Below, one piece after another: positions 1 to 64,000 of a DNA stretch of 64,000 bases. Position 1 is the stretch's first letter, and each line of letters begins with the position of its first letter. A program made the position numbers and the translations under genes. The notes beneath the pieces were generated by a model that was given only the letters and a program-made list of their open reading frames with translations, was not told the DNA's origin and made no database searches. The DNA is taken from assembly GCF_029962485.1 (NCBI RefSeq), contig NZ_CP073638.1:3162001-3226000 (forward strand). Reading direction: 5' to 3'. The stretch is from Burkholderia cepacia (GTDB lineage: Bacteria > Pseudomonadota > Gammaproteobacteria > Burkholderiales > Burkholderiaceae).

Positions 1-1
1 C

Positions 2-649
2 TCGCCGCACAACCCGACCGCGACCGTGTTCTCGGCCGACGATCTCGAGCGGCTCGCGCAGCTCACGCGCGACACGGGCATCGTCGTGCTGTCCGACGAA
101 GTCTACGAGCACGTCGTGTTCGACGGCGCGCAGCACCAGAGCGTCGCGCGCCATCGCGAGCTGGCCGAGCGCAGCGTGATCGTGTCGTCGTTCGGCAAGT
201 CGTTCCACGTGACGGGCTGGCGGGTCGGCTATTGCCTCGCGCCGGCCGAACTGATGGACGAGATCCGCAAGGTGCACCAGTTCATGGTGTTTTCGGCCGA
301 TACGCCGATGCAGATCGCGTTCGCGGAGATCCTCGCGCGGCCGGACAGCTATCTCGGCCTGTCGGCGTTCTACCAGGCCAAGCGCGACCTGCTCGCGCGC
401 GAGCTGGCCGATTCGCGTTTCGAGTTGCTGCCGAGCGAAGGCTCGTTCTTCATGCTCGCGCGCTTCCGGCACTTCTCGAACGAAAGTGACAGCGATTTCG
501 TGCTGCGCCTGATCCGCGACGCGCGCGTCGCGACGATTCCGCTGTCGGCGTTCTATACCGACGGCACCGATGCCGGCGTGATCCGGCTCAGTTTTTCGAA
601 GGACGACGCGACGCTGGTCGAAGGCGCGCGGCGGCTGCGTTCGCTGTAA
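2..649 (+). CDS. PLP-dependent aminotransferase, 3' part (methionine aminotransferase-like)
   Basis: The gene is cut by the left window edge: the frame is open from base 2 and begins inside the fold-type I substrate loop (SPHNPTATVF). About 215 C-terminal residues are present. Visible landmarks are the PLP-binding DEVYEH segment, the Schiff-base lysine in SSFGKSFHVTGWRVGY and the small-domain arginine in GVIRLSFSKD. These fit a class I/II aminotransferase of the YbdL/methionine aminotransferase type, which transfers an amino group to a 2-oxo acid in the cytoplasm. Composition and codon use are typical for the genome, so it marks core chromosome left of the accessory block. Substrate specificity cannot be read from this fragment. 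Confidence 0.85.
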   Translation, partial: SPHNPTATVFSADDLERLAQLTRDTGIVVLSDEVYEHVVFDGAQHQSVARHRELAERSVIVSSFGKSFHVTGWRVGYCLAPAELMDEIRKVHQFMVFSADTPMQIAFAEILARPDSYLGLSAFYQAKRDLLARELADSRFELLPSEGSFFMLARFRHFSNESDSDFVLRLIRDARVATIPLSAFYTDGTDAGVIRLSFSKDDATLVEGARRLRSL

Positions 650-726
650 GAAACCGGCGACGGGCACCCGGGGCGACGGGCATCCGGCGACGGGCGCGTC
701 GCATCGACCAATCACAGGAGATCACG

Positions 727-1515
727 ATGAAGCACACGGCTACCCTGAAACTCGCGTTTGCACTCGCATGCGCAATCGGCTCCGGCGCGGCGCTCGCCGA
801 CGCACAGACGCTGCGTTTCGGCCTCGAAGCGCAATACCCGCCGTTCGAATCGAAAGCGCCGAACGGCGACCTGCAGGGCTTCGACATCGACATCGGCAAT
901 GCCGTCTGCCAGACGGCGAAGCTGTCGTGCAAATGGGTCGAGACGTCGTTCGACGGACTGATTCCCGCGCTGAAGGGCCGCAAATTCGACGCGATCAACT
1001 CGGCGATGCATGTAACAGCAAAGCGCGTTGAAGCGATCGATTTCACAACGATCATTTATCAGACGCCATCCCGCTTGGTTGCTCGTTCGAACAGTGGGTT
1101 GGTGCCTACGATTCAATCGCTAAAGGGCAAGCAGATAGGCGTATTGCAGGGATCCATTCACGAAAATTACGCCCGAACCCGTTGGGAACCATTCGGAACT
1201 CGGGTCGTTCCGTATCAAGATCAAAATCAGATTTACGCAGACCTCATCACCGGCAGGTTGGATGCCACTTTTGCTGAGGAAATCACTGTTCAGAAGGGTT
1301 TTCTATCGAGGGCGGAAGGCCGTGGATTTGGTTTCTCTGGTGGGGCGATCGTCGACGATAGCATTATGGGGCCTGGCGTCGCATTTGGAATTAGAAAGGG
1401 CGATGAGGTTCTGAAGCTTCGTTTGAATGAGGCAATAAAAAATATAAAAAATAACGGGACCCTGGATCTGCTGGCTAAGAAATATTTTCCCGCTGGAGGG
1501 GTCGTAATTAAATAG
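727..1515 (+). CDS. Amino-acid ABC transporter periplasmic binding protein, mosaic gene
   Basis: This is a 262-residue periplasmic binding protein of the SBP_bac_3 (lysine/arginine/ornithine-binding) family. It has a signal peptide (residues 1-24, ending in ALADA), the lobe I start LRFGLEAQYPPFES, the FDIDIGNAVC segment and SFDGLIPALKGRKFDA. The start has a good ribosome site (aggag). The first ~95 codons are strongly GC-biased. From about base 1010 codon use becomes AT-richer, with ATA, AAT and TTT in third-base-poor contexts, while the reading frame and fold stay intact. The transporter's permease and ATPase genes are not adjacent. The 3' part probably came by recombination with a divergent allele; ligand specificity may have changed. 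Confidence 0.85.
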   Translation: MKHTATLKLAFALACAIGSGAALADAQTLRFGLEAQYPPFESKAPNGDLQGFDIDIGNAVCQTAKLSCKWVETSFDGLIPALKGRKFDAINSAMHVTAKRVEAIDFTTIIYQTPSRLVARSNSGLVPTIQSLKGKQIGVLQGSIHENYARTRWEPFGTRVVPYQDQNQIYADLITGRLDATFAEEITVQKGFLSRAEGRGFGFSGGAIVDDSIMGPGVAFGIRKGDEVLKLRLNEAIKNIKNNGTLDLLAKKYFPAGGVVIK

Positions 1516-1616
1516 GGATATTTCCTGCGGGAAGCGGGGTTGCGACAATCAAGGCGGTCCGCGGTGCTGCGATCGCCACATAAGTCAATTCATATTTAAT
1601 CTGGATTATTAAATTT

Positions 1617-2408
1617 ATGGATACGAGTAAATCTCAGAATAGAAAATTCAATAGCAAGGATTCTATTCTGGAGCGTGTAAACAAAGAATTTGACAAGGAG
1701 ATTCGTCGCAATTCAGAGTGGACGATTCGCGAAAAATTTTCTGCGGCGGCGCACATACTGGCCGCTGAAGGTCATAGTCCTGGGCTGGCGGGGCAGATAA
1801 CAGCCCGAATTGACAATCAACAATTCTTGACGCTCCCTGTTAGCCTTGGATTTGACGAAGCCGCGACATCAAATTTAATCGTGATTGACGATGACCTTCA
1901 TGTAATTGAAGGGAATGGAATGGCGAATGAGGCGGTGCGTTTCCATTTGTGGATTTATGATGCGCGACCGGATGTTTGTGCAATCGTACACACCCACGCA
2001 CCGGCGACCTCCGCGCTAGCAATGATAGGGCAACCTCTGACAATTGCTCATATGGATATGACGATGTTCCAGGATCAATGTGCCTATCTATCGGACTGGC
2101 CTGGATTGCCGATTAGCGATGACGAGGGGGTCATTATCTCGCAGGCGCTCGGAGACAAAAAGAGCATTCTACTGGCCAATCATGGGCTACTCACTGTTGG
2201 TGCGAGCATTGAAGAGGCAACCTACCTGGCATTTTTCTTCGAGCGCGCAGCAGCAATGCAGCTTTCGGCTCTTGCGTCGGGTGCAATTTGCGCTGTTGAT
2301 CCTGATAAGGCGCGAGAGGCAGGGGCATTTTTGATGAAGCGTGTGATTGTTGAGCAAACATTTGATTATTGGGCGCGGAAATACAGTTCGATTTCTGTCG
2401 ATAAATAA
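1617..2408 (+). CDS. Class II aldolase/adducin family protein
   Basis: A 263-residue protein of the class II aldolase/adducin family (fuculose-phosphate aldolase-like, Zn-dependent). The metal-binding His pair is in the IVHTHAPATSALA segment and the third His in LLANHGLLTVG; both are intact. About 40 N-terminal residues precede the domain. Codon use is AT-rich, like the 3' half of the gene upstream and unlike the Burkholderia norm, so it was probably acquired. The start at 1617 lacks a strong Shine-Dalgarno sequence. Many members near transporters act on small hydroxy or keto acids. The substrate here is unknown. Confidence 0.8.
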   Translation: MDTSKSQNRKFNSKDSILERVNKEFDKEIRRNSEWTIREKFSAAAHILAAEGHSPGLAGQITARIDNQQFLTLPVSLGFDEAATSNLIVIDDDLHVIEGNGMANEAVRFHLWIYDARPDVCAIVHTHAPATSALAMIGQPLTIAHMDMTMFQDQCAYLSDWPGLPISDDEGVIISQALGDKKSILLANHGLLTVGASIEEATYLAFFFERAAAMQLSALASGAICAVDPDKAREAGAFLMKRVIVEQTFDYWARKYSSISVDK

Positions 2409-2567
2409 CCGAGGTAAATAAAGTTCCGCTCCGGATTTAGTTGGAAAGTTTCAGATCTTTGGGGTGGTCCAATCGTCTTGGGCGGCGTGCTGGCCGGCGA
2501 AATCTGCCGGCGTCGTCTATTGCGGCGTCGCATGAGGGGGGCGATGTTGTTAGTCAAGCGTTAGGGG

Positions 2568-3660
2568 TTGATTTGGGTTGATAAATCGTGCCGTCGCGCA
2601 GCATGGCGAACAGAACGTCGCAGCGTCACCGTGCAAGTGGTGAGGGTTTGGTTGTGACGCTTGCCTTGCTGGATCTTGCGCGAGTAATAGGCCCGCGAGA
2701 CTGGGTCTCGTAAGGCTGCGAAGGCCGAGCGGAACAAGGCTCGCTTGAGTACCTTGTTGCCCCGTCTGGATAGGTGCTCGCCACGGATCGACGAGCCTGA
2801 GCGCCTGATGACCGGCGCGAGGCGAGCGTAGGCCGCCAGATGGGCGGCCGAAGCGAGGGTTTTGTGGGCAACTTCGGTCAGGCGTCTGGCTGCGGTCCTG
2901 ACGCCGACTTCCGGCATGCTGGTCAGGACCGGCCAAAGAGGGTGAGCAAGCACCAGTCGTTCAACCTCGGCTGCGACCTCGTCGCGTTGCCGACGCAAGG
3001 CCGCAAGTTGCTGGGTCAAACGGGGCATGACGATGGTGGCGGCTTGCGTGCCGGGCACGGTCACGGCTTGTTCGCCCAGCGCCTGAACGATCTTGGCCGC
3101 TAAGCCTTTGCCCATGCGGGGAGCGAGCCTGGTCAGGCGATTGGCGAGCGTCTTCTCGCTGGTGCCGGCAAGCGCGGCGGGCGACGGATAGCGCTCAAGC
3201 AGATCGAGTAACGCTGGACGGTCAAGGCGCGGTCCGAGAACACGCTCGAGCGCAAGGATGAATCTGAGTAAGCCGGCCGTTATTACGGTTACCGGTTTGA
3301 GTGACCTGAGCGGCGAGATCATCATCGAAGCCGCACAGCACGGTGAGCTCGGCGAGGTGCTCGTCGGCCAATCGAAGCGAGCGCAGCGTATGCGGCATCG
3401 AGCTGGCGGCTTCGGCAATGATCGCGGCATTGCGGGCACCGGTCTTGACTTCACCGGTATGCAGATCGGTAATGCGGCGCGTGGCCAGTCCGGGCAGATA
3501 GGTGACGAGTATGCCTTCAGCGCGGGCGACGGCCACTGGAAGCGCGTCGATGGTGGACGGCTGGTCGACGACGAACTGGAGTCGACCATGAGTCTTGAGT
3601 TCGACGATGAGGACACGCCGCTTGGCCATCGCGTTCGAGCATTGCAGCGAGAAGCATCCC
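2568..3660 (-). pseudogene. IS110-family transposase, frameshifted and catalytically degraded
   Basis: The minus strand carries a recognisable IS110/IS1111-type transposase split between frames. The N-terminal RuvC-like part is in one frame (VLIVELKTHGRLQFVVDQ near 3620-3560). An extra base near 3255 (after LTQIHP) moves it into another frame carrying ALERVLGPRL and the C-terminal IS116-type domain (SIRGEHLSRRGNKVLKRAL). A further indel plus TGA near 2620 disrupts the tail, whose true ending (LFAMLRDGTIYQP) is in a third frame. Where family members have KTDARDA, this copy reads KTGARNA, so two acidic residues are lost. The extreme N-terminus is not recognisable. The element cannot transpose by itself. 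Confidence 0.8.
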
Positions 3661-3776
3661 TGTAGCGCGCTGAAATATCGCTTGCCTTGCGAATTCCAGC
3701 GCCCGATGGATTCAGCAACCTTAGTGTGATGCCGTGTCCGGAGCTACAGGGGCAACGCCAATCGAGCCGTGGGCGT

Positions 3777-5060
3777 TCATCGCAAACCCAACTTCCGAAT
3801 TCCCCAAAGAGAGGCGAAACTCAGCGTTGCAGCGGCAACAAGGTAGAAACTTGGCGCCAACTGATTGCCAGTGACGCCTATTAGCCAAGTAATAATGAAC
3901 GGTGCGAATCCGCCGAATATTGTGACCGACAAGTTATATCCGATCGACATACCCGTAGTGCGCGTCTGCGTGGAGAAGAGCTCGCTTAGCAATGCAGGTA
4001 AAACACCAAAGTAAGCACTGATCAAGACGCCGAAGAAGATTTGAGCTGCAACAAGTGTCTCGATTCCAGGATGGCGATGAAGTACGTGGAATAGGGGGTA
4101 TGAGAATATGAGAAAAATCCCGGCCGCAGTCAACATGATTCCAGTTCTTCCGAATCGATCTGAAAGGTGGCCAAAAATTGGAGCCGCGATCATCTGAATG
4201 ACGCCCGTCATAATCGTTGCCGCAAATGCGGCGGATGCTGGAATGCCCAATTGTTTGATCGCATACGTGGGCATATATACGATGAGATAAGAGGATACGG
4301 TGCCGACCACGACAGCTCCGACGGCAAGCAAAAGGCGTTGCTTCTGAGTAGCGAACGTATCTGCCAATGGTGTCTGCGTCGTCTCCGAGGTCAGGAACTC
4401 GGGTGTTTCGTTAATGCTGGTCCGTATGTAATATGCAACAGGTCCAATCAGAAGGCCAAAGAAGAATGGAATTCTCCACCCCCAATTGAGTACTTGTTCT
4501 GGTGTCAGGGAGGTCGTGAGAATTGTGCCGGCTAACGCGGCGAGCAATGTTGTGAGACCTTGGCTTGCTGCTTGCCAGCTTGAATAAAACCCTCTCCGAT
4601 GACCTCCATGCTCGGCGAGAAATGCGGTTGCGCTACCGAATTCCCCTCCTGCAGAGAAGCCTTGAATCATCCGTGCGATAACTATACCTATCGGGGCGAG
4701 CACTCCAATTGACTGATAAGTTGGCATTATTGCAATCAATAGCGTCCCTACCATCATCAAAAGAATCGATAAAGTTAGCGCCGCCTTTCGGCCAACTCGG
4801 TCTGCATACACCCCTAGTACGACTGCGCCGAGTGGTCTCATAAAGAACGAAACACCAAACGTCCCGAGTGTAAGTAGAAGGGAAACAGTATCGCTTCCTG
4901 ACGGGAAAAATAACTTCGAAATAGTGACCGCAAAGAAGGCATAAATCACCAGGTCGAACCATTCCAGTGCGTTTCCGATGGATGCTGCCGCGATGACTCG
5001 CCACGCATGGGGCGAAGCCGGTCTGGCCTCCTGTGAAACTATCGTTGTGCTGACCATCAT
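3777..5060 (-). CDS. MFS transporter, metabolite:H+ symporter (ProP/MHS-like)
   Basis: A complete 427-residue, 12-helix major facilitator protein of the metabolite:proton symporter group. The N-terminal GNALEWFDLVIYAFFAV segment is the hallmark of this group (ShiA, ProP, KgtP, CitA relatives), followed by RPLGAVVLGVYADRVGRK, the loop 2-3 motif. It is transcribed divergently from a LysR gene (183-base gap), which suggests that regulator controls it. With the class II aldolase and binding protein nearby it probably imports a small organic acid; the substrate is not deducible. AT-richer than the surrounding chromosome. Confidence 0.85.
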   Translation of the reverse strand: MMVSTTIVSQEARPASPHAWRVIAAASIGNALEWFDLVIYAFFAVTISKLFFPSGSDTVSLLLTLGTFGVSFFMRPLGAVVLGVYADRVGRKAALTLSILLMMVGTLLIAIMPTYQSIGVLAPIGIVIARMIQGFSAGGEFGSATAFLAEHGGHRRGFYSSWQAASQGLTTLLAALAGTILTTSLTPEQVLNWGWRIPFFFGLLIGPVAYYIRTSINETPEFLTSETTQTPLADTFATQKQRLLLAVGAVVVGTVSSYLIVYMPTYAIKQLGIPASAAFAATIMTGVIQMIAAPIFGHLSDRFGRTGIMLTAAGIFLIFSYPLFHVLHRHPGIETLVAAQIFFGVLISAYFGVLPALLSELFSTQTRTTGMSIGYNLSVTIFGGFAPFIITWLIGVTGNQLAPSFYLVAAATLSFASLWGIRKLGLR

Positions 5061-5242
5061 TCACCTTGTTCGGACTTGTCGTGCGCATACAACAAGTCAT
5101 TTAATAGTATTGGAGCCACATCAGAGGACGCCGATGCGCCACCGTCTCGTGGACCGATGCTATAGAATCAAAACGATGCCTGATAGACAAAATTTTTGCC
5201 GATCTGATCAGCTTTTGTTATCACCAAGATGGAGTCGGTACG

Positions 5243-6148
5243 TTGAAACCTCAACAGTTGAAGACGTTCGTTGCAATTGCCGAGCATGGAAGCGTTCGTT
5301 CTGCGGCTAGGGCGTTGTTTGTGTCCCAACCGGCCGTGACACGCACCTTGCGAGAGCTCGAACACGACCTCGGTATTCCGCTGGTACGACGAAGCGTGGC
5401 CGGAGTGGAGTTGACCGATGCCGGGCGTGTATTCCAAGTCCGGGCACAATTGCTTCTGGAGGAGATGCGTCGGGCAAGGGAGGAGATGACCTACATGAAA
5501 GTTGGTGGCCACGGACATGTCGCAGTCGCCATCACGTCAACGGTCGGCGTGAGTATCTTGCCATCGGCCCTTGAACAGTTCATGGCCAGGATGCCCCAGG
5601 CGCGCCTTAGTGTGACCGAAGATGCAGGCACCGTAGCATTGACGAAGCTCCAGAACGGTACGCTCGATTTTGTGGTGACGCATACGATTCCAAGCGACAC
5701 GTCGGACGAGTTTCAACGACAACCGCTATTTCTCATGCAGTTGGTCGCAGCCGCACGGCCTGCCCATCCGCTTTCGACGGCTACATCTCTCAAGCAATTA
5801 CAAGATCAGACGTGGTCGGTTCCATCACTCGCAGGCGGATACTTTCGACGCATCTTCGAAGCGGAGGGATTCGACGTTCCCACGAAAGTCATCGAGTGCG
5901 AATCATTCGCGGTAGCTGCGCATTTGCTCCGTAAGATAGATATATTGGGGCTATTCTCGACGACATTGTTCGAACATGAACTTGCCCCTAGAGGTGCATG
6001 TGCTCTCCCATTGCAAAAAAAACTTCCTCCGATAGAAGTGTGTATCGTCACACGCCGGAATAGCTACCTAACTCCGACGGCAGAGTATTTCAAGGAATGC
6101 CTGCAAACGAGTCCGTTTCCTGAGGGCATTATTCCGCTTCCGGAATAA
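5243..6148 (+). CDS. LysR-family transcriptional regulator
   Basis: A 301-residue LysR regulator. The winged helix is at residues 3-62 (QLKTFVAIAEHGSVRSAARA, then SQPAVTRTLRELEHDLG), followed by a substrate-binding domain. The frame starts with TTG at 5243, preceded by ggag about nine bases upstream; no ATG or GTG lies in a better position. It is divergent from the MFS gene, the usual LysR arrangement, so it likely autoregulates and controls 3777-5060 in response to the imported compound. C-terminal residues such as VPSLAGGYFRR are family-like. No indels seen. Confidence 0.85.
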   Translation: MKPQQLKTFVAIAEHGSVRSAARALFVSQPAVTRTLRELEHDLGIPLVRRSVAGVELTDAGRVFQVRAQLLLEEMRRAREEMTYMKVGGHGHVAVAITSTVGVSILPSALEQFMARMPQARLSVTEDAGTVALTKLQNGTLDFVVTHTIPSDTSDEFQRQPLFLMQLVAAARPAHPLSTATSLKQLQDQTWSVPSLAGGYFRRIFEAEGFDVPTKVIECESFAVAAHLLRKIDILGLFSTTLFEHELAPRGACALPLQKKLPPIEVCIVTRRNSYLTPTAEYFKECLQTSPFPEGIIPLPE

Positions 6149-6229
6149 GCGCAGCCAAAAAAATATTCGCAAACCTTGGGTCGACGAAGGCGTGACCGCT
6201 ATTGTTGTCTCGCCAACCATCCCGGAAAA

Positions 6230-6710
6230 GCATCATGTACACGCAGGCCGTACTGTAGTGCGGCCGGCGTGTACATGATCTCTTTGACGTGCATTTCCAG
6301 CACGCTTTGATCCCGCGCAATCGGCTCGTAGCGGCGACAGTTGCACCAACGCGCAGGTCTGCCACTGGCTTGCGCCAATACGTTGCATCAAGTTCGTGAC
6401 CTGTTCACGGCGCAGAGGCGGCTTGAAAACTTCTTTGAGCGCACGTCGTTCTTGCAGCGTGCTCTTGTCCAACGATAGATCGGTTAAGAGTCGCCTGAGC
6501 GTTGCATTCTCCTCCTCATGCCGCTTTAGCCGCGTAGCTTCGAGGGCGACAGCCCGCCGTACTTCATCTGCCAATTGTAGAGCGTCGTGTTGCCGTTCCT
6601 CAGCTTGGGGAAGACCTCTGCGACAGGCGTGTCCAGCTCGGCCTTTCTCAACGCATATGTGATCCGCTCCTCAGTGAACTTGCCCTTCTTCGCGGTATGA
6701 CCTCCAGGTC
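6230..6710 (-). mobile_element. IS3-family element remnant (orfA plus start of orfB, frameshifted)
   Basis: On the minus strand an IS3-type OrfA can be read in two frames: KGKFTEERITYALRKAE and TLYNWQMKYGGLSPSKL at about 6700-6530, then after a frameshift near 6535 RHEEENATLRRLLTDLSLDK. The start of OrfB follows (KPPLRREQVTNLMQRIGASQ) and soon loses coherence. Compared with intact relatives it has lost frame continuity and nearly all of OrfB, including the DDE domain. It fills the gap between the LysR gene and the fimbrial locus and marks the left edge of that locus. Confidence 0.75.
6234..6277. repeat. Inverted repeat, 17-bp arms
   Basis: Bases 6234-6250 and 6261-6277 form an inverted repeat with 17-bp arms, one mismatch and a 10-base loop. 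It lies 85 bases past the LysR stop codon at the edge of the IS3 remnant. There is no T-tract after it on either strand, so a factor-independent terminator is not clearly supported. It could be an end-joining scar of the IS remnant or an RNA-stabilising hairpin. Confidence 0.6.
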
Positions 6711-6925
6711 TTGATGACACTTTCATGCCAGAACTTTCCGCTTTCGATTGGGGTGGTTCCATGTAATGGGGGCGGATGGAATGAGAGCGAAGAATCTGAA
6801 TTGTCAGATGGAATTTTGTGATCGAAACGTCCACTATTTGAGTGGCAGATACATCGTCTTAAAGGAGCCTTTTTGGGACGAGGTCGATGAATCTGTGCAC
6901 TTAAATCGTTTAAATTGATGGCGAA

Positions 6926-7456
6926 ATGAAGATGAAAAAAATCTCGATGGTGATCGGTGTTGCTGGTGCACTTCTCGGTGCGATGAGTGGGGCGCAGGCT
7001 GATTCTGTGCAGAAGAAAATCACGCTGACGGCGACGATCAACGACGCCATGTTCGTGTCGAAACCCGATGGCTCGACCTGGTATGGCACGGAAGCTCTCG
7101 ATCCGAGCGACTACACGCAGGCGAAATTCTCGAAGAAGCTGCCGATTCGCGTGTGGACGAAGAACCCGGATTTCAACGTCTCGCTGGCGCAACCGCTGAA
7201 GTTGTCGAACGGCCGGTATGAAATGGCGAATGCGACGGTCGTGATGGGGGGGGGGGCGGGAGACTCGGAAGTAAAGTTCGGCTCTGTTCAGACGATCACG
7301 CAGGCGGTTGTCGGCAACGGCGGGTACGACGAGATCCACGACGTAACGATCAACGTCGACGCTCCGGAGCAGGTTGGCGACGTGAGCACGAACGGTAGCT
7401 ACAGTGGCGATTTGGTGATGGTGTTCGAGCCGGTCGCGGCTTCTGGTGGCAACTAA
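6926..7456 (+). CDS. Major pilin of an alpha-fimbria (CS1/CFA-I/cable-pilus type)
   Basis: A 176-residue exported pilin. The signal peptide is residues 1-25 (cleavage after GAQA), then DSVQKKITLTATINDAMFVS. The body resembles the CS1-type fimbrial major subunit family, including the C-terminal pattern SYSGDLVMVFEP, which recurs in the minor pilin at 12145. In the alternate chaperone-usher pathway such subunits join by donor-strand exchange through their N-terminal strand. Inside the gene, bases 7246-7256 are eleven consecutive G's, coding Gly-Gly-Gly after a Met; a slip of one base would abolish the pilin. The usher, chaperones and tip subunit follow, as in cbl/coo/cfa operons. Two ATGs (6926, 6932) are possible starts. 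Confidence 0.85.
   Translation: MKMKKISMVIGVAGALLGAMSGAQADSVQKKITLTATINDAMFVSKPDGSTWYGTEALDPSDYTQAKFSKKLPIRVWTKNPDFNVSLAQPLKLSNGRYEMANATVVMGGGAGDSEVKFGSVQTITQAVVGNGGYDEIHDVTINVDAPEQVGDVSTNGSYSGDLVMVFEPVAASGGN
7246..7256 (+). repeat. Poly-G tract (G11) inside the pilin gene
   Basis: Eleven G's in a row lie about 60% of the way through the pilin reading frame. The present length keeps the frame open. Homopolymer G runs of this length are classical sites of slipped-strand mispairing, and a change of one or two bases would truncate or alter the C-terminal third. It could equally be a length error of sequencing. Confidence 0.8.
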
Positions 7457-7519
7457 ATCGGTATTTCGTGCGGGAACTCGGTTCATTGCGGGGCTCCCGC
7501 TCCTCCGTGTCGGGTGTTG

Positions 7520-7527
7520 AAAGGAGG
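7520..7527 (+). promoter_or_regulatory. Strong Shine-Dalgarno sequence 37 bases ahead of the usher start
   Basis: The sequence aaaggagg is a near-perfect anti-16S match, yet the usher frame opens only at 7558-7564 after TAA codons at 7537 and 7555. The intervening DNA is AT-rich. The site may serve a non-canonical start, a short leader frame, or be left from a deleted 5' end. Confidence 0.4.
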
Positions 7528-7563
7528 ATTTATTATTAAGTTATATTAATTAAATAAATTGGC

Positions 7564-9822
7564 GTGTCCATCGATCAAGTACCTTTTCGAGTTCAAAGAC
7601 TATGGCTGGCCGTGAGCCTTCTTTTTTCCGGTGGCACATTTGCACAGCTGAATGTGTCGTACGGGGTTCCCGAGGGTTTCAGTGCGGCCGAATTGGATGA
7701 TGGCGCAAGCTATGTTGCCACCTTCAATGGCGGAACCCTTCCGAGTTTTGTCAGTTACTTGCCTGCGACCGGTGGACTCACGTTTGATGAAGAAAAGTAT
7801 CAGAAAAATGGCGTCTCGGCAGAAGATGTAGCGACTCTGAAGCGTATCGTTTCGCAACTGGACTATAAGCGCTGCCGAAACGGCTGCGATGTCGAGATCG
7901 ACGGTTATTTCGTGAGTGTCGACAAACTTAAGCGATCGATCTCGATTCGAGATTCGCGTGAGGATTATATTGCGCCGCCGACGAGCCTGGGTATGGTTAA
8001 CAACCAAGCCGTGGATTTGCGTGCTTCCTCGGACGGTTATCGCGCGGTAAACGTCAACGGCAGTACCTGGGTCGGCTTGCCGTCGCAGAGCTTTGGTTAC
8101 GTGAGTTGGTATGCAGGTCACACCCGGTCTCGTCAATATCGCGGCAGCGCGCACGGGGTGTCGTCGTACTATCTGCAGAAGAACTTTGCGAACACGTATG
8201 TCCGCGCCGGCCGACAGAACAGCATCGATTATTCGTCTGGTTCAGTCAGCACGCTACTTTCGCCGAGTTTCGATCAGTTCGTGACCCTGGGCAGTCAGTC
8301 GCATTTGCAAGCTGGCAGCCATACTGGGTCGCTGATCCTGTACGCGATAGTGGATGGAAACTACGAACTCTATCGTGGCGGGCGCCTTGTGACGAAACGC
8401 CCGGCCGTGATTGGCCGCAACGAGATCAGTTTCGCCGATCTCCCGGGTGGCTACTACACGATTGAAGTGCGGCTCGTCGATCGAAGTGGGAACGTTGTCA
8501 GTAGCGAAACGCGTGAGATCAATAACCTCAATTTCGGGCTGGCCAGTGGCAATGCGTGGCATGTGACAGCTGGTAAGGAGATGTACGGTGGCGGGTATCT
8601 GCTTGAGGCCGCTCTAAGCCGGAACCTGCGGTTGTTCTATCTGAACACGTCGATACTGGCCGGGCAGGGCGGCAGGTGGGCCGCTGAAGCGAACGTCACT
8701 CGGCCCACGCAAATGGCAGGAGTCGAGGTCACGCCGACACTGGGTATCCTGGGCGGCGAATACAGCGCGGGCGCCTATGTGAATCTTGCGCTGGCGCACG
8801 CGACGTTCGGAGCGCTGTCGGTGAGTCGCTACCAGAACACGAATGTGTCGCGCCTCTATCGAGGCCAACCAAGCACGGCGGCATCGTACAGCCGGAGCAT
8901 TCGCAAAGCGACTTTCGGCTACAACTACCAGCAATCGAACTTCGGTCGTTCCCATCAGGCCGAGGTGCGCTGGAACTATCGCCCGAATGGCCTGTGGGCC
9001 ACGTTCGCGCTGGGCGTGCAGAAGGGAGGCTTCTCGCAGGGAAGCAGTGGCTATGGCGTGTACTTCAACATGACCATGGCGCTGGAGAAAGTGCAGGCGA
9101 ACTTCGGTGCCGCGCACTCAGCCGGGCAGACACAGTTGAGCGCCGACGTGCGTAAGGATTGGCAGGACAGTTTTGGTACCTCGTCGATCGGGTTGAACGC
9201 CAACCGCGTGCGCAACGATTATGGAGTCAGTGTTTACGGCAGCCGTTCTGGCACGCGCGGTGATGCATCGCTGAACGTTGGCCGCTCAGGTACGGTCACC
9301 AACATTGACTTCAATTATCGAGGCATGGTGGCAGCGAGCAAGGATGGCGTCGCGCTCGGCCGCTATAGCTCTAGTGGCAGCGCCATGCTGTTGACCACAC
9401 CGGCGATGGGCGGCATGAGATATGGATTCACTGTGGAAGGCAGTCCAGTAGCCGGTAACAGCACCTACGCCGTTCCTCTGAATGCCTACCGCGATGTATC
9501 GTTCGCACGTGTTTTTAGCAATAGTCAGGATCTCGACATGAATATCGAGGTTCCCGCCAACATCGTGCGCGCGCATCCAGGGCAGGTCTACTCGGCGAAG
9601 GCGCGTGTCGACATCAACATGATTTACAGCGGGTTCCTGACCGATGCTGGCGGTAAGCCACTCAGTGGGAAGATTGTCGAAACCGGCGATACGGTCTATC
9701 CGAACGGGCTGTTTTCGGTCGTCAGCAAGAAGCTGCTGTCGTCGATCACTGTCGAGCATGACGGACAGCACCGTCTATGCAACCTCAAACAGGCTCAAGG
9801 CAGCTACTACCGCTGTGACTGA
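7564..9822 (+). CDS. Outer-membrane usher of the alpha-fimbria (CooC/CfaC/CblC-like)
   Basis: A 752-residue usher that would translocate and assemble chaperone-bound pilins across the outer membrane. The signal peptide ends near residue 28 (GGTFAQ). An N-terminal subunit/chaperone-binding region follows, then a long alternating-strand region typical of a 24-strand barrel, and a C-terminal domain ending in a Cys pair (HRLCNLKQAQGSYYRCD). The length fits the alternate (alpha) ushers, which are shorter than FimD. The proposed start is GTG 7564; upstream codons in frame are stops. It lies between the major pilin and three chaperone genes in one direction, consistent with an operon. Confidence 0.85.
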   Translation: MSIDQVPFRVQRLWLAVSLLFSGGTFAQLNVSYGVPEGFSAAELDDGASYVATFNGGTLPSFVSYLPATGGLTFDEEKYQKNGVSAEDVATLKRIVSQLDYKRCRNGCDVEIDGYFVSVDKLKRSISIRDSREDYIAPPTSLGMVNNQAVDLRASSDGYRAVNVNGSTWVGLPSQSFGYVSWYAGHTRSRQYRGSAHGVSSYYLQKNFANTYVRAGRQNSIDYSSGSVSTLLSPSFDQFVTLGSQSHLQAGSHTGSLILYAIVDGNYELYRGGRLVTKRPAVIGRNEISFADLPGGYYTIEVRLVDRSGNVVSSETREINNLNFGLASGNAWHVTAGKEMYGGGYLLEAALSRNLRLFYLNTSILAGQGGRWAAEANVTRPTQMAGVEVTPTLGILGGEYSAGAYVNLALAHATFGALSVSRYQNTNVSRLYRGQPSTAASYSRSIRKATFGYNYQQSNFGRSHQAEVRWNYRPNGLWATFALGVQKGGFSQGSSGYGVYFNMTMALEKVQANFGAAHSAGQTQLSADVRKDWQDSFGTSSIGLNANRVRNDYGVSVYGSRSGTRGDASLNVGRSGTVTNIDFNYRGMVAASKDGVALGRYSSSGSAMLLTTPAMGGMRYGFTVEGSPVAGNSTYAVPLNAYRDVSFARVFSNSQDLDMNIEVPANIVRAHPGQVYSAKARVDINMIYSGFLTDAGGKPLSGKIVETGDTVYPNGLFSVVSKKLLSSITVEHDGQHRLCNLKQAQGSYYRCD

Positions 9823-9837
9823 AAGGTACTAACAATC

Positions 9838-10536
9838 ATGAAGAAAATGATGCAAACAAAATGGACAATCGCGACTTTCATGTTGTGCGGGGCGCTGTTG
9901 GGCGCGAGTCAAGCCGTCAATGCGGAGGGCGAGCTGATGGTGCTGCCGGCCACAACGAAGGTGTTCAATACTCACGAGCAAAAGGTGACCGTGAAAAATA
10001 GAGGAGACGAGCCGCTTTATCTCAATATCTCCGTACAGAAGGTCACCAATCCCGGCCAAACTCCGGAAAAAAAAGTCGCATTGGGTGAACTCGAGCATCC
10101 CGGGGTGCTCGCAAGCCCGGACAAGCTGACGCTGGGGCCAGGCCAGACCCGTTCGATTGTGCTGAAGTCGCTGATGGAGCCCGGAAAAGAGGAGCTCTAT
10201 CGGCTGTATGTCGTGCCGGTCAGGTCGCTGAAGGTCGACAGCGCGCCGCAGGACAAGATTACCGCTCCCATGTCGGTCGCGATCGGTTATGGGGTGCTGG
10301 TCCGACACATGCCTGCGCCGGGCAGGCAACGCGCGGGCTGGACGTATCGCTGCGAGGACGGCGGATTGACGCTGGAAAATACGGGGAACATTCGACAGGT
10401 CCTCACCGACGTGGTCTACGACAAGACGAAACCCGCGCAGACGCTGGCGGTGTTTCCCGGCACGCCACGGCATTTTTCGACGCGTAGCATGACGTTGCGT
10501 GTAGACGATATGACGAAGACGCTGACGTGTCCGTGA
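9838..10536 (+). CDS. Periplasmic pilus chaperone, alpha-fimbrial type (first copy)
   Basis: A 232-residue exported protein with signal peptide residues 1-29 (AVNAEG) and two Ig-like domains. NRGDEPLYLNISVQKVTNPG, SPDKLTLGPGQTRSIVLKS and the interdomain segment VAIGYGVLVRHMP are visible. These match CooB/CfaA/CblB-type chaperones of the alternate chaperone-usher pathway, which hold pilins by donor-strand complementation and deliver them to the usher. It starts 15 bases after the usher stop and overlaps the next gene at tgATG, so translational coupling is likely. A paralogue at 12781 and a truncated one directly downstream share the same pattern. Confidence 0.85.
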   Translation: MKKMMQTKWTIATFMLCGALLGASQAVNAEGELMVLPATTKVFNTHEQKVTVKNRGDEPLYLNISVQKVTNPGQTPEKKVALGELEHPGVLASPDKLTLGPGQTRSIVLKSLMEPGKEELYRLYVVPVRSLKVDSAPQDKITAPMSVAIGYGVLVRHMPAPGRQRAGWTYRCEDGGLTLENTGNIRQVLTDVVYDKTKPAQTLAVFPGTPRHFSTRSMTLRVDDMTKTLTCP

Positions 10537-11006
10537 TGAAGCGCGTGAGTTGGACGTTGGGCGCACTAACGGTGCTGTGCTGCTTCAGCAGTCATGCGGC
10601 GGGAATTCTGAAATTGTCGCACACCGAATTGACGCTGTCGCCGGACGAGCCCGCGAGCGAACTGTGGGCCGAGAACGTCGGCGACACGCCGCTGTATCTC
10701 GACATCAGCCAGCAGCGGGTGATCAATCCGGGACAAGTTCCGGAGCAGCGGGTGCCGGTCGAGGTGATTGAGCGGCCGGCGCTGCTGGTTCTGCCCCGGC
10801 GGCTGGTGCTCGCGCCAGGGCAGCGCTACCGGATGTCGCTCAAGGAGATTTCGGTGCCGAGACAGAGTGAGGTATGGCGGGTGACCTTCAGGCCAAGGGA
10901 GCGCGTCGCCGTCGACGCGAATCACGTGGAGGGCACGGCGGCGCCGTTATTCGTCAGTATTGGCTATGGCGTCGTTATTTACCAGAGGAATGGGCGAGGG
11001 CGATAA
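10536..11006 (+). CDS. Truncated alpha-fimbrial chaperone (second copy, N-terminal domain only)
   Basis: The start overlaps the stop of the preceding chaperone (tgATG at 10534-10538). A signal peptide (ending SSHAAG) is followed by one complete Ig-like domain with the signature ENVGDTPLYLDISQQRVINP, and the frame runs up to SIGYGVVIYQRNGRGR, where it stops. At 156 residues it lacks the second domain (about 75 residues) that the first copy has. The DNA becomes AT-richer right after the stop, suggesting that the 3' end was lost when the adhesin segment was exchanged. It may be non-functional. An upstream GTG at 10527 is also in frame but less likely. Confidence 0.75.
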   Translation: MKRVSWTLGALTVLCCFSSHAAGILKLSHTELTLSPDEPASELWAENVGDTPLYLDISQQRVINPGQVPEQRVPVEVIERPALLVLPRRLVLAPGQRYRMSLKEISVPRQSEVWRVTFRPRERVAVDANHVEGTAAPLFVSIGYGVVIYQRNGRGR

Positions 11007-11164
11007 CGCTTTCCGTTTGGATGGCGGATCATCCCCATGATTTTCGATGCCGCGGCGCAGGAAATTACTTTTTTAGATGTTTATTGGCATCGCCTAGTGC
11101 GGCATCAAGGAGTGAAAGAACTTTGCTTTTTGGAATTCAATGTGATAAGCGGTATCGATTGGCG

Positions 11165-12136
11165 ATGTGGGTTATTCTTTTAGCATGCAAATGCGCGAGT
11201 GCTGGGGTGGCGCCCCGGATGGAGCCCGCAAGCCTTGTTAATGGATATGGTGGATGCTCATGGATGGACAATGGAGATGGAACGAGCAATTTCACTGTCT
11301 CGATAGATTATAAAAGGGAGCTTCCTAGCGCCGGGGAAACTCACATGCGAACGCGAGCTGTACTTGTATACACTTATAATGAAAATGGTGCTTTCTCTGA
11401 AGAAGGTCAGCCTGTCATTTCCGACGTTATATTCAATGGTATGCGTGCCTGGCTTACCGGCAGCGGCTTTCCTCTCCGTGGAACCGGCTACTACGGTGGC
11501 AAGTCTCCAAATTGGTGGGGTACGAAGGAACCCTTGGTCGCGACAGTAAGTGTGAGAATATCAAATAAAAAAATTGCCGATTGGCCCGCAATTGGTATTT
11601 TGGCTGCCCAGTATGGTGGTGGTAATCCTGGTGATTATTACGAAAAATCAGGTATGGCATATATTCGTGTCGGAGAGTCTCGGGGGGCATGCAGCATAGT
11701 CGCAAACCCGGATCTCCCCACGCCGCTGGATATCGCAGTAGACATGACGGCGCCGGACTGGAGTCTTGGCGAGTTATCGCGAGGGGAGTCGGAAAAAACA
11801 TTCCCCGAGATATCGAATCAGCTTTGCTTCACCTACTCCGGGCGAGCGGTCAAAGGCAAGAAGTTTGTCATTGACGCGAGCAACGCCAACGGTATCGTCG
11901 CTAACCGGTACTTGCTCAAGAACGTGTCCGAGGCGACGCAGGTAATCCCGTATAGCGTAACACTGGACAGCGGCACATCGACGCTGTCTCTTCCAAACGC
12001 CTCAAATGCTGGGCTGTCGTTTGATAGTTCAGGAAAGACGTGCTTTGTACCGACATTTAAGACCAGCGTCGATGCCAAGGTGAAAGAGGGCGATTACATT
12101 GACGTGCTTGTATTCACCGTAGTGGTCAAACCCTAG
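11165..12136 (+). CDS. Minor tip pilin/adhesin of the alpha-fimbria (CooD/CfaE/CblD-like)
   Basis: From ATG 11165 this encodes 323 residues with a short hydrophobic leader (MWVILLACKCASAG). The mature part has about four Cys, an N-terminal adhesin-like region (GGCSWMDNGDGTSNFTVSID) and a C-terminal region (SVDAKVKEGDYIDVLVFTVV) resembling the pilin domain of CfaE/CooD tip proteins. The frame stays open back to 10874, but that stretch overlaps the chaperone and reads as non-protein. TTG 11153, or a lost ATG further up, could be the true start because 360-residue homologues are usual. The gene is clearly AT-richer than the usher and chaperones, so its adhesin part has probably been replaced. 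Confidence 0.7.
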   Translation: MWVILLACKCASAGVAPRMEPASLVNGYGGCSWMDNGDGTSNFTVSIDYKRELPSAGETHMRTRAVLVYTYNENGAFSEEGQPVISDVIFNGMRAWLTGSGFPLRGTGYYGGKSPNWWGTKEPLVATVSVRISNKKIADWPAIGILAAQYGGGNPGDYYEKSGMAYIRVGESRGACSIVANPDLPTPLDIAVDMTAPDWSLGELSRGESEKTFPEISNQLCFTYSGRAVKGKKFVIDASNANGIVANRYLLKNVSEATQVIPYSVTLDSGTSTLSLPNASNAGLSFDSSGKTCFVPTFKTSVDAKVKEGDYIDVLVFTVVVKP

Positions 12137-12144
12137 GAACGGGC

Positions 12145-12693
12145 ATGCGAAAGCAAACCATGAGGAAATGGCTGTGTGTCATCCTGATGCTACCAATTGT
12201 TGCGCACGCACAGAGAGTGATACTGACTGGCAAGATGAAGAGCGCGGTCACTGCCCATGTGACACGCCCCAACAACTTGTTCGTCACGAATGATGCGGGT
12301 GGGTGGTTCGATCAAGGGCTGGAGATGCAGCAACTTGGCGGCTGGGAGACGCCCTACGAGGTGCAGGCACGGTTGAAGATCGTGTCGAGCAGCGGAACCT
12401 TCCAGGTTTACCTGGATTCACCGCTGACGATCACGCATCAATCGACTCCCGAGTTGGCGTTTCGCACGCCGACGGTCAGGCTGGGTATCGAAGGCGGCGT
12501 ATCCCGGCCGCTGCAGGTCGGATTGTCTACGGAATTCCAGAATCCGTCGGCGCCGGTCGAGGGAGTAGATTCGGTCGGGTATTACAACCTCGACATCTCG
12601 GCCTATCCTCCCGCGGGCGACTTCAAGAGCACGACCGGCACGTACAGTGGCGTGCTGTCGATAACGTTCGAGCCGGTGATCACGGCGCCTTGA
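12145..12693 (+). CDS. Second CS1-type pilin subunit (minor pilin)
   Basis: A 182-residue exported protein with a signal peptide ending in IVAHAQ and then RVILTGKMKSAVTAHV. The C-terminal TYSGVLSITFEP matches SYSGDLVMVFEP of the major pilin, so both belong to the same subunit family. It starts eight bases after the tip-adhesin stop and is co-oriented. It may be a minor shaft subunit or an alternative major pilin. Alpha-fimbrial operons normally carry one major and one tip subunit, so the extra pilin with an extra chaperone at 12781 is a noteworthy expansion. Confidence 0.75.
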   Translation: MRKQTMRKWLCVILMLPIVAHAQRVILTGKMKSAVTAHVTRPNNLFVTNDAGGWFDQGLEMQQLGGWETPYEVQARLKIVSSSGTFQVYLDSPLTITHQSTPELAFRTPTVRLGIEGGVSRPLQVGLSTEFQNPSAPVEGVDSVGYYNLDISAYPPAGDFKSTTGTYSGVLSITFEPVITAP

Positions 12694-12780
12694 CTACCGG
12701 TGCTTCGTCCAGCGCCCACTGCGTGAACAGAGTTACCACCGAACGCGTCGGCGTGGGAAACCATTTGAGGATATTTCGGC

Positions 12781-13458
12781 ATGGAACGCATGTTATTTAC
12801 GCTGTTGCGCATGTCTTGTGTGGCCGCCCTTGCTATACCCGTATCGGCAATCGCGGCAATCGACATAGTGCCAAAGGAGGTAGCGGTGCGGGGCGAGGTC
12901 ACCTCGGTCGAGGTGATCAACAACGGCGATCGCAACGAATACGTCAAGATCTCGTTGTCGCGCCTGCTGAACCCCGGCGTACCCTTGGACCGGGAGCGTC
13001 TCGAGCCGATTGGTGAGATCGCGCAGCCGTCACTTTATGCTTATCCGTTCAGGATGAGCCTGGCACCTGGGCAGACGAAGACGCTCGTGCTCAAGGCTTT
13101 ACATCCGATCGAGACGGAGATCGTCTACCGACTCGACGTGAAACCGGTGGTCAAGGTGCTCGATGGCGGTCGTACTAGACCAGCGGCCAGCGTGGTCGCC
13201 AACCTCGCTTTCAGCGGGATCGTTCGGCAACTGCCGGCGAAACCTCGTAGGGAACTCACTGTTTCGTGCGAGGGGTCCGGCGCGCTCTTGACGGCAACGG
13301 GAAATGTCCACTATCGGGTGGAGGGGGCCAAAGCAGACGGTCAGAAGCTCGATGATTTTAACGTCTATCCCGGTGTCCCGATTCCGGTGCAGGGGCGTGT
13401 TGTGGCAGTTCCTGGCTATCCCGCTTGTAGTGGGGCTACACCGGTCAATTCACTATAA
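12781..13458 (+). CDS. Periplasmic pilus chaperone, alpha-fimbrial type (third copy)
   Basis: A 225-residue chaperone with signal peptide ending near residue 25 (SAIAAIDI). The INNGDRNEYVKISLSRLLNP and MSLAPGQTKTLVLKAL segments correspond position by position to those of the first two chaperones. Both Ig-like domains are present. It ends the plus-strand fimbrial operon and probably serves the pilin immediately upstream (12145-12693). The gap of about 87 bases before it shows no clear terminator. Confidence 0.8.
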   Translation: MERMLFTLLRMSCVAALAIPVSAIAAIDIVPKEVAVRGEVTSVEVINNGDRNEYVKISLSRLLNPGVPLDRERLEPIGEIAQPSLYAYPFRMSLAPGQTKTLVLKALHPIETEIVYRLDVKPVVKVLDGGRTRPAASVVANLAFSGIVRQLPAKPRRELTVSCEGSGALLTATGNVHYRVEGAKADGQKLDDFNVYPGVPIPVQGRVVAVPGYPACSGATPVNSL

Positions 13459-13662
13459 GTTGTGAACAATAGTTTGGGGGCGATTTGTATTCTCATCGGG
13501 TATTCAAGTTGCGTTGATCTGAAGACCTGCGTCATCGACACTCGAATCCCCCGTATTCCATTACGTTTAAAAGCAGTTCGGAAATTATCGTGGAAAATTT
13601 CACGTCGCGCTTATGCTTTTCTGCGGATACCAAAGTTAAAAGCCCCGTTGGTGGAGAAGCCA

Positions 13663-14325
13663 TCAGGCTCGGAGTATTGCCGACATGCCCCACTGCGACT
13701 CATAAACGATTTTGTACAGATCAGCGTCGCGCTTGACGCCAAGTTTTTGCATTGCCTTGATCTTTTGCGCACTGATCGTTTGCTTCGTCCGATTGAGGTG
13801 GGCAGCGATGTCGCTGACCGACATGCCAGATACATAGAGCCGCAACACCTCGGTTTCGCTCTTCGTGAGGTCGAGGTGTTTGCGACCGCTCCGCCGTTCG
13901 GGCTCCGCGTGTGTCACGCTGGGCGACAGATAGACAGCGTTGGAAAGTATCGTGTAGATCGCCGAAATAAGATGCCCAATATCGTCGGCTTTATTGACGA
14001 TCGCGTTGACTCCGAGCTTGAGAAGCTTGTTGGTCAGGTTCACGCCGTCGAGTCCGGTGAAGACAATGATCGGTAGATCGGGGAAGTGAGCACGCAGATA
14101 CGTCAGCATGGAGAGACCATCATTGAATTTACCGTCCGGCATCGCGAAATCGGTGAGCAACAGGTTACATGGATGTTGCGACAGCAATTCGACGATCTCG
14201 GTGGAATTGTAGGCAACGCCGACGATATGGATCGACCTGAGTTCGCGTAATGCAGATTTGATACCAGCGACGATCGCCGGATGATCGTCAGCAATGACAA
14301 CATTGATTGTAGTGTTGGCCAGCAT
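13663..14325 (-). CDS. Response regulator, RcsB/FixJ type (receiver plus LuxR helix-turn-helix)
   Basis: A 220-residue regulator. The receiver has the acidic pair ADDHP (13-14), the phospho-acceptor Asp59 in LLLTDFAMP and the conserved Lys near 111. The C-terminal LuxR domain (LTKSETEVLRLYVSGMSVSD) starts near residue 153. The GKFNDGLSMLTYLR context after the Asp is typical of the RcsB group. A good ribosome site (ggaagg) precedes ATG. It lies convergent to the fimbrial operon and in series with a second regulator and the hybrid kinase; cable-pilus loci carry a comparable three-gene regulatory set. It likely controls fimbrial transcription. Confidence 0.85.
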   Translation of the reverse strand: MLANTTINVVIADDHPAIVAGIKSALRELRSIHIVGVAYNSTEIVELLSQHPCNLLLTDFAMPDGKFNDGLSMLTYLRAHFPDLPIIVFTGLDGVNLTNKLLKLGVNAIVNKADDIGHLISAIYTILSNAVYLSPSVTHAEPERRSGRKHLDLTKSETEVLRLYVSGMSVSDIAAHLNRTKQTISAQKIKAMQKLGVKRDADLYKIVYESQWGMSAILRA

Positions 14326-14546
14326 GGGAACCTTCCTCGCATCTGAATTCTGATTTGACTTCTCAGAATGTAGCGAGGTGATAGGGTCAAGTGTGGCTGA
14401 CGTGTCCGATTTTTCGGATTATTAAGTAGGACATGTCCTATGTATGTCACGCTCAGAATGTTCGAGGGGGTGTTCAGTATCTCGAACGATAGAACGCATC
14501 GAAGGACGATGCCTGGGCGCAGTCGGACCGACGATTCCGAAAGCCG

Positions 14547-15203
14547 TCAGCGACTGTACTCCTGCGCGGTCGCGGTCAATCCCGTTTCATAAGCATACTG
14601 AAACAGATCCGCGTCACGCGTGATACCGAGCTTTTTCATCGCCCGAACCTTTTGCGCGCTGACCGTCTGCTTTGCGCGATTCAGTTGCGAGGCGATCTCG
14701 CCAATCGACATGCCGGATGTATACAGGCGAATGACTTCGGCCTCGCGAGGCGTCAATGGCTGCGTTGCACGAGGTACTAGCGCAGGAGAGCGCGTTCTCT
14801 CGACCACGCTTGGAGAAAAGTAAGTCGCACCCGCATACACCGCATGAACAGCGGCGATCAGATGATTTACGTCGTCGAGTTTGCTGAGCACGCCGCGCAC
14901 GCCGCTTTTGGCTATTTCTTGCAGCACGGCGGGATTGTCGATAGTTGTCAGCACGATGATCTTGAACTCTGGCCACGTACGTCGCAGGTATTGCAGCAGC
15001 GGAAGCCCGTCGACAAACGCACCCCCTGGCATTGCGTAATCTGTGAGCAACACATCGCAGGGTGTTCGAGGCAGAAGTGCAATGAGTTCGTCGGTGCGGG
15101 TGGCTGTTCCGACGATCTCGATCGTCGGGGCGCGCTCCAGTTCATGACGAACGCCGGACAGGACCGTTGGGTGATCGTCCGACAGAATCAGGCGGATTTT
15201 CAT
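14547..15203 (-). CDS. Response regulator, RcsB/FixJ type (second)
   Basis: A 218-residue paralogue of the preceding regulator. The receiver has SDDHP, Asp55 in VLLTDYAMP and GAFVDGLPLLQYLRR; the LuxR helix-turn-helix begins at LTPREAEVIRLYTSGMSIGE. About half of the residues match the neighbour, showing an old duplication. It is transcribed away from the hybrid kinase gene (165-base gap), which should be its phosphodonor through the Hpt domain. Two regulators with one kinase suggests either heterodimers or separate outputs. Confidence 0.85.
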   Translation of the reverse strand: MKIRLILSDDHPTVLSGVRHELERAPTIEIVGTATRTDELIALLPRTPCDVLLTDYAMPGGAFVDGLPLLQYLRRTWPEFKIIVLTTIDNPAVLQEIAKSGVRGVLSKLDDVNHLIAAVHAVYAGATYFSPSVVERTRSPALVPRATQPLTPREAEVIRLYTSGMSIGEIASQLNRAKQTVSAQKVRAMKKLGITRDADLFQYAYETGLTATAQEYSR

Positions 15204-15368
15204 GGGGGCGTGGCCGCGGGCAGCGGATCCTGGGGCATTGATGGAATAAGACCGCTAGTTTAACCGAGTCGATGCACCTGAATGCATGCGTTGTCGGGTC
15301 GCCATTCGTCGGCATCGAGCGTTAGCGATACACTTCGTTTACCTGAACAACGCTCTCCCTGAATACCT

Positions 15369-18300
15369 ATGCCTGTTCTCAGTCAGACGCTGGACGAACT
15401 GCGCCGCTACCATCGGCTGTTGATGGCCGGCGCACGCTGGGCGGCAGTCCTGGGAATCCTGATCGCGTTGCTTGCCGAGGTGGTAGTGCTGGTTCGGACC
15501 TATGTGTCAGATCAGCGCCAGATGTTTACCGTCGCGCATCGTCTGGTACGGGGGCGTATCGTTGAGAACGAGCATTCGTTCCTGAACGGTCTGGTTCGCG
15601 CCGAATTGTCGTGGGACGACGAACGCGCGATTCCGCGTAGCCTGATCGAACGCTTTCGGACAAACTCTAATCTGCTCTACTGGAAGCCATTCCCGACCGA
15701 AAGCTTGGAACTAGCTATTGCCGGCGCGCCGGGCGTTTCGCTCGATGATGCGACGATCGAACGATATCTTCAGTTCGCCTCGCAGATCGGGCGAGCAAAC
15801 GTTGCGACTTCGAAAGTGCTTGGGCGGCAGGTGACACAGTTCTTCTTCAGTCCTGATAGGCGGATCGTTTCGATCCTGCCGTCGTCTGCGATTTTTTATC
15901 CCGAACGCCTGAAAGACGACACTGGGCGTGCCGCCTTTATAAACGAACTTGCGAACGGCGCCGTGCATTTGGCGGACGAGACGAGCGCGCACGCATCGTG
16001 CGGACCAAAAAACGTGCACTGGTCGTCGAGTCTGTACTTGCTACCGGATGGCGCCCGCAAGCTTCGGCTCGCCGCGCCTGTGATGCTGAACGACCGTGCG
16101 GTTGCTGTTCTCGTCGACGAAGTCGATCCGGATGATTTGATCTGGCCGGTCGCGAGCGGTGGATATGGAGGCGTGTTCGCAATCGTCGATGATGCCGGTG
16201 AGATCCTTGCTACAGCTGCGCATTTCGGGCCCGGCAACCCACTGCGGGAACTCGTGACTCGCTGGAGGCGTACGCATTCGGTCGACGCGGTTGAGCCGGG
16301 CGAACAGTACTACGGCAATCGTATGATTATTTCGCAGCGACTGTGCGGGACGGGGTACACACTGATCTACACGTATTCGTGGCGGGACATCGCAGCGGCG
16401 GTCTGTGGCAAGGGGCTGGCGGCGGCGATCGTGCTTGCATCGGTGCTCGTGGCGATCTGGTTTTTGCTCTATCTGTTGAATCGCCGCGTATTTCTTCCGA
16501 TGTACGCCCGTTCCGAGCAGGTGTTCGAGAGCGAGCGCTTGAGCCGTACCGTCATCGAGACGGTGCCGGTCGGCATTGGTCTTGTATCGACCGGCAGCGG
16601 TGAGTTGCTGTACGGCGGCTCGTCGCTGGCGACGCTAACGGAGCTGGTCGATGGCGGCACGCCGCGCCTGCTCACTGAGCTGACGACACGCTACGCACGA
16701 ATCCGGTCGCGGCAACCTGCCGCACCGGATGCGCAGGTGTTCCAGGAGGACGTCTCGCTTCCCACCCGCGATGGTGACGAGATTGCATTGCAGGCCCGCT
16801 TCGCGCTGGGCCGCTACCTTGGCGAGGATGTATTGGTGACGGCATTTGTCGACGTGACCACGAGCCAGCGGCTCGCGCAGCAGCTGCGTGACGCGAAGCT
16901 TGCAGCCGACCAAGCGAACGCCGCGAAGTCCACGTTTCTAGCTGCGATGAGCCATGAAATCCGTACCCCGCTGAATGCGATCCTCGGTAATCTCGAGCTG
17001 CTCGCGCATTCGCCGATGAATGCGCTGCAGCGGGACCGCCTGCGCACGATCCGCGCGTCGTCGAATGGCCTGCTCGCCATCATTCAGGATGTGCTCGATT
17101 TCTCGAAGATCGAGGCGGGTGCGATGCAATTCGAACAGACAAAGTTCGCCCCCACTGACGTGATGACGCGCGCGCTGGCAATGTTCGCACCGGTCGCCGA
17201 GGCGAAGGGCATTGCGCTGTATGGCACGTTCGGGATCTCGATCGACCAGCCGATGCGGGGCGACCCGGCTCGACTTGCGCAGGTCGTGCAGAATCTGCTG
17301 TCGAACGCGATCAAGTTCACAGTCGAAGGCAAGGTAACGCTCGCCGTCGGATATGAAGCACCATCTGGTGATGCGCGAGTGGGCGGCACGTTGGTCATGA
17401 GCGTGTCGGATACCGGTATCGGTATCGATGCGGCGCAGCGTGAAAGATTGTTCAACGCGTTCACGCAGGCCGATTCGTCGATTTCACGACGATTCGGTGG
17501 AACGGGCCTTGGCCTTGCGCTGTGCCAGCGCCTTGTCGTTGGTATGAACGGCACGATCGGGTTTGAAGGCGAAGCCGGCAACGGAAGTCGCTTTACGGTG
17601 CGCGTGCCACTCGATCGCACCGGCGTGCCTGTCGTACCTGATGCGCGAATTTTTGCAGGACAGCGTGTGACGCTGCTGGCTGCCGCCGACGAATGGCACG
17701 CGTATGCGGTACCGGTGATCGAGGTGTGGGGTGCCGTGGTCGAAGCGGTTCGTCATCCCGATGAGATGGCTGAAGGGGGCGCGGGCGCGCTGATCATTTG
17801 CGGCGATCGCGGCAGTTGGTCGGCGGAGAGCGAGAACCGGGTCGTCGAGGACAGTGCCGCGGTCGTCATTTGCAGTTTCAGCGGCCCGTTGCAGCCGGTG
17901 CGTGTAGGCCGCGTGCTGTCCGTGTCGTGCTATTCGCCGGCGGGATTGCGCACCGCGCTCGAACATCTGCTAAACGGCAAGCCGCTCGCTGTGATCGACG
18001 GCGCGCACGCGACTGGTACCGCGAACTGCGATGACGCACCGGCGCAACGGCTCGGATTGCGCATCCTCGTCGCGGAAGACAATGAGGTCAACCGTCACCT
18101 GCTCGACGAGCAATTGACCTTGCTTGGCTGTAAGGCCCGGCTTGTGACGGACGGTGTCGACGCGCTGCAGGCGCTGTCGGATGAAACCTTCGACCTCGTG
18201 CTAACCGACCTCAACATGCCCCGCATGGATGGCTATGTACTCGCACGGATTATGCGCGCGCGCTGGCCGAACACGCCGATCGTCGCGGTGACTGCTGACG

Positions 18301-18737
18301 CGACGGTCGACGAGCGGCAGCGTTGCGCTGAGCTCGGCGTGCATGCCGTGGCGTCGAAACCGCTGTCACTCGACGGTCTGGCGCGCGTGCTGTCGCTAGC
18401 AATGGACGGAGTTGAACATGGGGCCAGCGATGACGGTGACGGCGCATTGGTCGGCGGTCATCCAATGTCGCCGGCACTCGTCGCCACGTTCCGCGAGTCG
18501 TTCGCGAAATCGCGCGAGGTGCTGAAGGCTGCCTTGGCGCGCGGCGACGAGCGGGCGATGCTGGCGGAGCTGCATTCGTTAAAGGGCGCGCTGGGCATCT
18601 TTCAGCAACGTGATCTCGGGCAGCAATGTGGGGCGCTCGAACAGCGTATCAAATCAGCAGGGCTCGGACAGGCGAGAGCGGAATGGCGGGCGTTCGACGA
18701 TGTGCTGGCGGCGTTTCTGGCGGACGATTCGCATTGA
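15369..18737 (+). CDS. Hybrid sensor histidine kinase with receiver and Hpt domains
   Basis: A 1122-residue inner-membrane phosphorelay kinase. The order is: TM helix ~20-45; periplasmic sensor ~46-340; TM helix ~345-370 (LAAAIVLASVLVAIWFLLYL); PAS-like linker ~385-500; HisKA with His529 in AAMSHEIRTPLN; HATPase with N box (VVQNLLSNAIKF), DTGIGI and GGTGLGLAL; an inter-domain segment; a receiver near 900-1010 with Asp947 in LVLTDLNMP; and an Hpt domain with His1069 in ELHSLKG. This layout matches RcsC/RcsD, EvgS or BvgS-like relays in one chain. Its neighbours are two RcsB-like regulators and a fimbrial operon, so it likely senses a periplasmic cue to control pilus expression. Confidence 0.9.
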   Translation: MPVLSQTLDELRRYHRLLMAGARWAAVLGILIALLAEVVVLVRTYVSDQRQMFTVAHRLVRGRIVENEHSFLNGLVRAELSWDDERAIPRSLIERFRTNSNLLYWKPFPTESLELAIAGAPGVSLDDATIERYLQFASQIGRANVATSKVLGRQVTQFFFSPDRRIVSILPSSAIFYPERLKDDTGRAAFINELANGAVHLADETSAHASCGPKNVHWSSSLYLLPDGARKLRLAAPVMLNDRAVAVLVDEVDPDDLIWPVASGGYGGVFAIVDDAGEILATAAHFGPGNPLRELVTRWRRTHSVDAVEPGEQYYGNRMIISQRLCGTGYTLIYTYSWRDIAAAVCGKGLAAAIVLASVLVAIWFLLYLLNRRVFLPMYARSEQVFESERLSRTVIETVPVGIGLVSTGSGELLYGGSSLATLTELVDGGTPRLLTELTTRYARIRSRQPAAPDAQVFQEDVSLPTRDGDEIALQARFALGRYLGEDVLVTAFVDVTTSQRLAQQLRDAKLAADQANAAKSTFLAAMSHEIRTPLNAILGNLELLAHSPMNALQRDRLRTIRASSNGLLAIIQDVLDFSKIEAGAMQFEQTKFAPTDVMTRALAMFAPVAEAKGIALYGTFGISIDQPMRGDPARLAQVVQNLLSNAIKFTVEGKVTLAVGYEAPSGDARVGGTLVMSVSDTGIGIDAAQRERLFNAFTQADSSISRRFGGTGLGLALCQRLVVGMNGTIGFEGEAGNGSRFTVRVPLDRTGVPVVPDARIFAGQRVTLLAAADEWHAYAVPVIEVWGAVVEAVRHPDEMAEGGAGALIICGDRGSWSAESENRVVEDSAAVVICSFSGPLQPVRVGRVLSVSCYSPAGLRTALEHLLNGKPLAVIDGAHATGTANCDDAPAQRLGLRILVAEDNEVNRHLLDEQLTLLGCKARLVTDGVDALQALSDETFDLVLTDLNMPRMDGYVLARIMRARWPNTPIVAVTADATVDERQRCAELGVHAVASKPLSLDGLARVLSLAMDGVEHGASDDGDGALVGGHPMSPALVATFRESFAKSREVLKAALARGDERAMLAELHSLKGALGIFQQRDLGQQCGALEQRIKSAGLGQARAEWRAFDDVLAAFLADDSH

Positions 18738-19008
18738 CGGACGAGGGCGGCGATTGGGACGAGCGACATGCCCATTCATGAACGGCGCTGGACCCTGTTT
18801 AATCTCCGCATAGTCTGCGTAACTTTAGTGCCGGTCGTGCAGAGGTGGGGCATCTTTAGTACCAGACGGCGGGAAAAGGCAACTTTGGTTCGAGATCCCC
18901 TTGGGTATTGGTTTTCCGCGCCCCACCAATCGATCCGCACATCGAGAATGCGCTGACGTAGGTTTGTCGGCACCCGAGGCATGGCTGCAATCCCCGACAC
19001 TTAGGTGA

Positions 19009-19452
19009 TTGATAGCTCAGCAGAAAGCGCATGGACCGTGGCGAGACATCATCGCGATCGATGGTGACGACCTAGTACATTGGTTGGAAATGTGTCCTGC
19101 TGTTGCACAATGGTTAGCAGTTAAAATTGGCTGCAGACCAGCTGGATTGCGAAACCTTGAAGAGGTTTGGTCGGAATGGACCGGAGCCACCGCGATACCC
19201 TTTAACCCGGATGTGCTTCTAACTAGTCGGGACGAAGATCAAGCCGTAGTACTCAAATGGTTGCGAGAACCCCCTAAGCTTTTGTCTCTGCAGGCTGACG
19301 ATCCTGAGGAAGCAATGGCCTTCCTATATGCCGCGATCAGCCCATTGCCTGATCGGCACCGGTTGTGGCATTGGGGACGATGCGTCGTCGTCGCCAATAC
19401 CGACGCAGCTAGTCTTGGGAGTGCGTCCGAAAGTTTCGCAAAATACCTGTAG
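19009..19452 (+). pseudogene. Fragment of a large hypothetical protein, 5' and 3' truncated
   Basis: The open frame starts (TTG) directly after a stop codon and has no plausible ribosome site. The sequence (GPWRDIIAIDGDDLVHWLE, then LTSRDEDQAVVLKWLR) resembles an internal segment of a much longer uncharacterised bacterial protein that I recall only by pattern; its upstream and downstream parts are missing. The end overlaps, on the other strand, an XRE regulator ORF. I assign no function. Confidence 0.5.
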
Positions 19453-19712
19453 GCGGCTGCGGGCGCGTCCGAGGGAGGGAAGTCGAACTTGCGAGACGCT
19501 TGGAATGCTTGCCACATCGAAGCTTCTTCTTGGGGGTGAAGGTGTAGGGCCTGGACGATTTTTCTGACTAGGTCCTTGTCCTTGGGTAGTTTTGCCCCAC
19601 GCTCCAGTTGGGAGATGTAGGATTGGCGCAGGCCGAGGCGATCGGCCAGCGGTCCCTGAGCAACGTCATACTCTGCGCGCAACTGCCGCAATGCAACAGA
19701 GAACGGACTCAT
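19239..19712 (-). CDS. XRE-family helix-turn-helix regulator with scrambled C-terminus
   Basis: The first ~100 residues (19712 to about 19413) are a clear Cro/CI-type domain: FSVALRQLRAEYDVAQGPLA, then LRQSYISQLERGAKLPKDKD, followed by a helical tail (HPQEEASMWQAFQASRKFDF). Residues beyond ~100 are the antisense of the fragment at 19009-19452 and look non-native (many His, Arg, Cys). The regulator was therefore probably truncated by a deletion joining two genes tail to tail near 19415-19450. Upstream is an AT-rich leader. Confidence 0.6.
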   Translation of the reverse strand: MSPFSVALRQLRAEYDVAQGPLADRLGLRQSYISQLERGAKLPKDKDLVRKIVQALHLHPQEEASMWQAFQASRKFDFPPSDAPAAAYRYFAKLSDALPRLAASVLATTTHRPQCHNRCRSGNGLIAAYRKAIASSGSSACRDKSLGGSRNHLSTTA

Positions 19713-19984
19713 TGCAACCTCGGGTAAATTTCCTTTGAGGAGGGTAGAAAATATTTTTCGAATTTCAAGAAAAATATTTAAAGAATAGAATTTAAGTAGG
19801 TGTTTTGAAATTTAAATCAGTGATTTGAGGTGATTTAAATTTAATTCTTATCCGTTGCGTGGGTGTGAGTGGGCGCGCGAGTCAACACCGCGCAACGCTG
19901 GCGCTAAGTACTTCTGACCTGAGGCGTTTCTTGTAGCCATTTGGCAAGTGAGTTCTCTTTTGTCCTAGAGGCAAGGAGAACTCG

Positions 19985-20248
19985 ATGAAGAAGCGATTTA
20001 CCGACGAGCGGATCATCCGGATCTTGCGCGAGGCCGAGAGCCGGGACGAGCCGGTGAAGGATCTGTGCAAGCGCCACAACATCTCGGAACAGACGTTCTA
20101 TCGTTGGCGCAACAAGTTCGGCGGGATGGACGTGGCTGACGCGCGTCGGCTTAAGGAACTGGAATCGGAAAACGATCGGCTCAAGCGCCTGATCGCCGAG
20201 CAGATGCTGGTGATCGACGGCCTGAAGGAATTCAGCCGAAAAAAATGA
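19985..20248 (+). CDS. IS3-family transposase OrfA
   Basis: An 87-residue helix-turn-helix protein: KKRFTDERIIRILREAESRD, then NISEQTFYRWRNKFGGMDV and the leucine-zipper-like segment RRLKELESENDRLKRLIAE. This is the complete OrfA of an IS3-type element, which binds the terminal repeats and normally makes an OrfAB fusion by -1 frameshifting. The poly-A stretch near the end (gccgaaaaaaatgagc, 20236-20251) is where such slippage could occur. Because orfB is broken, the protein is probably an orphan. Confidence 0.85.
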   Translation: MKKRFTDERIIRILREAESRDEPVKDLCKRHNISEQTFYRWRNKFGGMDVADARRLKELESENDRLKRLIAEQMLVIDGLKEFSRKK

Positions 20249-20465
20249 GCACCCCGACGGGCCGGCGCGAAGCGCCGGAAGTCCTGACTCGGCGGGGCTC
20301 TCGCAACGCAAGGCATGTTGCTACCTGGGGCTGAGTCGCCGGGTGGCAACCTATACGCTCAAGCAACCGGAGAAGGATCGGAGCCTGGGCGAGCGACTGA
20401 TTGCGGCCGCTCCGGAAGTGCCGCGCTTCGGCTACCGGTACGTTGACTTGTCGGACAACGACTAA
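20245..20465 (+). pseudogene. IS3-family OrfB remnant
   Basis: Begins with ATG overlapping the orfA end (STPTGRREAPEVLTRRG). A one-base shift near 20297 moves the coding sequence to another frame, which reads LSQRKACCYLGLSRRVATYT and then PEKDRSLGERLIAAAPEVPR, and stops at 20463-20465. Only about 65 N-terminal residues of the normal ~280 remain; the integrase core is missing. Confidence 0.75.
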
Positions 20466-20683
20466 GTTGGAGCCAGGCTGTTCGCTACAAGCGCGACGGT
20501 GAAGAGGCTGGAGGCTGCGTCGCCGAGCAGCGTAATTCGGTCGCTGAGCATGTTTGTCAGTATCCGAAGCGTCGCGTACTCATGAATCCGGGTCGACCCT
20601 CACACACGAAATGGCAACTTGTGGGTCGGAGTTGCGATACTTTGCTTACCACGGCCTTTCGGAATCACCGCCAGGTGCTGCGT
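20466..20683. other. Intergenic DNA without recognisable gene
   Basis: About 220 bases between the IS3 remnant and the first regulon promoter. No open frame with family resemblance was found. It is the junction between the mosaic accessory block and the catabolic island. Confidence 0.5.
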
Positions 20684-20750
20684 GACAGGGGAATACCCTG
20701 TCTTTTTTTTTCTGCCAGAAAGTATGTATGATGACCTATCTTTTGCAATA
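20684..20750 (+). promoter_or_regulatory. Regulon promoter element, copy A (hairpin/T-tract plus TGACCTA promoter)
   Basis: GACAGGG (20684-20690) and CCCTGTC (20696-20702) form a perfect 7-bp stem around GAATA, followed by a run of T's, the form of an intrinsic terminator. The core GGGAATACCC is at 20689-20698 and TGACCTA at 20732-20738, 33 bases later. By alignment with copy D the -35 would be 20723-20728 (TATGTA) and the -10 near 20746-20751 (CAATAT). The leader to the amine oxidase gene is unusually long, about 240 bases. Confidence 0.6.
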
Positions 20751-20974
20751 TTTACTAATTAAGGGCGCCGGAAAATCCATATCGACACAAGGAAATTCGG
20801 CACGTTTACAGGCAGGAATGCGAACGGGATCACCTACCTGATTCGAGGTGCGTGCCCCGGCGGCAGGTAAAGCGGAGCGCGCTCGCATCCAGTCGTCAAA
20901 TTCCGCGCGAGTGATGGTCGCGTGCCGCCGGGGCGGCCGCCGCTCGCGCCATTTGCAGGCGGTACCTACACATC

Positions 20975-22459
20975 ATGTCCAGGAAGTCATCCATCAGCGG
21001 AGCGGCCGACCTGCAGCGCAGGCAGTGGCTCAAGGTCGCGGGCGCGTCGGTCGCGGCGGGCGGGCTGGCACTCGGCGCCGCACGGGCGAAGGCCGATGCG
21101 GCGCCGGCCGTCGGCCATGACGCAGGCGTGCTCGACGTTGCAATCGTCGGCGCCGGGCTGGCCGGCCTGACGGCCGCGCGGGACCTGCGCTACGCGGGCT
21201 GCGAATCGTTCGTCGTGCTCGAGGCGCGCGATCGAGTGGGCGGCCGCACGCTGAACTACGACGTGGGCGGCGGGTATGTGACCGAGGTCGGTGGCCAGTG
21301 GATCGGCCCGGGCCAGACGGCCGTCGCCGATCTCGCCCGCGAGTTGGAAGTTGGCACGTTCCCGAGCTATTACGCGGGCAAGACGGTCATTCTCGGTGGC
21401 GACGGGCGCGCGGAGATCGACCTGCAGGGCACGTTCGGCACCGACGAAACCGTCGCGGCGAAGCTGAGCAAGTTGTCGCGCGACGTGCCGTCCGGTGCGC
21501 CGTGGACGTCGCCGAAGGCCGGTGAGCTCGACCGGCTGTCGGTCGGCGACTGGCTCGCGACGCAGGGCATCAAACCGGAAGACCGGATGGGTTGGAACTC
21601 GTCGATCTCGCTGTCGGGCGGCGTCGCGCCGGCAAAGATGGGGCTGCTGCACTTTCTGTCGATGATCAATTCCGCCGACTGCGATTACTCACAGCTCGAC
21701 TCGATCAGGCACAGCGCGCAGGAAACGCGTTTCGTCGGCGGCTCGCAGATTCTCAGCACCCGGATGGCGCAGCAACTGGGCGACAAGGTGCGGCTTTCGT
21801 CGCCGGTGCGCCGGATCGTCGGCTGGGATCGCGACGTCGTCACGTTGCAGACCGATCGCGGCACGGTGCGCGCGAAGAAGGTCGTGATGGCGCTCCACCC
21901 GGCGCTGTGCCACCAGGTGCAGTTCGACCCGCCGCTGCCCGAAGGGCGCAACGCGCTGCAGCGCGCGTGGCCGGCCCATTCGCCGGCGCGCAAGACGGCG
22001 ATGGTCTACCGCCGCCCGTTCTGGCGCGATAAGGGATTGAACGGCCACCTCTTCCAGACCGACGGGCCGATCTTCTGGGCTTACGACAATTCGCCGCCGG
22101 GCGGCGAGATCGGCGTGATCAACGCGTTCGTCCGGAATGCGCTGGTGCCGTCGGACCCGCAGGCCGCGAAGCAGATGCTCATGGATCTGTACGCGCAGGC
22201 GTGGGGCGACGACGCGCGCGCGCCGGTGTCGTACCACGACCGCGACTGGGGGCTGGCCGACCCGTGGACGCTCACGTGCATATCGGCGATCCCGCCCGGC
22301 TTCTGGAGCGCGCACGGCGAAGCACTGCGCGCGCCGTGCGGCAACCTGATCTGGTCGGGTACCGAGACCGCGAACATCTGGGCCGGCTACATGGACGGCG
22401 CCGTTCGATCGGGTCACCAAAGCGCGCTTCAGGCGCTCAATGCGTTGCGTCGTGCTTAG
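20975..22459 (+). CDS. Tat-exported flavin amine oxidase/dehydrogenase (first copy)
   Basis: A 494-residue flavin monoamine oxidase-family protein. The N-terminus has a twin-arginine signal (Arg15-Arg16 in LQRRQWLK, then VAGASVAAGGLALGAARA), so it is exported folded to the periplasm. The Rossmann dinucleotide motif GAGLAG is at 59-64, then VLEARDRVGGRT and the C-terminal FAD segment GTETANIWAGYMDGAVRSGH. It would oxidise an amine to the imine. The gene directly downstream encodes a membrane-anchored diheme cytochrome c, which suggests electrons go to cytochrome c rather than O2, as described for NicA2 with CycN in nicotine-degrading Pseudomonas. It is paralogous to the gene at 33327. Substrate unknown. 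Confidence 0.85.
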   Translation: MSRKSSISGAADLQRRQWLKVAGASVAAGGLALGAARAKADAAPAVGHDAGVLDVAIVGAGLAGLTAARDLRYAGCESFVVLEARDRVGGRTLNYDVGGGYVTEVGGQWIGPGQTAVADLARELEVGTFPSYYAGKTVILGGDGRAEIDLQGTFGTDETVAAKLSKLSRDVPSGAPWTSPKAGELDRLSVGDWLATQGIKPEDRMGWNSSISLSGGVAPAKMGLLHFLSMINSADCDYSQLDSIRHSAQETRFVGGSQILSTRMAQQLGDKVRLSSPVRRIVGWDRDVVTLQTDRGTVRAKKVVMALHPALCHQVQFDPPLPEGRNALQRAWPAHSPARKTAMVYRRPFWRDKGLNGHLFQTDGPIFWAYDNSPPGGEIGVINAFVRNALVPSDPQAAKQMLMDLYAQAWGDDARAPVSYHDRDWGLADPWTLTCISAIPPGFWSAHGEALRAPCGNLIWSGTETANIWAGYMDGAVRSGHQSALQALNALRRA

Positions 22460-22469
22460 GAGAGCGAAG

Positions 22470-23129
22470 ATGAAGAAACGCATACTGCTGCTCGCGGCGC
22501 TCGTGGTGATCGGTGCGCTGCTGGCGTTCTATGGGCCGACGCTGCTCGGCTTTTACCGACTGCAGAACCATATCGATACGGCGGCACAAGCCGACGAGGC
22601 CGACGGCGGCCCGTGGCCGCGTGTGACCGACGCGTGCATGAACTGCCACGGCGTGAAGGGTACGTCACTCAGCCAGGCGTATCCGAGCCTCGCCGGCCAG
22701 CCGACCCAATACGTCACCGGACAGCTTCGCGCTTTCGCGAGCGGGCAACGCGCGAACCCGACGATGGGTCCGCTTGCGATGACGATGAGCGAAACCGAGA
22801 TCGCTCGTCTGGCCGAATACTATGCGAAGCAGGCGCCGGAGGATAACCGCTATTTCAAACCGGACGCGCGGCTGCGCACGAAAGGCGAGCAGCTGGTGAC
22901 GGGCGGCGCGTGTGCTGCCTGCCACGGCGCGCGGCTGACGGGGCAGGCACAGTTTCCGCGTCTCGCCGGGCAGGGCTATGACTACCTGCTCGCGCAGCTC
23001 GACGCGTTCGCGAACGGCTCGCGCAGCGAGGCGACGGGCACGATGCAGCGCGTTGCGAGAGGGATGTCGGTGGCCGATCGTGCGGCGGTCGCGACGTATC
23101 TCGCGAGCGCCAGCCCACGCAAACAGTGA
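22470..23129 (+). CDS. Membrane-anchored diheme cytochrome c (first copy)
   Basis: A 219-residue cytochrome with an uncleaved-type N-terminal helix (RILLLAALVVIGALLAFYGP) and two c-type heme sites: C56-M-N-C-H60 and C148-A-A-C-H152. Each begins a small domain with SLAGQ/RLAGQ repeats and a downstream Met (TMGPLAM, TMQRVARGM), as in the cytochrome c4/c553 type. It follows the amine oxidase by ten bases, with ribosome site aggag, so it is the likely electron acceptor. Its counterpart at 34806 has the same architecture next to the second amine oxidase. Confidence 0.85.
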   Translation: MKKRILLLAALVVIGALLAFYGPTLLGFYRLQNHIDTAAQADEADGGPWPRVTDACMNCHGVKGTSLSQAYPSLAGQPTQYVTGQLRAFASGQRANPTMGPLAMTMSETEIARLAEYYAKQAPEDNRYFKPDARLRTKGEQLVTGGACAACHGARLTGQAQFPRLAGQGYDYLLAQLDAFANGSRSEATGTMQRVARGMSVADRAAVATYLASASPRKQ

Positions 23130-23164
23130 ATCATCGAACGCAATCGACCTCGGGAGTTCTCATC

Positions 23165-23842
23165 ATGGATCACAGATCACTTGTCCTTTGTCTTTCCAGT
23201 GCGACGCTTGCGATGACGACGGGCGTTTACGGTTTGAAGTTCGTCCGCAAGCGCAATTTCCTGCTCGGCTTCGAGTGGTGGATCGTCACGATCTCCGCAA
23301 CCAACGCCCTGATCTTTTTCGCGACGGAATCCCCGGTGTCGTACGGCATCTCGCACTTTCTCGATGCATTCTCGCGAGGGTTCGGGATGCCGGTCATTGC
23401 GGTCGCGGGGCTGATGGCTGTCACTCACGGCTACCGGCCGTCGGTGCGGCAGGACGTGTTGCTGTTCGTACTCGCCGCCGCAGGCACGGTCGTGCTGGTT
23501 ACGGCCGGCTTCCTTCAACACGTGCTGCCGTATTTCTACGTGACGATGTGGACGTTGCTCTCGATCTATCTCGTCGGCTTCGTGATGCGGCTGCTGCGCG
23601 CCGGTCACGCGTTCCATGCGCTGACGACGGCGGTCGCGCTTGTCGCTTCGCTCGCGATCGCATGCATCTACGACTTCTACAAGATACCGGGCGAGGAAAC
23701 CAACGTCGTGTTCAACTTCTACGTCCTCGCATTGCTCACGTGGTCGTACTTCACGGTCGTTCTCTATTACGCGTATTGCGCGCTGGGGAAACAGAGTGGG
23801 CGAAGTCAGGCCGGGTCGGCCGTATTGTCGTATCCGAAATGA
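23165..23842 (+). CDS. Polytopic membrane protein of unknown function
   Basis: A 225-residue protein with about seven hydrophobic segments (RSLVLCLSSATLAMTTGVYG, then WWIVTISATNALIFFA and onwards to LALLTWSYFTVVLYYAYCAL). ATG 23165 is chosen because gggag precedes it; the upstream in-frame ATG at 23126 lies only in the intergenic leader. No family was recognised. Its place between the cytochrome c and a TetR gene suggests a role with the amine oxidase module, for instance as membrane partner or permease. Confidence 0.65.
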   Translation: MDHRSLVLCLSSATLAMTTGVYGLKFVRKRNFLLGFEWWIVTISATNALIFFATESPVSYGISHFLDAFSRGFGMPVIAVAGLMAVTHGYRPSVRQDVLLFVLAAAGTVVLVTAGFLQHVLPYFYVTMWTLLSIYLVGFVMRLLRAGHAFHALTTAVALVASLAIACIYDFYKIPGEETNVVFNFYVLALLTWSYFTVVLYYAYCALGKQSGRSQAGSAVLSYPK

Positions 23843-23900
23843 ATAGCTGTACTGAAAACGTGATCGAGATTCGAAAATCGTGGCTGACCGGAGACGGGGT

Positions 23901-24527
23901 ATGCCGATGGACGTACCTCGGCTGACCCGTGTGCAGCGACGGAGCGTGACGCGCGAACGCCTGATCGGTGCCGCACGCGTGATCTTCGCGGAGAAGGGGT
24001 ATGTGGCCGCGAGCGTTGAAGACATTGCGGTGGCGGCCGGGCATACACGCGGCGCGTTCTACTCGAACTTCCGCAGCAAGACGGACATGCTGTTCGAACT
24101 GCTGCGGCGCGATCACGACGAGGCTGCGGCTGCGTTGCAGCGGATTGCCAATACGCATGACTCGGCCGACGGTGCGCAGCACGCGATGCTCGCGTACTGG
24201 CGGCGGTGTACCGCGCGGCATGCGCCGCGCCTGATGTGGCTCGAAGCACAACTTCAGGCGGCGCGCGACCCGCAGTTCCGTGCGAGGTTTGGCGCGTTCC
24301 TGCGCGACCGGCAGGCGCTGGCGGTCGCCTGCATCGACGCTTACGCGGTGCGCGCCGGCGTGTCGCTGCCGTTGCCTGCACAGGTGCTGGCGCTCGGCCT
24401 GACCGCGTTGTGCGACGGCGTGCAGTCATGCAGTGCGGTCGATGCGTGGGGCACCGACGACGCGCTGGCCGACGCGGTGCTGGTCGGCTTCCTGACGCAC
24501 ACGGTGTTCGGCTGCGTGAGCAGGTGA
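23901..24527 (+). CDS. TetR-family transcriptional regulator (first)
   Basis: A 208-residue TetR repressor. The N-terminal helix-turn-helix spans ~15-60 (LIGAARVIFAEKGYVAASVE, then HTRGAFYSNFRSKTDMLFE); the rest is a helical ligand domain. Start ATG 23901 is taken over the GTG at 23880 and the ATG at 23907. It ends the first operon of the catabolic island, and the second regulon promoter lies 115 bases past its stop. It is a candidate to bind that shared promoter element. Ligand unknown. Confidence 0.85.
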   Translation: MPMDVPRLTRVQRRSVTRERLIGAARVIFAEKGYVAASVEDIAVAAGHTRGAFYSNFRSKTDMLFELLRRDHDEAAAALQRIANTHDSADGAQHAMLAYWRRCTARHAPRLMWLEAQLQAARDPQFRARFGAFLRDRQALAVACIDAYAVRAGVSLPLPAQVLALGLTALCDGVQSCSAVDAWGTDDALADAVLVGFLTHTVFGCVSR

Positions 24528-24640
24528 CGTTGCTACGAAGTGACGGTCGTGCTTCGTCGCAAGCTTGTATGAATACCGAAAGCCGATTGTCATGACGGGT
24601 CGGTGGCCCGCGCGATGCGCGTTCGATCATGCAGACGAAA

Positions 24641-24703
24641 CAGGGAATACCCCGGCTTTATCTTTTTTGTGATTTTGTCATGATGACCTAACATAGTCAT
24701 CAT
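24641..24703 (+). promoter_or_regulatory. Regulon promoter element, copy B
   Basis: Core GGGAATACCC at 24643-24652, T-rich stretch, then TGACCTA at 24684-24690, 31 bases later. Putative -35 TTGTCA at 24675-24680, 17-base spacer and a weak -10 near 24698-24703. GTCATgATGAC (24677-24687) is a perfect odd palindrome over the -35. The terminator stem seen in copies A and D is broken here while the core is kept. ATG of the dioxygenase gene is 88 bases downstream of TGACCTA. Confidence 0.6.
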
Positions 24704-24771
24704 GTTCCACTAAAGGTGCCGGCTGTGATGGATCGCCGCCGGTGGTTGTTGGACGAATCAGGAGATTGACG

Positions 24772-25605
24772 ATGGATGCAGTGACGCGGAAGGCCTTCTT
24801 TGAGAATGGGGCCGTACTTATCGAAGGGGTGCTCAACGAAGAACAACTCGCGCAATGCCGTGCAGCGTTCGACTGGGGGATGGAGAACCCAGGCCCGATG
24901 GCGTCGACACTGCTCGACGGCACTGAGTACAAGTCGCACAACGACAACGCGAATCCGTATGCGAAGGCACGGCTCGACGAACTCGTCGGCACGCTCCCGT
25001 TCGGGCAGTTGTTCGCCGATCTTTGGGGCTCGAAGCACGTGTGGTACTTCGCGGAAGAGCTGTTCATGAAGGGCGGCGGCAAGAGCGCGCGTTCGCCGTG
25101 GCACCAGGACACGTCGTACCTGCCGTGGCAAGGGATGCACTTCGGCAATGCGTGGATCAGCTTCGAGGGCGTGCCGAAGCGCAATGCGCTGGAGATCGTG
25201 CGCGGCTCGCATCGCGGCGTACGCCACGACGGCACCACGTTCCAGAACGCCGAGGATCCGACCGACCCGTTGCACGGCGGCGACGTGTGGCCGCGCCTGC
25301 CGAACATCGAAGCCGAGCGCCGCGCGACGCCGGATGCGTACGACATCCTGTCCTGGGAAACCAAGCCGGGCGACGTGCTGCTGCTCCATCCGGGCGTGCT
25401 GCACGGTGGCGGCGCGGTCGATGCGGCGTTCCCCGATCGCCATACGCTCGTGCTGCGCTTCTTCGGCGACGACGCAGTGTTCAGTCCGCTGCCCGACGAA
25501 AGCCGCTCGGGCTTCACGCCGGCCGGCGTGCTGTTCGTCGAGGAACTCGCCGGGCTGAAGGCTGGCGATCCGTTCCGCGCGCCGTGTTTCCGTCAACTAG
25601 TCTGA
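24772..25605 (+). CDS. Phytanoyl-CoA dioxygenase (PhyH) family oxygenase
   Basis: A 277-residue Fe(II)/2-oxoglutarate-dependent oxygenase. The metal triad is H111-x-D113 (SPWHQDTSYLPW) and His211 (PGVLHGGGAVD); the Arg-rich segment PDRHTLVLRFFGDD would bind 2-oxoglutarate. The start at 24772 has ggaga in front. It would hydroxylate an unactivated carbon of the substrate. It heads the second transcription unit, followed by a RidA protein after 17 bases. Substrates of this family range from acyl-CoAs to free acids and amines, so the name should not be taken literally. Confidence 0.8.
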   Translation: MDAVTRKAFFENGAVLIEGVLNEEQLAQCRAAFDWGMENPGPMASTLLDGTEYKSHNDNANPYAKARLDELVGTLPFGQLFADLWGSKHVWYFAEELFMKGGGKSARSPWHQDTSYLPWQGMHFGNAWISFEGVPKRNALEIVRGSHRGVRHDGTTFQNAEDPTDPLHGGDVWPRLPNIEAERRATPDAYDILSWETKPGDVLLLHPGVLHGGGAVDAAFPDRHTLVLRFFGDDAVFSPLPDESRSGFTPAGVLFVEELAGLKAGDPFRAPCFRQLV

Positions 25606-25622
25606 GCAGGGAGACTTTCATC

Positions 25623-26036
25623 ATGACAGCAACCCCGAAGCGGCAATCGATTGTTCCGTCCGCGTTCCAGCCCTGGTACGAAGCGTACCACTTCTCGCCG
25701 GCGACACGCGTGGGCGACCTGATCTGGGTCTCGGGCCAGGTCGGCCTCGACGCGCAGATGAAGCCGGCCGACGGCGTACAGGCGCAGGCACGGATCGCGT
25801 TCGAGTGCCTGAAGATGATCCTCGAGGAGGCCGGTGCGAGTCTCGCCGACGTCGTCGAGCTCACGACCTTCCACACGGATCTGCAGAGCGAGACCGAGGG
25901 TTTCGCGGCAGTCAAGGACGCGTATTTCCCGAACCGCTATCCATCGTGGACCGCGGTCGGCGTCACGCAGCTGGCGTTGCCGGGACTGTGCGTCGAGATT
26001 CGCGCGGTGGCGGTAGCAGGTTCGGGCAAGGACTGA
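25623..26036 (+). CDS. RidA/YjgF-family enamine/imine deaminase
   Basis: A 137-residue RidA-type protein: LIWVSGQVGLDAQ, EAGASLADVVELTTFHTDLQ, and the terminal PGLCVEIRAVAVAGS containing the Arg of the substrate site. Family members form trimers and hydrolyse enamines and imines to carbonyl plus ammonia. Downstream of amine oxidases this fits removal of the imine product, although the oxidases are periplasmic and this protein is cytoplasmic. It starts 17 bases after the dioxygenase stop. Confidence 0.85.
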   Translation: MTATPKRQSIVPSAFQPWYEAYHFSPATRVGDLIWVSGQVGLDAQMKPADGVQAQARIAFECLKMILEEAGASLADVVELTTFHTDLQSETEGFAAVKDAYFPNRYPSWTAVGVTQLALPGLCVEIRAVAVAGSGKD

Positions 26037-26263
26037 CGGCGGTAGCGGCGGATTTCCGGAGGGACTCGCGTTCTACATGAATCGCAGTCCTGAATGAAAG
26101 ATGAAAGCGAATCACCGAAAGCAATGCGATCGGCAGGCGGCCGGCCGGAACCCGGTCGGCTGCGATCAGGGAGCGACGCAGTCGTCGGCTGACGAAGGCG
26201 ATCGAAGCAAACGCGTTTCGCCCACAACGGGCGAGCGAAGGCGGAGTGGGAAGGAGAACCGTG

Positions 26264-27628
26264 ATGAAGAAGCATCGTTTCTGGGCTGTGTCCGCGATCG
26301 CGGCAGCAGCATGTGTCGCGATCGGCACCGCCGTCGCGGCGGACGACCTGACGCCGGCCGGCGCCGACCGTGCCGCGAGCAAGGACGGCACGGTGCCGGC
26401 CTATGCGGGCAAGCAGCCGCCCGATGCAGGTTGGGAGTGGGGCAAGGTGCGCGGCGATTTCTGGAAGCATCGCAACGAGAAGCCGCTTTATTCGATCGAT
26501 GCGGCCAACGTTGACAAGTACGCGGACAAGCTGTCGCCTGGCCAGGTCGCACTGATCAAGCAGAAGAAGGGCTACAGGATGGATGTCTATCCGTCCCATC
26601 GCGAATGCCAGTTGCCGGACGTCGCCGAGCAGAACTCGAAGGCGAACCTCACCGCCGCCAAGCTGGATTCGACCGGCGAGAACCTCGCATCGGCCGTGTT
26701 GCCGGGCGTGCCGTTCCCGCAACCGAAGAACGGCGTCGAAGCGATCCTGAACTACGAGATGCGCTATCGCGGCGTAGGTGTCGACTGGGCGCAGGTCGCC
26801 ACGGCCATTTCGCCGCGGCCGGGCAGCAGCGAATGGATCGATGCCGTCGGACCGCAGACCCTTTACTTCCCGTCCGCGAAACTCGGCAAGAGCTCACCGC
26901 AGGACGTCGACCAACTGAGCATGGCCGTCTACTTCCAGATGAACTCGCCCGCCGCGCTGGCCGGGCAGGCTTTCGTCCAGCGGCAGTACTTCAACAAGGA
27001 TTCGGAAACCTACTACTACTTCCCGGGCCAGCGGCGCGTGCGACGCATGCCGGCTTATACGCACGATGCGCCGTTGATCGGGTTCGAGAACCAGTACCTG
27101 ATCGACGAGGGGAACATGTTCAACGGCTCGCTCGACCGATTCAACTGGAAGCTGGTCGGCAAGAAGGAAATGATCGTTCCGTACAACGCGTTCGGCATGT
27201 ACAAGTTCAAGAGCAAGCTGCACGATGTCGCGACACCCGACGGCCTTGCTGCCGCGAACCGTCGCTACGAGACGCACCGCGTGTGGGTCGTCGAGGCGAC
27301 CCTCAAGCCGAGCGCACGTCATGTCGCGTCGAAGAAGGTGTTCTATCTCGATGAGGACAGCTGGCTCGCGCTCGTCGGCGAGGACTACGACGCGCAGGGC
27401 AAGTTGTGGAAGGTACGGGAAAGCTACCCGATTCCCGTGTGGGAAATCGGCGGCACCTGCGACAACGAGCCGCTCGCGCAGTACGACATGATCAACGGCC
27501 GCTACGTGTTCGACGCGTCGTCCATCGGTCAGGGCAAGGATATCCGCTGGCTCGAGCAGCCGGACGACCCGCGCTTCAAGTCCGATTTCTACTCGGCGGA
27601 ATCGCTGCGCTCCGTAAGCGAGCGTTGA
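26264..27628 (+). CDS. DUF1329 outer-membrane lipoprotein-sorting-like protein
   Basis: A 454-residue exported protein (signal peptide residues 1-26, ending TAVAAD). Features typical of DUF1329 proteins are LTPAGADRAASKDGTVPAYA near the N-terminus, an ETYYYFPGQRRVRRMPAY motif and a LolA-like half-barrel pattern. It is conserved next to DUF1302, RND and YCF48 proteins in degraders of hydrophobic compounds, where it is thought to take part in transport across the envelope. ATG 26264 is preferred (ggaaggag in front) over GTG 26246. A 227-base gap precedes it, without an obvious promoter. Confidence 0.85.
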   Translation: MKKHRFWAVSAIAAAACVAIGTAVAADDLTPAGADRAASKDGTVPAYAGKQPPDAGWEWGKVRGDFWKHRNEKPLYSIDAANVDKYADKLSPGQVALIKQKKGYRMDVYPSHRECQLPDVAEQNSKANLTAAKLDSTGENLASAVLPGVPFPQPKNGVEAILNYEMRYRGVGVDWAQVATAISPRPGSSEWIDAVGPQTLYFPSAKLGKSSPQDVDQLSMAVYFQMNSPAALAGQAFVQRQYFNKDSETYYYFPGQRRVRRMPAYTHDAPLIGFENQYLIDEGNMFNGSLDRFNWKLVGKKEMIVPYNAFGMYKFKSKLHDVATPDGLAAANRRYETHRVWVVEATLKPSARHVASKKVFYLDEDSWLALVGEDYDAQGKLWKVRESYPIPVWEIGGTCDNEPLAQYDMINGRYVFDASSIGQGKDIRWLEQPDDPRFKSDFYSAESLRSVSER

Positions 27629-27654
27629 CGGGAGTCAACTGACGAACACAAGGA

Positions 27655-27675
27655 CCGGCGCGCGCGACGCGCCGG
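27655..27675 (+). promoter_or_regulatory. GC-only hairpin between DUF1329 and DUF1302 genes
   Basis: CCGGCGCG (27655-27662) and CGCGCCGG (27668-27675) pair perfectly around a 5-base loop. No T-tract follows. It may adjust expression between the two cistrons or protect mRNA ends. Confidence 0.4.
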
Positions 27676-27699
27676 CATTGAACAGGGGAGGAGCGGATC

Positions 27700-29547
27700 A
27701 TGGAACCGGAACGGATAATCAGGAATGCTACGGTATGGATCGCGGTCGCGGGTACGGGTGCTGCGGCGTCTAGCGCCTACGGCTACGATTTCACGATGGG
27801 CAATGGTGACCTGCAGGGCTCGTGGGTGACGAACTTGACGGCCGGCGCCGGTATCCGGACCAAGAACCCGAGCTGTTCGCTCACCGGCGATCCGAATGCA
27901 TTTGGCTGCGGCGCGGCGGCGAACACCAATCAATGGGGCTACGCGGACAACGGCGACCTGAACTACCGGAAAGGCCAGCCGTTCAGCACGTACATCAGCG
28001 CGACCAGCGAGCTGCTGCTGAAGATGCCGAGTGAAGGGCTGAAGTTCATGGTGCGCGGCACTGGCATGTACGACTTCCTTGCCGGCAATACGAACCGCAC
28101 ACCGTTGTCTAGCACGGCCGCTGCGCAGGTGGTGTACAACGCCCAACTGCTTGACCTGTGGGCGCAGAAGGATTTCACGATCGGCGGGCGCAACGCGCAC
28201 GTGCGGCTCGGCAACCAGGTGATCAACTGGGGCGAGAGCATGTTCGCGCAAAGCGGGATCAACGCGACGAACTCGATCGACGTGCAGAAGCTGCTGATTC
28301 CCGGCTCGCAGCTCAAGCAGGCGCTGCTGCCCGCGCCGATGGTGAGCTTCGCTTCAGACCTGTCGCACGGGTTCAGCACCGAGGCCTATTACCAGTTCCA
28401 GTGGAACGGCAACCGCTACCCGCCGGTCGGGTCGTACTGGTCGGTGACGAACGGCTTCGGTCGCGGCGCGGAACCGTTCACGATCAACACGAACAACCTG
28501 AACGTGACCGGCCCGAGCGCGGGCACGATCGCCAACGCAATCGGCGGACCGGGCGCGGCCGGCAACCAGGACACGCTCAACGCGATCAAGAACGGGCTCG
28601 TGAACGGCACGTATGCCGGGCCGCCGTTCAACGACATCGGCCTGCCGAGCACGACGAACCTGCCGGCGAAATACCGGCCGCAGTTCGGCGTGAAGTTCAA
28701 CTACTCGCCGCGCTCGTTCGACGCGAACTTCGCGTTCTACTACCTGAACTACACCGACAAGTCGCCGGTGCTCGCGTCGCTCGCGAACGGGACCGAGCAA
28801 TGGTCGTATCTCGGCCGGCGGCAACTGTTCGGCGTCAGCGCGAACTTCGGGCTCGGACCCTGGGCGATCGGCACCGAGCTGTCGTACCGGCCGCGCGACG
28901 CGGTCGCGCTGTCGAGCTGCTACGGCGCAGGCGGCCCGCTCGACCTGAACACGAACGGCGTGGCCGGCACCGACTGTCAGCAATGGGTCGACAAGAAAAA
29001 ATTCCAGTACGACATCAACGGGCTGCTGGCGCTGACGCGCAGCGAGTATCCGTTCCTGAAGCTGCTCGGCGCCGATTCGGCTGCGCTGACCTGGGAACTG
29101 ACCTGGATCTACTACCCGGGCCTCGGCTCGAACGTGACGCGCACGATCGACGGGCAGACCGTCACGCAGGTGCCGCAGACCGGCTACCTGCCGTGGCTGA
29201 ACAACGGGTCGGCGGCAGGTTACCCGATCGGGATGGGGCAGGGTACGTCGAGTTCGGTCGGCGCGACGATCGATTTCAACTGGACCTATGACGGCTCGTT
29301 GATTCCCGGCTGGCAGGTCACGCCCGGCGTGACGTTCTCCGACGGCCTGTACGGCTATACGCCGACGTTCACCGCGAATTACATGCAGGGTGCGAAGTCC
29401 GTGAACGTCTACGTGCTGTTCAACCAGAACCCGCCGAACTGGCAGGCCGGCATCAACTTCACTGCGTTCTGGGGCGGCCACAACACGGTGGGCCAGCCGT
29501 ACGCGGACCGGAATTTCGTCGGGTTGTTCGTCACGCGGAATTTCTGA
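27700..29547 (+). CDS. DUF1302 outer-membrane porin-like protein
   Basis: A 615-residue exported protein of the DUF1302 family. The leader is MEPERIIRNATVWIAVAGTG, with mature start YGYDFTMGNGDLQGSW; the family's VRLGNQVINWGESMFAQSGI segment is present. The rest alternates like a beta-barrel and ends in a C-terminal aromatic (GLFVTRNF), the outer-membrane insertion signal. Such proteins co-occur with DUF1329 and MMPL transporters in steroid, terpene and hydrocarbon degraders, where an uptake role is presumed. It lies between its usual partners. Confidence 0.85.
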   Translation: MEPERIIRNATVWIAVAGTGAAASSAYGYDFTMGNGDLQGSWVTNLTAGAGIRTKNPSCSLTGDPNAFGCGAAANTNQWGYADNGDLNYRKGQPFSTYISATSELLLKMPSEGLKFMVRGTGMYDFLAGNTNRTPLSSTAAAQVVYNAQLLDLWAQKDFTIGGRNAHVRLGNQVINWGESMFAQSGINATNSIDVQKLLIPGSQLKQALLPAPMVSFASDLSHGFSTEAYYQFQWNGNRYPPVGSYWSVTNGFGRGAEPFTINTNNLNVTGPSAGTIANAIGGPGAAGNQDTLNAIKNGLVNGTYAGPPFNDIGLPSTTNLPAKYRPQFGVKFNYSPRSFDANFAFYYLNYTDKSPVLASLANGTEQWSYLGRRQLFGVSANFGLGPWAIGTELSYRPRDAVALSSCYGAGGPLDLNTNGVAGTDCQQWVDKKKFQYDINGLLALTRSEYPFLKLLGADSAALTWELTWIYYPGLGSNVTRTIDGQTVTQVPQTGYLPWLNNGSAAGYPIGMGQGTSSSVGATIDFNWTYDGSLIPGWQVTPGVTFSDGLYGYTPTFTANYMQGAKSVNVYVLFNQNPPNWQAGINFTAFWGGHNTVGQPYADRNFVGLFVTRNF

Positions 29548-29609
29548 CGACGGCGGGATCGCGGGCGGCGTGCGTCGCGCGTCGCCGCAACACATGAGGG
29601 AGTAAGGTC

Positions 29610-31970
29610 GTGCTCAATCGTCTGGTCAGTCGCCTGGAAAGGCTTTTCTTCGGTCATCGCGCGCTCGTGCTCGTGGCGATCGCGTTGTTCACTGTTGCGA
29701 TGGCTGTGTTCGCCGTGCAACTGCGCATGGATGCCGGTTTCGAAAAGCAGATGCCGATCGGGCACGAGTACATCCGCACGTTCCAGCAATACCGGAACGA
29801 CCTGCTCGGTGCGAACCGGATCACGGTGGTGGTGCGGGCAAAGCAGGGCTCGATCTGGACGCCGGCAGGACTGACGCGGCTGTACAAGGTCACGCAGGCG
29901 GTCACCTACCTGCCGAACGTCGACCGGATCGGCGTGCGGTCGCTGTGGACGCCGAATGCGTTCGTCAACGAGGTGACCAACGAAGGCTTTCGTGCGGAGC
30001 CGATCATTCCCGGCACGATCACGCCGGACCAGCTGACCCCGGAAGGCGTCGCGAAGATCCGCCGCGCGACGACGCTCGGGGGTTATGTCGGCACGCTCGT
30101 GTCGCATGGCGAGGACAGCGCGATGATCACCGCCGAGCTGAATGAGCGCGACAGCGCCGGCAAGGTGCTCGACTACGTCGCCTTCAACCGTTTGCTCGAA
30201 CAGAAGATCCGCCAGCCGTTCGAGGATGCCGGCTACGAGATCCAGATCATCGGCTTCGCCAAGCAGATTGGCGATATCGCGGACGGCGCGACGGCCGTGC
30301 TCGGCTTCTGCGCGGTCGCGTTGCTGCTGACCACGCTCGCGGTGTACTGGTACTGCCATTCGGTGCGCTTCACGGTGTTGCTGATCGCGTGCTCGCTGAC
30401 GTCGCTCGTGTGGCAGTTCGGCACGCTGAAGCTGCTCGGCTTCGGCCTCGATCCGCTCGCGGTGCTGGTGCCGTTCCTCGTGTTCGCGATCGGGGTATCG
30501 CACGGCGTGCAGCAGGTGAACTTCATCGTCCGCGAGATCGCACACGGGCAGAGTTCGTTCGATGCGGCGCGACACAGCTTCAGCGGCCTGCTGATTCCCG
30601 GCGTGCTCGCGCTGATTACCGCGTTCGTGTCGTTCATCACGCTGCTGCTGATTCCGATTCCGATGGTGCGCGAGCTGGCGATCACCGCGTCGCTTGGCGT
30701 CGCGTACAAGATCGTCACGAACCTGATCCTGCTGCCGGTGGCCGCGTCCTGCTTCAACTTCACGAAAACCTATGCGGACAACTCGCTGAAGCGTGCGCAG
30801 CAACGCGCGAAGCCGCTGCGCGTGCTGGCACGGGTGGCCGAGCCGAAGTACGCGGGCATCGCCGTCGTGCTGACGGTGGCGATCTTCGCGCTGGCTGCCT
30901 GGCAAAGCCGCGACCGCGTGATCGGCACACTGCAGCCGGGCGCGCCCGAGTTGCGCGCGGACGCACGCTTCAACCGCGACGCCACGGCGATCGCCGGCAA
31001 CTACGACATGGGCCTCGACTGGCTGACGGTGGCGATCGAATCGAACGGCAAGGCCTGCGACAACCCGGCGGTCGGCCTGTACGAAGACGACTTCTCCGCC
31101 GCGATGCGGACCGAACCCGGCGTCGTCTCGGTGCAGTCGTACTCGGCGATGCTGCGCGCGTACAACCAGGGCTACAACGAGGACTACCCGAAGATGAACG
31201 TCGTGCCGATCGATCCCGAGAACTATGGGGCGGTGTCGGTGGACGTGTCGCGCGTGAAGGGCTACATGAACCGCGACTGCGGGATGACGGCCGTCCATCT
31301 GTTCCTGACCGACCACAAGGCCACGACGATCAACCGCATCCTCGACGACGTGAAGCAGTATCGCGCGTCGCATCCGTTCCCGGGCATCACGGTGCGCCTT
31401 GCGGCGGGCAATGCGGGTGTGCTGGCGGCGACCAACGACGAGGTTGAAAAGAGCGAACTGCCGATGATGCTCTACGTCTATGCGGCGATCCTGATCCTCG
31501 TATTCCTGGCCTACCGCGACTGGCGCGCGATGCTCGCCTGCTGTCTGCCGCTGTCGGTCGCGACCTTCATCGGCTACTGGTTCATGAAAGAGCTGCAGAT
31601 CGGGCTGACGGTCGCGACGTTGCCGGTGATGGTGCTGGCCGTCGGTATCGGCGTCGATTACGCGTTCTACATCTACAACCGGCTGCAGGTGCATCTCGCG
31701 GGCGGGCAGGACATCGTGAAGGCGGTGCAGCACGCGATGCTCGAAGTGGGCGTCGCGACGATCTTCACTGCGATCACGCTGGCGATCGGCGTCGCGACGT
31801 GGAGCTTCTCGGCGCTCAAGTTCCAGGCCGACATGGGCAAGCTGCTCGCATTCATGTTCATCGTGAACCTGGTGATGGCGATGACCGCATTGCCCGCGCT
31901 TGCTTCGCTGCTCGAGCGCTGCTTCCCGCGCCGCAAGCCTGCCCGTGCGCCGGGCCTGTTCAGCCATTGA
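29610..31970 (+). CDS. MMPL/RND-family transporter
   Basis: A 786-residue RND-type transporter with two repeats, each of a large periplasmic loop and about five to six helices: helix 1 ALVLVAIALFTVAMAVFAV, the sterol-sensing-like bundle at ~225-385, and the second bundle at ~620-775. The DPLAVLVPFLVFAIGVSHGV and VMVLAVGIGVDYAFYIYN segments are characteristic of the MMPL/HpnN-like group, which moves lipids and other hydrophobic molecules. GTG start with ggagtaag in front. It sits in the DUF1329-DUF1302-RND-YCF48 order. Confidence 0.88.
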   Translation: MLNRLVSRLERLFFGHRALVLVAIALFTVAMAVFAVQLRMDAGFEKQMPIGHEYIRTFQQYRNDLLGANRITVVVRAKQGSIWTPAGLTRLYKVTQAVTYLPNVDRIGVRSLWTPNAFVNEVTNEGFRAEPIIPGTITPDQLTPEGVAKIRRATTLGGYVGTLVSHGEDSAMITAELNERDSAGKVLDYVAFNRLLEQKIRQPFEDAGYEIQIIGFAKQIGDIADGATAVLGFCAVALLLTTLAVYWYCHSVRFTVLLIACSLTSLVWQFGTLKLLGFGLDPLAVLVPFLVFAIGVSHGVQQVNFIVREIAHGQSSFDAARHSFSGLLIPGVLALITAFVSFITLLLIPIPMVRELAITASLGVAYKIVTNLILLPVAASCFNFTKTYADNSLKRAQQRAKPLRVLARVAEPKYAGIAVVLTVAIFALAAWQSRDRVIGTLQPGAPELRADARFNRDATAIAGNYDMGLDWLTVAIESNGKACDNPAVGLYEDDFSAAMRTEPGVVSVQSYSAMLRAYNQGYNEDYPKMNVVPIDPENYGAVSVDVSRVKGYMNRDCGMTAVHLFLTDHKATTINRILDDVKQYRASHPFPGITVRLAAGNAGVLAATNDEVEKSELPMMLYVYAAILILVFLAYRDWRAMLACCLPLSVATFIGYWFMKELQIGLTVATLPVMVLAVGIGVDYAFYIYNRLQVHLAGGQDIVKAVQHAMLEVGVATIFTAITLAIGVATWSFSALKFQADMGKLLAFMFIVNLVMAMTALPALASLLERCFPRRKPARAPGLFSH

Positions 31971-32001
31971 AGCTTGTGATCATCCTGACGGAGATTCGAT
32001 C

Positions 32002-32283
32002 ATGGTCAAGACGTTAGCTGTTTGCGCCGCACTTTGCATCGCGGCGGCAGCCTTCCCTCGATTTCGTGAAGCGGCCGCGGGCCCGGCCGCGACGGCTCAT
32101 GCGTTCGCGAACGACGCAAGACGCGTCGGTGTGCGCAACACCGCGGTCGACGGAGCGGGCGTCGCACCGTCATCGAACGACGGCAACGCCGAACGGCAGG
32201 CGGCGGTGCCGGGTGCGGGCAGGCCGCCGATCGTTGTGCTCGGCGTAGCGCATGCCGGCTGGTCGGATCTGTTCAACCACTGA
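32002..32283 (+). CDS. Small exported protein resembling the 5' end of the next gene
   Basis: A 93-residue frame with signal peptide MVKTLAVCAALCIAAAAFPR, nearly the same as MIKTLVACAALCAVAAAFAQ of the next gene. The mature part (Ala/Gly/Val-rich) has no recognisable domain. The ribosome site is a modest cggag. It probably arose from duplication of the start of the YCF48 gene followed by divergence. Whether it is expressed is doubtful. Confidence 0.5.
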   Translation: MVKTLAVCAALCIAAAAFPRFREAAAGPAATAHAFANDARRVGVRNTAVDGAGVAPSSNDGNAERQAAVPGAGRPPIVVLGVAHAGWSDLFNH

Positions 32284-32313
32284 TGCCCGCGCACACCACT
32301 ACAGAGACTCACC

Positions 32314-33282
32314 ATGATCAAGACGCTAGTTGCCTGTGCCGCGCTCTGCGCCGTCGCCGCTGCCTTCGCGCAACCGCAGGACGGAACCGTCGCGGCCTGG
32401 GCCGCAAAGCCCGCGCATGCGTGGACCGCACCGACGCACATGATGCTGACCGACGCAGCGCGCGCCGGATCGCGGATCGTCGCGGTCGGCGAGCACGGCA
32501 TCGTGCTGTTGTCGGACGATGACGGCAAATCCTGGCGGCAGGCGCGGCGCGTGCCGGTGTCGGCGACGCTGTCGGCGGTGTCGTTCGCCGATGCGAAGCA
32601 CGGCTGGGCCGTCGGCCAGTGGGGCGCGATTCTGGCGACCGACGACGGCGGCGACACGTGGGTCACGCAGCGGCTCGACACGTCGGTCGACCAGCCGCTG
32701 TTCTCGGTGCTGTTCACGAACGCGCAGGACGGCATCGCGGTCGGGCTGTGGTCGCTGCTGCTGCAGACGCATGACGGCGGCAAGACGTGGGCGCGTACGA
32801 CGCTGCCGAAGCCGCCCGGCGGCGGCAAGGCCGACCGCAACCTGTATCACGTGTTCGCCGACGCCACGCACGCGCTCTACATCGTGTCCGAGCAAGGGAT
32901 GGTGCTCAAGTCGTCCGACGGCGGCGCGAACTGGGCCTATCTGCCGACCGGCGGCAAAGGCACGTTGTGGACGGGCGTCGTGATGCCCGACGGCAGGATC
33001 GTGGTGGGTGGGCTGCTCGGCAGCCTGTTTGAAAGCCGCGACGGCGGCGCGACGTGGGCCGCGCTGAACGTCGGCACGCATAGCTCGATCACCGATCTCG
33101 TCGCGACGGGTGGCGGTCTGGTCGGTGTCGGCCTCGATGGGCTGACGTTCGCGCAGCGCGTCGCGGGCGGCCCGTTCGACGTCGCGCAGCGCGCCGATCG
33201 CGCGACCCTCACTGCCGCGCTGATCGATACGCGCGGCAAGCAGGTGCTGTTTTCGCAGGACGGCGTGCTGGCTGCACCGTGA
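32314..33282 (+). CDS. YCF48/BNR-repeat beta-propeller protein
   Basis: A 322-residue exported protein (signal peptide residues 1-19, AAAFAQ). Repeated blades carry the Asp-box signature: LSDDDGKSWRQ, ATDDGGDTWVT, QTHDGGKTWAR, KSSDGGANWAY and ESRDGGATWAA, five copies about 43 residues apart. This is the YCF48-like (photosystem II assembly factor-like) propeller that regularly accompanies DUF1329/DUF1302/RND genes. It is probably a periplasmic accessory of the transporter. Not a glycosidase despite the BNR name. Confidence 0.88.
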   Translation: MIKTLVACAALCAVAAAFAQPQDGTVAAWAAKPAHAWTAPTHMMLTDAARAGSRIVAVGEHGIVLLSDDDGKSWRQARRVPVSATLSAVSFADAKHGWAVGQWGAILATDDGGDTWVTQRLDTSVDQPLFSVLFTNAQDGIAVGLWSLLLQTHDGGKTWARTTLPKPPGGGKADRNLYHVFADATHALYIVSEQGMVLKSSDGGANWAYLPTGGKGTLWTGVVMPDGRIVVGGLLGSLFESRDGGATWAALNVGTHSSITDLVATGGGLVGVGLDGLTFAQRVAGGPFDVAQRADRATLTAALIDTRGKQVLFSQDGVLAAP

Positions 33283-33326
33283 GTCGAAACAGCTTCAGAT
33301 AAACAAGGAAGGATGGAGCACTTGAA

Positions 33327-34805
33327 ATGAATCGCAAGTACAAGCCGGACGTAAAGACCCGGCGTCAGATACTGCGCCTCGCGGCAGTGGGCGCCGCGTC
33401 GCTCGCGGCCGGCGACGTGTCGTTCGCGGAAGGCGCTGTTACGGCCTCCGCCGATCGGGGCGTGTTCGATGTCGTCATCATCGGTGCCGGGCTTGCCGGG
33501 TTGACCGCCGCGCGCGACCTGAAGCGTGCCGGATGCGAGTCGTTCGTCGTGCTCGAGGCGCGCGATCGCGTCGGCGGCCGGACCTTCAACCACGACCTCG
33601 GGCATGGCGTCGTGTCGGAAGCCGGCGGTCAGTGGATCGGCCCCGGGCAGACGGCGATCGCCGATCTTGCGCGCGAGCTCGGCGTCGATACGTTCCCGAC
33701 TTATTACGCGGGCAAGACGGTCGTGCTGGCCGGCGACGCGCGCGTCGCCCAGGATTTTCACGGCGGCTCGGGCGGCGACGACGCGATCGGCGCGAAGCTC
33801 GGCGCGCTCGCGCGCGGCGTGCCGTCCCGCGAACCGTGGACCGCGCAGCACGCGGCGGAACTCGACAAACTGACCTACGGCGACTGGCTGCTCAAGCAGG
33901 GCGTGACCTACGAGGACGGCTACTTCCTCGGCCTCGCGGCGAAGCTGTCGCTCGGAGGGGCACCGGCGCAACTTGGGCTGCTGCACTACCTGTCGGTGAT
34001 CAACAGCGCCGACAGCGACTACGCGAAGCTCGAATCGATCAAGGGCGGCGCACAGGAAACGCGTTTCGTCGGCGGCTCGCAGGTGTTGAGCCTCCGGATG
34101 GCGAAAGAGCTCGGCGAGAAGGTGCAACTGTCCTGCCCGGTGCGCAAGATTTCGGGCTGGGATCGCGACCTGGTCGACGTGCAGACCGATCGCGGCGTGA
34201 TCCGCGCGCGGCGCGTGATCGTCGCGCTCAATCCGGCGCTGTGCAACCAGATCGTGTTCGATCCGCCGCTGCCGGAAGGCCGCGCGCAACTGCAGCGGAA
34301 CTGGCCGGCCAACGCGCCGATGCGCAAGACGGTGCATGTGTACGAGCGGCCGTTCTGGCGCGACGATGGCTACAACGGGCAGATCTTCGAGGTCGGCGGC
34401 CCGGTCTTCATGGCGTACGACAACTCGCCGCCGGACGGTTCGGTCGGCGTGCTCGCCGCGTTCGTCGCGCCGGGCGCGTTGCCGGCCGAGTCGAAGGCCG
34501 CCGAACAGATGCTGTCGGCCATCTTCGCACGCGCGCTCGGCGACAAGGCGCTGCACCCGACGCAGTTTCACGACTACGACTGGGGCCGCGTCGATCCGTG
34601 GACGCTGCAGTGCATTCACCCGCTGCCGCCTGGCTTCTGGACGAAGTGGGGCAAGTATCTGCGCCCGGAGGCGGGCCGGTTGATCTGGTCGGGCACCGAG
34701 ACGGCCGATGTCTGGCCTGGTGCGATGGACGGCGCCGTGCGCTCGGGGCATCGCGCGGCGCTGCAAGCGCTCGGCAAGCTGGCCGGCCGCGGCGGGGAGG
34801 TCTGA
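33327..34805 (+). CDS. Tat-exported flavin amine oxidase/dehydrogenase (second copy)
   Basis: A 492-residue paralogue of the enzyme at 20975, similar along its length. The twin-arginine signal is KTRRQILRLAAVGAASLAAG (Arg12-Arg13); the dinucleotide motif GAGLAG is at 53-58; VLEARDRVGGRT and GTETADVWPGAMDGAVRSGH are conserved. The next gene starts immediately after the stop (TGAATG) and encodes the cognate diheme cytochrome c, so the two pairs represent a duplicated module. Differences in the substrate region (residues ~130-330) suggest the copies act on different amines or at different steps. Ribosome site aaggaagg. Confidence 0.85.
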   Translation: MNRKYKPDVKTRRQILRLAAVGAASLAAGDVSFAEGAVTASADRGVFDVVIIGAGLAGLTAARDLKRAGCESFVVLEARDRVGGRTFNHDLGHGVVSEAGGQWIGPGQTAIADLARELGVDTFPTYYAGKTVVLAGDARVAQDFHGGSGGDDAIGAKLGALARGVPSREPWTAQHAAELDKLTYGDWLLKQGVTYEDGYFLGLAAKLSLGGAPAQLGLLHYLSVINSADSDYAKLESIKGGAQETRFVGGSQVLSLRMAKELGEKVQLSCPVRKISGWDRDLVDVQTDRGVIRARRVIVALNPALCNQIVFDPPLPEGRAQLQRNWPANAPMRKTVHVYERPFWRDDGYNGQIFEVGGPVFMAYDNSPPDGSVGVLAAFVAPGALPAESKAAEQMLSAIFARALGDKALHPTQFHDYDWGRVDPWTLQCIHPLPPGFWTKWGKYLRPEAGRLIWSGTETADVWPGAMDGAVRSGHRAALQALGKLAGRGGEV

Positions 34806-35486
34806 ATGAAACGAACCTGGATGATCGGCGCCGCGCTTGTGGTGGCGGGCGTGGTTGCCGCAGGCGTGCACTACGGGCCTGACCTCGTCGATGGCATGCG
34901 TTACCAGAAGGCGATGACCGCGATCGGTGATGCGGACAAGGCCAACGGCGGCGCGTGGCCGCAGCCGCAGGAGACGTGCTTCTTCTGCCACGGTGTGCAT
35001 GGCCAGGCGCAGAACGCGTGGTATCCATCGCTGTCCGGGCAGCCGGCCACATATATCGCTGCACAACTGCGCGCGTTCGCGACCGACCAGCGCCGCAACG
35101 CGTATATGGGGCCGCTCGCGCGCGAACTCGACGACGCGAAGATCGATGCGCTGGCGACCTATTTCGCGCGGCAGGCGCCGGCGCGCAACGAAGCCGTGGC
35201 GGCCGACGCCGCGCTCGACACGCGCGGAAGGGCGCTGGTCGAGGCCAGAAGCTGCCAGGCCTGTCATGGCGCGGCGCTGACAGGCAAGGATCAGGCGCCG
35301 CGTCTCGCGGGCCAGGGGCAGCTTTACCTGGAAGCGCAGCTCGCGGTGTTCCGGTCGGGCGAGCGGCACGACCCGACGGGTGCGATGAATGCATTGGCTG
35401 CGACGTTGTCGGTCGACGATACGCGCGCCGTTGCGCACTACCTGGCCGGCCTGTCGCCGGACAGTGCCGGCGGTGCGGCCCGATGA
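34806..35486 (+). CDS. Membrane-anchored diheme cytochrome c (second copy)
   Basis: A 226-residue protein with an N-terminal anchor (WMIGAALVVAGVVAAGVHYG) and two heme sites, C58-F-F-C-H62 and C150-Q-A-C-H154. Its layout matches the cytochrome at 22470 closely. The start codon abuts the amine oxidase stop codon, indicating coupled translation. It should carry electrons from the periplasmic oxidase toward the terminal oxidase. The gene ends the transcription unit; the next regulon promoter begins about 20 bases downstream. Confidence 0.88.
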   Translation: MKRTWMIGAALVVAGVVAAGVHYGPDLVDGMRYQKAMTAIGDADKANGGAWPQPQETCFFCHGVHGQAQNAWYPSLSGQPATYIAAQLRAFATDQRRNAYMGPLARELDDAKIDALATYFARQAPARNEAVAADAALDTRGRALVEARSCQACHGAALTGKDQAPRLAGQGQLYLEAQLAVFRSGERHDPTGAMNALAATLSVDDTRAVAHYLAGLSPDSAGGAAR

Positions 35487-35500
35487 TGCGCGTAGGGAGT

Positions 35501-35570
35501 CAGGGCCGGGAATACCCTGCCTTTTTCTGCGCGTCTATTTTTGGCATAGTGACCTATGATTGTTAGTGTT
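35501..35570 (+). promoter_or_regulatory. Regulon promoter element, copy C
   Basis: Core GGGAATACCC at 35508-35517, T-run, then TGACCTA at 35550-35556, 32 bases later. Putative -35 TTGGCA at 35541-35546, 17-base spacer, -10 TAGTGT at 35564-35569. The flanks can pair as GGC-x-GGG with CCC-x-GCC, so a weaker terminator-like stem remains. The downstream gene starts 110 bases from TGACCTA. Confidence 0.62.
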
Positions 35571-35659
35571 TTCTATAAAGAAACGCCCCCGATGTGAAGC
35601 GGCAGTACCCGACGTTCGACTCAACCGATTTTTGACAACTTACGTTTCAGGAGACAACC

Positions 35660-36790
35660 ATGGCTAAGCACCCCGTCGTCGTTTATGGCGCAAGCGGTTA
35701 CACCGGCATGTTGATCATGGACTGGCTGATCGACCAGAACATCCCGTTCACGGCGGTCGCACGCAACGCGGGCCGCGCGAAGGAAATGATGGCGCAGCGC
35801 GTCGTGCGCCTCGAATCCGCGGAATACGAAATCATCGAGGCGGAGCACACCGTCGATGCGCTCGTGAAGGCGTTTCGCGGTGCGAAGGTGGTGTGCAATA
35901 CCGTCGGGCCGTTCTCGAGCTTCGGGCTCGTCGGCGTCGAGGCTGCACTGAAGGCCGGCTGCCATCACCTCGATACGACCGGCGAACAGTCGTATATCCG
36001 CGACGTGCGCGACCAGTTCGGCGAGCAGTACCGGCAGGCCGGCCTGCTGGTGTCGTCGTCGAACGCGTATATGTACACGTTTGCCGAGATCGCCGCGGAG
36101 CTCGCGCTCGAGACGCCGGGCATCGATGCGCTGGAGACGGCCACGCTGACGCGCGGTCCGCGCGGCACTGCCGGCGTCAGCATCGGTTCGGCAGCGACGA
36201 TTTTCGACGGCGCGCGCCACGAAGCCTGCTACCTGTGGGAGAAGGCGCTCGTCCCGCACGCGCCGGACGCGTCGTTCACCGTCGCGACGCCCGAACTCAT
36301 GCAGCCGGTGTTCTGCCTGCCGTGGGGCGGCACGTCGCTGCCCGTCTACTTCGAGCGCGATCCGCGTGTGCGCAGCTGCATCTCGTGCGTGGGCTTCTAC
36401 GACAACAACGTGATGAAGCTGGTGCACCAGTTCGGGCAGAAGTGGGAAGCCGAGTACAAGCACCTGCCGCGCGAACAGCAGGACGCGGTGCTGAAGCAGG
36501 CGGTCAATTCGACCACGCCGACGATGCCGCCGCGCGAACGCACGACGATCCAGCGCAGCGTCGACGTCGCGATCGGCCGCGGCCAGCTCGCGTCGGTGCG
36601 TGCGACCGTGCACGGCATCACGCCGTACATCTCGACGGGCGCGATTCATGCCGCCGGCGTGCTCAAGCTGCTCGACGGCGACGTGGCTCGCACGGGTTTC
36701 GCGTCGGGCTCGAAGGCATTCGGGCATCGCTACCTGCTCGGTTTCCTCGAACAGCGCGGGCTCGCGCGCGCCACGGTCACGCAACTGTGA
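35660..36790 (+). CDS. Saccharopine-dehydrogenase-like NAD(P)-binding oxidoreductase
   Basis: A 376-residue protein with an N-terminal Rossmann domain (VVVYGASGYTGMLIMDWL, residues 6-23) and the arrangement of saccharopine dehydrogenase-like/trans-acting enoyl reductase proteins (VVCNTVGPFSSFGLVGVEAA). Good ribosome site (caggaga). Members reduce C=N or C=C bonds or oxidise secondary amines; here it heads an operon with acyl-CoA ligase and thiolase. Whether it acts on an amine, imine or acyl chain cannot be told from the sequence. Confidence 0.75.
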   Translation: MAKHPVVVYGASGYTGMLIMDWLIDQNIPFTAVARNAGRAKEMMAQRVVRLESAEYEIIEAEHTVDALVKAFRGAKVVCNTVGPFSSFGLVGVEAALKAGCHHLDTTGEQSYIRDVRDQFGEQYRQAGLLVSSSNAYMYTFAEIAAELALETPGIDALETATLTRGPRGTAGVSIGSAATIFDGARHEACYLWEKALVPHAPDASFTVATPELMQPVFCLPWGGTSLPVYFERDPRVRSCISCVGFYDNNVMKLVHQFGQKWEAEYKHLPREQQDAVLKQAVNSTTPTMPPRERTTIQRSVDVAIGRGQLASVRATVHGITPYISTGAIHAAGVLKLLDGDVARTGFASGSKAFGHRYLLGFLEQRGLARATVTQL

Positions 36791-36832
36791 CGGGCGCGGC
36801 GTTACCGGACCAGACTCAACGGAACATGTGAC

Positions 36833-38386
36833 ATGGCCATTATCGATTTCTACGACCGCGGGTGGCGCCTCAATCCCGACGGCATCGCTTATATCCAGGA
36901 CGAACGCAGCTACACGTTCCAGGAGATCGGCGAGCTGTCGTGCCGCATCGCCAACGGGCTGCTTGCCGCCGGCTTCGCGAAGGAGGCGAAGGCGGCGGTG
37001 TGGGCGGACAACGACGTGATCGGCTGGAGCTGCGCGCTCGGGATGTGGCGCGCCGGGCTCGCGTATATCCCGGTGAACGGGCGCAACGCGGTGGCCGAGA
37101 ACCAGTACGCGCTCGATGCGTTCGACTGCGAAGTGCTGTTCTTCCATCAGGCGTTCGCGCCCGTGATCGACGCACTGCGGCCGAGCCTGCCGAAGATCCG
37201 GCTGTGGGTGTGCCTCGACGCCGACCTGCCGTGGGCGCCGTCGCTGGCCACCTGGAGCGGGTGCCAGCCGGCGACGCTGCCGGCCGTCGAATACGCGATG
37301 GACGACGTCGTCGCGTTGTCGGCCACGGGCGGCACGACCGGCGCGCCGAAGGGCGTGATGAACACGCACCGTTCGCTGCAGACGTACTTCGCACAGTTCA
37401 TGATCGCGATGACGTACGGCGACGCGCGCCCGGTGAATCTCGCTGCGGCGCCAATGACGCACACCGCCGGCATGATGTCGCTGCCGTGTACCGCGCGCGG
37501 CGGCACGGTGGTGGTGCTGCCGAAGCCCGATCCCGCGCTGCTGCTCGGCGCGATCGTGAAGCATCGCGTGACCGAGTTCTTCCTGCCGCCGACGGTGATC
37601 TACCGTCTGCTCGACATCCCGGGCATCGACAAGGTCGATTTCTCGTCGCTGCGTTACTTCCTGTATGGCGCCGCGCCGATGTCGGTCGAGAAGCTCAAGC
37701 GCGCGATCGACGTGTTCGGCCCGGTGATGACGGGCGGCTACGGACAGACCGAAGCGCCCGCGTCGATCTCGTACCTGACGCCTGCCGAGCACTTCGTCGA
37801 TGGCCGGCTCGCATCGGACGAGCGGCTGTCGTCGGTCGGCCGCCCGAATCCGCTGGTGCGCGTCGAGATCATCAACGATCGCGGCGAGGTGCTGAAGCAG
37901 GGCGAGACTGGCGAGATCTGCGTGCGCGGCGATATCGTGATGAAGGGGTACTACCGCGCGCCGGACAAGACGGCCGAGACGATCGTCGATGGCTGGCTGC
38001 ACACCGGCGACATCGGTCATCTCGATACGGAAGGCTACCTGCACATCACCGATCGCAAGAAGGACATGATCATCAGCGGCGGCTTCAACGTCTATCCGAG
38101 CGAGGTCGAGCAGGTGATCTGGGCGCATCCGGCCGTACAGGATTGCGCGGTGATCGGCGTGCCCGACGACACGTGGGGCGAGGCCGTGAAGGCCGTCGTC
38201 GAGCTGAATGCCGGCCAGCAGGTCAGCGCGGAGGAACTCGTCGCGCTGTGCAAGGAGAAGCTCGGCTCGGTGAAGGCGCCGAAGAGCGTGGACTTCGTCG
38301 CCGCACTGCCGCGCAGCACGGCCGGCAAGGTGCTGAAGAAGGACCTGCGCGAACAGTACTGGCATGGCCAGCAACGCAGGATCTGA
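36833..38386 (+). CDS. AMP-dependent acyl-CoA synthetase/ligase
   Basis: A 517-residue ANL-superfamily ligase. Motifs are the phosphate loop SATGGTTGAPKGVMNTHRSL (residues 163-182), GGYGQTEAPASISYL, HTGDIGHLDTEGYL, the hinge ITDRKKDMIISGGFNVYPSE and the C-terminal catalytic lysine in PRSTAGKVLKKDLR. It would activate a carboxylic acid with ATP and CoA for the dehydrogenase and thiolase steps encoded nearby. The chain length or ring preference cannot be assigned. It follows the preceding gene by 42 bases. Confidence 0.88.
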   Translation: MAIIDFYDRGWRLNPDGIAYIQDERSYTFQEIGELSCRIANGLLAAGFAKEAKAAVWADNDVIGWSCALGMWRAGLAYIPVNGRNAVAENQYALDAFDCEVLFFHQAFAPVIDALRPSLPKIRLWVCLDADLPWAPSLATWSGCQPATLPAVEYAMDDVVALSATGGTTGAPKGVMNTHRSLQTYFAQFMIAMTYGDARPVNLAAAPMTHTAGMMSLPCTARGGTVVVLPKPDPALLLGAIVKHRVTEFFLPPTVIYRLLDIPGIDKVDFSSLRYFLYGAAPMSVEKLKRAIDVFGPVMTGGYGQTEAPASISYLTPAEHFVDGRLASDERLSSVGRPNPLVRVEIINDRGEVLKQGETGEICVRGDIVMKGYYRAPDKTAETIVDGWLHTGDIGHLDTEGYLHITDRKKDMIISGGFNVYPSEVEQVIWAHPAVQDCAVIGVPDDTWGEAVKAVVELNAGQQVSAEELVALCKEKLGSVKAPKSVDFVAALPRSTAGKVLKKDLREQYWHGQQRRI

Positions 38387-38411
38387 ACCCGATTCATATG
38401 GATTCCATACG

Positions 38412-39653
38412 ATGAGCAACATCTACATCGCCGGCATTGCGATGACCGTGTTCGGCCGGCACCTCGACCGTAGTCTCGACGACCTGGCGCGCGAGGCGCT
38501 GCAGCGTGCGTTGCGTGACGCCGGCTGCCATGCCGATGCGATCCGCGCCGCGTTCTATTCGGGCATCACCAACGGCGCGTTGCAGGGGCAACTGTCGATT
38601 CCAGGTCAGGTCCTATTCAGCAAGATCGGCCTTGAAGGCATTCCGGTGTTCAACGTCGAGAATGCGTGTGCGTCCGGTAGTACGGCCGTGCACCTGGCAG
38701 TGCGGCAGCTTCAGTCGGGCGCGTGCGATGTTGCGCTCGCGCTCGGCGCGGAAAAGATGAACGTCGCGGACAAGGCGAAATCCTTCGCGCTGTTCGAGGG
38801 GGGCTGGGACGTGTCGCGGGTCGACGAGAACTTCGCGACGCTCGCGCGGCTCGGCGAAGGGATCGAGCCGCCGCCCGGCTCGGAATCCGACCGCCCGTAC
38901 AGCCGCTTCATGAAGATCTACGCGGCGCTGTGCCGGCATCACATGCACACGTACGGCACGACGCAGCGGCAGATCGCCGCCGTGTCGGCGAAGAATCACG
39001 GGCATTCGGTGCACAACCCGTATTCGCAGTTCCGCCAGCCGTTCACGGTCGACGAGGTGCTCGCGGCGGCGCCGATCACGTACCCGATCACGCTGCCGAT
39101 GTGCGCGCCGCTGTCGGACGGCGCGGCAGCCGCGATCCTGTGCACGGAGGAGGGGCTGGAGCGTATCGGCGCCGATCGCAGCCGCTGCATCCGGATCGCC
39201 GCGAGCGTGCTGCGCAGCTTCACGCGACGGCGCGCCGACGAGCCGCACAAGCACATCGGCCGGCTCGCTGCGCTGCAGGCTTACGAGCAGGCCGGCGTGG
39301 GACCGGAGGACATGGACGTCGCCGAAGTGCACGACGCGTCGGCGATGGGCGAAATCATCCAGGCCGAGAACCTCGGTTTCGTGCCGTTCGGCGAAGGCGG
39401 CCCGGCAGCCGAGCGCGGCGAGTTCACGCTCGGCGGGCGCATCCCGATCAACACGTCGGGCGGCCTCGAATCCAAGGGCCATCCGCTCGGCGCGACCGGC
39501 ATCGGGCAGCTGTACGAACTGGTCACGCAGTTGCGTGGCGAGGCGGGTGCGCGGCAGGTGGACGGTGCGCGACATGCGATCCAGGAGAACGGAGGCGGCT
39601 TGCAGGGCGTCGAGGAAGCGGCGCTGGCGATTCACATTCTCAGTCGGGACTGA
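38412..39653 (+). CDS. Thiolase family protein (SCP2-thiolase-like)
   Basis: A 413-residue thiolase. The nucleophile Cys86 is in NVENACASGSTAVHLAV; the C-terminal active site is altered from the classical CxG, with the His site in SGGLESKGHPLGATGIGQLY and the tail HAIQENGGGLQGVEEAALA. These traits are those of the SCP2/lipid-transfer thiolase group that cleaves branched or ring-derived 3-ketoacyl-CoAs. ATG 38412 is preferred over 38364, which lies inside the ligase gene. A decayed fragment of a similar thiolase is found near 48545. Confidence 0.85.
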   Translation: MSNIYIAGIAMTVFGRHLDRSLDDLAREALQRALRDAGCHADAIRAAFYSGITNGALQGQLSIPGQVLFSKIGLEGIPVFNVENACASGSTAVHLAVRQLQSGACDVALALGAEKMNVADKAKSFALFEGGWDVSRVDENFATLARLGEGIEPPPGSESDRPYSRFMKIYAALCRHHMHTYGTTQRQIAAVSAKNHGHSVHNPYSQFRQPFTVDEVLAAAPITYPITLPMCAPLSDGAAAAILCTEEGLERIGADRSRCIRIAASVLRSFTRRRADEPHKHIGRLAALQAYEQAGVGPEDMDVAEVHDASAMGEIIQAENLGFVPFGEGGPAAERGEFTLGGRIPINTSGGLESKGHPLGATGIGQLYELVTQLRGEAGARQVDGARHAIQENGGGLQGVEEAALAIHILSRD

Positions 39654-39664
39654 CGGAGGCGGAC

Positions 39665-41140
39665 ATGAGCGACGCACATGGCGCGATAGTGCTCGGGCAG
39701 GCAGGACAGGCGGCGCGGCAAGCGTCGCACGGCGTCGGCGCGGCGGCGTCGATGCAGGCAGTGGGGGCCGACGCGACCGGACCGCTGGCGCGCTGGGGCG
39801 AGGAAATCCGCGCCGATGCCGCGTTGCAGAAGTATCGACCCGTCGGCGGATGGATCGAGCCGCCGGATCATGCACAGCCGTCGCTCGAGGGCGACGTCCG
39901 CGCCGACGTGATCGTCGTCGGCGCGGGTTTCGCCGGCTTGTCCACCGCGCTTGAGCTGGCGGCGCGCGGCGCGAGCGTCGTCGTGCTCGAACGCGAGTTC
40001 GCGGGCTTCGGCGCGAGCGGGCGTAACGCCGGTTATCTCGCCGGCGGCCAGGGGCTCGAGTACGAGCTGTTCCTCAAGCGTGTCGGGCACGAACAGGCGA
40101 AGCAGATCGTCGGGTTCTACGACGAAGGCGTGGCCTACGTCGAGCGCAAGCTCGCCGAATACGCGATCGACTGCGACTACCGCGCGTCGGGCATCATCCG
40201 CGCGGGCGTGCATCCGTCGCAAGAGAAGCGGTTGCGCGAGAGCATGAAAACCGGCATCGAACTCGGCTCGCCCGCGCAGTTTCTCGATGGCGCGGCGATG
40301 CGCGAACGCGGGATTCCGCCGGCTTTCCTGTTCGGCGCGTACGTACCGGGCGGCGGCACGCTCGATCCCGGCAAGTACGTGACGGGGTTGCGGCGCGCGG
40401 CGCTCGCGGCCGGCGTGAAGCTCTACGAGAACACCGCGCTGCTCGATTTCGACGAAGGCGAGACGGTGCGCGTGCGCACCGCACGTGGCAGCGCGAGTGC
40501 GCCGGTGCTGGTGCTGGCCACCAACGCATACACGCCGCAGCTCGGCCTGCTCGGCGACAAAGTGATGCCGTTGCGCGTGTCGGCGCTCGAAACCGAGCCG
40601 CTGTCCGATGCGCAGCTTGCTGCGCTCGGCTGGCCGAATCGCGAGGGCATCGTTACGTCGCACCTGACGATGGAGAGCCATCGCCTCACCGCGCGCAACA
40701 CGCTGCTGCTGACGACCAAGCGGCTTCATTACGTCTACGGCTCGCAGACGCCGAACGTCCCGGATGACGACGCGTATCGTTCGCTCGTGAAGGCGCTGTA
40801 CGCGCGCTTTCCGCAACTGGGCAACGTGCCGGTGCGCGCGTGCTGGTCCGGCTATATCTCGTTCGCCGGCGACGCGCTACCGGTGGTCGGTGCAGCCGGC
40901 GCGCACAAAAACGTGTTTTATACGGCCGGCTGCTCGGGGCATGGCGTGGGCACGCAGTCGCTGATCGGGCGTGTGCTGGCCGAACGGATCGAGGGCGGGC
41001 ACTCGCCGCTGCTTGACGCGCTGACGCACAAGACGCCGTCGGCGCCGCCGGAGCCGTTGCGATGGTGCACGATCAATGCGATGCTCGGCGTCGCGAACCT
41101 GCTCGACGAGCGCGTGAACCGCCAGGCGCGGCAGATGTAG
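39665..41140 (+). CDS. FAD-dependent oxidoreductase, DAO family
   Basis: A 491-residue D-amino-acid-oxidase-type flavoenzyme. A ~75-residue N-terminal extension is followed by VIVVGAGFAGLSTALELAAR (dinucleotide fold), EREFAGFGASGRNAGYLAGG and the C-terminal FAD segment YTAGCSGHGVGTQSLIG. It resembles gamma-glutamylputrescine oxidase/PuuB-type and sarcosine oxidase-type enzymes, and has a relative in the window at 55150. Such enzymes oxidise secondary or primary amines in the cytoplasm with FAD. It begins 12 bases after the thiolase stop (ribosome site cggaggcgg). Confidence 0.82.
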   Translation: MSDAHGAIVLGQAGQAARQASHGVGAAASMQAVGADATGPLARWGEEIRADAALQKYRPVGGWIEPPDHAQPSLEGDVRADVIVVGAGFAGLSTALELAARGASVVVLEREFAGFGASGRNAGYLAGGQGLEYELFLKRVGHEQAKQIVGFYDEGVAYVERKLAEYAIDCDYRASGIIRAGVHPSQEKRLRESMKTGIELGSPAQFLDGAAMRERGIPPAFLFGAYVPGGGTLDPGKYVTGLRRAALAAGVKLYENTALLDFDEGETVRVRTARGSASAPVLVLATNAYTPQLGLLGDKVMPLRVSALETEPLSDAQLAALGWPNREGIVTSHLTMESHRLTARNTLLLTTKRLHYVYGSQTPNVPDDDAYRSLVKALYARFPQLGNVPVRACWSGYISFAGDALPVVGAAGAHKNVFYTAGCSGHGVGTQSLIGRVLAERIEGGHSPLLDALTHKTPSAPPEPLRWCTINAMLGVANLLDERVNRQARQM

Positions 41141-41244
41141 CGTCGCACGCGATCGTCACGACGTTGAAACGTGCATCCGGCCGGACTGTCCAGTCGACGG
41201 GTGGTTCGATGGAAAACGAGGCTCGCATAAGGTATAGTCGTTTG

Positions 41245-41265
41245 CGCTCCGTAAGGTACGGAGCG
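41245..41265. promoter_or_regulatory. Perfect palindrome ahead of the second TetR gene (operator candidate)
   Basis: CGCTCCGTA (41245-41253) and TACGGAGCG (41257-41265) are perfect 9-bp inverted arms around a 3-base centre, 43 bases before the TetR start codon. Such a site is typical for TetR autoregulation. The same word is not visible in the four regulon promoter elements. Confidence 0.65.
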
Positions 41266-41307
41266 TCAATTCAACGAAGCCGAAACGCCACTTTTACGAC
41301 GAACACG

Positions 41308-41985
41308 ATGACAGTGCCCAACGAGCAGCGCAGCGGTAAAAAGCGGCGCACTTCGACTGCAGCCCCCGCAGCAGCAAGCAACCCGGACGGTTTGCGAGCG
41401 CAAGGCCTGCGCACCCGCAACACGATTATTCGCGTCGCGCGGAAGCTGCTGCTGGAAAACGGCCCGCTGGAATTCTCGCAACGCGCGGTGGCAGCGGCCG
41501 CAGGGATCAGCGTCAGCAATCTGCAGTACTACTTCCCGACCCGGATCGCCGTATTGCGGGCCGTCATCGAGCCGGTTATCGACACCTATCTCAAAGACAT
41601 GAAGCGCGCGATCAGCACCGACGCGTCGCCGCGCGACGTGTTCGAGGAGATATTGGTGCGCTCGATCTCCGATGCGAAAGATGCCAAGTACAATGCGTTG
41701 TTCCGACACTTTCTGTCGTTCTCGGCGACCGATCCCGAGTGCTTCAAGCTTTACGACGAATGGTATGAGACGCTCACGCGCGATCTCGCGCAGTTGCTGC
41801 GCACCGTCAATCCTGCGTTCAGTGCGGCCGACAGCCGACACGCAGCGACGATGCTGATCGCGCTGGCGGACGGCCTCGCGATGCAGTACGGCGCAGGGCG
41901 GCATACGCATGCGCTCGACGCGTATTTCACGGCGACGTCGCGCGCGATCGCATACGGTACGCTGACCGTGCCCGCTGGCAAATAA
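41308..41985 (+). CDS. TetR-family transcriptional regulator (second)
   Basis: A 225-residue TetR regulator. A charged N-terminal tail (EQRSGKKRRTSTAAPAAASN) precedes the helix-turn-helix (RNTIIRVARKLLLENGPLEF, then AAAAGISVSNLQYYFPTRIA). The ligand domain is TetR_C-like with the pattern of AcnR/RutR-type regulators. A perfect palindrome 43 bases upstream is a probable self-operator. It is followed by regulon promoter copy D. The in-frame upstream region to 41062 lacks coding character, so ATG 41308 is chosen. Confidence 0.85.
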   Translation: MTVPNEQRSGKKRRTSTAAPAAASNPDGLRAQGLRTRNTIIRVARKLLLENGPLEFSQRAVAAAAGISVSNLQYYFPTRIAVLRAVIEPVIDTYLKDMKRAISTDASPRDVFEEILVRSISDAKDAKYNALFRHFLSFSATDPECFKLYDEWYETLTRDLAQLLRTVNPAFSAADSRHAATMLIALADGLAMQYGAGRHTHALDAYFTATSRAIAYGTLTVPAGK

Positions 41986-42015
41986 CGACGGCCTTCACAG
42001 TCGCAGTACCGAAAG

Positions 42016-42084
42016 AGACAGGGGAATACCCTGTCTTTTTTTTGCTTCCATCATTTGTCATGATGACCTATCTTATGTATGTAT
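42016..42084 (+). promoter_or_regulatory. Regulon promoter element, copy D
   Basis: GACAGGG (42017-42023) and CCCTGTC (42029-42035) pair perfectly around GAATA and are followed by a T-run: an intrinsic-terminator shape right after the TetR gene. Core GGGAATACCC at 42022-42031; TGACCTA at 42064-42070, 32 bases later. Putative -35 TTGTCA (42055-42060), spacer 17, -10 TATGTA (42078-42083). GTCATgATGAC (42057-42067) is an odd palindrome over the -35. The next gene starts 92 bases from TGACCTA. Confidence 0.65.
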
Positions 42085-42155
42085 TACTAGATACGAGATG
42101 GCCGGGTGCAGTTGCTGCCTGGTCCACATGACTGGAGTCCAGGAGGAGAACGGAG

Positions 42156-43445
42156 ATGATTCGTCTGAACAAGTCTGCGGCGCTGCCCGTGGTCGGCATG
42201 ACCGGCTTCGAGACGCCGCTGAGCGAAGAGGAAAGTGCAATCCAGCATACGGTTCACCGCTTTGCGCGCGACGTGCTGCGACCGATCGGCCGCGAGCTCG
42301 ACCGGATGACGCCGGAGGAGGTGATCGCGCCGGGCTCGCCGTATTGGGCCGCCATCGTCGAGAGTGCGAAGCTCGGGCTCGATCCGCAACTGATCGCGCA
42401 ATTTCCGCCGGAGACGGCGGTGCGCATCGAGTCGCTGATCGGTGAGGAACTCGGTTGGGGCGATTCGGGCCTTGCCGTGTCGATCGGCGCGGCCACGATG
42501 CCGCTGATGATGGCGCAGACGGTCGGCAATCCGGAGCTGATCGAGATGTGCGCGGGCAAGGTCGGCTGCTGGATGAACACGCAGCCCGATCGCGGGTCGG
42601 ACGCGGCAATCCTGTATCGGCAGGAACTCAGCGCGAACGGCAGGCAGCCGGTCGGGAACGTGACCGCGAAGGTCAGCGCCGATGAAATCGTGATCAACGG
42701 GCAAAGCTCGGCGTGGATCTCGAACGGGTCGGTGGCGCAGGTCGCGCTGGCCTACATGGCGGCCGACTACGGCGACGGGTTCTACGGCGAAGGCGAGCGT
42801 AGCGCGTTCACGAACGGCATCGCGATGATCCTGCCGCTCGACCTGCCCGGCGTGTCACGCGGCAAGCCGCTCGACAAGATCGGCCAGCGCTCGCTGCCAC
42901 AGGGTGAAATCTATTTCGACAACGTGAAGGTGCCGAAGCGCTTCGCGGTCGCGTTGAAGGACGACTATCTCGGCAACCTCGCGTCGACGTGGTCGTATGC
43001 GGGTACGCACATGTGCCAGGTGTTCGTCGGCGCGGCGCGCGCGGCGTTCGAACTGGCGCTCGCGTATTGCCACGAGCGCAAACAGGGCGGCGCGCTGCTG
43101 ATGGATCACCAGATGACGCACCTGCGCATCGGCGAGATGCTGCGCCGGCTGGAGATGGCGCGTGCGATCGCGCGCCGCAGTCTCGCGTTCTCGCGCATGT
43201 CGCCGCAGAGCCATCCGTATGCGACCGCGCAGGCTAAGGTGAGCGTGACCGAGGAAGCGATGAAGATCACGCACGAGGCGTTCCAGCTGTTCGGCGGCAA
43301 CGGTACCACGCGCGAGTTCCCGATCGAGAAGTTGTTCCGCGACGTGCGTTCGGCGCTGATCGAGGACGGCGAGAACTATATTCTCGCGTCGCGGCTCGGT
43401 GTGCTCGCCGGGGAGCTTTACCAGAACGGGTGGACGCGCGAATAG
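42156..43445 (+). CDS. Acyl-CoA dehydrogenase family protein
   Basis: A 429-residue flavin acyl-CoA dehydrogenase. It has an N-terminal helical domain (SEEESAIQHTVHRFARDVLR), a middle beta-domain with substrate/FAD contacts, and a C-terminal bundle containing THEAFQLFGGNGTTREFPIE, the classical FAD-binding pattern near the C-terminus. Ribosome site ggaga. It stands alone behind regulon promoter D. It would introduce the alpha-beta double bond in the acyl-CoA made by the ligase at 36833. Confidence 0.87.
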   Translation: MIRLNKSAALPVVGMTGFETPLSEEESAIQHTVHRFARDVLRPIGRELDRMTPEEVIAPGSPYWAAIVESAKLGLDPQLIAQFPPETAVRIESLIGEELGWGDSGLAVSIGAATMPLMMAQTVGNPELIEMCAGKVGCWMNTQPDRGSDAAILYRQELSANGRQPVGNVTAKVSADEIVINGQSSAWISNGSVAQVALAYMAADYGDGFYGEGERSAFTNGIAMILPLDLPGVSRGKPLDKIGQRSLPQGEIYFDNVKVPKRFAVALKDDYLGNLASTWSYAGTHMCQVFVGAARAAFELALAYCHERKQGGALLMDHQMTHLRIGEMLRRLEMARAIARRSLAFSRMSPQSHPYATAQAKVSVTEEAMKITHEAFQLFGGNGTTREFPIEKLFRDVRSALIEDGENYILASRLGVLAGELYQNGWTRE

Positions 43446-44205
43446 GACCGCGTGATAGAGCCGGCACGCGCGGCGGCTTGGCCGGTGCGCGTTGCCCGTC
43501 ACAATTACGCGCTGGAAGTGCCGTCCCCGTATCTGATTGTCGATTCAAACCGCCAAAAGCTATACGAAAGAAGCGGTTTCCGAAAAATGTGATGGCGATT
43601 ATTGAAGTAAAAGTGATTCAGAGTGCGAATCAATTAAATCAAATAAAGATCCATCAATATTTTTCGATCTCAATAAAAATTTCGGCACCACGCCTTGATG
43701 ATCGCCTTGGCTTTGCCCAACGTTTCGAACCAATGCGTTCGTGGAACACCTCGCTACTTGCGTTTCAACACCAACCCGGAAGTCGTGTCGAGGGCGATCC
43801 TGAAGCGGGCGCGCGGAACAGCATGGAGATGGCGCTCGTTGATTCCGGCAAGCCTCGGCGGAACCGTACGGACGAAAGCTTCTACTGCAGGTTCCATGAC
43901 GACCGAGGAGTTCAAGCAGAAGTGCTGTTCAACTTAAGAGCCCGAGGCAGTTTCCAAAGATTGAAACGGCTTGAGTAAATCAGGTAAGTAGTTCCGATGT
44001 TGACCGCGGAAGACTATAACTTCATGTGGAACTGCCGACCGGAATAGATAGTGTTACGCAACGGTATGGTGAAACTAGGATGTGGCTACGTCGCATGAGT
44101 TCGCGGAATTTCCCCGCTTCGACAACGTATGTAACTTATGCGCTTGTTGTAAGGAGGTGAAGGAGCCGCCTGACGCACGAGGATTCAGACGGCCTTCGAA
44201 CTTGT
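43446..44205. other. Gene-poor stretch with IS3 OrfB remnant
   Basis: About 760 bases without an intact gene, AT-rich in 43560-43690. On the minus strand at about 43765-43680 one frame reads THWFETLGKAKAIIKAWCRN before stopping, which strongly resembles the C-terminal part of an IS3-family OrfB (the WF-L-A-I-AW-R-Y motif). The rest is unassigned. The sequence before the EthD gene's stop (44169-44198) can fold as a weak hairpin. Confidence 0.5.
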
Positions 44206-44502
44206 TCAGTCGTCTGCGCGGAAGATCGTCGGAGCAATATTGGTGAAATTTGGCACGTCGCCGATCACTTCAGCGGTTTTTGCGGACGAAAGTGCGGCAG
44301 AGAGTGCGGCTTGATCGGTGAATTTGAGAATTACCACCCCGGCGAAGGGTTGGGGTGCGACAGACGGGAACAAAATCTCTGCCGATTGCAGACCAAACTC
44401 ACTCCATGCAGTGCGAGCAAGCGGAATGTGCTTGGAAAGATAGTAGTCACGATCAAATGTGCTGCCTTCAGTTGCGGGGTAACTTACGATAAGTGTGGCC
44501 AT
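44206..44502 (-). CDS. EthD-family protein
   Basis: A 98-residue protein starting at ATG 44502 (an aagg sequence in front), with ATLIVSYPATEGSTFDRDYY, then LSKHIPLARTAWSEFGLQSA and VILKFTDQAALSAALSS. This is the ferredoxin-like dimeric alpha/beta barrel of the EthD family (ether degradation, polyketide cyclisation helpers and others). It is isolated among remnants on the minus strand. Cofactor-free; the exact role is not known. Confidence 0.8.
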   Translation of the reverse strand: MATLIVSYPATEGSTFDRDYYLSKHIPLARTAWSEFGLQSAEILFPSVAPQPFAGVVILKFTDQAALSAALSSAKTAEVIGDVPNFTNIAPTIFRADD

Positions 44503-44788
44503 GTCAACCTTGGTGAAATTATGTTGAACGGACCGCAATGCGGTCCAGATGAACCGGTCCTAGGAAAGGAAATCGGCGAATTTTGACAACCGGGAACCAT
44601 CGCAACTGTCTCCCGCGGATGTGGGGCCGATGCTCGTTGCGATGAAGACAGCACCCTTTGTAAGGGGAGCTTGTAGAGAACGTAAGAAGCGAGAGGAAGT
44701 GTAGCAGTGCACCGCTTCGCACACAACGCTGCCGATGTCGATTTTGGAACTCATCGCACGATGACCCTCACTCTTAGGTGGAAGATTC

Positions 44789-44805
44789 AGGGATTGAATA
44801 CCCTG
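44789..44805 (+). promoter_or_regulatory. Possible decayed fifth copy of the regulon element
   Basis: GAATACCCTG at 44796-44805 matches the core of copies A and D. CAGGG (44789-44793) and CCCTG (44801-44805) pair around 8 bases. The T-run and TGACCTA are absent. It lies about 105 bases before an SDR fragment, so it could be a dead promoter of the same regulon. Confidence 0.35.
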
Positions 44806-44904
44806 CGATTCAGAAGATAAATTTCAAGAAGACTCCGTGAATCGCTATGCTCAATGCTTTTGTTCCAGCTTGTTTGGGTACCGAAAGATTCGTATAGAGA
44901 GAAA

Positions 44905-45115
44905 GGCTCGAGAACGAATCTGTTTGATCCGACGCGAAAGGTCGAACTTGGCGCCGGGGCGAGCCGTGGAATCGTCGAAGAGATCGCGAGACTGCTAGCG
45001 GACCAGGGTGAACATGTGATCGTGTCGAGCCGCAAGATGGGAGGTTGCAAAGCGTTCGCCGACGCGCTTGTCGAGGCGGGCGGCCAAGCCGAAGCACTGG
45101 CGTGCCACCCAGGCC
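44905..45115 (+). pseudogene. Short-chain dehydrogenase (SDR) N-terminal remnant
   Basis: A frame reads NLFDPTRKVELGAGASRGIV, EEIARLLADQGEHVIVSSRK and EAGGQAEALACHPGR. This is the first ~65 residues of a classical SDR, where intact members have TGASRGIG for the NAD(P) site; here it is GASRGIV and the Thr-Gly is altered. After about base 45110 the similarity ends and no catalytic YxxxK part is found. A dead gene. Confidence 0.7.
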
Positions 45116-45311
45116 GTGTTTGTCTACTTGAATGTTGGACTGCTTACCGTCGTGCGAATGTTTTCAAGATTGATCAAGTTCGAATTCTGCATTGAGTCGC
45201 TGAGTCGACTCGCTGTACTTGGTCGAGGTTCGAGTTGATTTCCTCGTGCTTTCGATTGCTTAGCATGTGGGCCGGAAATTCATGCGCTGGCCGCTACTGA
45301 CGATTCATGAT

Positions 45312-46909
45312 ATGACATTACAGATTGGGATTCCTCTGGAGACAGCCACCGGCGAACGGCGCGTAGCGACCGTCCCCGAAGTGGTCGAGAAGCTGATCAA
45401 GCTGGGGTTTTCGGTCGCCGTCCAAAGCGGCGCCGGTGCCGGCGCGAACTTTGATGACGACGCCTACCGTGCGGCCGGCGCAACCGTTGCCACAACGGCG
45501 GCCGACCTCTGGTCCGGCAGCGACATCGTGTTCAAGGTGCGCCCGCCGACCGGCGAAGAAGTCGCGCTGATGCGCGAGGGCGGCACGCTGATCGGCTTCG
45601 TCTGGCCGGCGCAGAACCCCGAACTGATGGAGCAACTGGCCGCCAGGCGGGCCACCGTGCTGGCGATCGATTCGCTGCCGCGCACGCTGTCGCGCGCGCA
45701 GAAGATGGACGCGCTCACGTCGATGGCCAGCATCAGCGGCTACCGCGCGGTAATCGAGGCCGCGCACGCATTCGGGCGCTTCCTGAATGGCCAGGTCACG
45801 GCGGCCGGCAAGATTCCGCCGGCCAAGGTCTTCATCGCCGGTGCCGGCGTGGCCGGCCTCGCCGCGATCGGCACGGCCGCCAGCCTCGGCGCGATCGTGC
45901 GCGCCAACGACACGCGTGCGGAAGTGGCCGATCAGGTCAAGTCGCTGGGCGGCGAGTTCGTCAAGGTCGACTACGAAGAGGAAGGCTCGGGTGGCGGCGG
46001 CTATGCGAAGGTGATGAGCGAAGGCTTCCAGCAGGCGCAGCGCGCGATGTACGCGCAGCAGGCCAAGGACGCCGACATCATCATCACGACCGCGCTGATC
46101 CCCGGCAAGCCCGCGCCGAAGCTGATCACGGCCGAGATGGTGCAGTCGATGAAGCCCGGCAGCGTGATCGTCGACATGGCGCCGAACAGGGCGGCAACTG
46201 CGAACTCACGGTGCCCGGCGAGGCCGTCGTGCGCCACGGCGTGACGATCGTCGGCTTCACGGATCTCGCGTCGCGCCTGTCGCGGCAGTCGTCCACGCTG
46301 TATGCGACGAACCTGCTGCGCGTGGTCGAGGAGCTGTGCAAGGGCAAGGACGGCACGATCAACGTCGACTTCGACGACGACGCGATCCGCGGCCTCACCG
46401 TCATCAAGGAAGGCAACGTCACGTGGCCGCCGCCGCCGATCAAGCAGGCGGTTGTCGCGCCCAAGCCCCAGGCGGCGCCCGCAGCGGCCGCGCCCGCGAA
46501 GTCCAAGGGCCACGGCCATGCCGGCGAGCCGATGTCGGCCAAGGCGCTCGCGATCGTGTTCGCGGTCGGCGCGCTGGCTTTCCTGTTCGTCGGCCAGTTC
46601 GCGCCGGCAAGCTTCCTGTCGCACTTCACGGTGTTCGTGCTCGCGTGCTTCGTCGGCTACATGGTGATCTGGAACGTCACGCCGTCGCTGCACACGCCGC
46701 TGATGAGCGTGACCAACGCGATCTCGTCGATCATCGCGATCGGCGCGCTCGTGCAGGTCGCGCCGCCCCTCGGTGAACTGGCCAACGCGGGCGATCGCCC
46801 GTCCGGGCTGATCCTCGGCCTGGCGGTGGGCGCGCTGACGCTCACGGCCGTCAACATGTTCGGCGGCTTCGCGGTCACGCGACGCATGCTGGCGATGTTC
46901 CGCAAATAA
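45312..46909 (+). pseudogene. pntA: NAD(P) transhydrogenase subunit alpha, broken by a one-base deletion
   Basis: Two frames together encode a full-length alpha subunit of about 532 residues. 45312-46180 carries the NAD-binding domain I (LQIGIPLETATGERRVATVP, VFIAGAGVAGLAAIGTAASL). After VIVDMA near 46180 one G is missing (gcgccgaa where gcggccgaa is expected), so the frame ends at 46244; the second frame (46211-46909) continues with the NAD domain end, an Ala/Pro linker and four helices (ALAIVFAVGALAFLFVGQFA). The protein couples NADH-to-NADP hydride transfer to proton flow. If real, the mutation should inactivate it; sequencing error is the alternative. The start is ATG 45312. Confidence 0.85.
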
Positions 46910-46922
46910 GGGGACGACAACA

Positions 46923-48335
46923 ATGACTTCAAACCTGACTACCGTCTCCTATATCGGCGCCGCGATCCTGTTCATCCTCAGCCTCGGCGGGCTGGCCAAC
47001 CCTGAAACGGCACGCCGCGGCAACCTGCTCGGCATGATCGGCATGCTGATCGCGGTGCTGGCCACCGTGGCCGGTCCGCGCGTGTCGGCCGCGGGGATTC
47101 CGTACGTGGTCGCCGCGCTGGTCGTCGGCGGCGCCGTCGGCCTGTACGCCGCGAAGAAGGTGCAGATGACGCAGATGCCGGAACTGGTCGCGCTGATGCA
47201 CAGCCTGGTCGGTCTCGCAGCCTGCCTGGTCGGCTTCGCGAGCTACATCGACACGTCGCTGCAGCTCACGGGCGCCGAGAAGGCCATCCACGAAGTGGAG
47301 ATCTACGTCGGCATCCTGATTGGCGCGATTACCTTCGCGGGCTCGATCATCGCGTTCGGCAAGCTGTCGGGCAAGATCGGCGGCAAGCCGCTGCTGCTGC
47401 CGGCGCGGCACTGGATGAACCTGGCCGCGCTGCTGATCGTGATCTACTTCGGCCGCGCGTTCCTGCATGCGGAAAGCATCCAGGACGGCATGCTGCCGCT
47501 CGTCGTGATGACGGTGATCTCGCTGCTGTTCGGCGTGCACATGGTGATGGCGATCGGCGGGGCGGACATGCCGGTCGTGGTGTCGATGCTCAACAGCTAC
47601 TCGGGCTGGGCGGCTGCGGCCACCGGCTTCATGCTCGGCAACGACCTGCTGATCGTGATCGGCGCGCTGGTCGGCTCGTCCGGTGCGATCCTGTCGTACA
47701 TCATGTGCCGCGCGATGAACCGCAACTTCATCAGCGTGATCGCGGGCGGCTTCGGCAGCGGCGCAGGCGCGCCCGCGGCAGCCGGCGGCGGCGCGCAGCC
47801 GGCCGGCGAGGCGGTCGCGGTGAGCGCGGCGGAGACGGCCGAGCTGCTGCGCGAGGCGAAGCGCGTGATCATCGTACCCGGCTATGGGATGGCGGTGGCG
47901 CAGGCCCAGCACACGGTGTTCGAGCTGACGAAGCTGCTGCGTGAAAAGGGCGTCGACGTGCGTTTCGCGATTCACCCGGTCGCGGGCCGCATGCCGGGCC
48001 ACATGAACGTGCTGCTCGCCGAAGCGAAGGTGCCGTACGACATCGTGCTCGAAATGGACGAGATCAACGGCGACTTCCCCGAGGCCGACGTGTCGATGGT
48101 GATCGGCGCGAACGACATCGTGAACCCGGCGGCGCAGGACGACCCGACGAGCCCGATCGCCGGCATGCCGGTGCTGGAGGTGTGGAAGGCGAAGACGTCG
48201 ATCGTGATGAAGCGCAGCATGGCTTCGGGCTATGCAGGCGTCGACAATCCGCTGTTCTACAAGGACAACAACCGCATGTTGTTCGGTGATGCGAAGTCGA
48301 TGCTCAGTGGAGTGTTCGACGCCTTGCAAGGCTGA
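46923..48335 (+). CDS. pntB: NAD(P) transhydrogenase subunit beta
   Basis: A 470-residue membrane subunit with about eight to nine helices ([20 protein letters not shown] to [20 protein letters not shown]) and the C-terminal NADP-binding domain III ([40 protein letters not shown]). Complete and in frame. It follows the pntA region by 13 bases (ribosome site gggacgac). With an inactive alpha subunit it would have no function unless another pntA copy exists. Confidence 0.93.
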
Positions 48336-48509
48336 ACACGGAAAACCTGCGAGTTCAATCACCAAGAAGCAATTCGTTCGACTCGCGCCTGTTCGCGTGC
48401 GCGGCACGGCGTTCTACGCCTTCTACATTGTCTTACACGAGGATTGGAGGGTTAAAACGGTTGGTGTCCCGGTCGTACATCGGGACCCGCCTTGGCCGTT
48501 CATCGCCGT

Positions 48510-48612
48510 AAGTGTGGAGCTCGAACATGCCGGTGTTCGTCGGAAAGGAATCGGCGTCGGCGAAGTGCACGGCGCGCGGGTGATGGGCGAAGTCATTCAA
48601 GCCGAGATTCGT
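48510..48612 (+). pseudogene. Thiolase remnant (SCP2-like)
   Basis: A frame reads ELEHAGVRRKGIGVGEVHGA then RVMGEVIQAEIRA, matching AYEQAGVGPEDMDVAEVHDA and SAMGEIIQAENLG of the thiolase at 38412 (about 39270-39370). By eye about four of five bases agree across the best 60. The flanks are unrelated, so this is a fragment of a second thiolase. It meets the ketosynthase stub on the opposite strand near 48600. Confidence 0.6.
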
Positions 48613-48752
48613 GCCACCGAAACTGAACGCGCTGATGACCGGACGGCAATTGCACCAGACTGCAAGAGTTGCCGATTTTCTCGGACATCGTTTGCGCCGG
48701 GTAGTCGGCAAGCGATACCAATCACGACCACATCAGACGAACATAAATTCAT
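48597..48752 (-). pseudogene. Beta-ketoacyl synthase remnant (N-terminal stub)
   Basis: A 51-residue frame starting at ATG 48752, 45 bases downstream of the thioesterase-like gene. It reads SDVVVIGIACRLPGANDV followed by RENRQLLQSGAIAVRS, the unmistakable start of a modular-type ketosynthase (IGIACRFPGA pattern). Directly behind, in another frame, comes VISAFSFGGTNLGLN, which resembles the KS C-terminal GFGGTN motif. A large internal deletion has therefore removed the catalytic Cys/His region. It belongs to the minus-strand group with ACP and thioesterase. Confidence 0.7.
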
Positions 48753-48797
48753 GGAGACAGGCGTCGAGTCAGTTTTCCAGTGCGAGCAAAAGGTGCG

Positions 48798-49598
48798 TCA
48801 GTCGGCTGTCCCCCGCACGCTTGCCAAGCTGCCGCGAAATTTCGCGAGTTGCCGCGATTCCGCAAGCAGGCGGCCGTCCGAATCGCGAAGCTCCCCGTCG
48901 ATTACAAGCAGTCCGGAACACACCTCGTTCGAAACGAAGCGGGCGTGAATCGGTCCGGGAACGGGGCGGGCTTTCAAGTAAACCGAGTATTCGATGGTCG
49001 GTACGGAATCCCACGCGGCTGGCTCGATCACGTTGTAGACGGGGGGCGGGAAAGCGTCGGCGAAGAGCACCAGGGACTCAAGTGTCGAAGGAGACTCGTC
49101 CGCGAGCGAGATCCAGCCCTCAACAGCGGCCGTTCGATCAGGCCCGAAGTTTTGCAAGGATCCGGGTGCCAGATGCAGGTTGAACTGTGAGACGAACGAC
49201 TGCATCGGCGCGGGTAGCGCGAGCGAATCGATGTTGATGCACGCAGGGAAGGGTGTGATATCGACCGGCTGGTTCGAAAGGCGCGCCGTGGCACCTGCCG
49301 TCCGCGAGAAGTCTGTGAATGTGGCGATGTAGTGCGCTTTGAGTTCGTCGTTCTGAACCAGCGCCAGCATGGCCCGTGACAGACTCTTTGTCGATCCTAG
49401 ATCGCTGATGCGCGCAATCGCCGGCCCGGAAACTGGGTGCCCGACGAAGCTCGCATGGATGGCCAGGAGGTCCGGATGAGCACTGCGGACGGCGAGCGTT
49501 TCAGCTGCCAGCCGCGTGAGGTATCCGCCGTTCGGATAGCCCAGCACGTTGAATTGCGACGAAATGTCGATGGGAATTTCCGTGTAGTGTTCGGACAT
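48798..49598 (-). CDS. Thioesterase-like (double hot-dog, acyl-CoA thioesterase family) protein
   Basis: A 266-residue protein starting at ATG 49598 (SEHYTEIPIDISSQFNVLGY). The PNGGYLTRLAAETLAV segment and the later EPAAWDSVPTIEYSVYLKAR give the two-hot-dog layout of TesB/4HBT_3-like proteins. Members hydrolyse acyl thioesters or act as acyltransfer/dehydration partners in polyketide and fatty-acid pathways. It follows an acyl carrier protein frame and precedes the ketosynthase stub, so a release or editing role on ACP-bound chains is plausible. Confidence 0.75.
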   Translation of the reverse strand: MSEHYTEIPIDISSQFNVLGYPNGGYLTRLAAETLAVRSAHPDLLAIHASFVGHPVSGPAIARISDLGSTKSLSRAMLALVQNDELKAHYIATFTDFSRTAGATARLSNQPVDITPFPACINIDSLALPAPMQSFVSQFNLHLAPGSLQNFGPDRTAAVEGWISLADESPSTLESLVLFADAFPPPVYNVIEPAAWDSVPTIEYSVYLKARPVPGPIHARFVSNEVCSGLLVIDGELRDSDGRLLAESRQLAKFRGSLASVRGTAD

Positions 49599-49896
49599 GT
49601 CTATTTTCCAAATGATGCGCCGATCGCTTGAGCGCACCGGGCGTCTGTGCGTAAAGGGCCGGCACGCTATCCGTGAAGCCCCGAATCGTGCGGCTGTCAT
49701 AGATCATCGTGGGATCGATCTCCAGACCCGGCGTCTCTCCGAGCGCAAATGCGAGTTCCACGGACAGTACGGAATCGGCTCCCGACGAGTGAAAGCTCTC
49801 GCGCTGCACGTTTTTCGTCGAACACGGGCGCCGCAAGCCCGTCATGCATTCGGCAATCCAGGTGAGGATGCCCTCCGAAGTGAGGGGTGCTTGCAC
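49501..49896 (-). CDS. Acyl carrier protein-like, with extended 3' end
   Basis: A 131-residue frame whose first ~90 residues form an ACP domain: LTSEGILTWIAECMTGL, then SSGADSVLSVELAFALGE with Ser42 as the phosphopantetheine site, and IDPTMIYDSRTIRGFTDSV for helix III. The last ~35 residues overlap the start of the thioesterase gene (49598) and look non-native (many His, Arg). An indel near the true stop has probably extended the frame. A stand-alone ACP beside a ketosynthase and thioesterase suggests a small acyl-chain assembly line. Confidence 0.7.
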   Translation of the reverse strand: MQAPLTSEGILTWIAECMTGLRRPCSTKNVQRESFHSSGADSVLSVELAFALGETPGLEIDPTMIYDSRTIRGFTDSVPALYAQTPGALKRSAHHLENRHVRTLHGNSHRHFVAIQRAGLSERRIPHAAGS

Positions 49897-50119
49897 CAGG
49901 CTGCCTCGTCGGGCGATGGGAAGTTTGAATGCGGCGGATACCAGGAAGCTGCAGTGGACGTTCGATATCGGTGGCGCGGGTCAGGCAGCATCGGTCCCGC
50001 TATTGCAGGATGACGAACGATACGTGCCGCTGCCTGCCGGCAACGGAGAAACGGCGGACATCGGCAATGTAATCGCGCGCACCCAGTCAACGCCCGAGAC
50101 GCGCCAAAGCCTTGTGCAA

Positions 50120-52006
50120 CTAGCCCGGGACAGATACAAAAAGTCTTCGAGGCGGATCATTTGTCATGTCGTGGTCGCATCGGGTCAGGCTGTACACGAG
50201 CATCTTCAACTCATCGAGATGATCGGAGTAAAGACCACGAGGTGACGTTCCATACTTTTTGCAAAGGTGCGCGGCCGCAGCCACAGCGATCCCGTGTTGC
50301 GCCCCGTTCCCCATCAGCTTGATTGACGAAGCGGCCACATGTGTCACGCTGATGTGCTTTCCCGCCATCAAGAGGTTGTCGATGTCGGCAGAATAAAGGC
50401 ATCGAAATGGCACGCTGTAGGACAGCTTGTCGCGCTGATCGAAAATCCAATCCTTGAGGCGGAAGTCGTATTTTCCTTCGCCGGGGCCCCATGCGCAGTG
50501 GATGCAGAATGCGCCGTCGTTGGCAATCAGGGCGTCGTCGAAACGCGTATGGTTTCGAATGTCGTTTTCGGTCAGCACATAATCGCCCCGATATCGACGG
50601 AATTCGCCTTGGGCCGCGACGTGGGCCATCCACTCAAACTCGAGGTTCGCGTATTTTTCCGCGTCCAGCCGTTTGACATTGGCAAACGTGCCGTATAGCG
50701 CACGCATCAGATAGTCGCGAACCTGCTCACCGGAGGTATATGGGTCCAGCCACTGGCCGTATTCCCAGAAATGCGTGGCGGGAAATACGTCGGCCTTGCT
50801 TCCAAACCTGAATTCCGGCGTTGCCGGATTCGATCCGGCCGCAGGGCCGGGCCCATTTTCGTGACCGACCGCCGAGAGTTGGCCACTCAGATTCGCATAG
50901 TCCTTTGCCACCTCCGTTGCCCACGGGACGTCCGGAAAAGGTACAGGGTGATCGGCCATCCGCGTCCGGAAGAAGAGCGTATTGCCATGGTGCATTTCAT
51001 CGGCAACCTCCGGCGCATAAGCCTCGTCAAATTCCGACCTTGCCTCTCGGCCGAAGAGCGTTGCTCCACCCGCGAGCATGCCGAGAATGGCAACGCCGGA
51101 TGAGTCAATGAACATTCCGCCGCGAATGCGGCGCTCGTGCCCGCCACGCGCACTCACCGTGTCGACGGACACGATGCGAGAACCTTCGCGCGCTACGCCT
51201 ACGACCCGGTGCTCAAGGTACACGTTGGCCGTTGCTTCCGCTTCCAGCAGTCGAATCGCAGCCAGATCGCCGTCTGCGCTTCGTTCGGATAGCTCCTTGA
51301 GCAGGGCTCCCTGGGCGCCCCGCGGCATCAGCCCGATCTCCTTGCTGGCGTTGCCCCCCAGAACCGGTCGATCGTGGATGACCGCGACGCGCAAACCCAA
51401 CCGCGCTGCGGTCAGTCCGGCGGCGCACCCTGAGATGCCGCCACCGACCACGACTACGTCGTAGAAGCCACCGTCCAGCGGCTCTGCGGGAAGACCCCGA
51501 AGGGCCTTGCGCCACGCCTTGAAGTCCGGGCCTACCTCGTTAGGCGGAATCGTGTCGTCTTCGGCAAAGTAGATCGCATCACATCGGCCACCAAAGCCCG
51601 TCAAATCGTGCAGGGCTACCCGGTTCTCTCCCTGTTGCAGAAAGACCCGGCCTACCGGCTGCCATGACCAGTCGCAACCGTTCTCGCCGAGTACCGTCTC
51701 GAGCCGCTCGCCATTGATCGAGATCTGAAAACGTCCAGGGTGATAGGAGGGGACCCAGTCCTTCGAACGCACCCAGACGGTTCGTTCGCCCGCCGCCTGC
51801 ACGCTGATGGACGTGGTGGCATCTGCCACCGGTCGGCCCAGGCCATGCGCTAGCAGGTACGGGGCGCCCATCTGGGTTTCAAACTGTGAATCAAGAACCC
51901 AACCGCCATAGTTCTCGAAGTCCTCCCCCTGAAGGAGCAACCCCGCAGGCCTGACGTCGTGCAAGCAAGCTTCCGAAGTTACCGCTGAATCGTGTGTGAG
52001 CGTCAT
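50120..52006 (-). CDS. FAD-dependent oxidoreductase with N-terminal beta-sandwich domain
   Basis: A 628-residue protein from ATG 52006 (ggaga in front; ATG 52018 is an alternative). Residues ~20-150 (ENYGGWVLDSQFE, WVRSKDWVPSYHPGRFQIS) look like a carbohydrate-binding/golvesin-like beta-sandwich. Near residue 180 the FAD fold begins: DVVVVGGGISGCAAGLTAAR, PVLGGNASKEIGLMPRGAQG, with SVTHVAASSIKLMGNGAQHG at the C-terminal FAD segment. This pairing is found in the FAD_oxidored (PF12831-like) group, often linked to carbohydrate catabolism. There is no export signal. Its connection with the ACP/thioesterase genes downstream is by co-orientation only. Confidence 0.8.
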   Translation of the reverse strand: MTLTHDSAVTSEACLHDVRPAGLLLQGEDFENYGGWVLDSQFETQMGAPYLLAHGLGRPVADATTSISVQAAGERTVWVRSKDWVPSYHPGRFQISINGERLETVLGENGCDWSWQPVGRVFLQQGENRVALHDLTGFGGRCDAIYFAEDDTIPPNEVGPDFKAWRKALRGLPAEPLDGGFYDVVVVGGGISGCAAGLTAARLGLRVAVIHDRPVLGGNASKEIGLMPRGAQGALLKELSERSADGDLAAIRLLEAEATANVYLEHRVVGVAREGSRIVSVDTVSARGGHERRIRGGMFIDSSGVAILGMLAGGATLFGREARSEFDEAYAPEVADEMHHGNTLFFRTRMADHPVPFPDVPWATEVAKDYANLSGQLSAVGHENGPGPAAGSNPATPEFRFGSKADVFPATHFWEYGQWLDPYTSGEQVRDYLMRALYGTFANVKRLDAEKYANLEFEWMAHVAAQGEFRRYRGDYVLTENDIRNHTRFDDALIANDGAFCIHCAWGPGEGKYDFRLKDWIFDQRDKLSYSVPFRCLYSADIDNLLMAGKHISVTHVAASSIKLMGNGAQHGIAVAAAAHLCKKYGTSPRGLYSDHLDELKMLVYSLTRCDHDMTNDPPRRLFVSVPG

Positions 52007-52450
52007 GGATGTCTCCATTTGAGTTGATCGCAGCATTCCGACCATAGTGCGTATACCCATACCTGCAGGTAGTTGAATTTCGTCGTTCGTGACGATCCGG
52101 CAGTCAATGCCTGCTGGGGCTTTCGCGTGCAAACAGAGCCGGATTCGCGGGCTCTTGGAGATCGTGGCGCCGATGCCGGTTCGTGGAACCGCCGCCATCC
52201 CCTTTTCATAGGCGATACTCCGCTTACAGGTACGGTTTAGATGGCTACGAGCAAGACATTTTGGGAGCAGAGGCGGATCGGGTACTCAGGCAGGAGACCT
52301 TCGGTGTCAAGGCGTCCAACAAGGCACCGGTACGCCATCCGAGGCGGAGTTTGTAACCTGCACCCTTGCTACCTGGTGGGGTTTTTGATTCGCCCCGACG
52401 TTGTATCCCGATGCTCCCGCACGCGACCGCCATCGTCGCTCCGTGTCCTG
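52007..52450. other. Intergenic stretch without recognised gene
   Basis: About 440 bases between the FAD oxidoreductase start and the quinone reductase stop. Open frames here lack family resemblance and codon bias. It should hold the promoter of the minus-strand oxidoreductase, but no convincing -35/-10 pair was picked. Confidence 0.5.
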
Positions 52451-53161
52451 TCAGGTTGTGCCGTTGATCGGACACAACCTTTCGTCGAAGTCGTCAAGAC
52501 TCGGGAATGAAAGCGGTGATTCCGTCGCGAGCGACGACAAGCGGCTTCGCCAGGCGGCCAGATAATCGAGTCGTACGTCGTGCGTAACATAAGGAACATG
52601 CCAGGCCACGAATGGCTCGAGTACATCGAGCCCGGTATAGCCGAGCGTGCCCTGCAGCAGCGGTCGCAGCATTCCGTTGAGTGGCCCGTGCACGCCATCG
52701 TCAGCGAACATGTGGGCCTGTCCACCCAGGGTGAGACTCACAACGGCGCGTTTTCCGCGAAGGCCACCGCGATTGTAGAAGCGCATACCGCCATAGACAG
52801 GACCGGAGACGAGAACCCGATCGATCCAGCCCTTGAGTATCGCCGGGGTCGAGAACCAGAACAGCGGAAAGTTCAGGATGAGCAAGTCGCATCGCATGAG
52901 CTTCTCGAGTTCGCCCTTGATGTCCGGGGCGATGGTGCCACTGGAAACGCCGTGACGCTGCTCGAGAGCATAGACGCAGTAGTCGGGATTGGCGCGCGTT
53001 CCGAAGTCGCCGGCGGACGCTACAGGATTGAAACCCATCGCATAGAGATCCGAAACTTCCACTTCGTGCCCGGCGTCCCCGAGCACATCGACTGCCGTGG
53101 TTTTGAGTGCCGTACAGAATGACTGCGGTTCGGGATGAGCGTGGACGATCAGGACTTTCAT
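52451..53161 (-). CDS. NAD(P)H dehydrogenase (quinone), flavodoxin-like fold
   Basis: A 236-residue flavoprotein of the NQO/MdaB/KefF type: VLIVHAHPEPQSFCTALKTT (phosphate site), DLLILNFPLFWFSTPAILKG and VSLTLGGQAHMF. It catalyses two-electron reduction of quinones or similar electrophiles with NAD(P)H and FMN/FAD in the cytoplasm. It is divergent from a GlxA-type AraC regulator (123-base gap), which suggests inducible detoxification. The start ATG at 53161 is preferred; upstream in-frame sequence lies across the regulator. Confidence 0.88.
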   Translation of the reverse strand: MKVLIVHAHPEPQSFCTALKTTAVDVLGDAGHEVEVSDLYAMGFNPVASAGDFGTRANPDYCVYALEQRHGVSSGTIAPDIKGELEKLMRCDLLILNFPLFWFSTPAILKGWIDRVLVSGPVYGGMRFYNRGGLRGKRAVVSLTLGGQAHMFADDGVHGPLNGMLRPLLQGTLGYTGLDVLEPFVAWHVPYVTHDVRLDYLAAWRSRLSSLATESPLSFPSLDDFDERLCPINGTT

Positions 53162-53284
53162 GACAGCTGGTCTCGTGACGAAAGGGTGTTGGATATCGGC
53201 AGTGACGACTGCGTATCGAAAGTTTCGTAGCGCCGCGAGCTGCTGTAAAGTGGCGGAAGTGACAAATACTTTGCGAAATAAGAC

Positions 53285-54268
53285 ATGCACCGCGCAGCCA
53301 TCCTTGCATACGAAAATTGCTATGCCTTCAGCCTGGGAGGCTTCGCCGACATACTTCAGGTTGCGAACGCCCACCTGAGGCGGCAGAACGGGGAAGCGGG
53401 CGTGCGCTACGAGTGGCATTTCGTGTCGCAACATGGCGGTCCGATCAGGACCAGCAACGGTTTGGAGATCAGTACGCAACCGATTCGCCCGCGGCAGCGC
53501 TTCGACCTGGTGTTCGTCCCCAGTGCGCACTACGCCGGGCACAAGGCGTTCGACAAGCTGCTGGCGAGTCAATCGATGTCGTGCGACTGGCTGATCGCGC
53601 AATGGAACGCCGGTGCGTGTGTCGCGGCAAACTGCACCGGCACCTTCATTCTGGCGAAGACCGGCCTTCTGGACGGACGATCGGCGACGACGACGTGGTG
53701 GCTCGCCGACCAGTTTCGCGCCAGGTTTCCCCGCGTGAATCTTCAGGTCGAACCGGTTCTGACTGAAGTCGATCGCCTGATTTGTGCCGGTGCATCGGCA
53801 TCCTATCTGCTACAGACAATTCACATCATCGAGCGTTTCTCTGGTCCGACGATTGCTTCGCTCTGCGCGAAAACCATGCTCATCGACGTCAGTCAGACCC
53901 GGCAAACGCCTTATCTCCCGTTGCTTGCCGACAAGGCCCATGGCGATTCACTGGTTCATCGCGCCCAACACCGCTTGCAGAAGAGCATGGCGGAAGAGGT
54001 TCGAATGTCCGCGCTCGCAAGCGAACTCGACGTGAGCGAGCGGACTCTCATCCGCCGCTTTCAGGCTGCGCTGAATCAGACTCCGCTGCGTTACTTGCAG
54101 AGCCTGAGAATTGAGGCGGCTCGTGGACTGTTCGAGGCTGGCGATCTGAGTATCGAGGAGGTTGCAGTCAAGGTCGGCTATAGCGACGTGAGCTCATTCT
54201 GCAGGTTGTTCAAGGAGCGGGTCGGACTGAGCCCGGGCGCGTACCGTGGACGCTTTCGAATATCCTGA
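53285..54268 (+). CDS. GlxA-family AraC-type regulator (DJ-1/PfpI plus AraC helix-turn-helix)
   Basis: A 327-residue regulator. Residues 1-180 form a DJ-1/PfpI-like domain (RAAILAYENCYAFSLGGFAD; the elbow is GACVAANCTGTFILAKTGLL) and residues ~225-325 an AraC domain (SALASELDVSERTLIRRFQA, then EVAVKVGYSDVSSFCRLFKE). Family members sense small metabolites. It likely controls the divergent quinone reductase. The elbow Cys is retained but lies in a different context from active peptidases. Confidence 0.87.
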   Translation: MHRAAILAYENCYAFSLGGFADILQVANAHLRRQNGEAGVRYEWHFVSQHGGPIRTSNGLEISTQPIRPRQRFDLVFVPSAHYAGHKAFDKLLASQSMSCDWLIAQWNAGACVAANCTGTFILAKTGLLDGRSATTTWWLADQFRARFPRVNLQVEPVLTEVDRLICAGASASYLLQTIHIIERFSGPTIASLCAKTMLIDVSQTRQTPYLPLLADKAHGDSLVHRAQHRLQKSMAEEVRMSALASELDVSERTLIRRFQAALNQTPLRYLQSLRIEAARGLFEAGDLSIEEVAVKVGYSDVSSFCRLFKERVGLSPGAYRGRFRIS

Positions 54269-55080
54269 CCAGAAATTGCGCACACGAAGGCGACAATATA
54301 GCAGCTGGTTAATCCGCCGCCTCGACATCACCCTGTCTTGGGAGTGACATGATTTGTATTCCTTAGCGTAATTGACACGATCCTGATTTTAATCCGTGCC
54401 GGCACTAGAGTCGGAAGTTCAAACCTGCTGCTTTGCATCGTGCGCCCGCGTGGACGTCGCGCAATACTGCCAGATCATGCTCGCTGCAGGGCGCGTGGGG
54501 CCGGTTGTCCACCCCTGAAATTTACCGGTCCAATGAGAAAAACCACAACTCATGGCCGCCGGCTGCTAAGTAAGGTGCAGTTGCTGTTCATCCCGGCTGT
54601 GTAGTTGCGCCGGATCCGAAAAGTCTGTGGTAGCTATAGGGAATTCCAAGTTCTGTACGCGTGAACTCCTGGTCAGGTGTGTACCGCTGAATTGCAAGAG
54701 CGGGCGCTGGAGCAAGGAGGCGCCGGCTTGATGCAGTCAACAGTCGCCCACACGCGATTTCAGCGCGCAGCAGCCGGTGCATCGGTCGGTGGTTGATCAC
54801 GTTGTAGCGCTGAGGGCGTGTGGCGACCTCTTCAAGCTATTGTTTTATTGAGGAATATTCGCAGGCGTTCGCGGCCGGCATGGGCCCTTGCAAGTTCCGA
54901 TTTGAACGAAAAAAATTCCAAGTTGGACGCATCTCGACAGGAGGCGGGTCCCCGCAACTGCGAAGCGCGAAAACAAGAAATTTGCGCCATTTGCGCTTGT
55001 TGTAACGTTGCGCCGAAATGGGTCGAAAAACGCGCAACTTAAGTTCGTCGCGCTGTTCATCGGACCGGATTTCTGACACG
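54269..55080. other. Gene-poor region upstream of the puu cluster
   Basis: About 810 bases without a recognisable gene. Short frames (for example 54588-54800 on the minus strand) lack clear family resemblance. Composition is mixed and parts read like worn mobile-element DNA, but I could not name a family. Confidence 0.5.
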
Positions 55081-55090
55081 CTTGCTCCCG

Positions 55091-55139
55091 TGAAATTGTC
55101 GTGCTAATTTTTCATGAAATTTCATGGAATAAATTTCAC
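55091..55139. promoter_or_regulatory. Nested inverted repeats ahead of puuB (operator candidate)
   Basis: TGAAATTT (55115-55122) and AAATTTCA (55131-55138) are perfect 8-bp inverted arms. An outer GTGAAATT at 55090-55097 also pairs with the right side (AAATTTCAC, 55131-55139). The AT-rich repeat sits just before ATG 55150 and suits binding of the adjacent PuuR-like XRE regulator. It also argues that the start is ATG 55150, not the ATG at 55114 inside the repeat. Confidence 0.55.
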
Positions 55140-55149
55140 GAGAGTCCGC

Positions 55150-56439
55150 ATGTTCGTGCAGTCCGACCGTCATGTCGCAAGCTACTACGCCGGCACCTAC
55201 CCGGCGCCGATCCCGCATCGCCCGGAACTGGACGAACGCATCGACGCCGACGTGCTCGTCGTCGGCGCGGGCTTCAGCGGGCTGCATACGGCATTGCGCC
55301 TTGCGCTCGCCGGCAAGCGCGTAGTCGTGCTCGAAGCGAGCCGCGTCGCATGGGCCGCGTCGGGCCGCAACGGCGGACAGGCGCTGCTCGGCTGGTCGTG
55401 CGACATGCAGCCGCTCGAGGATTCGCTTGGCCGCGACGGTGCGCGCCTGCTGTGGGACAGCATGCGCTGGGCGGCGGCCGAAGTGCGCGAACTGCCGGTG
55501 CGGCACGGTTTCGACATCGATTACCGGCCGGGCAGCCTGTGGGCCGCGGTGCGGCCGCGTCGCGTCGCGATGCTCGCGCAGGCGCGCGACGAGGCGGCCG
55601 AGCGCTGGGGCTACGACCGGCTGCGCGTGATCGGCCGAGACGAGATGCCCGAATGGATCGGCGGCACGCGCTATCTCGCGGCACTGCACGATCCGGAGGC
55701 CGGCCACCTGAACCCGCTGAAGCTCGCGCTCGGCCTCGCGCAGACGATCGAGCGTGCGGGCGGCCACATCTTCGAACAGAGCCGCGTGCTCGACTGCCGC
55801 GAGACGGCCGGTGGCTACGTCGCGCGCACGGCGCGCGGTGAAGTGCGTGCCGACGTGCTCGTGCTGGCGTGCAACGCGTACGTCGACCGGCTCGATCGCG
55901 ATCTCGCGCGCCGGCTGCTGCCGGTCGGCACGTACCAGGTCGCGACCGCGCCGCTTGCGCCCGACGTCGCGCGGGCGCTGCTGCCGCAGAACAGTTGCGT
56001 GATCGACAACCAGTTCGTGCCCGACTACTTCCGCCTGAGCCCCGACAACCGTCTGCTGTTCGGCGGCGGCTGCACGTATCTCGGCGGCATTCCGGCCGAT
56101 ATCGCGGCGGCGACGCGACCGCATCTCGAGCGCGTGTTCCCGCAGCTGGCCGGCGTGCCGCTCGACTACGCGTGGGGCGGCCACATCGACATCAGCATGC
56201 GCCGCACGCCGGACATCGGCCGCCACGGGCAGCGCTTCTGGCTGCAGGGCTTTTCGGGGCACGGCGTGCTGCCGACACTCGCCGGCGCGCGCGCGGTGGC
56301 CGACGCCGTGCTCGGCGACGAACGCCTGCTCGCGCAGTACCAGCGCATCCGCAATCCGCGTTTCCCCGGCGGCGACCGGCTCGCCGCGCCGCTGGAAGCG
56401 ATCGGCAAGGCCTGGTACCGTTTGCGCGATACCGTCTGA
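55150..56439 (+). CDS. puuB: Gamma-glutamylputrescine oxidase-like FAD oxidoreductase
   Basis: A 429-residue DAO-family flavoenzyme: SYYAGTYPAPIPHRPELDER, VLVVGAGFSGLHTALRLALA, RVAWAASGRNGGQALLGWSC and the C-terminal RFWLQGFSGHGVLPTLAGAR. This pattern (ASYYA-T, SGRNGGQ, GFSGHG) is typical of PuuB/OrdL oxidases that act on gamma-glutamylated polyamines with O2. It is followed by a PuuR-like regulator and a PuuA-like ligase, so a polyamine role is well supported. It is a distant paralogue of the enzyme at 39665. Confidence 0.85.
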   Translation: MFVQSDRHVASYYAGTYPAPIPHRPELDERIDADVLVVGAGFSGLHTALRLALAGKRVVVLEASRVAWAASGRNGGQALLGWSCDMQPLEDSLGRDGARLLWDSMRWAAAEVRELPVRHGFDIDYRPGSLWAAVRPRRVAMLAQARDEAAERWGYDRLRVIGRDEMPEWIGGTRYLAALHDPEAGHLNPLKLALGLAQTIERAGGHIFEQSRVLDCRETAGGYVARTARGEVRADVLVLACNAYVDRLDRDLARRLLPVGTYQVATAPLAPDVARALLPQNSCVIDNQFVPDYFRLSPDNRLLFGGGCTYLGGIPADIAAATRPHLERVFPQLAGVPLDYAWGGHIDISMRRTPDIGRHGQRFWLQGFSGHGVLPTLAGARAVADAVLGDERLLAQYQRIRNPRFPGGDRLAAPLEAIGKAWYRLRDTV

Positions 56440-56455
56440 CCCACCGGAACCCGTC

Positions 56456-57013
56456 ATGAACGAACAGGAAGAGATAGAAAGTCTGGCGATCCTGATCCGC
56501 GACCTGCGCAAGCATCGCAAGGTCACGCTCAACGATCTTGCCGAACGGATCGGCCGCTCGGTCGGCTTTCTGTCGCAGGTCGAGCGCGGGCTGTCGCGTC
56601 CGACGGTCGCGGATCTCACCGCGATCGGCGAGGCGCTCGGCGTGCCGACCACGTATTTCTACAGCCTGAGCAAGCCGCGCAGCGTGCCGTGGGTCACGCG
56701 GCCCGACGAACGGCGCACCGTGTATTACGCGGCCGGCATTACCGACATCCTCGTGTCGCCGAACATGCGTTCGCGTTTCTCGATTCTCGAAAGCCATCTC
56801 GCGCCGGGCGCGAGCAGCGGCGAGCGGCCGGTCGACGACAGCGACGAGCAGGGCGGCTTCGTGCTCGAAGGAGAACTGACGATCTGGGTCGACGGCGACG
56901 AGACGCCCGTCACGCTCGGCCCGAACGATGCGTTCCAGCTTCCCGCGCACAAGCGCTTCCGTTACGCCAACCTGACCGACGCGCCGACGCGCGTGATCTG
57001 GGTATTCACCTGA
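56456..57013 (+). CDS. puuR: XRE/cupin transcriptional regulator (PuuR-like)
   Basis: A 185-residue regulator: helix-turn-helix at residues ~10-65 (LNDLAERIGRSVGFLSQVER, SRPTVADLTAIGEALGVPTT) and a C-terminal cupin at ~105-183 (FVLEGELTIWVDGDETPVTL). The same layout is found in PuuR, which represses putrescine catabolism. It starts 16 bases after the oxidase stop. The AT-rich inverted repeat at 55091-55139 is the likely site. Confidence 0.85.
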   Translation: MNEQEEIESLAILIRDLRKHRKVTLNDLAERIGRSVGFLSQVERGLSRPTVADLTAIGEALGVPTTYFYSLSKPRSVPWVTRPDERRTVYYAAGITDILVSPNMRSRFSILESHLAPGASSGERPVDDSDEQGGFVLEGELTIWVDGDETPVTLGPNDAFQLPAHKRFRYANLTDAPTRVIWVFT

Positions 57014-57166
57014 GTTGTCGGCGGGGCGCGCGGTGTCGAAGACCGGCGCGCCACGCAGCCTGTTTGCAGTACTGAGTGAAATGCGGTGTGCGTTGTCGCG
57101 TGTGCCGCACGAATGCGGTTCGCCGCGTTGCGGCACCGCCATACCAAGACATGGAAAGGATGAGAC

Positions 57167-58513
57167 ATGGCTGACGTCGTTCCCGCGCTGGTCGATGAAG
57201 TCCGCGCATTCCGGCAGGCGCACCCCGAGATCCGTTATGTCGACCTGATCTGCCTCGACCTGCCCGGACACTTCTACGGCAAGCGCTACCCGATCGATGC
57301 ACTCGAAAAGGTCGCGGCCGGTTCGCTGCTGAAGCTGCCACAGAATTGCATCCTGCTCGGCACGCAGGGCGGGCTCTACAAGATCGGCGATTACTGTTTC
57401 AACGACGGCGACCCGGACGCCGTGCGCCGGTTGATCCCCGGCACGCTGAAGCCGGTGACCTGGGAGAAGCAGCCGCTCGGCCAGATGCTGATCACGACCG
57501 ACGGCACCGATTCGCCGGTCGAGTTCGAGCCGCGCGAGGTGCTCGCGCGCGTGCTGAAGCGGCTCGCGCGGCGCGGCATCCGCCCGGTCGTCGCGTTCGA
57601 GCTCGAGTTCTACCTGTTTGCCGCGCAGCTCGCGGAAGGGATGCCGCAGTATCCGCGCGACCGTCTGTCCGACGATCGAGACGATCAGCCGAACATGCAT
57701 ATCGAGCGACTGTCGCGCTTCTCCGACGTGCTGCACGAGATGGTCGACGTCGCGTGCGCGCAGGGGATCGACGCGACCGTGATCACGGCCGAACTCGGAC
57801 CCGGCCAGTTCGAGATCAACTTCGGCCATTGCGACGACGGGCTGCGCGCGGCCGACTGGTCGGCGCTGTTCTGCCGCAGCACGCGCGGCGTCGCGTTGCA
57901 GCACGGCTATCGTGCGAGCTTCATGGGCAAGCCATACCTGCATGCGCCGGGCAGCGGGATGCACGTGCACGTGAGCCTGTACGACGACGCGGGACGCAAC
58001 CTGCTCGCGGCAGACGGGCAGCGGCCGTTGCGGCACGCGGTGGCCGGCTGCCTCGCGCTGCTGCCGCATTGCATGCCGGTGTTCGCGCCGAACCACAACG
58101 CGTTCCGGCGCTACGGGTCGATGGTGAACGCGGCGAGCCGTGCCAGCTGGGGGTTCGAGGATCGCGATGCGTGCATCCGCATTCCGGAGTCGGATGCACG
58201 CAACCTCAGGATCGAGCATCGGCTCGCGAGTGCGGACGCGAATCCGTATCTGGTGCTCGCGGCGATTCTCACCGGGATGGAACACGGGCTCGATGCGCGG
58301 ATCGAGCCGATCGCGCCGCTCAACGAGGATCGCGGCAGCGGGATCGATTTCCCGAAGGAGATGTTGTCGGCCGTCGCGACGATGCAGGATCATCCGGCCG
58401 TGCGCGAAGGGCTCGGCAGCGAGTTCGTGATGGTGTATTGCGAGAACAAGCGGCAGGAGGAGCTGGATTTTCGCAACGAGATCGGCGCGCGTGAGTATCG
58501 GTGGTTTCTGTAA
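57167..58513 (+). CDS. puuA: Glutamine synthetase-like gamma-glutamylpolyamine synthetase
   Basis: A 448-residue glutamine synthetase-family protein. The N-terminal beta-grasp includes DLICLDLPGHFYGKRYPID; metal/glutamate sites include VVAFELEFYLFAAQ, TAELGPGQFEINF and GSGMHVHVSLYDDAGRNLL; the ATP-site region is FAPNHNAFRRYGS. It joins glutamate to a polyamine with ATP. Context (puuB, puuR just upstream) supports PuuA function rather than ammonia assimilation. Ribosome site aaagga. Confidence 0.87.
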   Translation: MADVVPALVDEVRAFRQAHPEIRYVDLICLDLPGHFYGKRYPIDALEKVAAGSLLKLPQNCILLGTQGGLYKIGDYCFNDGDPDAVRRLIPGTLKPVTWEKQPLGQMLITTDGTDSPVEFEPREVLARVLKRLARRGIRPVVAFELEFYLFAAQLAEGMPQYPRDRLSDDRDDQPNMHIERLSRFSDVLHEMVDVACAQGIDATVITAELGPGQFEINFGHCDDGLRAADWSALFCRSTRGVALQHGYRASFMGKPYLHAPGSGMHVHVSLYDDAGRNLLAADGQRPLRHAVAGCLALLPHCMPVFAPNHNAFRRYGSMVNAASRASWGFEDRDACIRIPESDARNLRIEHRLASADANPYLVLAAILTGMEHGLDARIEPIAPLNEDRGSGIDFPKEMLSAVATMQDHPAVREGLGSEFVMVYCENKRQEELDFRNEIGAREYRWFL

Positions 58514-58536
58514 GCGGATGCTGGCGCTCGCGCGTC

Positions 58537-59715
58537 CTATCGTCCGCGCACCTGCGCCATCGGCAGGTGCGCGCCCCACGCGTTCGTCAGGGCCTCGATT
58601 TCCACGACCGGGTCGATCTGTTGTCGCGCGCTTTCGTTCACGTTCTCGCCGAACAGCAGGTGTGCAAAATCGCGCGCACGTTCGGTGATCGCCGCGGTTT
58701 TCGGGCGACGCCGCATCGTGAAGGATGCGAGTGTGGCATCGAGGTCACTGCCGTTGCCGGCTCCGTGCTCGTCGAGGCAACGGGCAAGATGCCACGCGTC
58801 CTCGAGCGCCTGGCAGGCGCCTTGTCCGGAGGTCGGTAGCGGTGCGTGCGCGGCATCGCCGATCAGCAGCACGTTGCCGCGGTGCCATACGTCGACCGGA
58901 TCGAGATCGTGCACACGGATCTTCGTGATCGTGTCCGACGGTGTCGCACGTATCACGTCCGCGACGGGTGCCGGCCACGTCGCGAAGCGCCGCTCCAGCG
59001 TCGCGCCCGGATCGCGTTCCGTCGCCTCGCCCGGATCGGCTTCGGGCCATGCCGCCGCCCAATACATCCGACGCCGGTCCAGCGCGACGATGCCGAAACG
59101 CTCGCGCACGCCCCAGTAGTCGAATATCGACACCTCGTCGACCAGCGGCGCATCGTGCTGCGCGATACCGATCCAGTTGACGAACCCCTGGTAGACGGGC
59201 GTGTTGTGGCCGACCACGTAGTGTCGCGCGACGGAGTTCATGCGGCCGTCCGCGCCGATCACGAGATCGGGGGCGATCGTCGTTCCGTTGTCGAAACGAA
59301 CGACGGCGCGGCCGTCCCTTCCGGTTTCGATGGCCGTCGCACCGTGGCCGAAGCGAATGTCGATGCCGCGTGCGGCGAGGTGCCGTGTCAGCACTGCCTG
59401 CAGGTCGCGCCGCAGGATCGAGCGCGTCGGGAAACCCATGCGGCGGTCGAGTTCGCCGATATCGACGTGCTTGAACGGGGTGCCGTGCCGGTCCATGCAT
59501 CGCATCGCGCGCAGGTGGCCGCTGACCGCGACGATGTCCGGCAGGAGGCCGAGTTGCTCGAGCACGAAGCCGGCATTCGGCCAGAGCACGACGCCGGCGC
59601 CCATCGTCGATTCCGACGGTCTGCGTTCGTAGAGCCGTATCCGGTGCCCCTGCCCGGCAAGCGCGAGCGCGGTGCTCATGCCGGCCACGCCGGCGCCGAG
59701 AATGGCGATATCCAT
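58537..59715 (-). CDS. FAD-dependent aromatic monooxygenase (salicylate/6-hydroxynicotinate hydroxylase type)
   Basis: A 392-residue flavin monooxygenase. Motifs are the N-terminal ILGAGVAGMSTALALAGQGH (GxGxxG), the DG fingerprint LVIGADGRMNSVARHY, and GNVLLIGDAAHAPLPTSGQG (GD motif) with GACQALEDAWHLARCL. It hydroxylates an aromatic ring with NAD(P)H and O2. It is divergent from a LysR gene (150 bases), the usual control pair. The substrate is probably a hydroxylated aromatic acid. The minus start is ATG 59715. Confidence 0.85.
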   Translation of the reverse strand: MDIAILGAGVAGMSTALALAGQGHRIRLYERRPSESTMGAGVVLWPNAGFVLEQLGLLPDIVAVSGHLRAMRCMDRHGTPFKHVDIGELDRRMGFPTRSILRRDLQAVLTRHLAARGIDIRFGHGATAIETGRDGRAVVRFDNGTTIAPDLVIGADGRMNSVARHYVVGHNTPVYQGFVNWIGIAQHDAPLVDEVSIFDYWGVRERFGIVALDRRRMYWAAAWPEADPGEATERDPGATLERRFATWPAPVADVIRATPSDTITKIRVHDLDPVDVWHRGNVLLIGDAAHAPLPTSGQGACQALEDAWHLARCLDEHGAGNGSDLDATLASFTMRRRPKTAAITERARDFAHLLFGENVNESARQQIDPVVEIEALTNAWGAHLPMAQVRGR

Positions 59716-59865
59716 GGTGATGCTCCCGTAGGTTTTTGAGCGTGCTCGCGTCGACGCGGGTTCGCGCGTCGGCGGCCACGCCTTGACTGGATCCGCATCG
59801 TAAATTACGGTCACGAACGGGATAAGCCGTGAAAAGCGGCGAGCTTTGATACCTGAAACGGGATA

Positions 59866-60804
59866 ATGATGCGCAGCAAGCTGGATCTGAACGCGGTGCG
59901 CGTGTTCGTGTCGGTCGTCGACGAAGGCAGTTTTGCAGGCGCCGCGCGCGTGCTGTCGATACCCGGTTCCAACGTGAGCCGCCATGTGGCGCAACTGGAG
60001 TCGAGGCTCGGCGTGCGTCTGCTGGAACGCAGCACGCGGCACCTGCGCATGACGGAGGCCGGGCGTCTGCTGCACGAGCGCGCGAAGCCGATGCTCGATG
60101 CACTGACGCTCGCCGAGTTCGAACTGACCTCGCAGCAGACCGAGCTGCGCGGTGTGCTGAAGCTCTGCGTGCCCGGCGAAATCGGACCGCGCATGCTCGG
60201 GCCGATCGTCGCGGAATTCGCGAGCCGCCATCCGCGCGTCGAAATCGATTGCGATACGAGCCTCGCAGGCGTCTCGACGTTGCGCGACGATATCGACCTG
60301 TCGATCATCGTCAATCGCGGCAAGCTGGATGACAGCGCATTCGTCGTCAGGCCGCTCGTGAGCTTGCCGAGCGTTGTCGTGGCCGCGCCGTCGCTGATCG
60401 AACGCGCGGGCATGCCGACCCGGACGGAGCAGCTCAGGCAATTGCCGTGCATCACGACGTTGAGCACGCTAAAGGGGCAGCCGTGGCAGTTCGCCGACGG
60501 CGACGGGCGGATTCACAAGATTCCGGTCGCGAGCCGGTATCGCGTCAACAGCGGCGAGATGGCGGGGCTGGCGGCGGTGAACGGGATCGGCTTCGCGATT
60601 CTCGTCGAACGCGGGTGCGCGGCCGAGCTGGCCGCGGGGCGGCTCGTGCGCGTGCCGCTGGAGATGACGCCGGCGCCGCTGGAGCTGCATGCCGCTTATG
60701 CGAGCCGGAATTCGGTCAATGCGAAGATCCGCGAGTTGCTGCAGATGATGCAGGAGCGGCTGGCGGTGGAAGGGGCGAAACCGTCATCGAGGTCACTTCG
60801 GTAG
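59866..60804 (+). CDS. LysR-family transcriptional regulator
   Basis: A 312-residue LysR protein: winged helix at residues ~6-64 (LNAVRVFVSVVDEGSFAGAA, SNVSRHVAQLESRLGVRLLE), then the two-lobed effector domain. It is divergent from the flavin monooxygenase and presumably controls it. The end overlaps the tail of the GNAT gene on the other strand by 12 bases. Confidence 0.9.
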   Translation: MMRSKLDLNAVRVFVSVVDEGSFAGAARVLSIPGSNVSRHVAQLESRLGVRLLERSTRHLRMTEAGRLLHERAKPMLDALTLAEFELTSQQTELRGVLKLCVPGEIGPRMLGPIVAEFASRHPRVEIDCDTSLAGVSTLRDDIDLSIIVNRGKLDDSAFVVRPLVSLPSVVVAAPSLIERAGMPTRTEQLRQLPCITTLSTLKGQPWQFADGDGRIHKIPVASRYRVNSGEMAGLAAVNGIGFAILVERGCAAELAAGRLVRVPLEMTPAPLELHAAYASRNSVNAKIRELLQMMQERLAVEGAKPSSRSLR

Positions 60805-61329
60805 CGTGCGCCAATAGCGCACCTCTTCGATAGGGCTCCCGTCGATTTCGAACGTCTTGACGTCGTCTTCGGCGACGAAGCCTTCGCGTTCGTAGAAGGC
60901 CCTGGCCCGACGGTTCTTGATCAATACCCAGAGCGACACCCATGAATGGCCCAGGTCGTGCAACGACCGGCATGCATGGTCGACCAGCGCCGCGCCGATC
61001 CCTTGGCCGCAATGCGACGGGTGCAGATAGATCGCTTCGATTTCACCCCACGCGCGATCCTTGTCGGTGTCGCGCGTCGGGCCATAGGCGATCCAGCCTG
61101 CCGGCGTGTTGTCCGCGCCCGAGACCGCGAGTGCGACGCGCGGCCGTCCGGCGTCGAGCGCATGGCGCCACGAAGCAGTGCGTTTTTCGACCGACAGGCC
61201 TGCGAGGAACGCCGCCGGCATGATGTCCGTGTAGGTCGCCTGCCACGATGCAACGTGGATGTCGGCGATGGCAGGCGCATCGGCGGATGTGGCCGCGCGG
61301 ATGTCGATCGTCGTCGTGTTCAGTGCCAT
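60793..61329 (-). CDS. GNAT-family N-acetyltransferase
   Basis: A 178-residue acetyltransferase. IDIRAATSADAPAIADIHVA is the N-terminal strand-helix; IEAIYLHPSHCGQGIGAALV carries the acetyl-CoA pyrophosphate loop (GQGIGAA); NRRARAFYEREGF is motif B. It transfers an acetyl group from acetyl-CoA to an amine or similar acceptor. The start is ATG 61329. Substrate unknown. Confidence 0.87.
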   Translation of the reverse strand: MALNTTTIDIRAATSADAPAIADIHVASWQATYTDIMPAAFLAGLSVEKRTASWRHALDAGRPRVALAVSGADNTPAGWIAYGPTRDTDKDRAWGEIEAIYLHPSHCGQGIGAALVDHACRSLHDLGHSWVSLWVLIKNRRARAFYEREGFVAEDDVKTFEIDGSPIEEVRYWRTLPK

Positions 61330-61379
61330 GCGTACCTCGCCAGATCGTGTGCCGTTTGCGGCGTTGCCCCGCGCGGAAT

Positions 61380-61958
61380 TCATTCCGCCGGATCCAGGCT
61401 GCTGTCGATGGCGAAACTGTAGCCGAGATCCACGCGTGACGCGTCGCCCGGCGCGTCGGTACGCTTCAGCACGAACTCGAACGCGGGCTCGAACCAGCCG
61501 TTGCGCGGCACTTCGCCGCCGAGGATTTCGACGTCGTACCAGCCGTTGTCGATTTCGATGACGGGCCTGCCCGGTTCACGATAGCGCGCAAGCAGCGCGT
61601 TTACCGATGCGTCGGTGAAGCGTTCGAGAATCCGCCACGTGTAAAGCATCACCGAGCGATGTTCGACGCGCAGCACGTATCCGCCGCGCCGATGCTGCAG
61701 GCGGCTTCCGGCCTTGAGCAGTTCGGGCGTGTCGTCGTCCAGCGTGAAGATAGCCGTATACGGATGGTTCTCGATACCGGCCAGCGGAATGACGACCCCT
61801 TCGAGCACGGCATGGTCGCCGCTGTCGCGGGTCGTGAACTCGGACGCGAGGTTGTCCGGCAGCCGATGGGTTTCCTTGTAGCGCTTCAGCAGCAGAAGAT
61901 CGCCAACGAGGAAACAGTCGATCAGGTCGTTGAGGACTTCGGAGAATTCATGCCGCAT
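61380..61958 (-). CDS. Conserved hypothetical protein
   Basis: A 192-residue cytoplasmic-looking protein (MRHEFSEVLNDLIDCFLVGD, EIDNGWYDVEILGGEVPRNG). Codon use is typical for the chromosome and the frame lies in a minus-strand run of genes. I do not recognise a family; no signal peptide, helix-turn-helix or metal motif is visible. Confidence 0.75.
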   Translation of the reverse strand: MRHEFSEVLNDLIDCFLVGDLLLLKRYKETHRLPDNLASEFTTRDSGDHAVLEGVVIPLAGIENHPYTAIFTLDDDTPELLKAGSRLQHRRGGYVLRVEHRSVMLYTWRILERFTDASVNALLARYREPGRPVIEIDNGWYDVEILGGEVPRNGWFEPAFEFVLKRTDAPGDASRVDLGYSFAIDSSLDPAE

Positions 61959-62020
61959 CGTCGTTCCTTTCGGGGGTGCGGTGCCGGGAATCGCTTCGCG
62001 GCACCGCACGTGCGACAACC

Positions 62021-62410
62021 TTACTCGCCGAGCTTCGACGTCACGCACCCCGTGCTCGAGCATTCGCGCTCACGCTCGCGCAGGAACGACAGCCGCGACT
62101 GCGTCATGTCGTTCGCGCACTGGATATCCACGAGGTAGCTGTTGTTGCGCGTCTCGCTGCACTGCGCATCGCGTTGCTTCAGCCACGCGAGCTGGCCGGC
62201 CTTCAGCGTCGCCTGCTGGTCACCGCTCAGTTGCTTGCGCAGGCGGCCGTATTCGTCGTTGAGATCGCGGTCGGACTGCGAGAACTGCGTGCTGGTGCAG
62301 TACACCTGGTCGAACGCGCTGCGCGGCTTCCCGCAGCCGGCCGCGTGCGCGGCGAACGGAACGGCGAGCGCGAGCAGCGCGCAGGATGCGAACAGATTCT
62401 TCTTTTTCAT
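62021..62410 (-). CDS. LprI-like/DUF1311 exported protein
   Basis: A 129-residue exported protein: signal peptide MKKKNLFASCALLALAVPFA then AHAAGCGKP. The mature part has DQVYCTSTQFSQSDRDLNDE and LAWLKQRDAQC, the four-Cys pattern of the lysozyme-inhibitor LprI N-terminal (DUF1311) family. It probably acts in the periplasm. The start is ATG 62410. Confidence 0.8.
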   Translation of the reverse strand: MKKKNLFASCALLALAVPFAAHAAGCGKPRSAFDQVYCTSTQFSQSDRDLNDEYGRLRKQLSGDQQATLKAGQLAWLKQRDAQCSETRNNSYLVDIQCANDMTQSRLSFLRERERECSSTGCVTSKLGE

Positions 62411-62464
62411 TGTGATGCTCCTGACTGGGTGAAAACCGTTGAGCCCGACGGGCGATACCGTCAT

Positions 62465-63229
62465 TTATTGCGGCGTGGTGCACGCGTCGATCCCGCCCGC
62501 GATCGCGGTGGACACGCGCTGGATCGTCTCGCGCCGCGCGAGCCGTGCTTCCTCGTCCGGGTTGACGATCACGCCGGCCTCGACGAGCACGGCTGGAATC
62601 GGCGCGGTGCGCAGCACGACGAGATCGTCGAAGCGGTGGATGCCGAGTTGCGGGTCGATCAGCGGGCGGTTCTCGCCGCGGATCGGCTGTGCGTGGTACA
62701 GCGACGGCCGTTCGCCGGCCGCGACCAGCCGCTCGGCGATCGCCTTTGCGCAACGCAGGCTTTCCGCATAGTGCGGATTGCGCTCCGACACGAATACCGA
62801 GAAGCCGCGGAATTCGCGCTGCCGGCCCGCGTCGATGAACTGCTGCTGCATCGAGTCGTGATGGATCGACACGAACAGGTTCGCGTCGGGCGCCTGGGTC
62901 GAGCGCTGGTCGAGCTTGATCTCGCGGCCGTCGGCCGATGTGCGCAGCACGCGGTCGCCGTGCGCGGCGAGCTTCTCGGCGACTGCGCCGGACAGGTCGA
63001 GGTTGTACAGGTATTCGACGCGGCCGCTCGCGCCGGTGGAGCCCGGATGCGCGGGCGTATGGCCGGTGTCGACGACGATGTAGCGCGCGGAGGCGGGCGC
63101 GGTGCCGGTGGTGCCTGCGGGGTCGGCCGCATGCAGCGCCAGCGGCGCGCCGAGCAGCGGGGCGCAGGCGAGCACGCGCGCGGCGGCGCGCACGAGCGGG
63201 CGAAGGCGTCGAAGGGTTCGGTTCGTCAT
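62465..63229 (-). CDS. N-acetylmuramoyl-L-alanine amidase (Amidase_3)
   Basis: A 254-residue exported Zn amidase. The N-terminal signal region ends near ALHAAD. Zn ligands are H57 (VVDTGHTPAHPG), E72 (GRVEYLYNL) and H123 (FVSIHHDS); the catalytic Glu is in PAVLVEAGVIVNPDEE. It cleaves the amide bond between MurNAc and L-Ala in peptidoglycan, used for cell separation and recycling. The start ATG 63229 is chosen; upstream in-frame codons add 20 residues of uncertain value. Confidence 0.88.
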   Translation of the reverse strand: MTNRTLRRLRPLVRAAARVLACAPLLGAPLALHAADPAGTTGTAPASARYIVVDTGHTPAHPGSTGASGRVEYLYNLDLSGAVAEKLAAHGDRVLRTSADGREIKLDQRSTQAPDANLFVSIHHDSMQQQFIDAGRQREFRGFSVFVSERNPHYAESLRCAKAIAERLVAAGERPSLYHAQPIRGENRPLIDPQLGIHRFDDLVVLRTAPIPAVLVEAGVIVNPDEEARLARRETIQRVSTAIAGGIDACTTPQ

Positions 63230-63353
63230 TGTTGTTTGCGCGGAGGGCATACGGCGCATCGCACGGTGCGGCACCGTCGGCCTGCTCAATGCAGTCGGAA
63301 TGTCGCGCGATTATAGCGGTTGGCGGCGGCGCCGCAATGACGAACGACGGTCG

Positions 63354-64000
63354 TCAGGCGAGCACGCGCCGGGCCGCGAGCATGCCCCAGTACGACGCTT
63401 CCTCGAACAGCGACAGCCCGGACAGGTCGGCATGCGCGAACACGACGGGGCCGTCGGCATCGCGCAGCGCGAGCAGGCCCGGGCGGCTCAGGAAGCCGAC
63501 GTCGGGCGTCGCCATTGCGTGGCCGCGCACGGTGATCTCGAGCGCCGTTGCGTGTTTCCACAGCTCGCGCCCGTAGACGGCCTGCAGGTCGATCGCGGCC
63601 TGTTCGCGCAACGCGCCGGGTTTTGCCTGGGCAAGCCAGCGGCGCGTGTCGTCCGGTGTTTGCGTATTCAATGCCTGATACGCGGAGAACACCGAGCGCG
63701 TCGGCGGCGACATCCGGATCAGCTGGTGCGTCGACACGACATAGCCGAGCGCCTCACCGCCGTAGACGACGTTGTCCCACGCGAGCGGCACGCCGGCTTC
63801 TTCGGCCGGCATCCCGTCGAGCAGGAAATTGGACACGAGCCACGGCGCGCGCGGCGGCAGGTCGCGCGCCGGTTCGAAGCCATACGCGGCAAGCTGCGGA
63901 AATACGCGCGCGGCGACGAACAGCGGCATCGCGCTCACGACGCGCCGGGCCTTCAGCGTGAACGTCGACAGCGTGCCGTCTTCGCCGATGCGCGCACACA
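63354..64000 (-). CDS. FAD/NAD(P)-binding oxidoreductase, 3' part
   Basis: The gene runs off the right window edge. About 215 C-terminal residues are visible, including ARRVVSAMPLFVAARVFPQL, LAWDNVVYGGEALGYVVSTH and PVVFAHADLSGLSLFEEASY then WGMLAARRVL, which fit the substrate region and C-terminal FAD segment of the amine oxidase/NAD(P)-binding Rossmann oxidoreductase group. The FAD-binding start is outside the window, so the specific function cannot be given. Confidence 0.65.
   Translation of the reverse strand, partial: CARIGEDGTLSTFTLKARRVVSAMPLFVAARVFPQLAAYGFEPARDLPPRAPWLVSNFLLDGMPAEEAGVPLAWDNVVYGGEALGYVVSTHQLIRMSPPTRSVFSAYQALNTQTPDDTRRWLAQAKPGALREQAAIDLQAVYGRELWKHATALEITVRGHAMATPDVGFLSRPGLLALRDADGPVVFAHADLSGLSLFEEASYWGMLAARRVLA

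Follow-up and report, generated by a model that had tools for sequence, protein, structure and literature searches.

Gene content and promoter regions of the catabolic cluster

The window, a stretch of 64,000 nucleotides from Burkholderia cepacia, contains a catabolic cluster of four consecutive transcription units on the forward strand (Table 1). The pathway includes two amine oxidase/cytochrome c pairs, RidA, a membrane export set, and CoA steps. Searches of the PDB and of family libraries with the cluster enzymes named enzyme classes but not the substrate. A literature search for the gene set returned no match. One for DUF1302 together with DUF1329 led to papers on a monoterpene RND transporter (PMC6394551) and on the genome of a Zoogloea, and in the portions available neither concerns this system.

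Table 1. Coordinates of promoter-region features, transcription units, and the proposed regulator, numbered from the first base of the window.
Feature	Position	Strand	Details and basis
Copy A hairpin GACAGGG-GAATA-CCCTGTC with T-run	20684..20711	+	Hairpin 20684-20702; box GGGAATACCC 20689-20698; sequence, folding
Copy A first 17-bp unit	20722..20738	+	Ends in TGACCTA; lies over -35 TATGTA (20723-20728); sequence, repeat
Copy A second 17-bp unit	20741..20757	+	Lies over -10 CAATAT (20746-20751); sequence, repeat, -10 statistics
Unit A	20975..24527	+	FAD amine oxidase with a twin-arginine signal judged by eye, cytochrome c bearing two haem domains, membrane protein lacking a Pfam match, TetR1
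Copy B box GGGAATACCC	24643..24652	+	No stable hairpin; sequence, folding
Copy B two 17-bp units	24674..24709	+	24674-24690 and 24693-24709; -35 TTGTCA 24675-24680, -10 CATCAT 24698-24703
Unit B	24772..35486	+	PhyH dioxygenase, RidA, DUF1329, DUF1302, MMPL/RND, YCF48-like, second amine oxidase, second cytochrome c
Copy C box GGGAATACCC	35508..35517	+	Imperfect hairpin; sequence, folding
Copy C two 17-bp units	35540..35575	+	35540-35556 and 35559-35575; -35 TTGGCA 35541-35546, -10 TAGTGT 35564-35569
Unit C	35660..41985	+	DUF5938/saccharopine-dehydrogenase-like, acyl-CoA synthetase, thiolase-like, DAO-type FAD oxidase, TetR2
TetR2	41308..41985	+	BetI-like TetR regulator that is proposed to read the tandem units
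Copy D hairpin GACAGGG-GAATA-CCCTGTC with T-run	42017..42043	+	Hairpin 42017-42035, ~30 nt past the TetR2 stop; box 42022-42031
Copy D two 17-bp units	42054..42089	+	42054-42070 and 42073-42089; -35 TTGTCA 42055-42060, -10 TATGTA 42078-42083
Unit D	42156..43445	+	Acyl-CoA dehydrogenase

The first-pass annotation had described, upstream of each unit, GGGAATACCC followed after 31–33 bases by TGACCTA. All four copies are present, with TGACCTA at 20732, 24684, 35550, and 42064 and gaps of 33, 31, 32, and 32 bases in copies A–D. None of 100 dinucleotide shuffles of the window contains the combined pattern. Across the 7.7 Mb genome the pattern has exactly these four matches and the reversed control has none. 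A 77-position sequence model finds the same four copies with E-values of 1e-14 to 1e-16 and no others at E ≤ 10, and a 41-position model of the right part of the element finds them at E ≤ 1; both searches scored only the 150 highest-ranking first-look candidates per genome, out of 315 and 533, respectively, in this one. The decamer by itself is unremarkable, with 10 genome-wide copies against 8 for the reversed decamer. The remaining six exact copies of GGGAATACCC have neither a T-run nor tandem units behind them, and a role as a genome-wide site has been rejected.

Tandem 17-bp units over a predicted sigma-70 promoter

The element had been called bipartite. This description does not hold, since the first 17-bp unit, of which TGACCTA is the right half, is repeated as a second one with a period of 19 bp. 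Each copy consists of a GGG-W4-CCC box with a T-run and, downstream, two tandem 17-bp units lying over a predicted sigma-70 promoter. The direct repeat scores 4.86 at offset 19, the highest among offsets 8–29 (the next is 0.74), and column shuffles give −0.12 ± 0.85, with the real value reached in 0 of 5000. Palindromic symmetry in this region, on the other hand, is equalled in 185 of 2000 column shuffles, and a palindromic operator is not significant. The odd palindrome GTCATgATGAC is found in copies B and D as annotated, but is not the feature that is conserved.

The placement of TGACCTA within the 17-bp spacer between a −35 and a −10 hexamer is upheld by the −10 statistics. A2 and T6 of the −10 occur together at 46 of the 62 Burkholderiaceae sites, and likewise at 10 of 13 outgroup sites located by hand. 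The sequence thus has the hallmarks of a sigma-70 promoter, namely hexamers spaced 16–18 bp with A2 and T6. The −35 hexamers given earlier, TTGTCA or TTGGCA, occur in copies B, C, and D, while copy A has TATGTA at this place. A consensus promoter scan picks copy B alone, and its totals equal those of shuffled sequences. By sequence, the same putative operator lies over both hexamers at all four cluster promoters, and the suggestion that the four transcription units share a control mechanism is supported.

Our own first idea of the promoter, in which TGACC was the −35 and TWCTA the −10, was ruled out by the −10 statistics, since A2 and T6 occur together in only 1 of 62 sites in this frame. A related proposal assigns the promoter to an alternative sigma factor, with TGACCTA as −35 and TWCTA as −10. 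It draws on the fixed spacing between TGACCTA, which the search itself had set, and CTA at +23 to +25 (79, 77, and 80 of 80 sites). Against it, each of the two boxes is the right half of a copy of the same 17-bp repeat, the second unit at a Trinickia locus likewise ends in TGACCTA, and the sigma-70 −10 bases stand at the correct spacing. No sigma gene was recognised by eye in the cluster gene calls, which is a weak test. We regard this proposal as very improbable.

The upstream box and the predicted terminator

Folding bears out the annotated hairpin with a T-run at copies A and D (−13.4 and −15.8 kcal/mol, z −3.9 and −5.1). The fold is weaker at copy C (−11.1 kcal/mol, z −1.5) and copy B forms no stable hairpin (−3.8 kcal/mol, z 0.1). 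Judged by a stable GC stem followed by a T-run, an intrinsic terminator is found at A and D, weakly at C, and not at B. A simple terminator scan lists A and misses D, with totals not above those of shuffles (9 vs 11.1; 3 vs 3.5). The upstream block at A and D is also a predicted intrinsic terminator for the preceding transcript. The placement of the copy D hairpin after the TetR2 stop recurs in relatives, and a terminator-like hairpin follows TetR2 in 40 of 58 TetR2 loci. Like Rho-independent terminators in general, it has a GC stem, a short loop, and a T-run soon after the stop codon. Unlike plain terminators, the Burkholderiaceae loci with a promoter behind the terminator have GGG-(A/T)4-CCC as the loop and inner stem, at a near-constant distance from the promoter and even where no stable hairpin forms.

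It could be argued that the upstream block is a terminator and nothing more, and that the likeness between copies means nothing beyond this. The strong stem and T-run at A and D would suit this, as would the GACAGG/CCTGTC stem that follows TetR2, with other loops, in 6 of 9 Oxalobacteraceae loci. At two Caballeronia loci, an A/T-rich GGGAAATTCCC hairpin likewise follows TetR2 despite no tandem units being found in the locus. However, copy B retains the box without a hairpin, and the distance from the box to TGACCTA is 30–33 bases in 113 of 113 relaxed sites (27–36 permitted). The box is also retained upstream of divergent genes at five loci (L042, L043, L044, L046, and L127), though L127 and some other divergent copies keep a good stem as well. 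A terminator-only block is judged improbable. The box core in Burkholderiaceae probably has a further role beyond the terminator, because its distance is near-constant even upstream of divergent genes. Of the earlier suggestion that one element may both end transcription and bind a regulator, the terminator-like fold at A and D is supported. The terminator and promoter-linked roles are partly separable.

Calculated from the gaps, the centre of the box lies ~62 to 65 bp before the predicted start; for comparison, a class I activator site is a protein site near −61 to −72 with a known binder. One tentative possibility is that the terminator's loop and inner stem became a fixed DNA site in Burkholderiaceae, GGG-W4-CCC acting on the promoter that follows as an upstream activator site or as a contact site for RNA polymerase alpha. 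The same decamer would then end one transcript as RNA and help to start the next as DNA, with the tandem TetR operators gating the start.

Conservation and the candidate regulator

Among 398 genomes of the family, 38, including this one, carry 1–4 copies of the element. The copies are old, because the nearest foreign copy is the one at the same position in 40 of 40 cases, while the spacer and flanks are near chance. The four operons of the cluster have a common, old, and conserved promoter unit.

Matches to TetR_N and TetR_C_6 in 41062-41985 identify TetR2 as a cluster-encoded TetR DNA-binding regulator. The first-pass annotation had named both TetR proteins of the cluster as binders. TetR2 (41308) tracks the element, while TetR1 (23901) is not an equal candidate; the clusters retrieved from Cupriavidus, Pandoraea, and Trinickia showed no close TetR1 relative, and a role as the common regulator is unlikely. 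In 80 Burkholderiaceae genomes, with counts that include shared ancestry, TetR2 is found at E ≤ 1e-25 in all 38 genomes with the strict motif and in 4 with variant elements, as opposed to 0 of 6 with the cluster marker but no motif and 0 of 32 chosen controls without the cluster. The sequence SNLQYYFPTR in the TetR2 DNA-binding domain is invariant across 18 TetR2 proteins. No other regulator common to all clusters was recognised by eye in the gene calls, some clusters having other regulators.

In named genomes, tandem units lie 63–145 bp past the TetR2 stop in 34 of 58 TetR2 loci. Another 16 loci have none in the available stretch, 14 of them in assemblies with units at another TetR2 locus; at the other two (L231 and L236), fewer than 270 bases are available past the stop. 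A Pandoraea locus has TetR2 without the standard element. Some clusters without an adjacent TetR2 still have tandem sequence, which is strong in one (G263:C16) and decayed in three (G286, G390, and G240; 9.3–19.2 bits).

Outside Burkholderiaceae, TetR2 relatives in Oxalobacteraceae and in one Comamonas have tandem units next to them, and no GGGAATACCC was found there. A model built from the 62 Burkholderiaceae sites alone outscores every one of 60 shuffles at 7 of the 10 loci from Oxalobacteraceae and Ralstonia. In Comamonas, the same model gives a single strong match, in the intergenic region between the divergent TetR2 and LysR genes (17.1 bits, E 7e-5), and a tblastn search there with 18 cluster proteins found TetR2 alone. 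This spread comes from a scan of proteins with one of two peptide patterns, because samples of genomes from the class (369) and the order (349), with 8 candidates scored in each genome, gave TetR2 at E ≤ 1e-30 in its own genome only.

These observations bear on whether the GGG-W4-CCC box, rather than the tandem units, might be the TetR2 operator, the tandem units being read by another regulator. The box is present in 42 of 42 TetR2 genomes among the 80 (38 strict, 4 variant) and was not detected in the fetched stretches of the six cluster genomes without TetR2. G286 and G390 have no TetR2 and show remnants of the tandem units but no box. On the other hand, tandem units lie near TetR2 with no GGG-N4-CCC before them in 7 of 9 Oxalobacteraceae loci (6 by model) and at the Comamonas locus; by model, these loci are L232, L233, L237, L238, L240, L241, and L246. 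In general, a box ~60 bp before the start is also better suited to an activator than to a repressor. We consider the box an unlikely TetR2 operator.

Proposed mechanism and comparison with known systems

The preferred reading is that each copy is a sigma-70 promoter, with a TTGnnn-like −35, a 17-bp spacer, and a TAnnnT-like −10, whose hexamers are covered by two tandem operators read by TetR2. From the anatomy and co-occurrence described above, TetR2 would most likely repress units A–D, including its own gene in unit C, by blocking RNA polymerase at the four promoters. A pathway intermediate, perhaps an acyl-CoA, would release it. The upstream box and T-run would end the preceding transcript at A and D (at D, that of the TetR2 operon), and the box core in Burkholderiaceae would have a second role. 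We assign this model as a whole a probability of about 0.72. TetR dimers usually read palindromes, and the units here are at best weakly palindromic.

The closest parallel is MbdR of Azoarcus sp. CIB, a TetR repressor of the mbd 3-methylbenzoate cluster whose operator is the palindrome ATACN10GTAT (PMC4424350). As far as the available parts of that source go, both systems have a cluster-encoded TetR protein acting at several promoters of one betaproteobacterial catabolic cluster, its own included (a proposed action in the present case), putative operators overlapping the −10 and/or −35 of sigma-70 promoters, and a pathway with CoA intermediates. In contrast to the MbdR palindrome, two tandem 17-bp units with little symmetry are found here, the upstream GGG-W4-CCC box has no mention for MbdR in those parts, and repression and inducer are proposals from sequence. 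TetR2 also resembles the BetI (choline/betaine) repressors in having TetR_N and a BetI-type C-terminal domain. Its top NCBIfam match is BetI, but at 37.7 bits, far below the cut-off of 201.3, and the gene context is different. A literature search for GGGAATACCC gave no paper on a bacterial promoter, judged by title, and one for tandem operators gave a review.

Implications

A terminator and a promoter-linked site occupy the same bases in this cluster, and related lineages keep the terminator only. For a pathway not found described in the literature searched, the analysis puts forward a regulator together with its likely operators and a closed regulon of four promoters, so that the inducer and the substrate can be searched for with a simple reporter.

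Organization of the element and its promoter

The strict motif (box plus TGACCTA pattern; 80 distinct sites) and a relaxed set (113 sites, 62 once those at least 85% alike were removed) agree on one plan: a box, then a T-run, then tandem units. The box, GGG-W4-CCC, is GGGAATACCC in 98 of the 113 relaxed sites. The remaining variants include GGGATTACCC, GGGATAACCC, GGGAATTCCC and GGGTAATCCC among others, with one containing C (GGGACTACCC) and one containing G (GGGGAAACCC). The first unit, TTTGTCATnATGACCTA, carries TGACCTA 30–33 bases past the box, and the second, wTTGGyAnnrTGTwCTA, follows two bases further. The units are copies of one 17-bp sequence with a period of 19 bp. Their similarity score at offset 19 (4.86) is the best among offsets 8–29 and was reached in 0 of 5000 shuffles (shuffled mean −0.12, sd 0.85). 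Palindromic symmetry in the tandem-unit region was equalled by 185 of 2000 shuffles, no better than chance. Given the direct repeat at 19 bp, TGACCTA makes up the right half of unit one.

The first unit holds a TTGnnn-like −35; 17 bp on, the second holds a TAnnnT-like −10. An A at position 2 of this −10 coincides with T at position 6 in 46 of 62 sites, and in 10 of the 13 outgroup sites, which were picked out manually; the counts are 1 of 62 and 0 of 13 for an alternative promoter with TGACC as −35. The promoter placement of the first-pass annotation stands because of these counts; copy A is the exception, its −35 being TATGTA. A plain consensus promoter scan detected copy B only, and its totals were not above shuffles. 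Together the two units cover everything between the −35 and roughly the predicted start, an arrangement compatible with a repressor.

Coordinates of the element copies and of associated observations (L numbers, fetched loci)
Feature	Location	Observation
Copies A, B, C, D	window, box at 20689, 24643, 35508, 42022	each before the operon of the same letter
TetR2	window 41308-41985	BetI-like TetR protein
Response regulator and kinase	window 14547-18737	LuxR-type regulator divergent from hybrid kinase with Hpt domain; likely unrelated to element
Fimbrial gene set (by eye)	window 7564-13458	adjoins the preceding pair
Open frame	window 44821-45192	groups with short-chain-dehydrogenase-like gene near Pandoraea cluster; perhaps a remnant
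Cupriavidus	L040:7020-7295	a single intergenic region holds two full elements, placed back to back
Pseudoduganella	L240:6690-6780	apparently three 17-bp units, not two, before acyl-CoA dehydrogenase gene (by eye)
Janthinobacterium, Rugamonas	L236, L237, L238, about 6720-6780	GAAATACC past terminator; possibly a free-standing box relative
Third Pandoraea TetR2	L135:3700-4200	TAGGTCA-like three times, about 22-bp spacing; CGACCT-N11-AGGTCG nearby; no GGGAATACCC seen
TetR2 copy, intact element	L047:5914-7658	directly before electron-transfer-flavoprotein-like gene (named by eye)
TetR2 copy, decayed element	L146:7400-8314	directly before electron-transfer-flavoprotein-like gene (named by eye)

Distribution and age

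The positions first claimed for the four copies proved exact on inspection of the window. In the complete genome, the pattern with a 29–35 base gap matches these four only (reversed control, 0). Two sequence models, each scoring the 150 best first-look candidates, also matched these four alone: one of 41 positions for the right part (E ≤ 1) and one of 77 positions for the entire element (E ≤ 10). In a sample of 398 family genomes that includes the own genome, 38 carry one to four copies, and the reversed control gives 0 in each.

Identities were compared for 40 sites, from ten of the 19 four-copy Burkholderia genomes. The nearest foreign copy is the same-position copy in 40/40. Copies at different positions of one genome share 82% identity in the box and T block and 68% in the tandem block (by arithmetic, about 71% and about 61% without the 17 search-fixed positions), with 27% in the spacer and 28–30% in the flanks. 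Judged from these sequences, the four copies are old, not recent duplicates, and look to be kept by selection.

TetR2 as the putative reader of the tandem units

Surroundings were fetched for 18 motif genomes; all of them have the element within the same pathway cluster, although gene order varies, and the DUF5938 cluster marker is present in all other 19 (own genome aside). Of 80 chosen genomes, with up to 36 candidates scored in each, 42 have TetR2 relatives at E ≤ 1e-25, namely all 38 strict-motif genomes and four that combine the marker with variant elements (G184, G270, G393, G394). At this threshold they occur in 0 of 6 genomes with the marker but without the motif and in 0 of 32 controls, a chosen subset of cluster-less genomes. 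Shared ancestry underlies all co-occurrence counts.

A one-genome-per-species scan gave 59 TetR2-relative loci, or 58 with one at 24% identity left out. Tandem units lie 63–145 bp past the TetR2 stop in 34 of these (9.2 to 31.4 bits), and 42 of the 44 assemblies, as counted from their titles, have units at one or more TetR2 loci (L238 counted at 9.3 bits). The remaining two are B. stagnalis, with two strict elements farther away on a contig of equal length (G353), and a Janthinobacterium whose contig ends 230 bases past TetR2. L047 and L146 suggest that TetR2 and the element travel together.

The outgroup loci set the parts of the element apart and are taken as the best evidence for TetR2 as the putative reader. 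A model trained on Burkholderiaceae alone placed tandem units above all 60 shuffles in 6 of 9 Oxalobacteraceae loci (Duganella, two Massilia, Rugamonas, Janthinobacterium lividum, Pseudoduganella); L236, L242 and L244 were negative. No GGG-N4-CCC turned up before the units in the loci tested, L238 having GGAAATACC at that place. In six of the nine (L232, L233, L236, L237, L238, L240) TetR2 is followed by a terminator whose stem is of the GACAGG/CCTGTC type and whose loop varies. Box and units are both present in Ralstonia L224. This evidence includes Comamonas odontotermitis, where the units lie in the intergenic region between TetR2 (36% identical) and a divergently oriented gene that looks LysR-like by eye. 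They score 17.1 bits, with E 7e-5 for this locus, and the highest score among 60 shuffles was 5.3; no other cluster protein was detected there among the 18 searched.

Against TetR2 as reader, the tandem sequence persists in clusters without an adjacent TetR2, strongly in G263:C16 (E 1e-6), also in G286 (0.0015) and G390 (0.3), and as a trace in G240. G263:C16 has a TetR2 paralogue several kilobases off, beside a decayed element. Pandoraea L135 has TetR2 with no standard element and several TAGGTCA repeats. The tandem model gave a weak match (E 0.4) in G002, one of ten genomes lacking the cluster, and none at E ≤ 1 in the other nine.

The box as predicted terminator and probable promoter-linked sequence

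The terminator-like hairpin claimed for copies A and D is strong there by folding, weaker in C and missing in B; such a hairpin follows TetR2 in 40 of 58 loci. In six Burkholderia loci (L208, L209, L211, L213, L214, L216; close relatives, representing few independent events), no tandem unit lies within 450 bp behind TetR2, and the stem is kept with a G/C-bearing loop (CATG or CCGT types). On the other hand, the box core stays A/T-rich in Burkholderiaceae and Ralstonia loci with units behind TetR2. Caballeronia L220 and L229 are a counter-case: both have an A/T-rich GGGAAATTCCC hairpin, yet no units were detected at either locus. Divergent genes, too, have the box before them (L042, L043, L044, L046, L127), where there is no transcript to end; the outer stem is good in L127 and poor in the other four (by eye). 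From these sequences, a promoter-linked role at the DNA level is probable for the Burkholderiaceae box core.

Comparison with known systems

Literature searches found no description of this promoter/regulator system. The nearest described system found is MbdR of Azoarcus, a TetR repressor that controls several promoters within a single catabolic cluster through operators overlying −10 and −35 (PMC4424350). Judged from sequence, the TetR2 system probably operates in the same way. TetR2 scores below the BetI cut-off, and its membership is claimed for the TetR family only. The system is ordinary in kind; its unusual feature is a terminator core fused with a promoter box.
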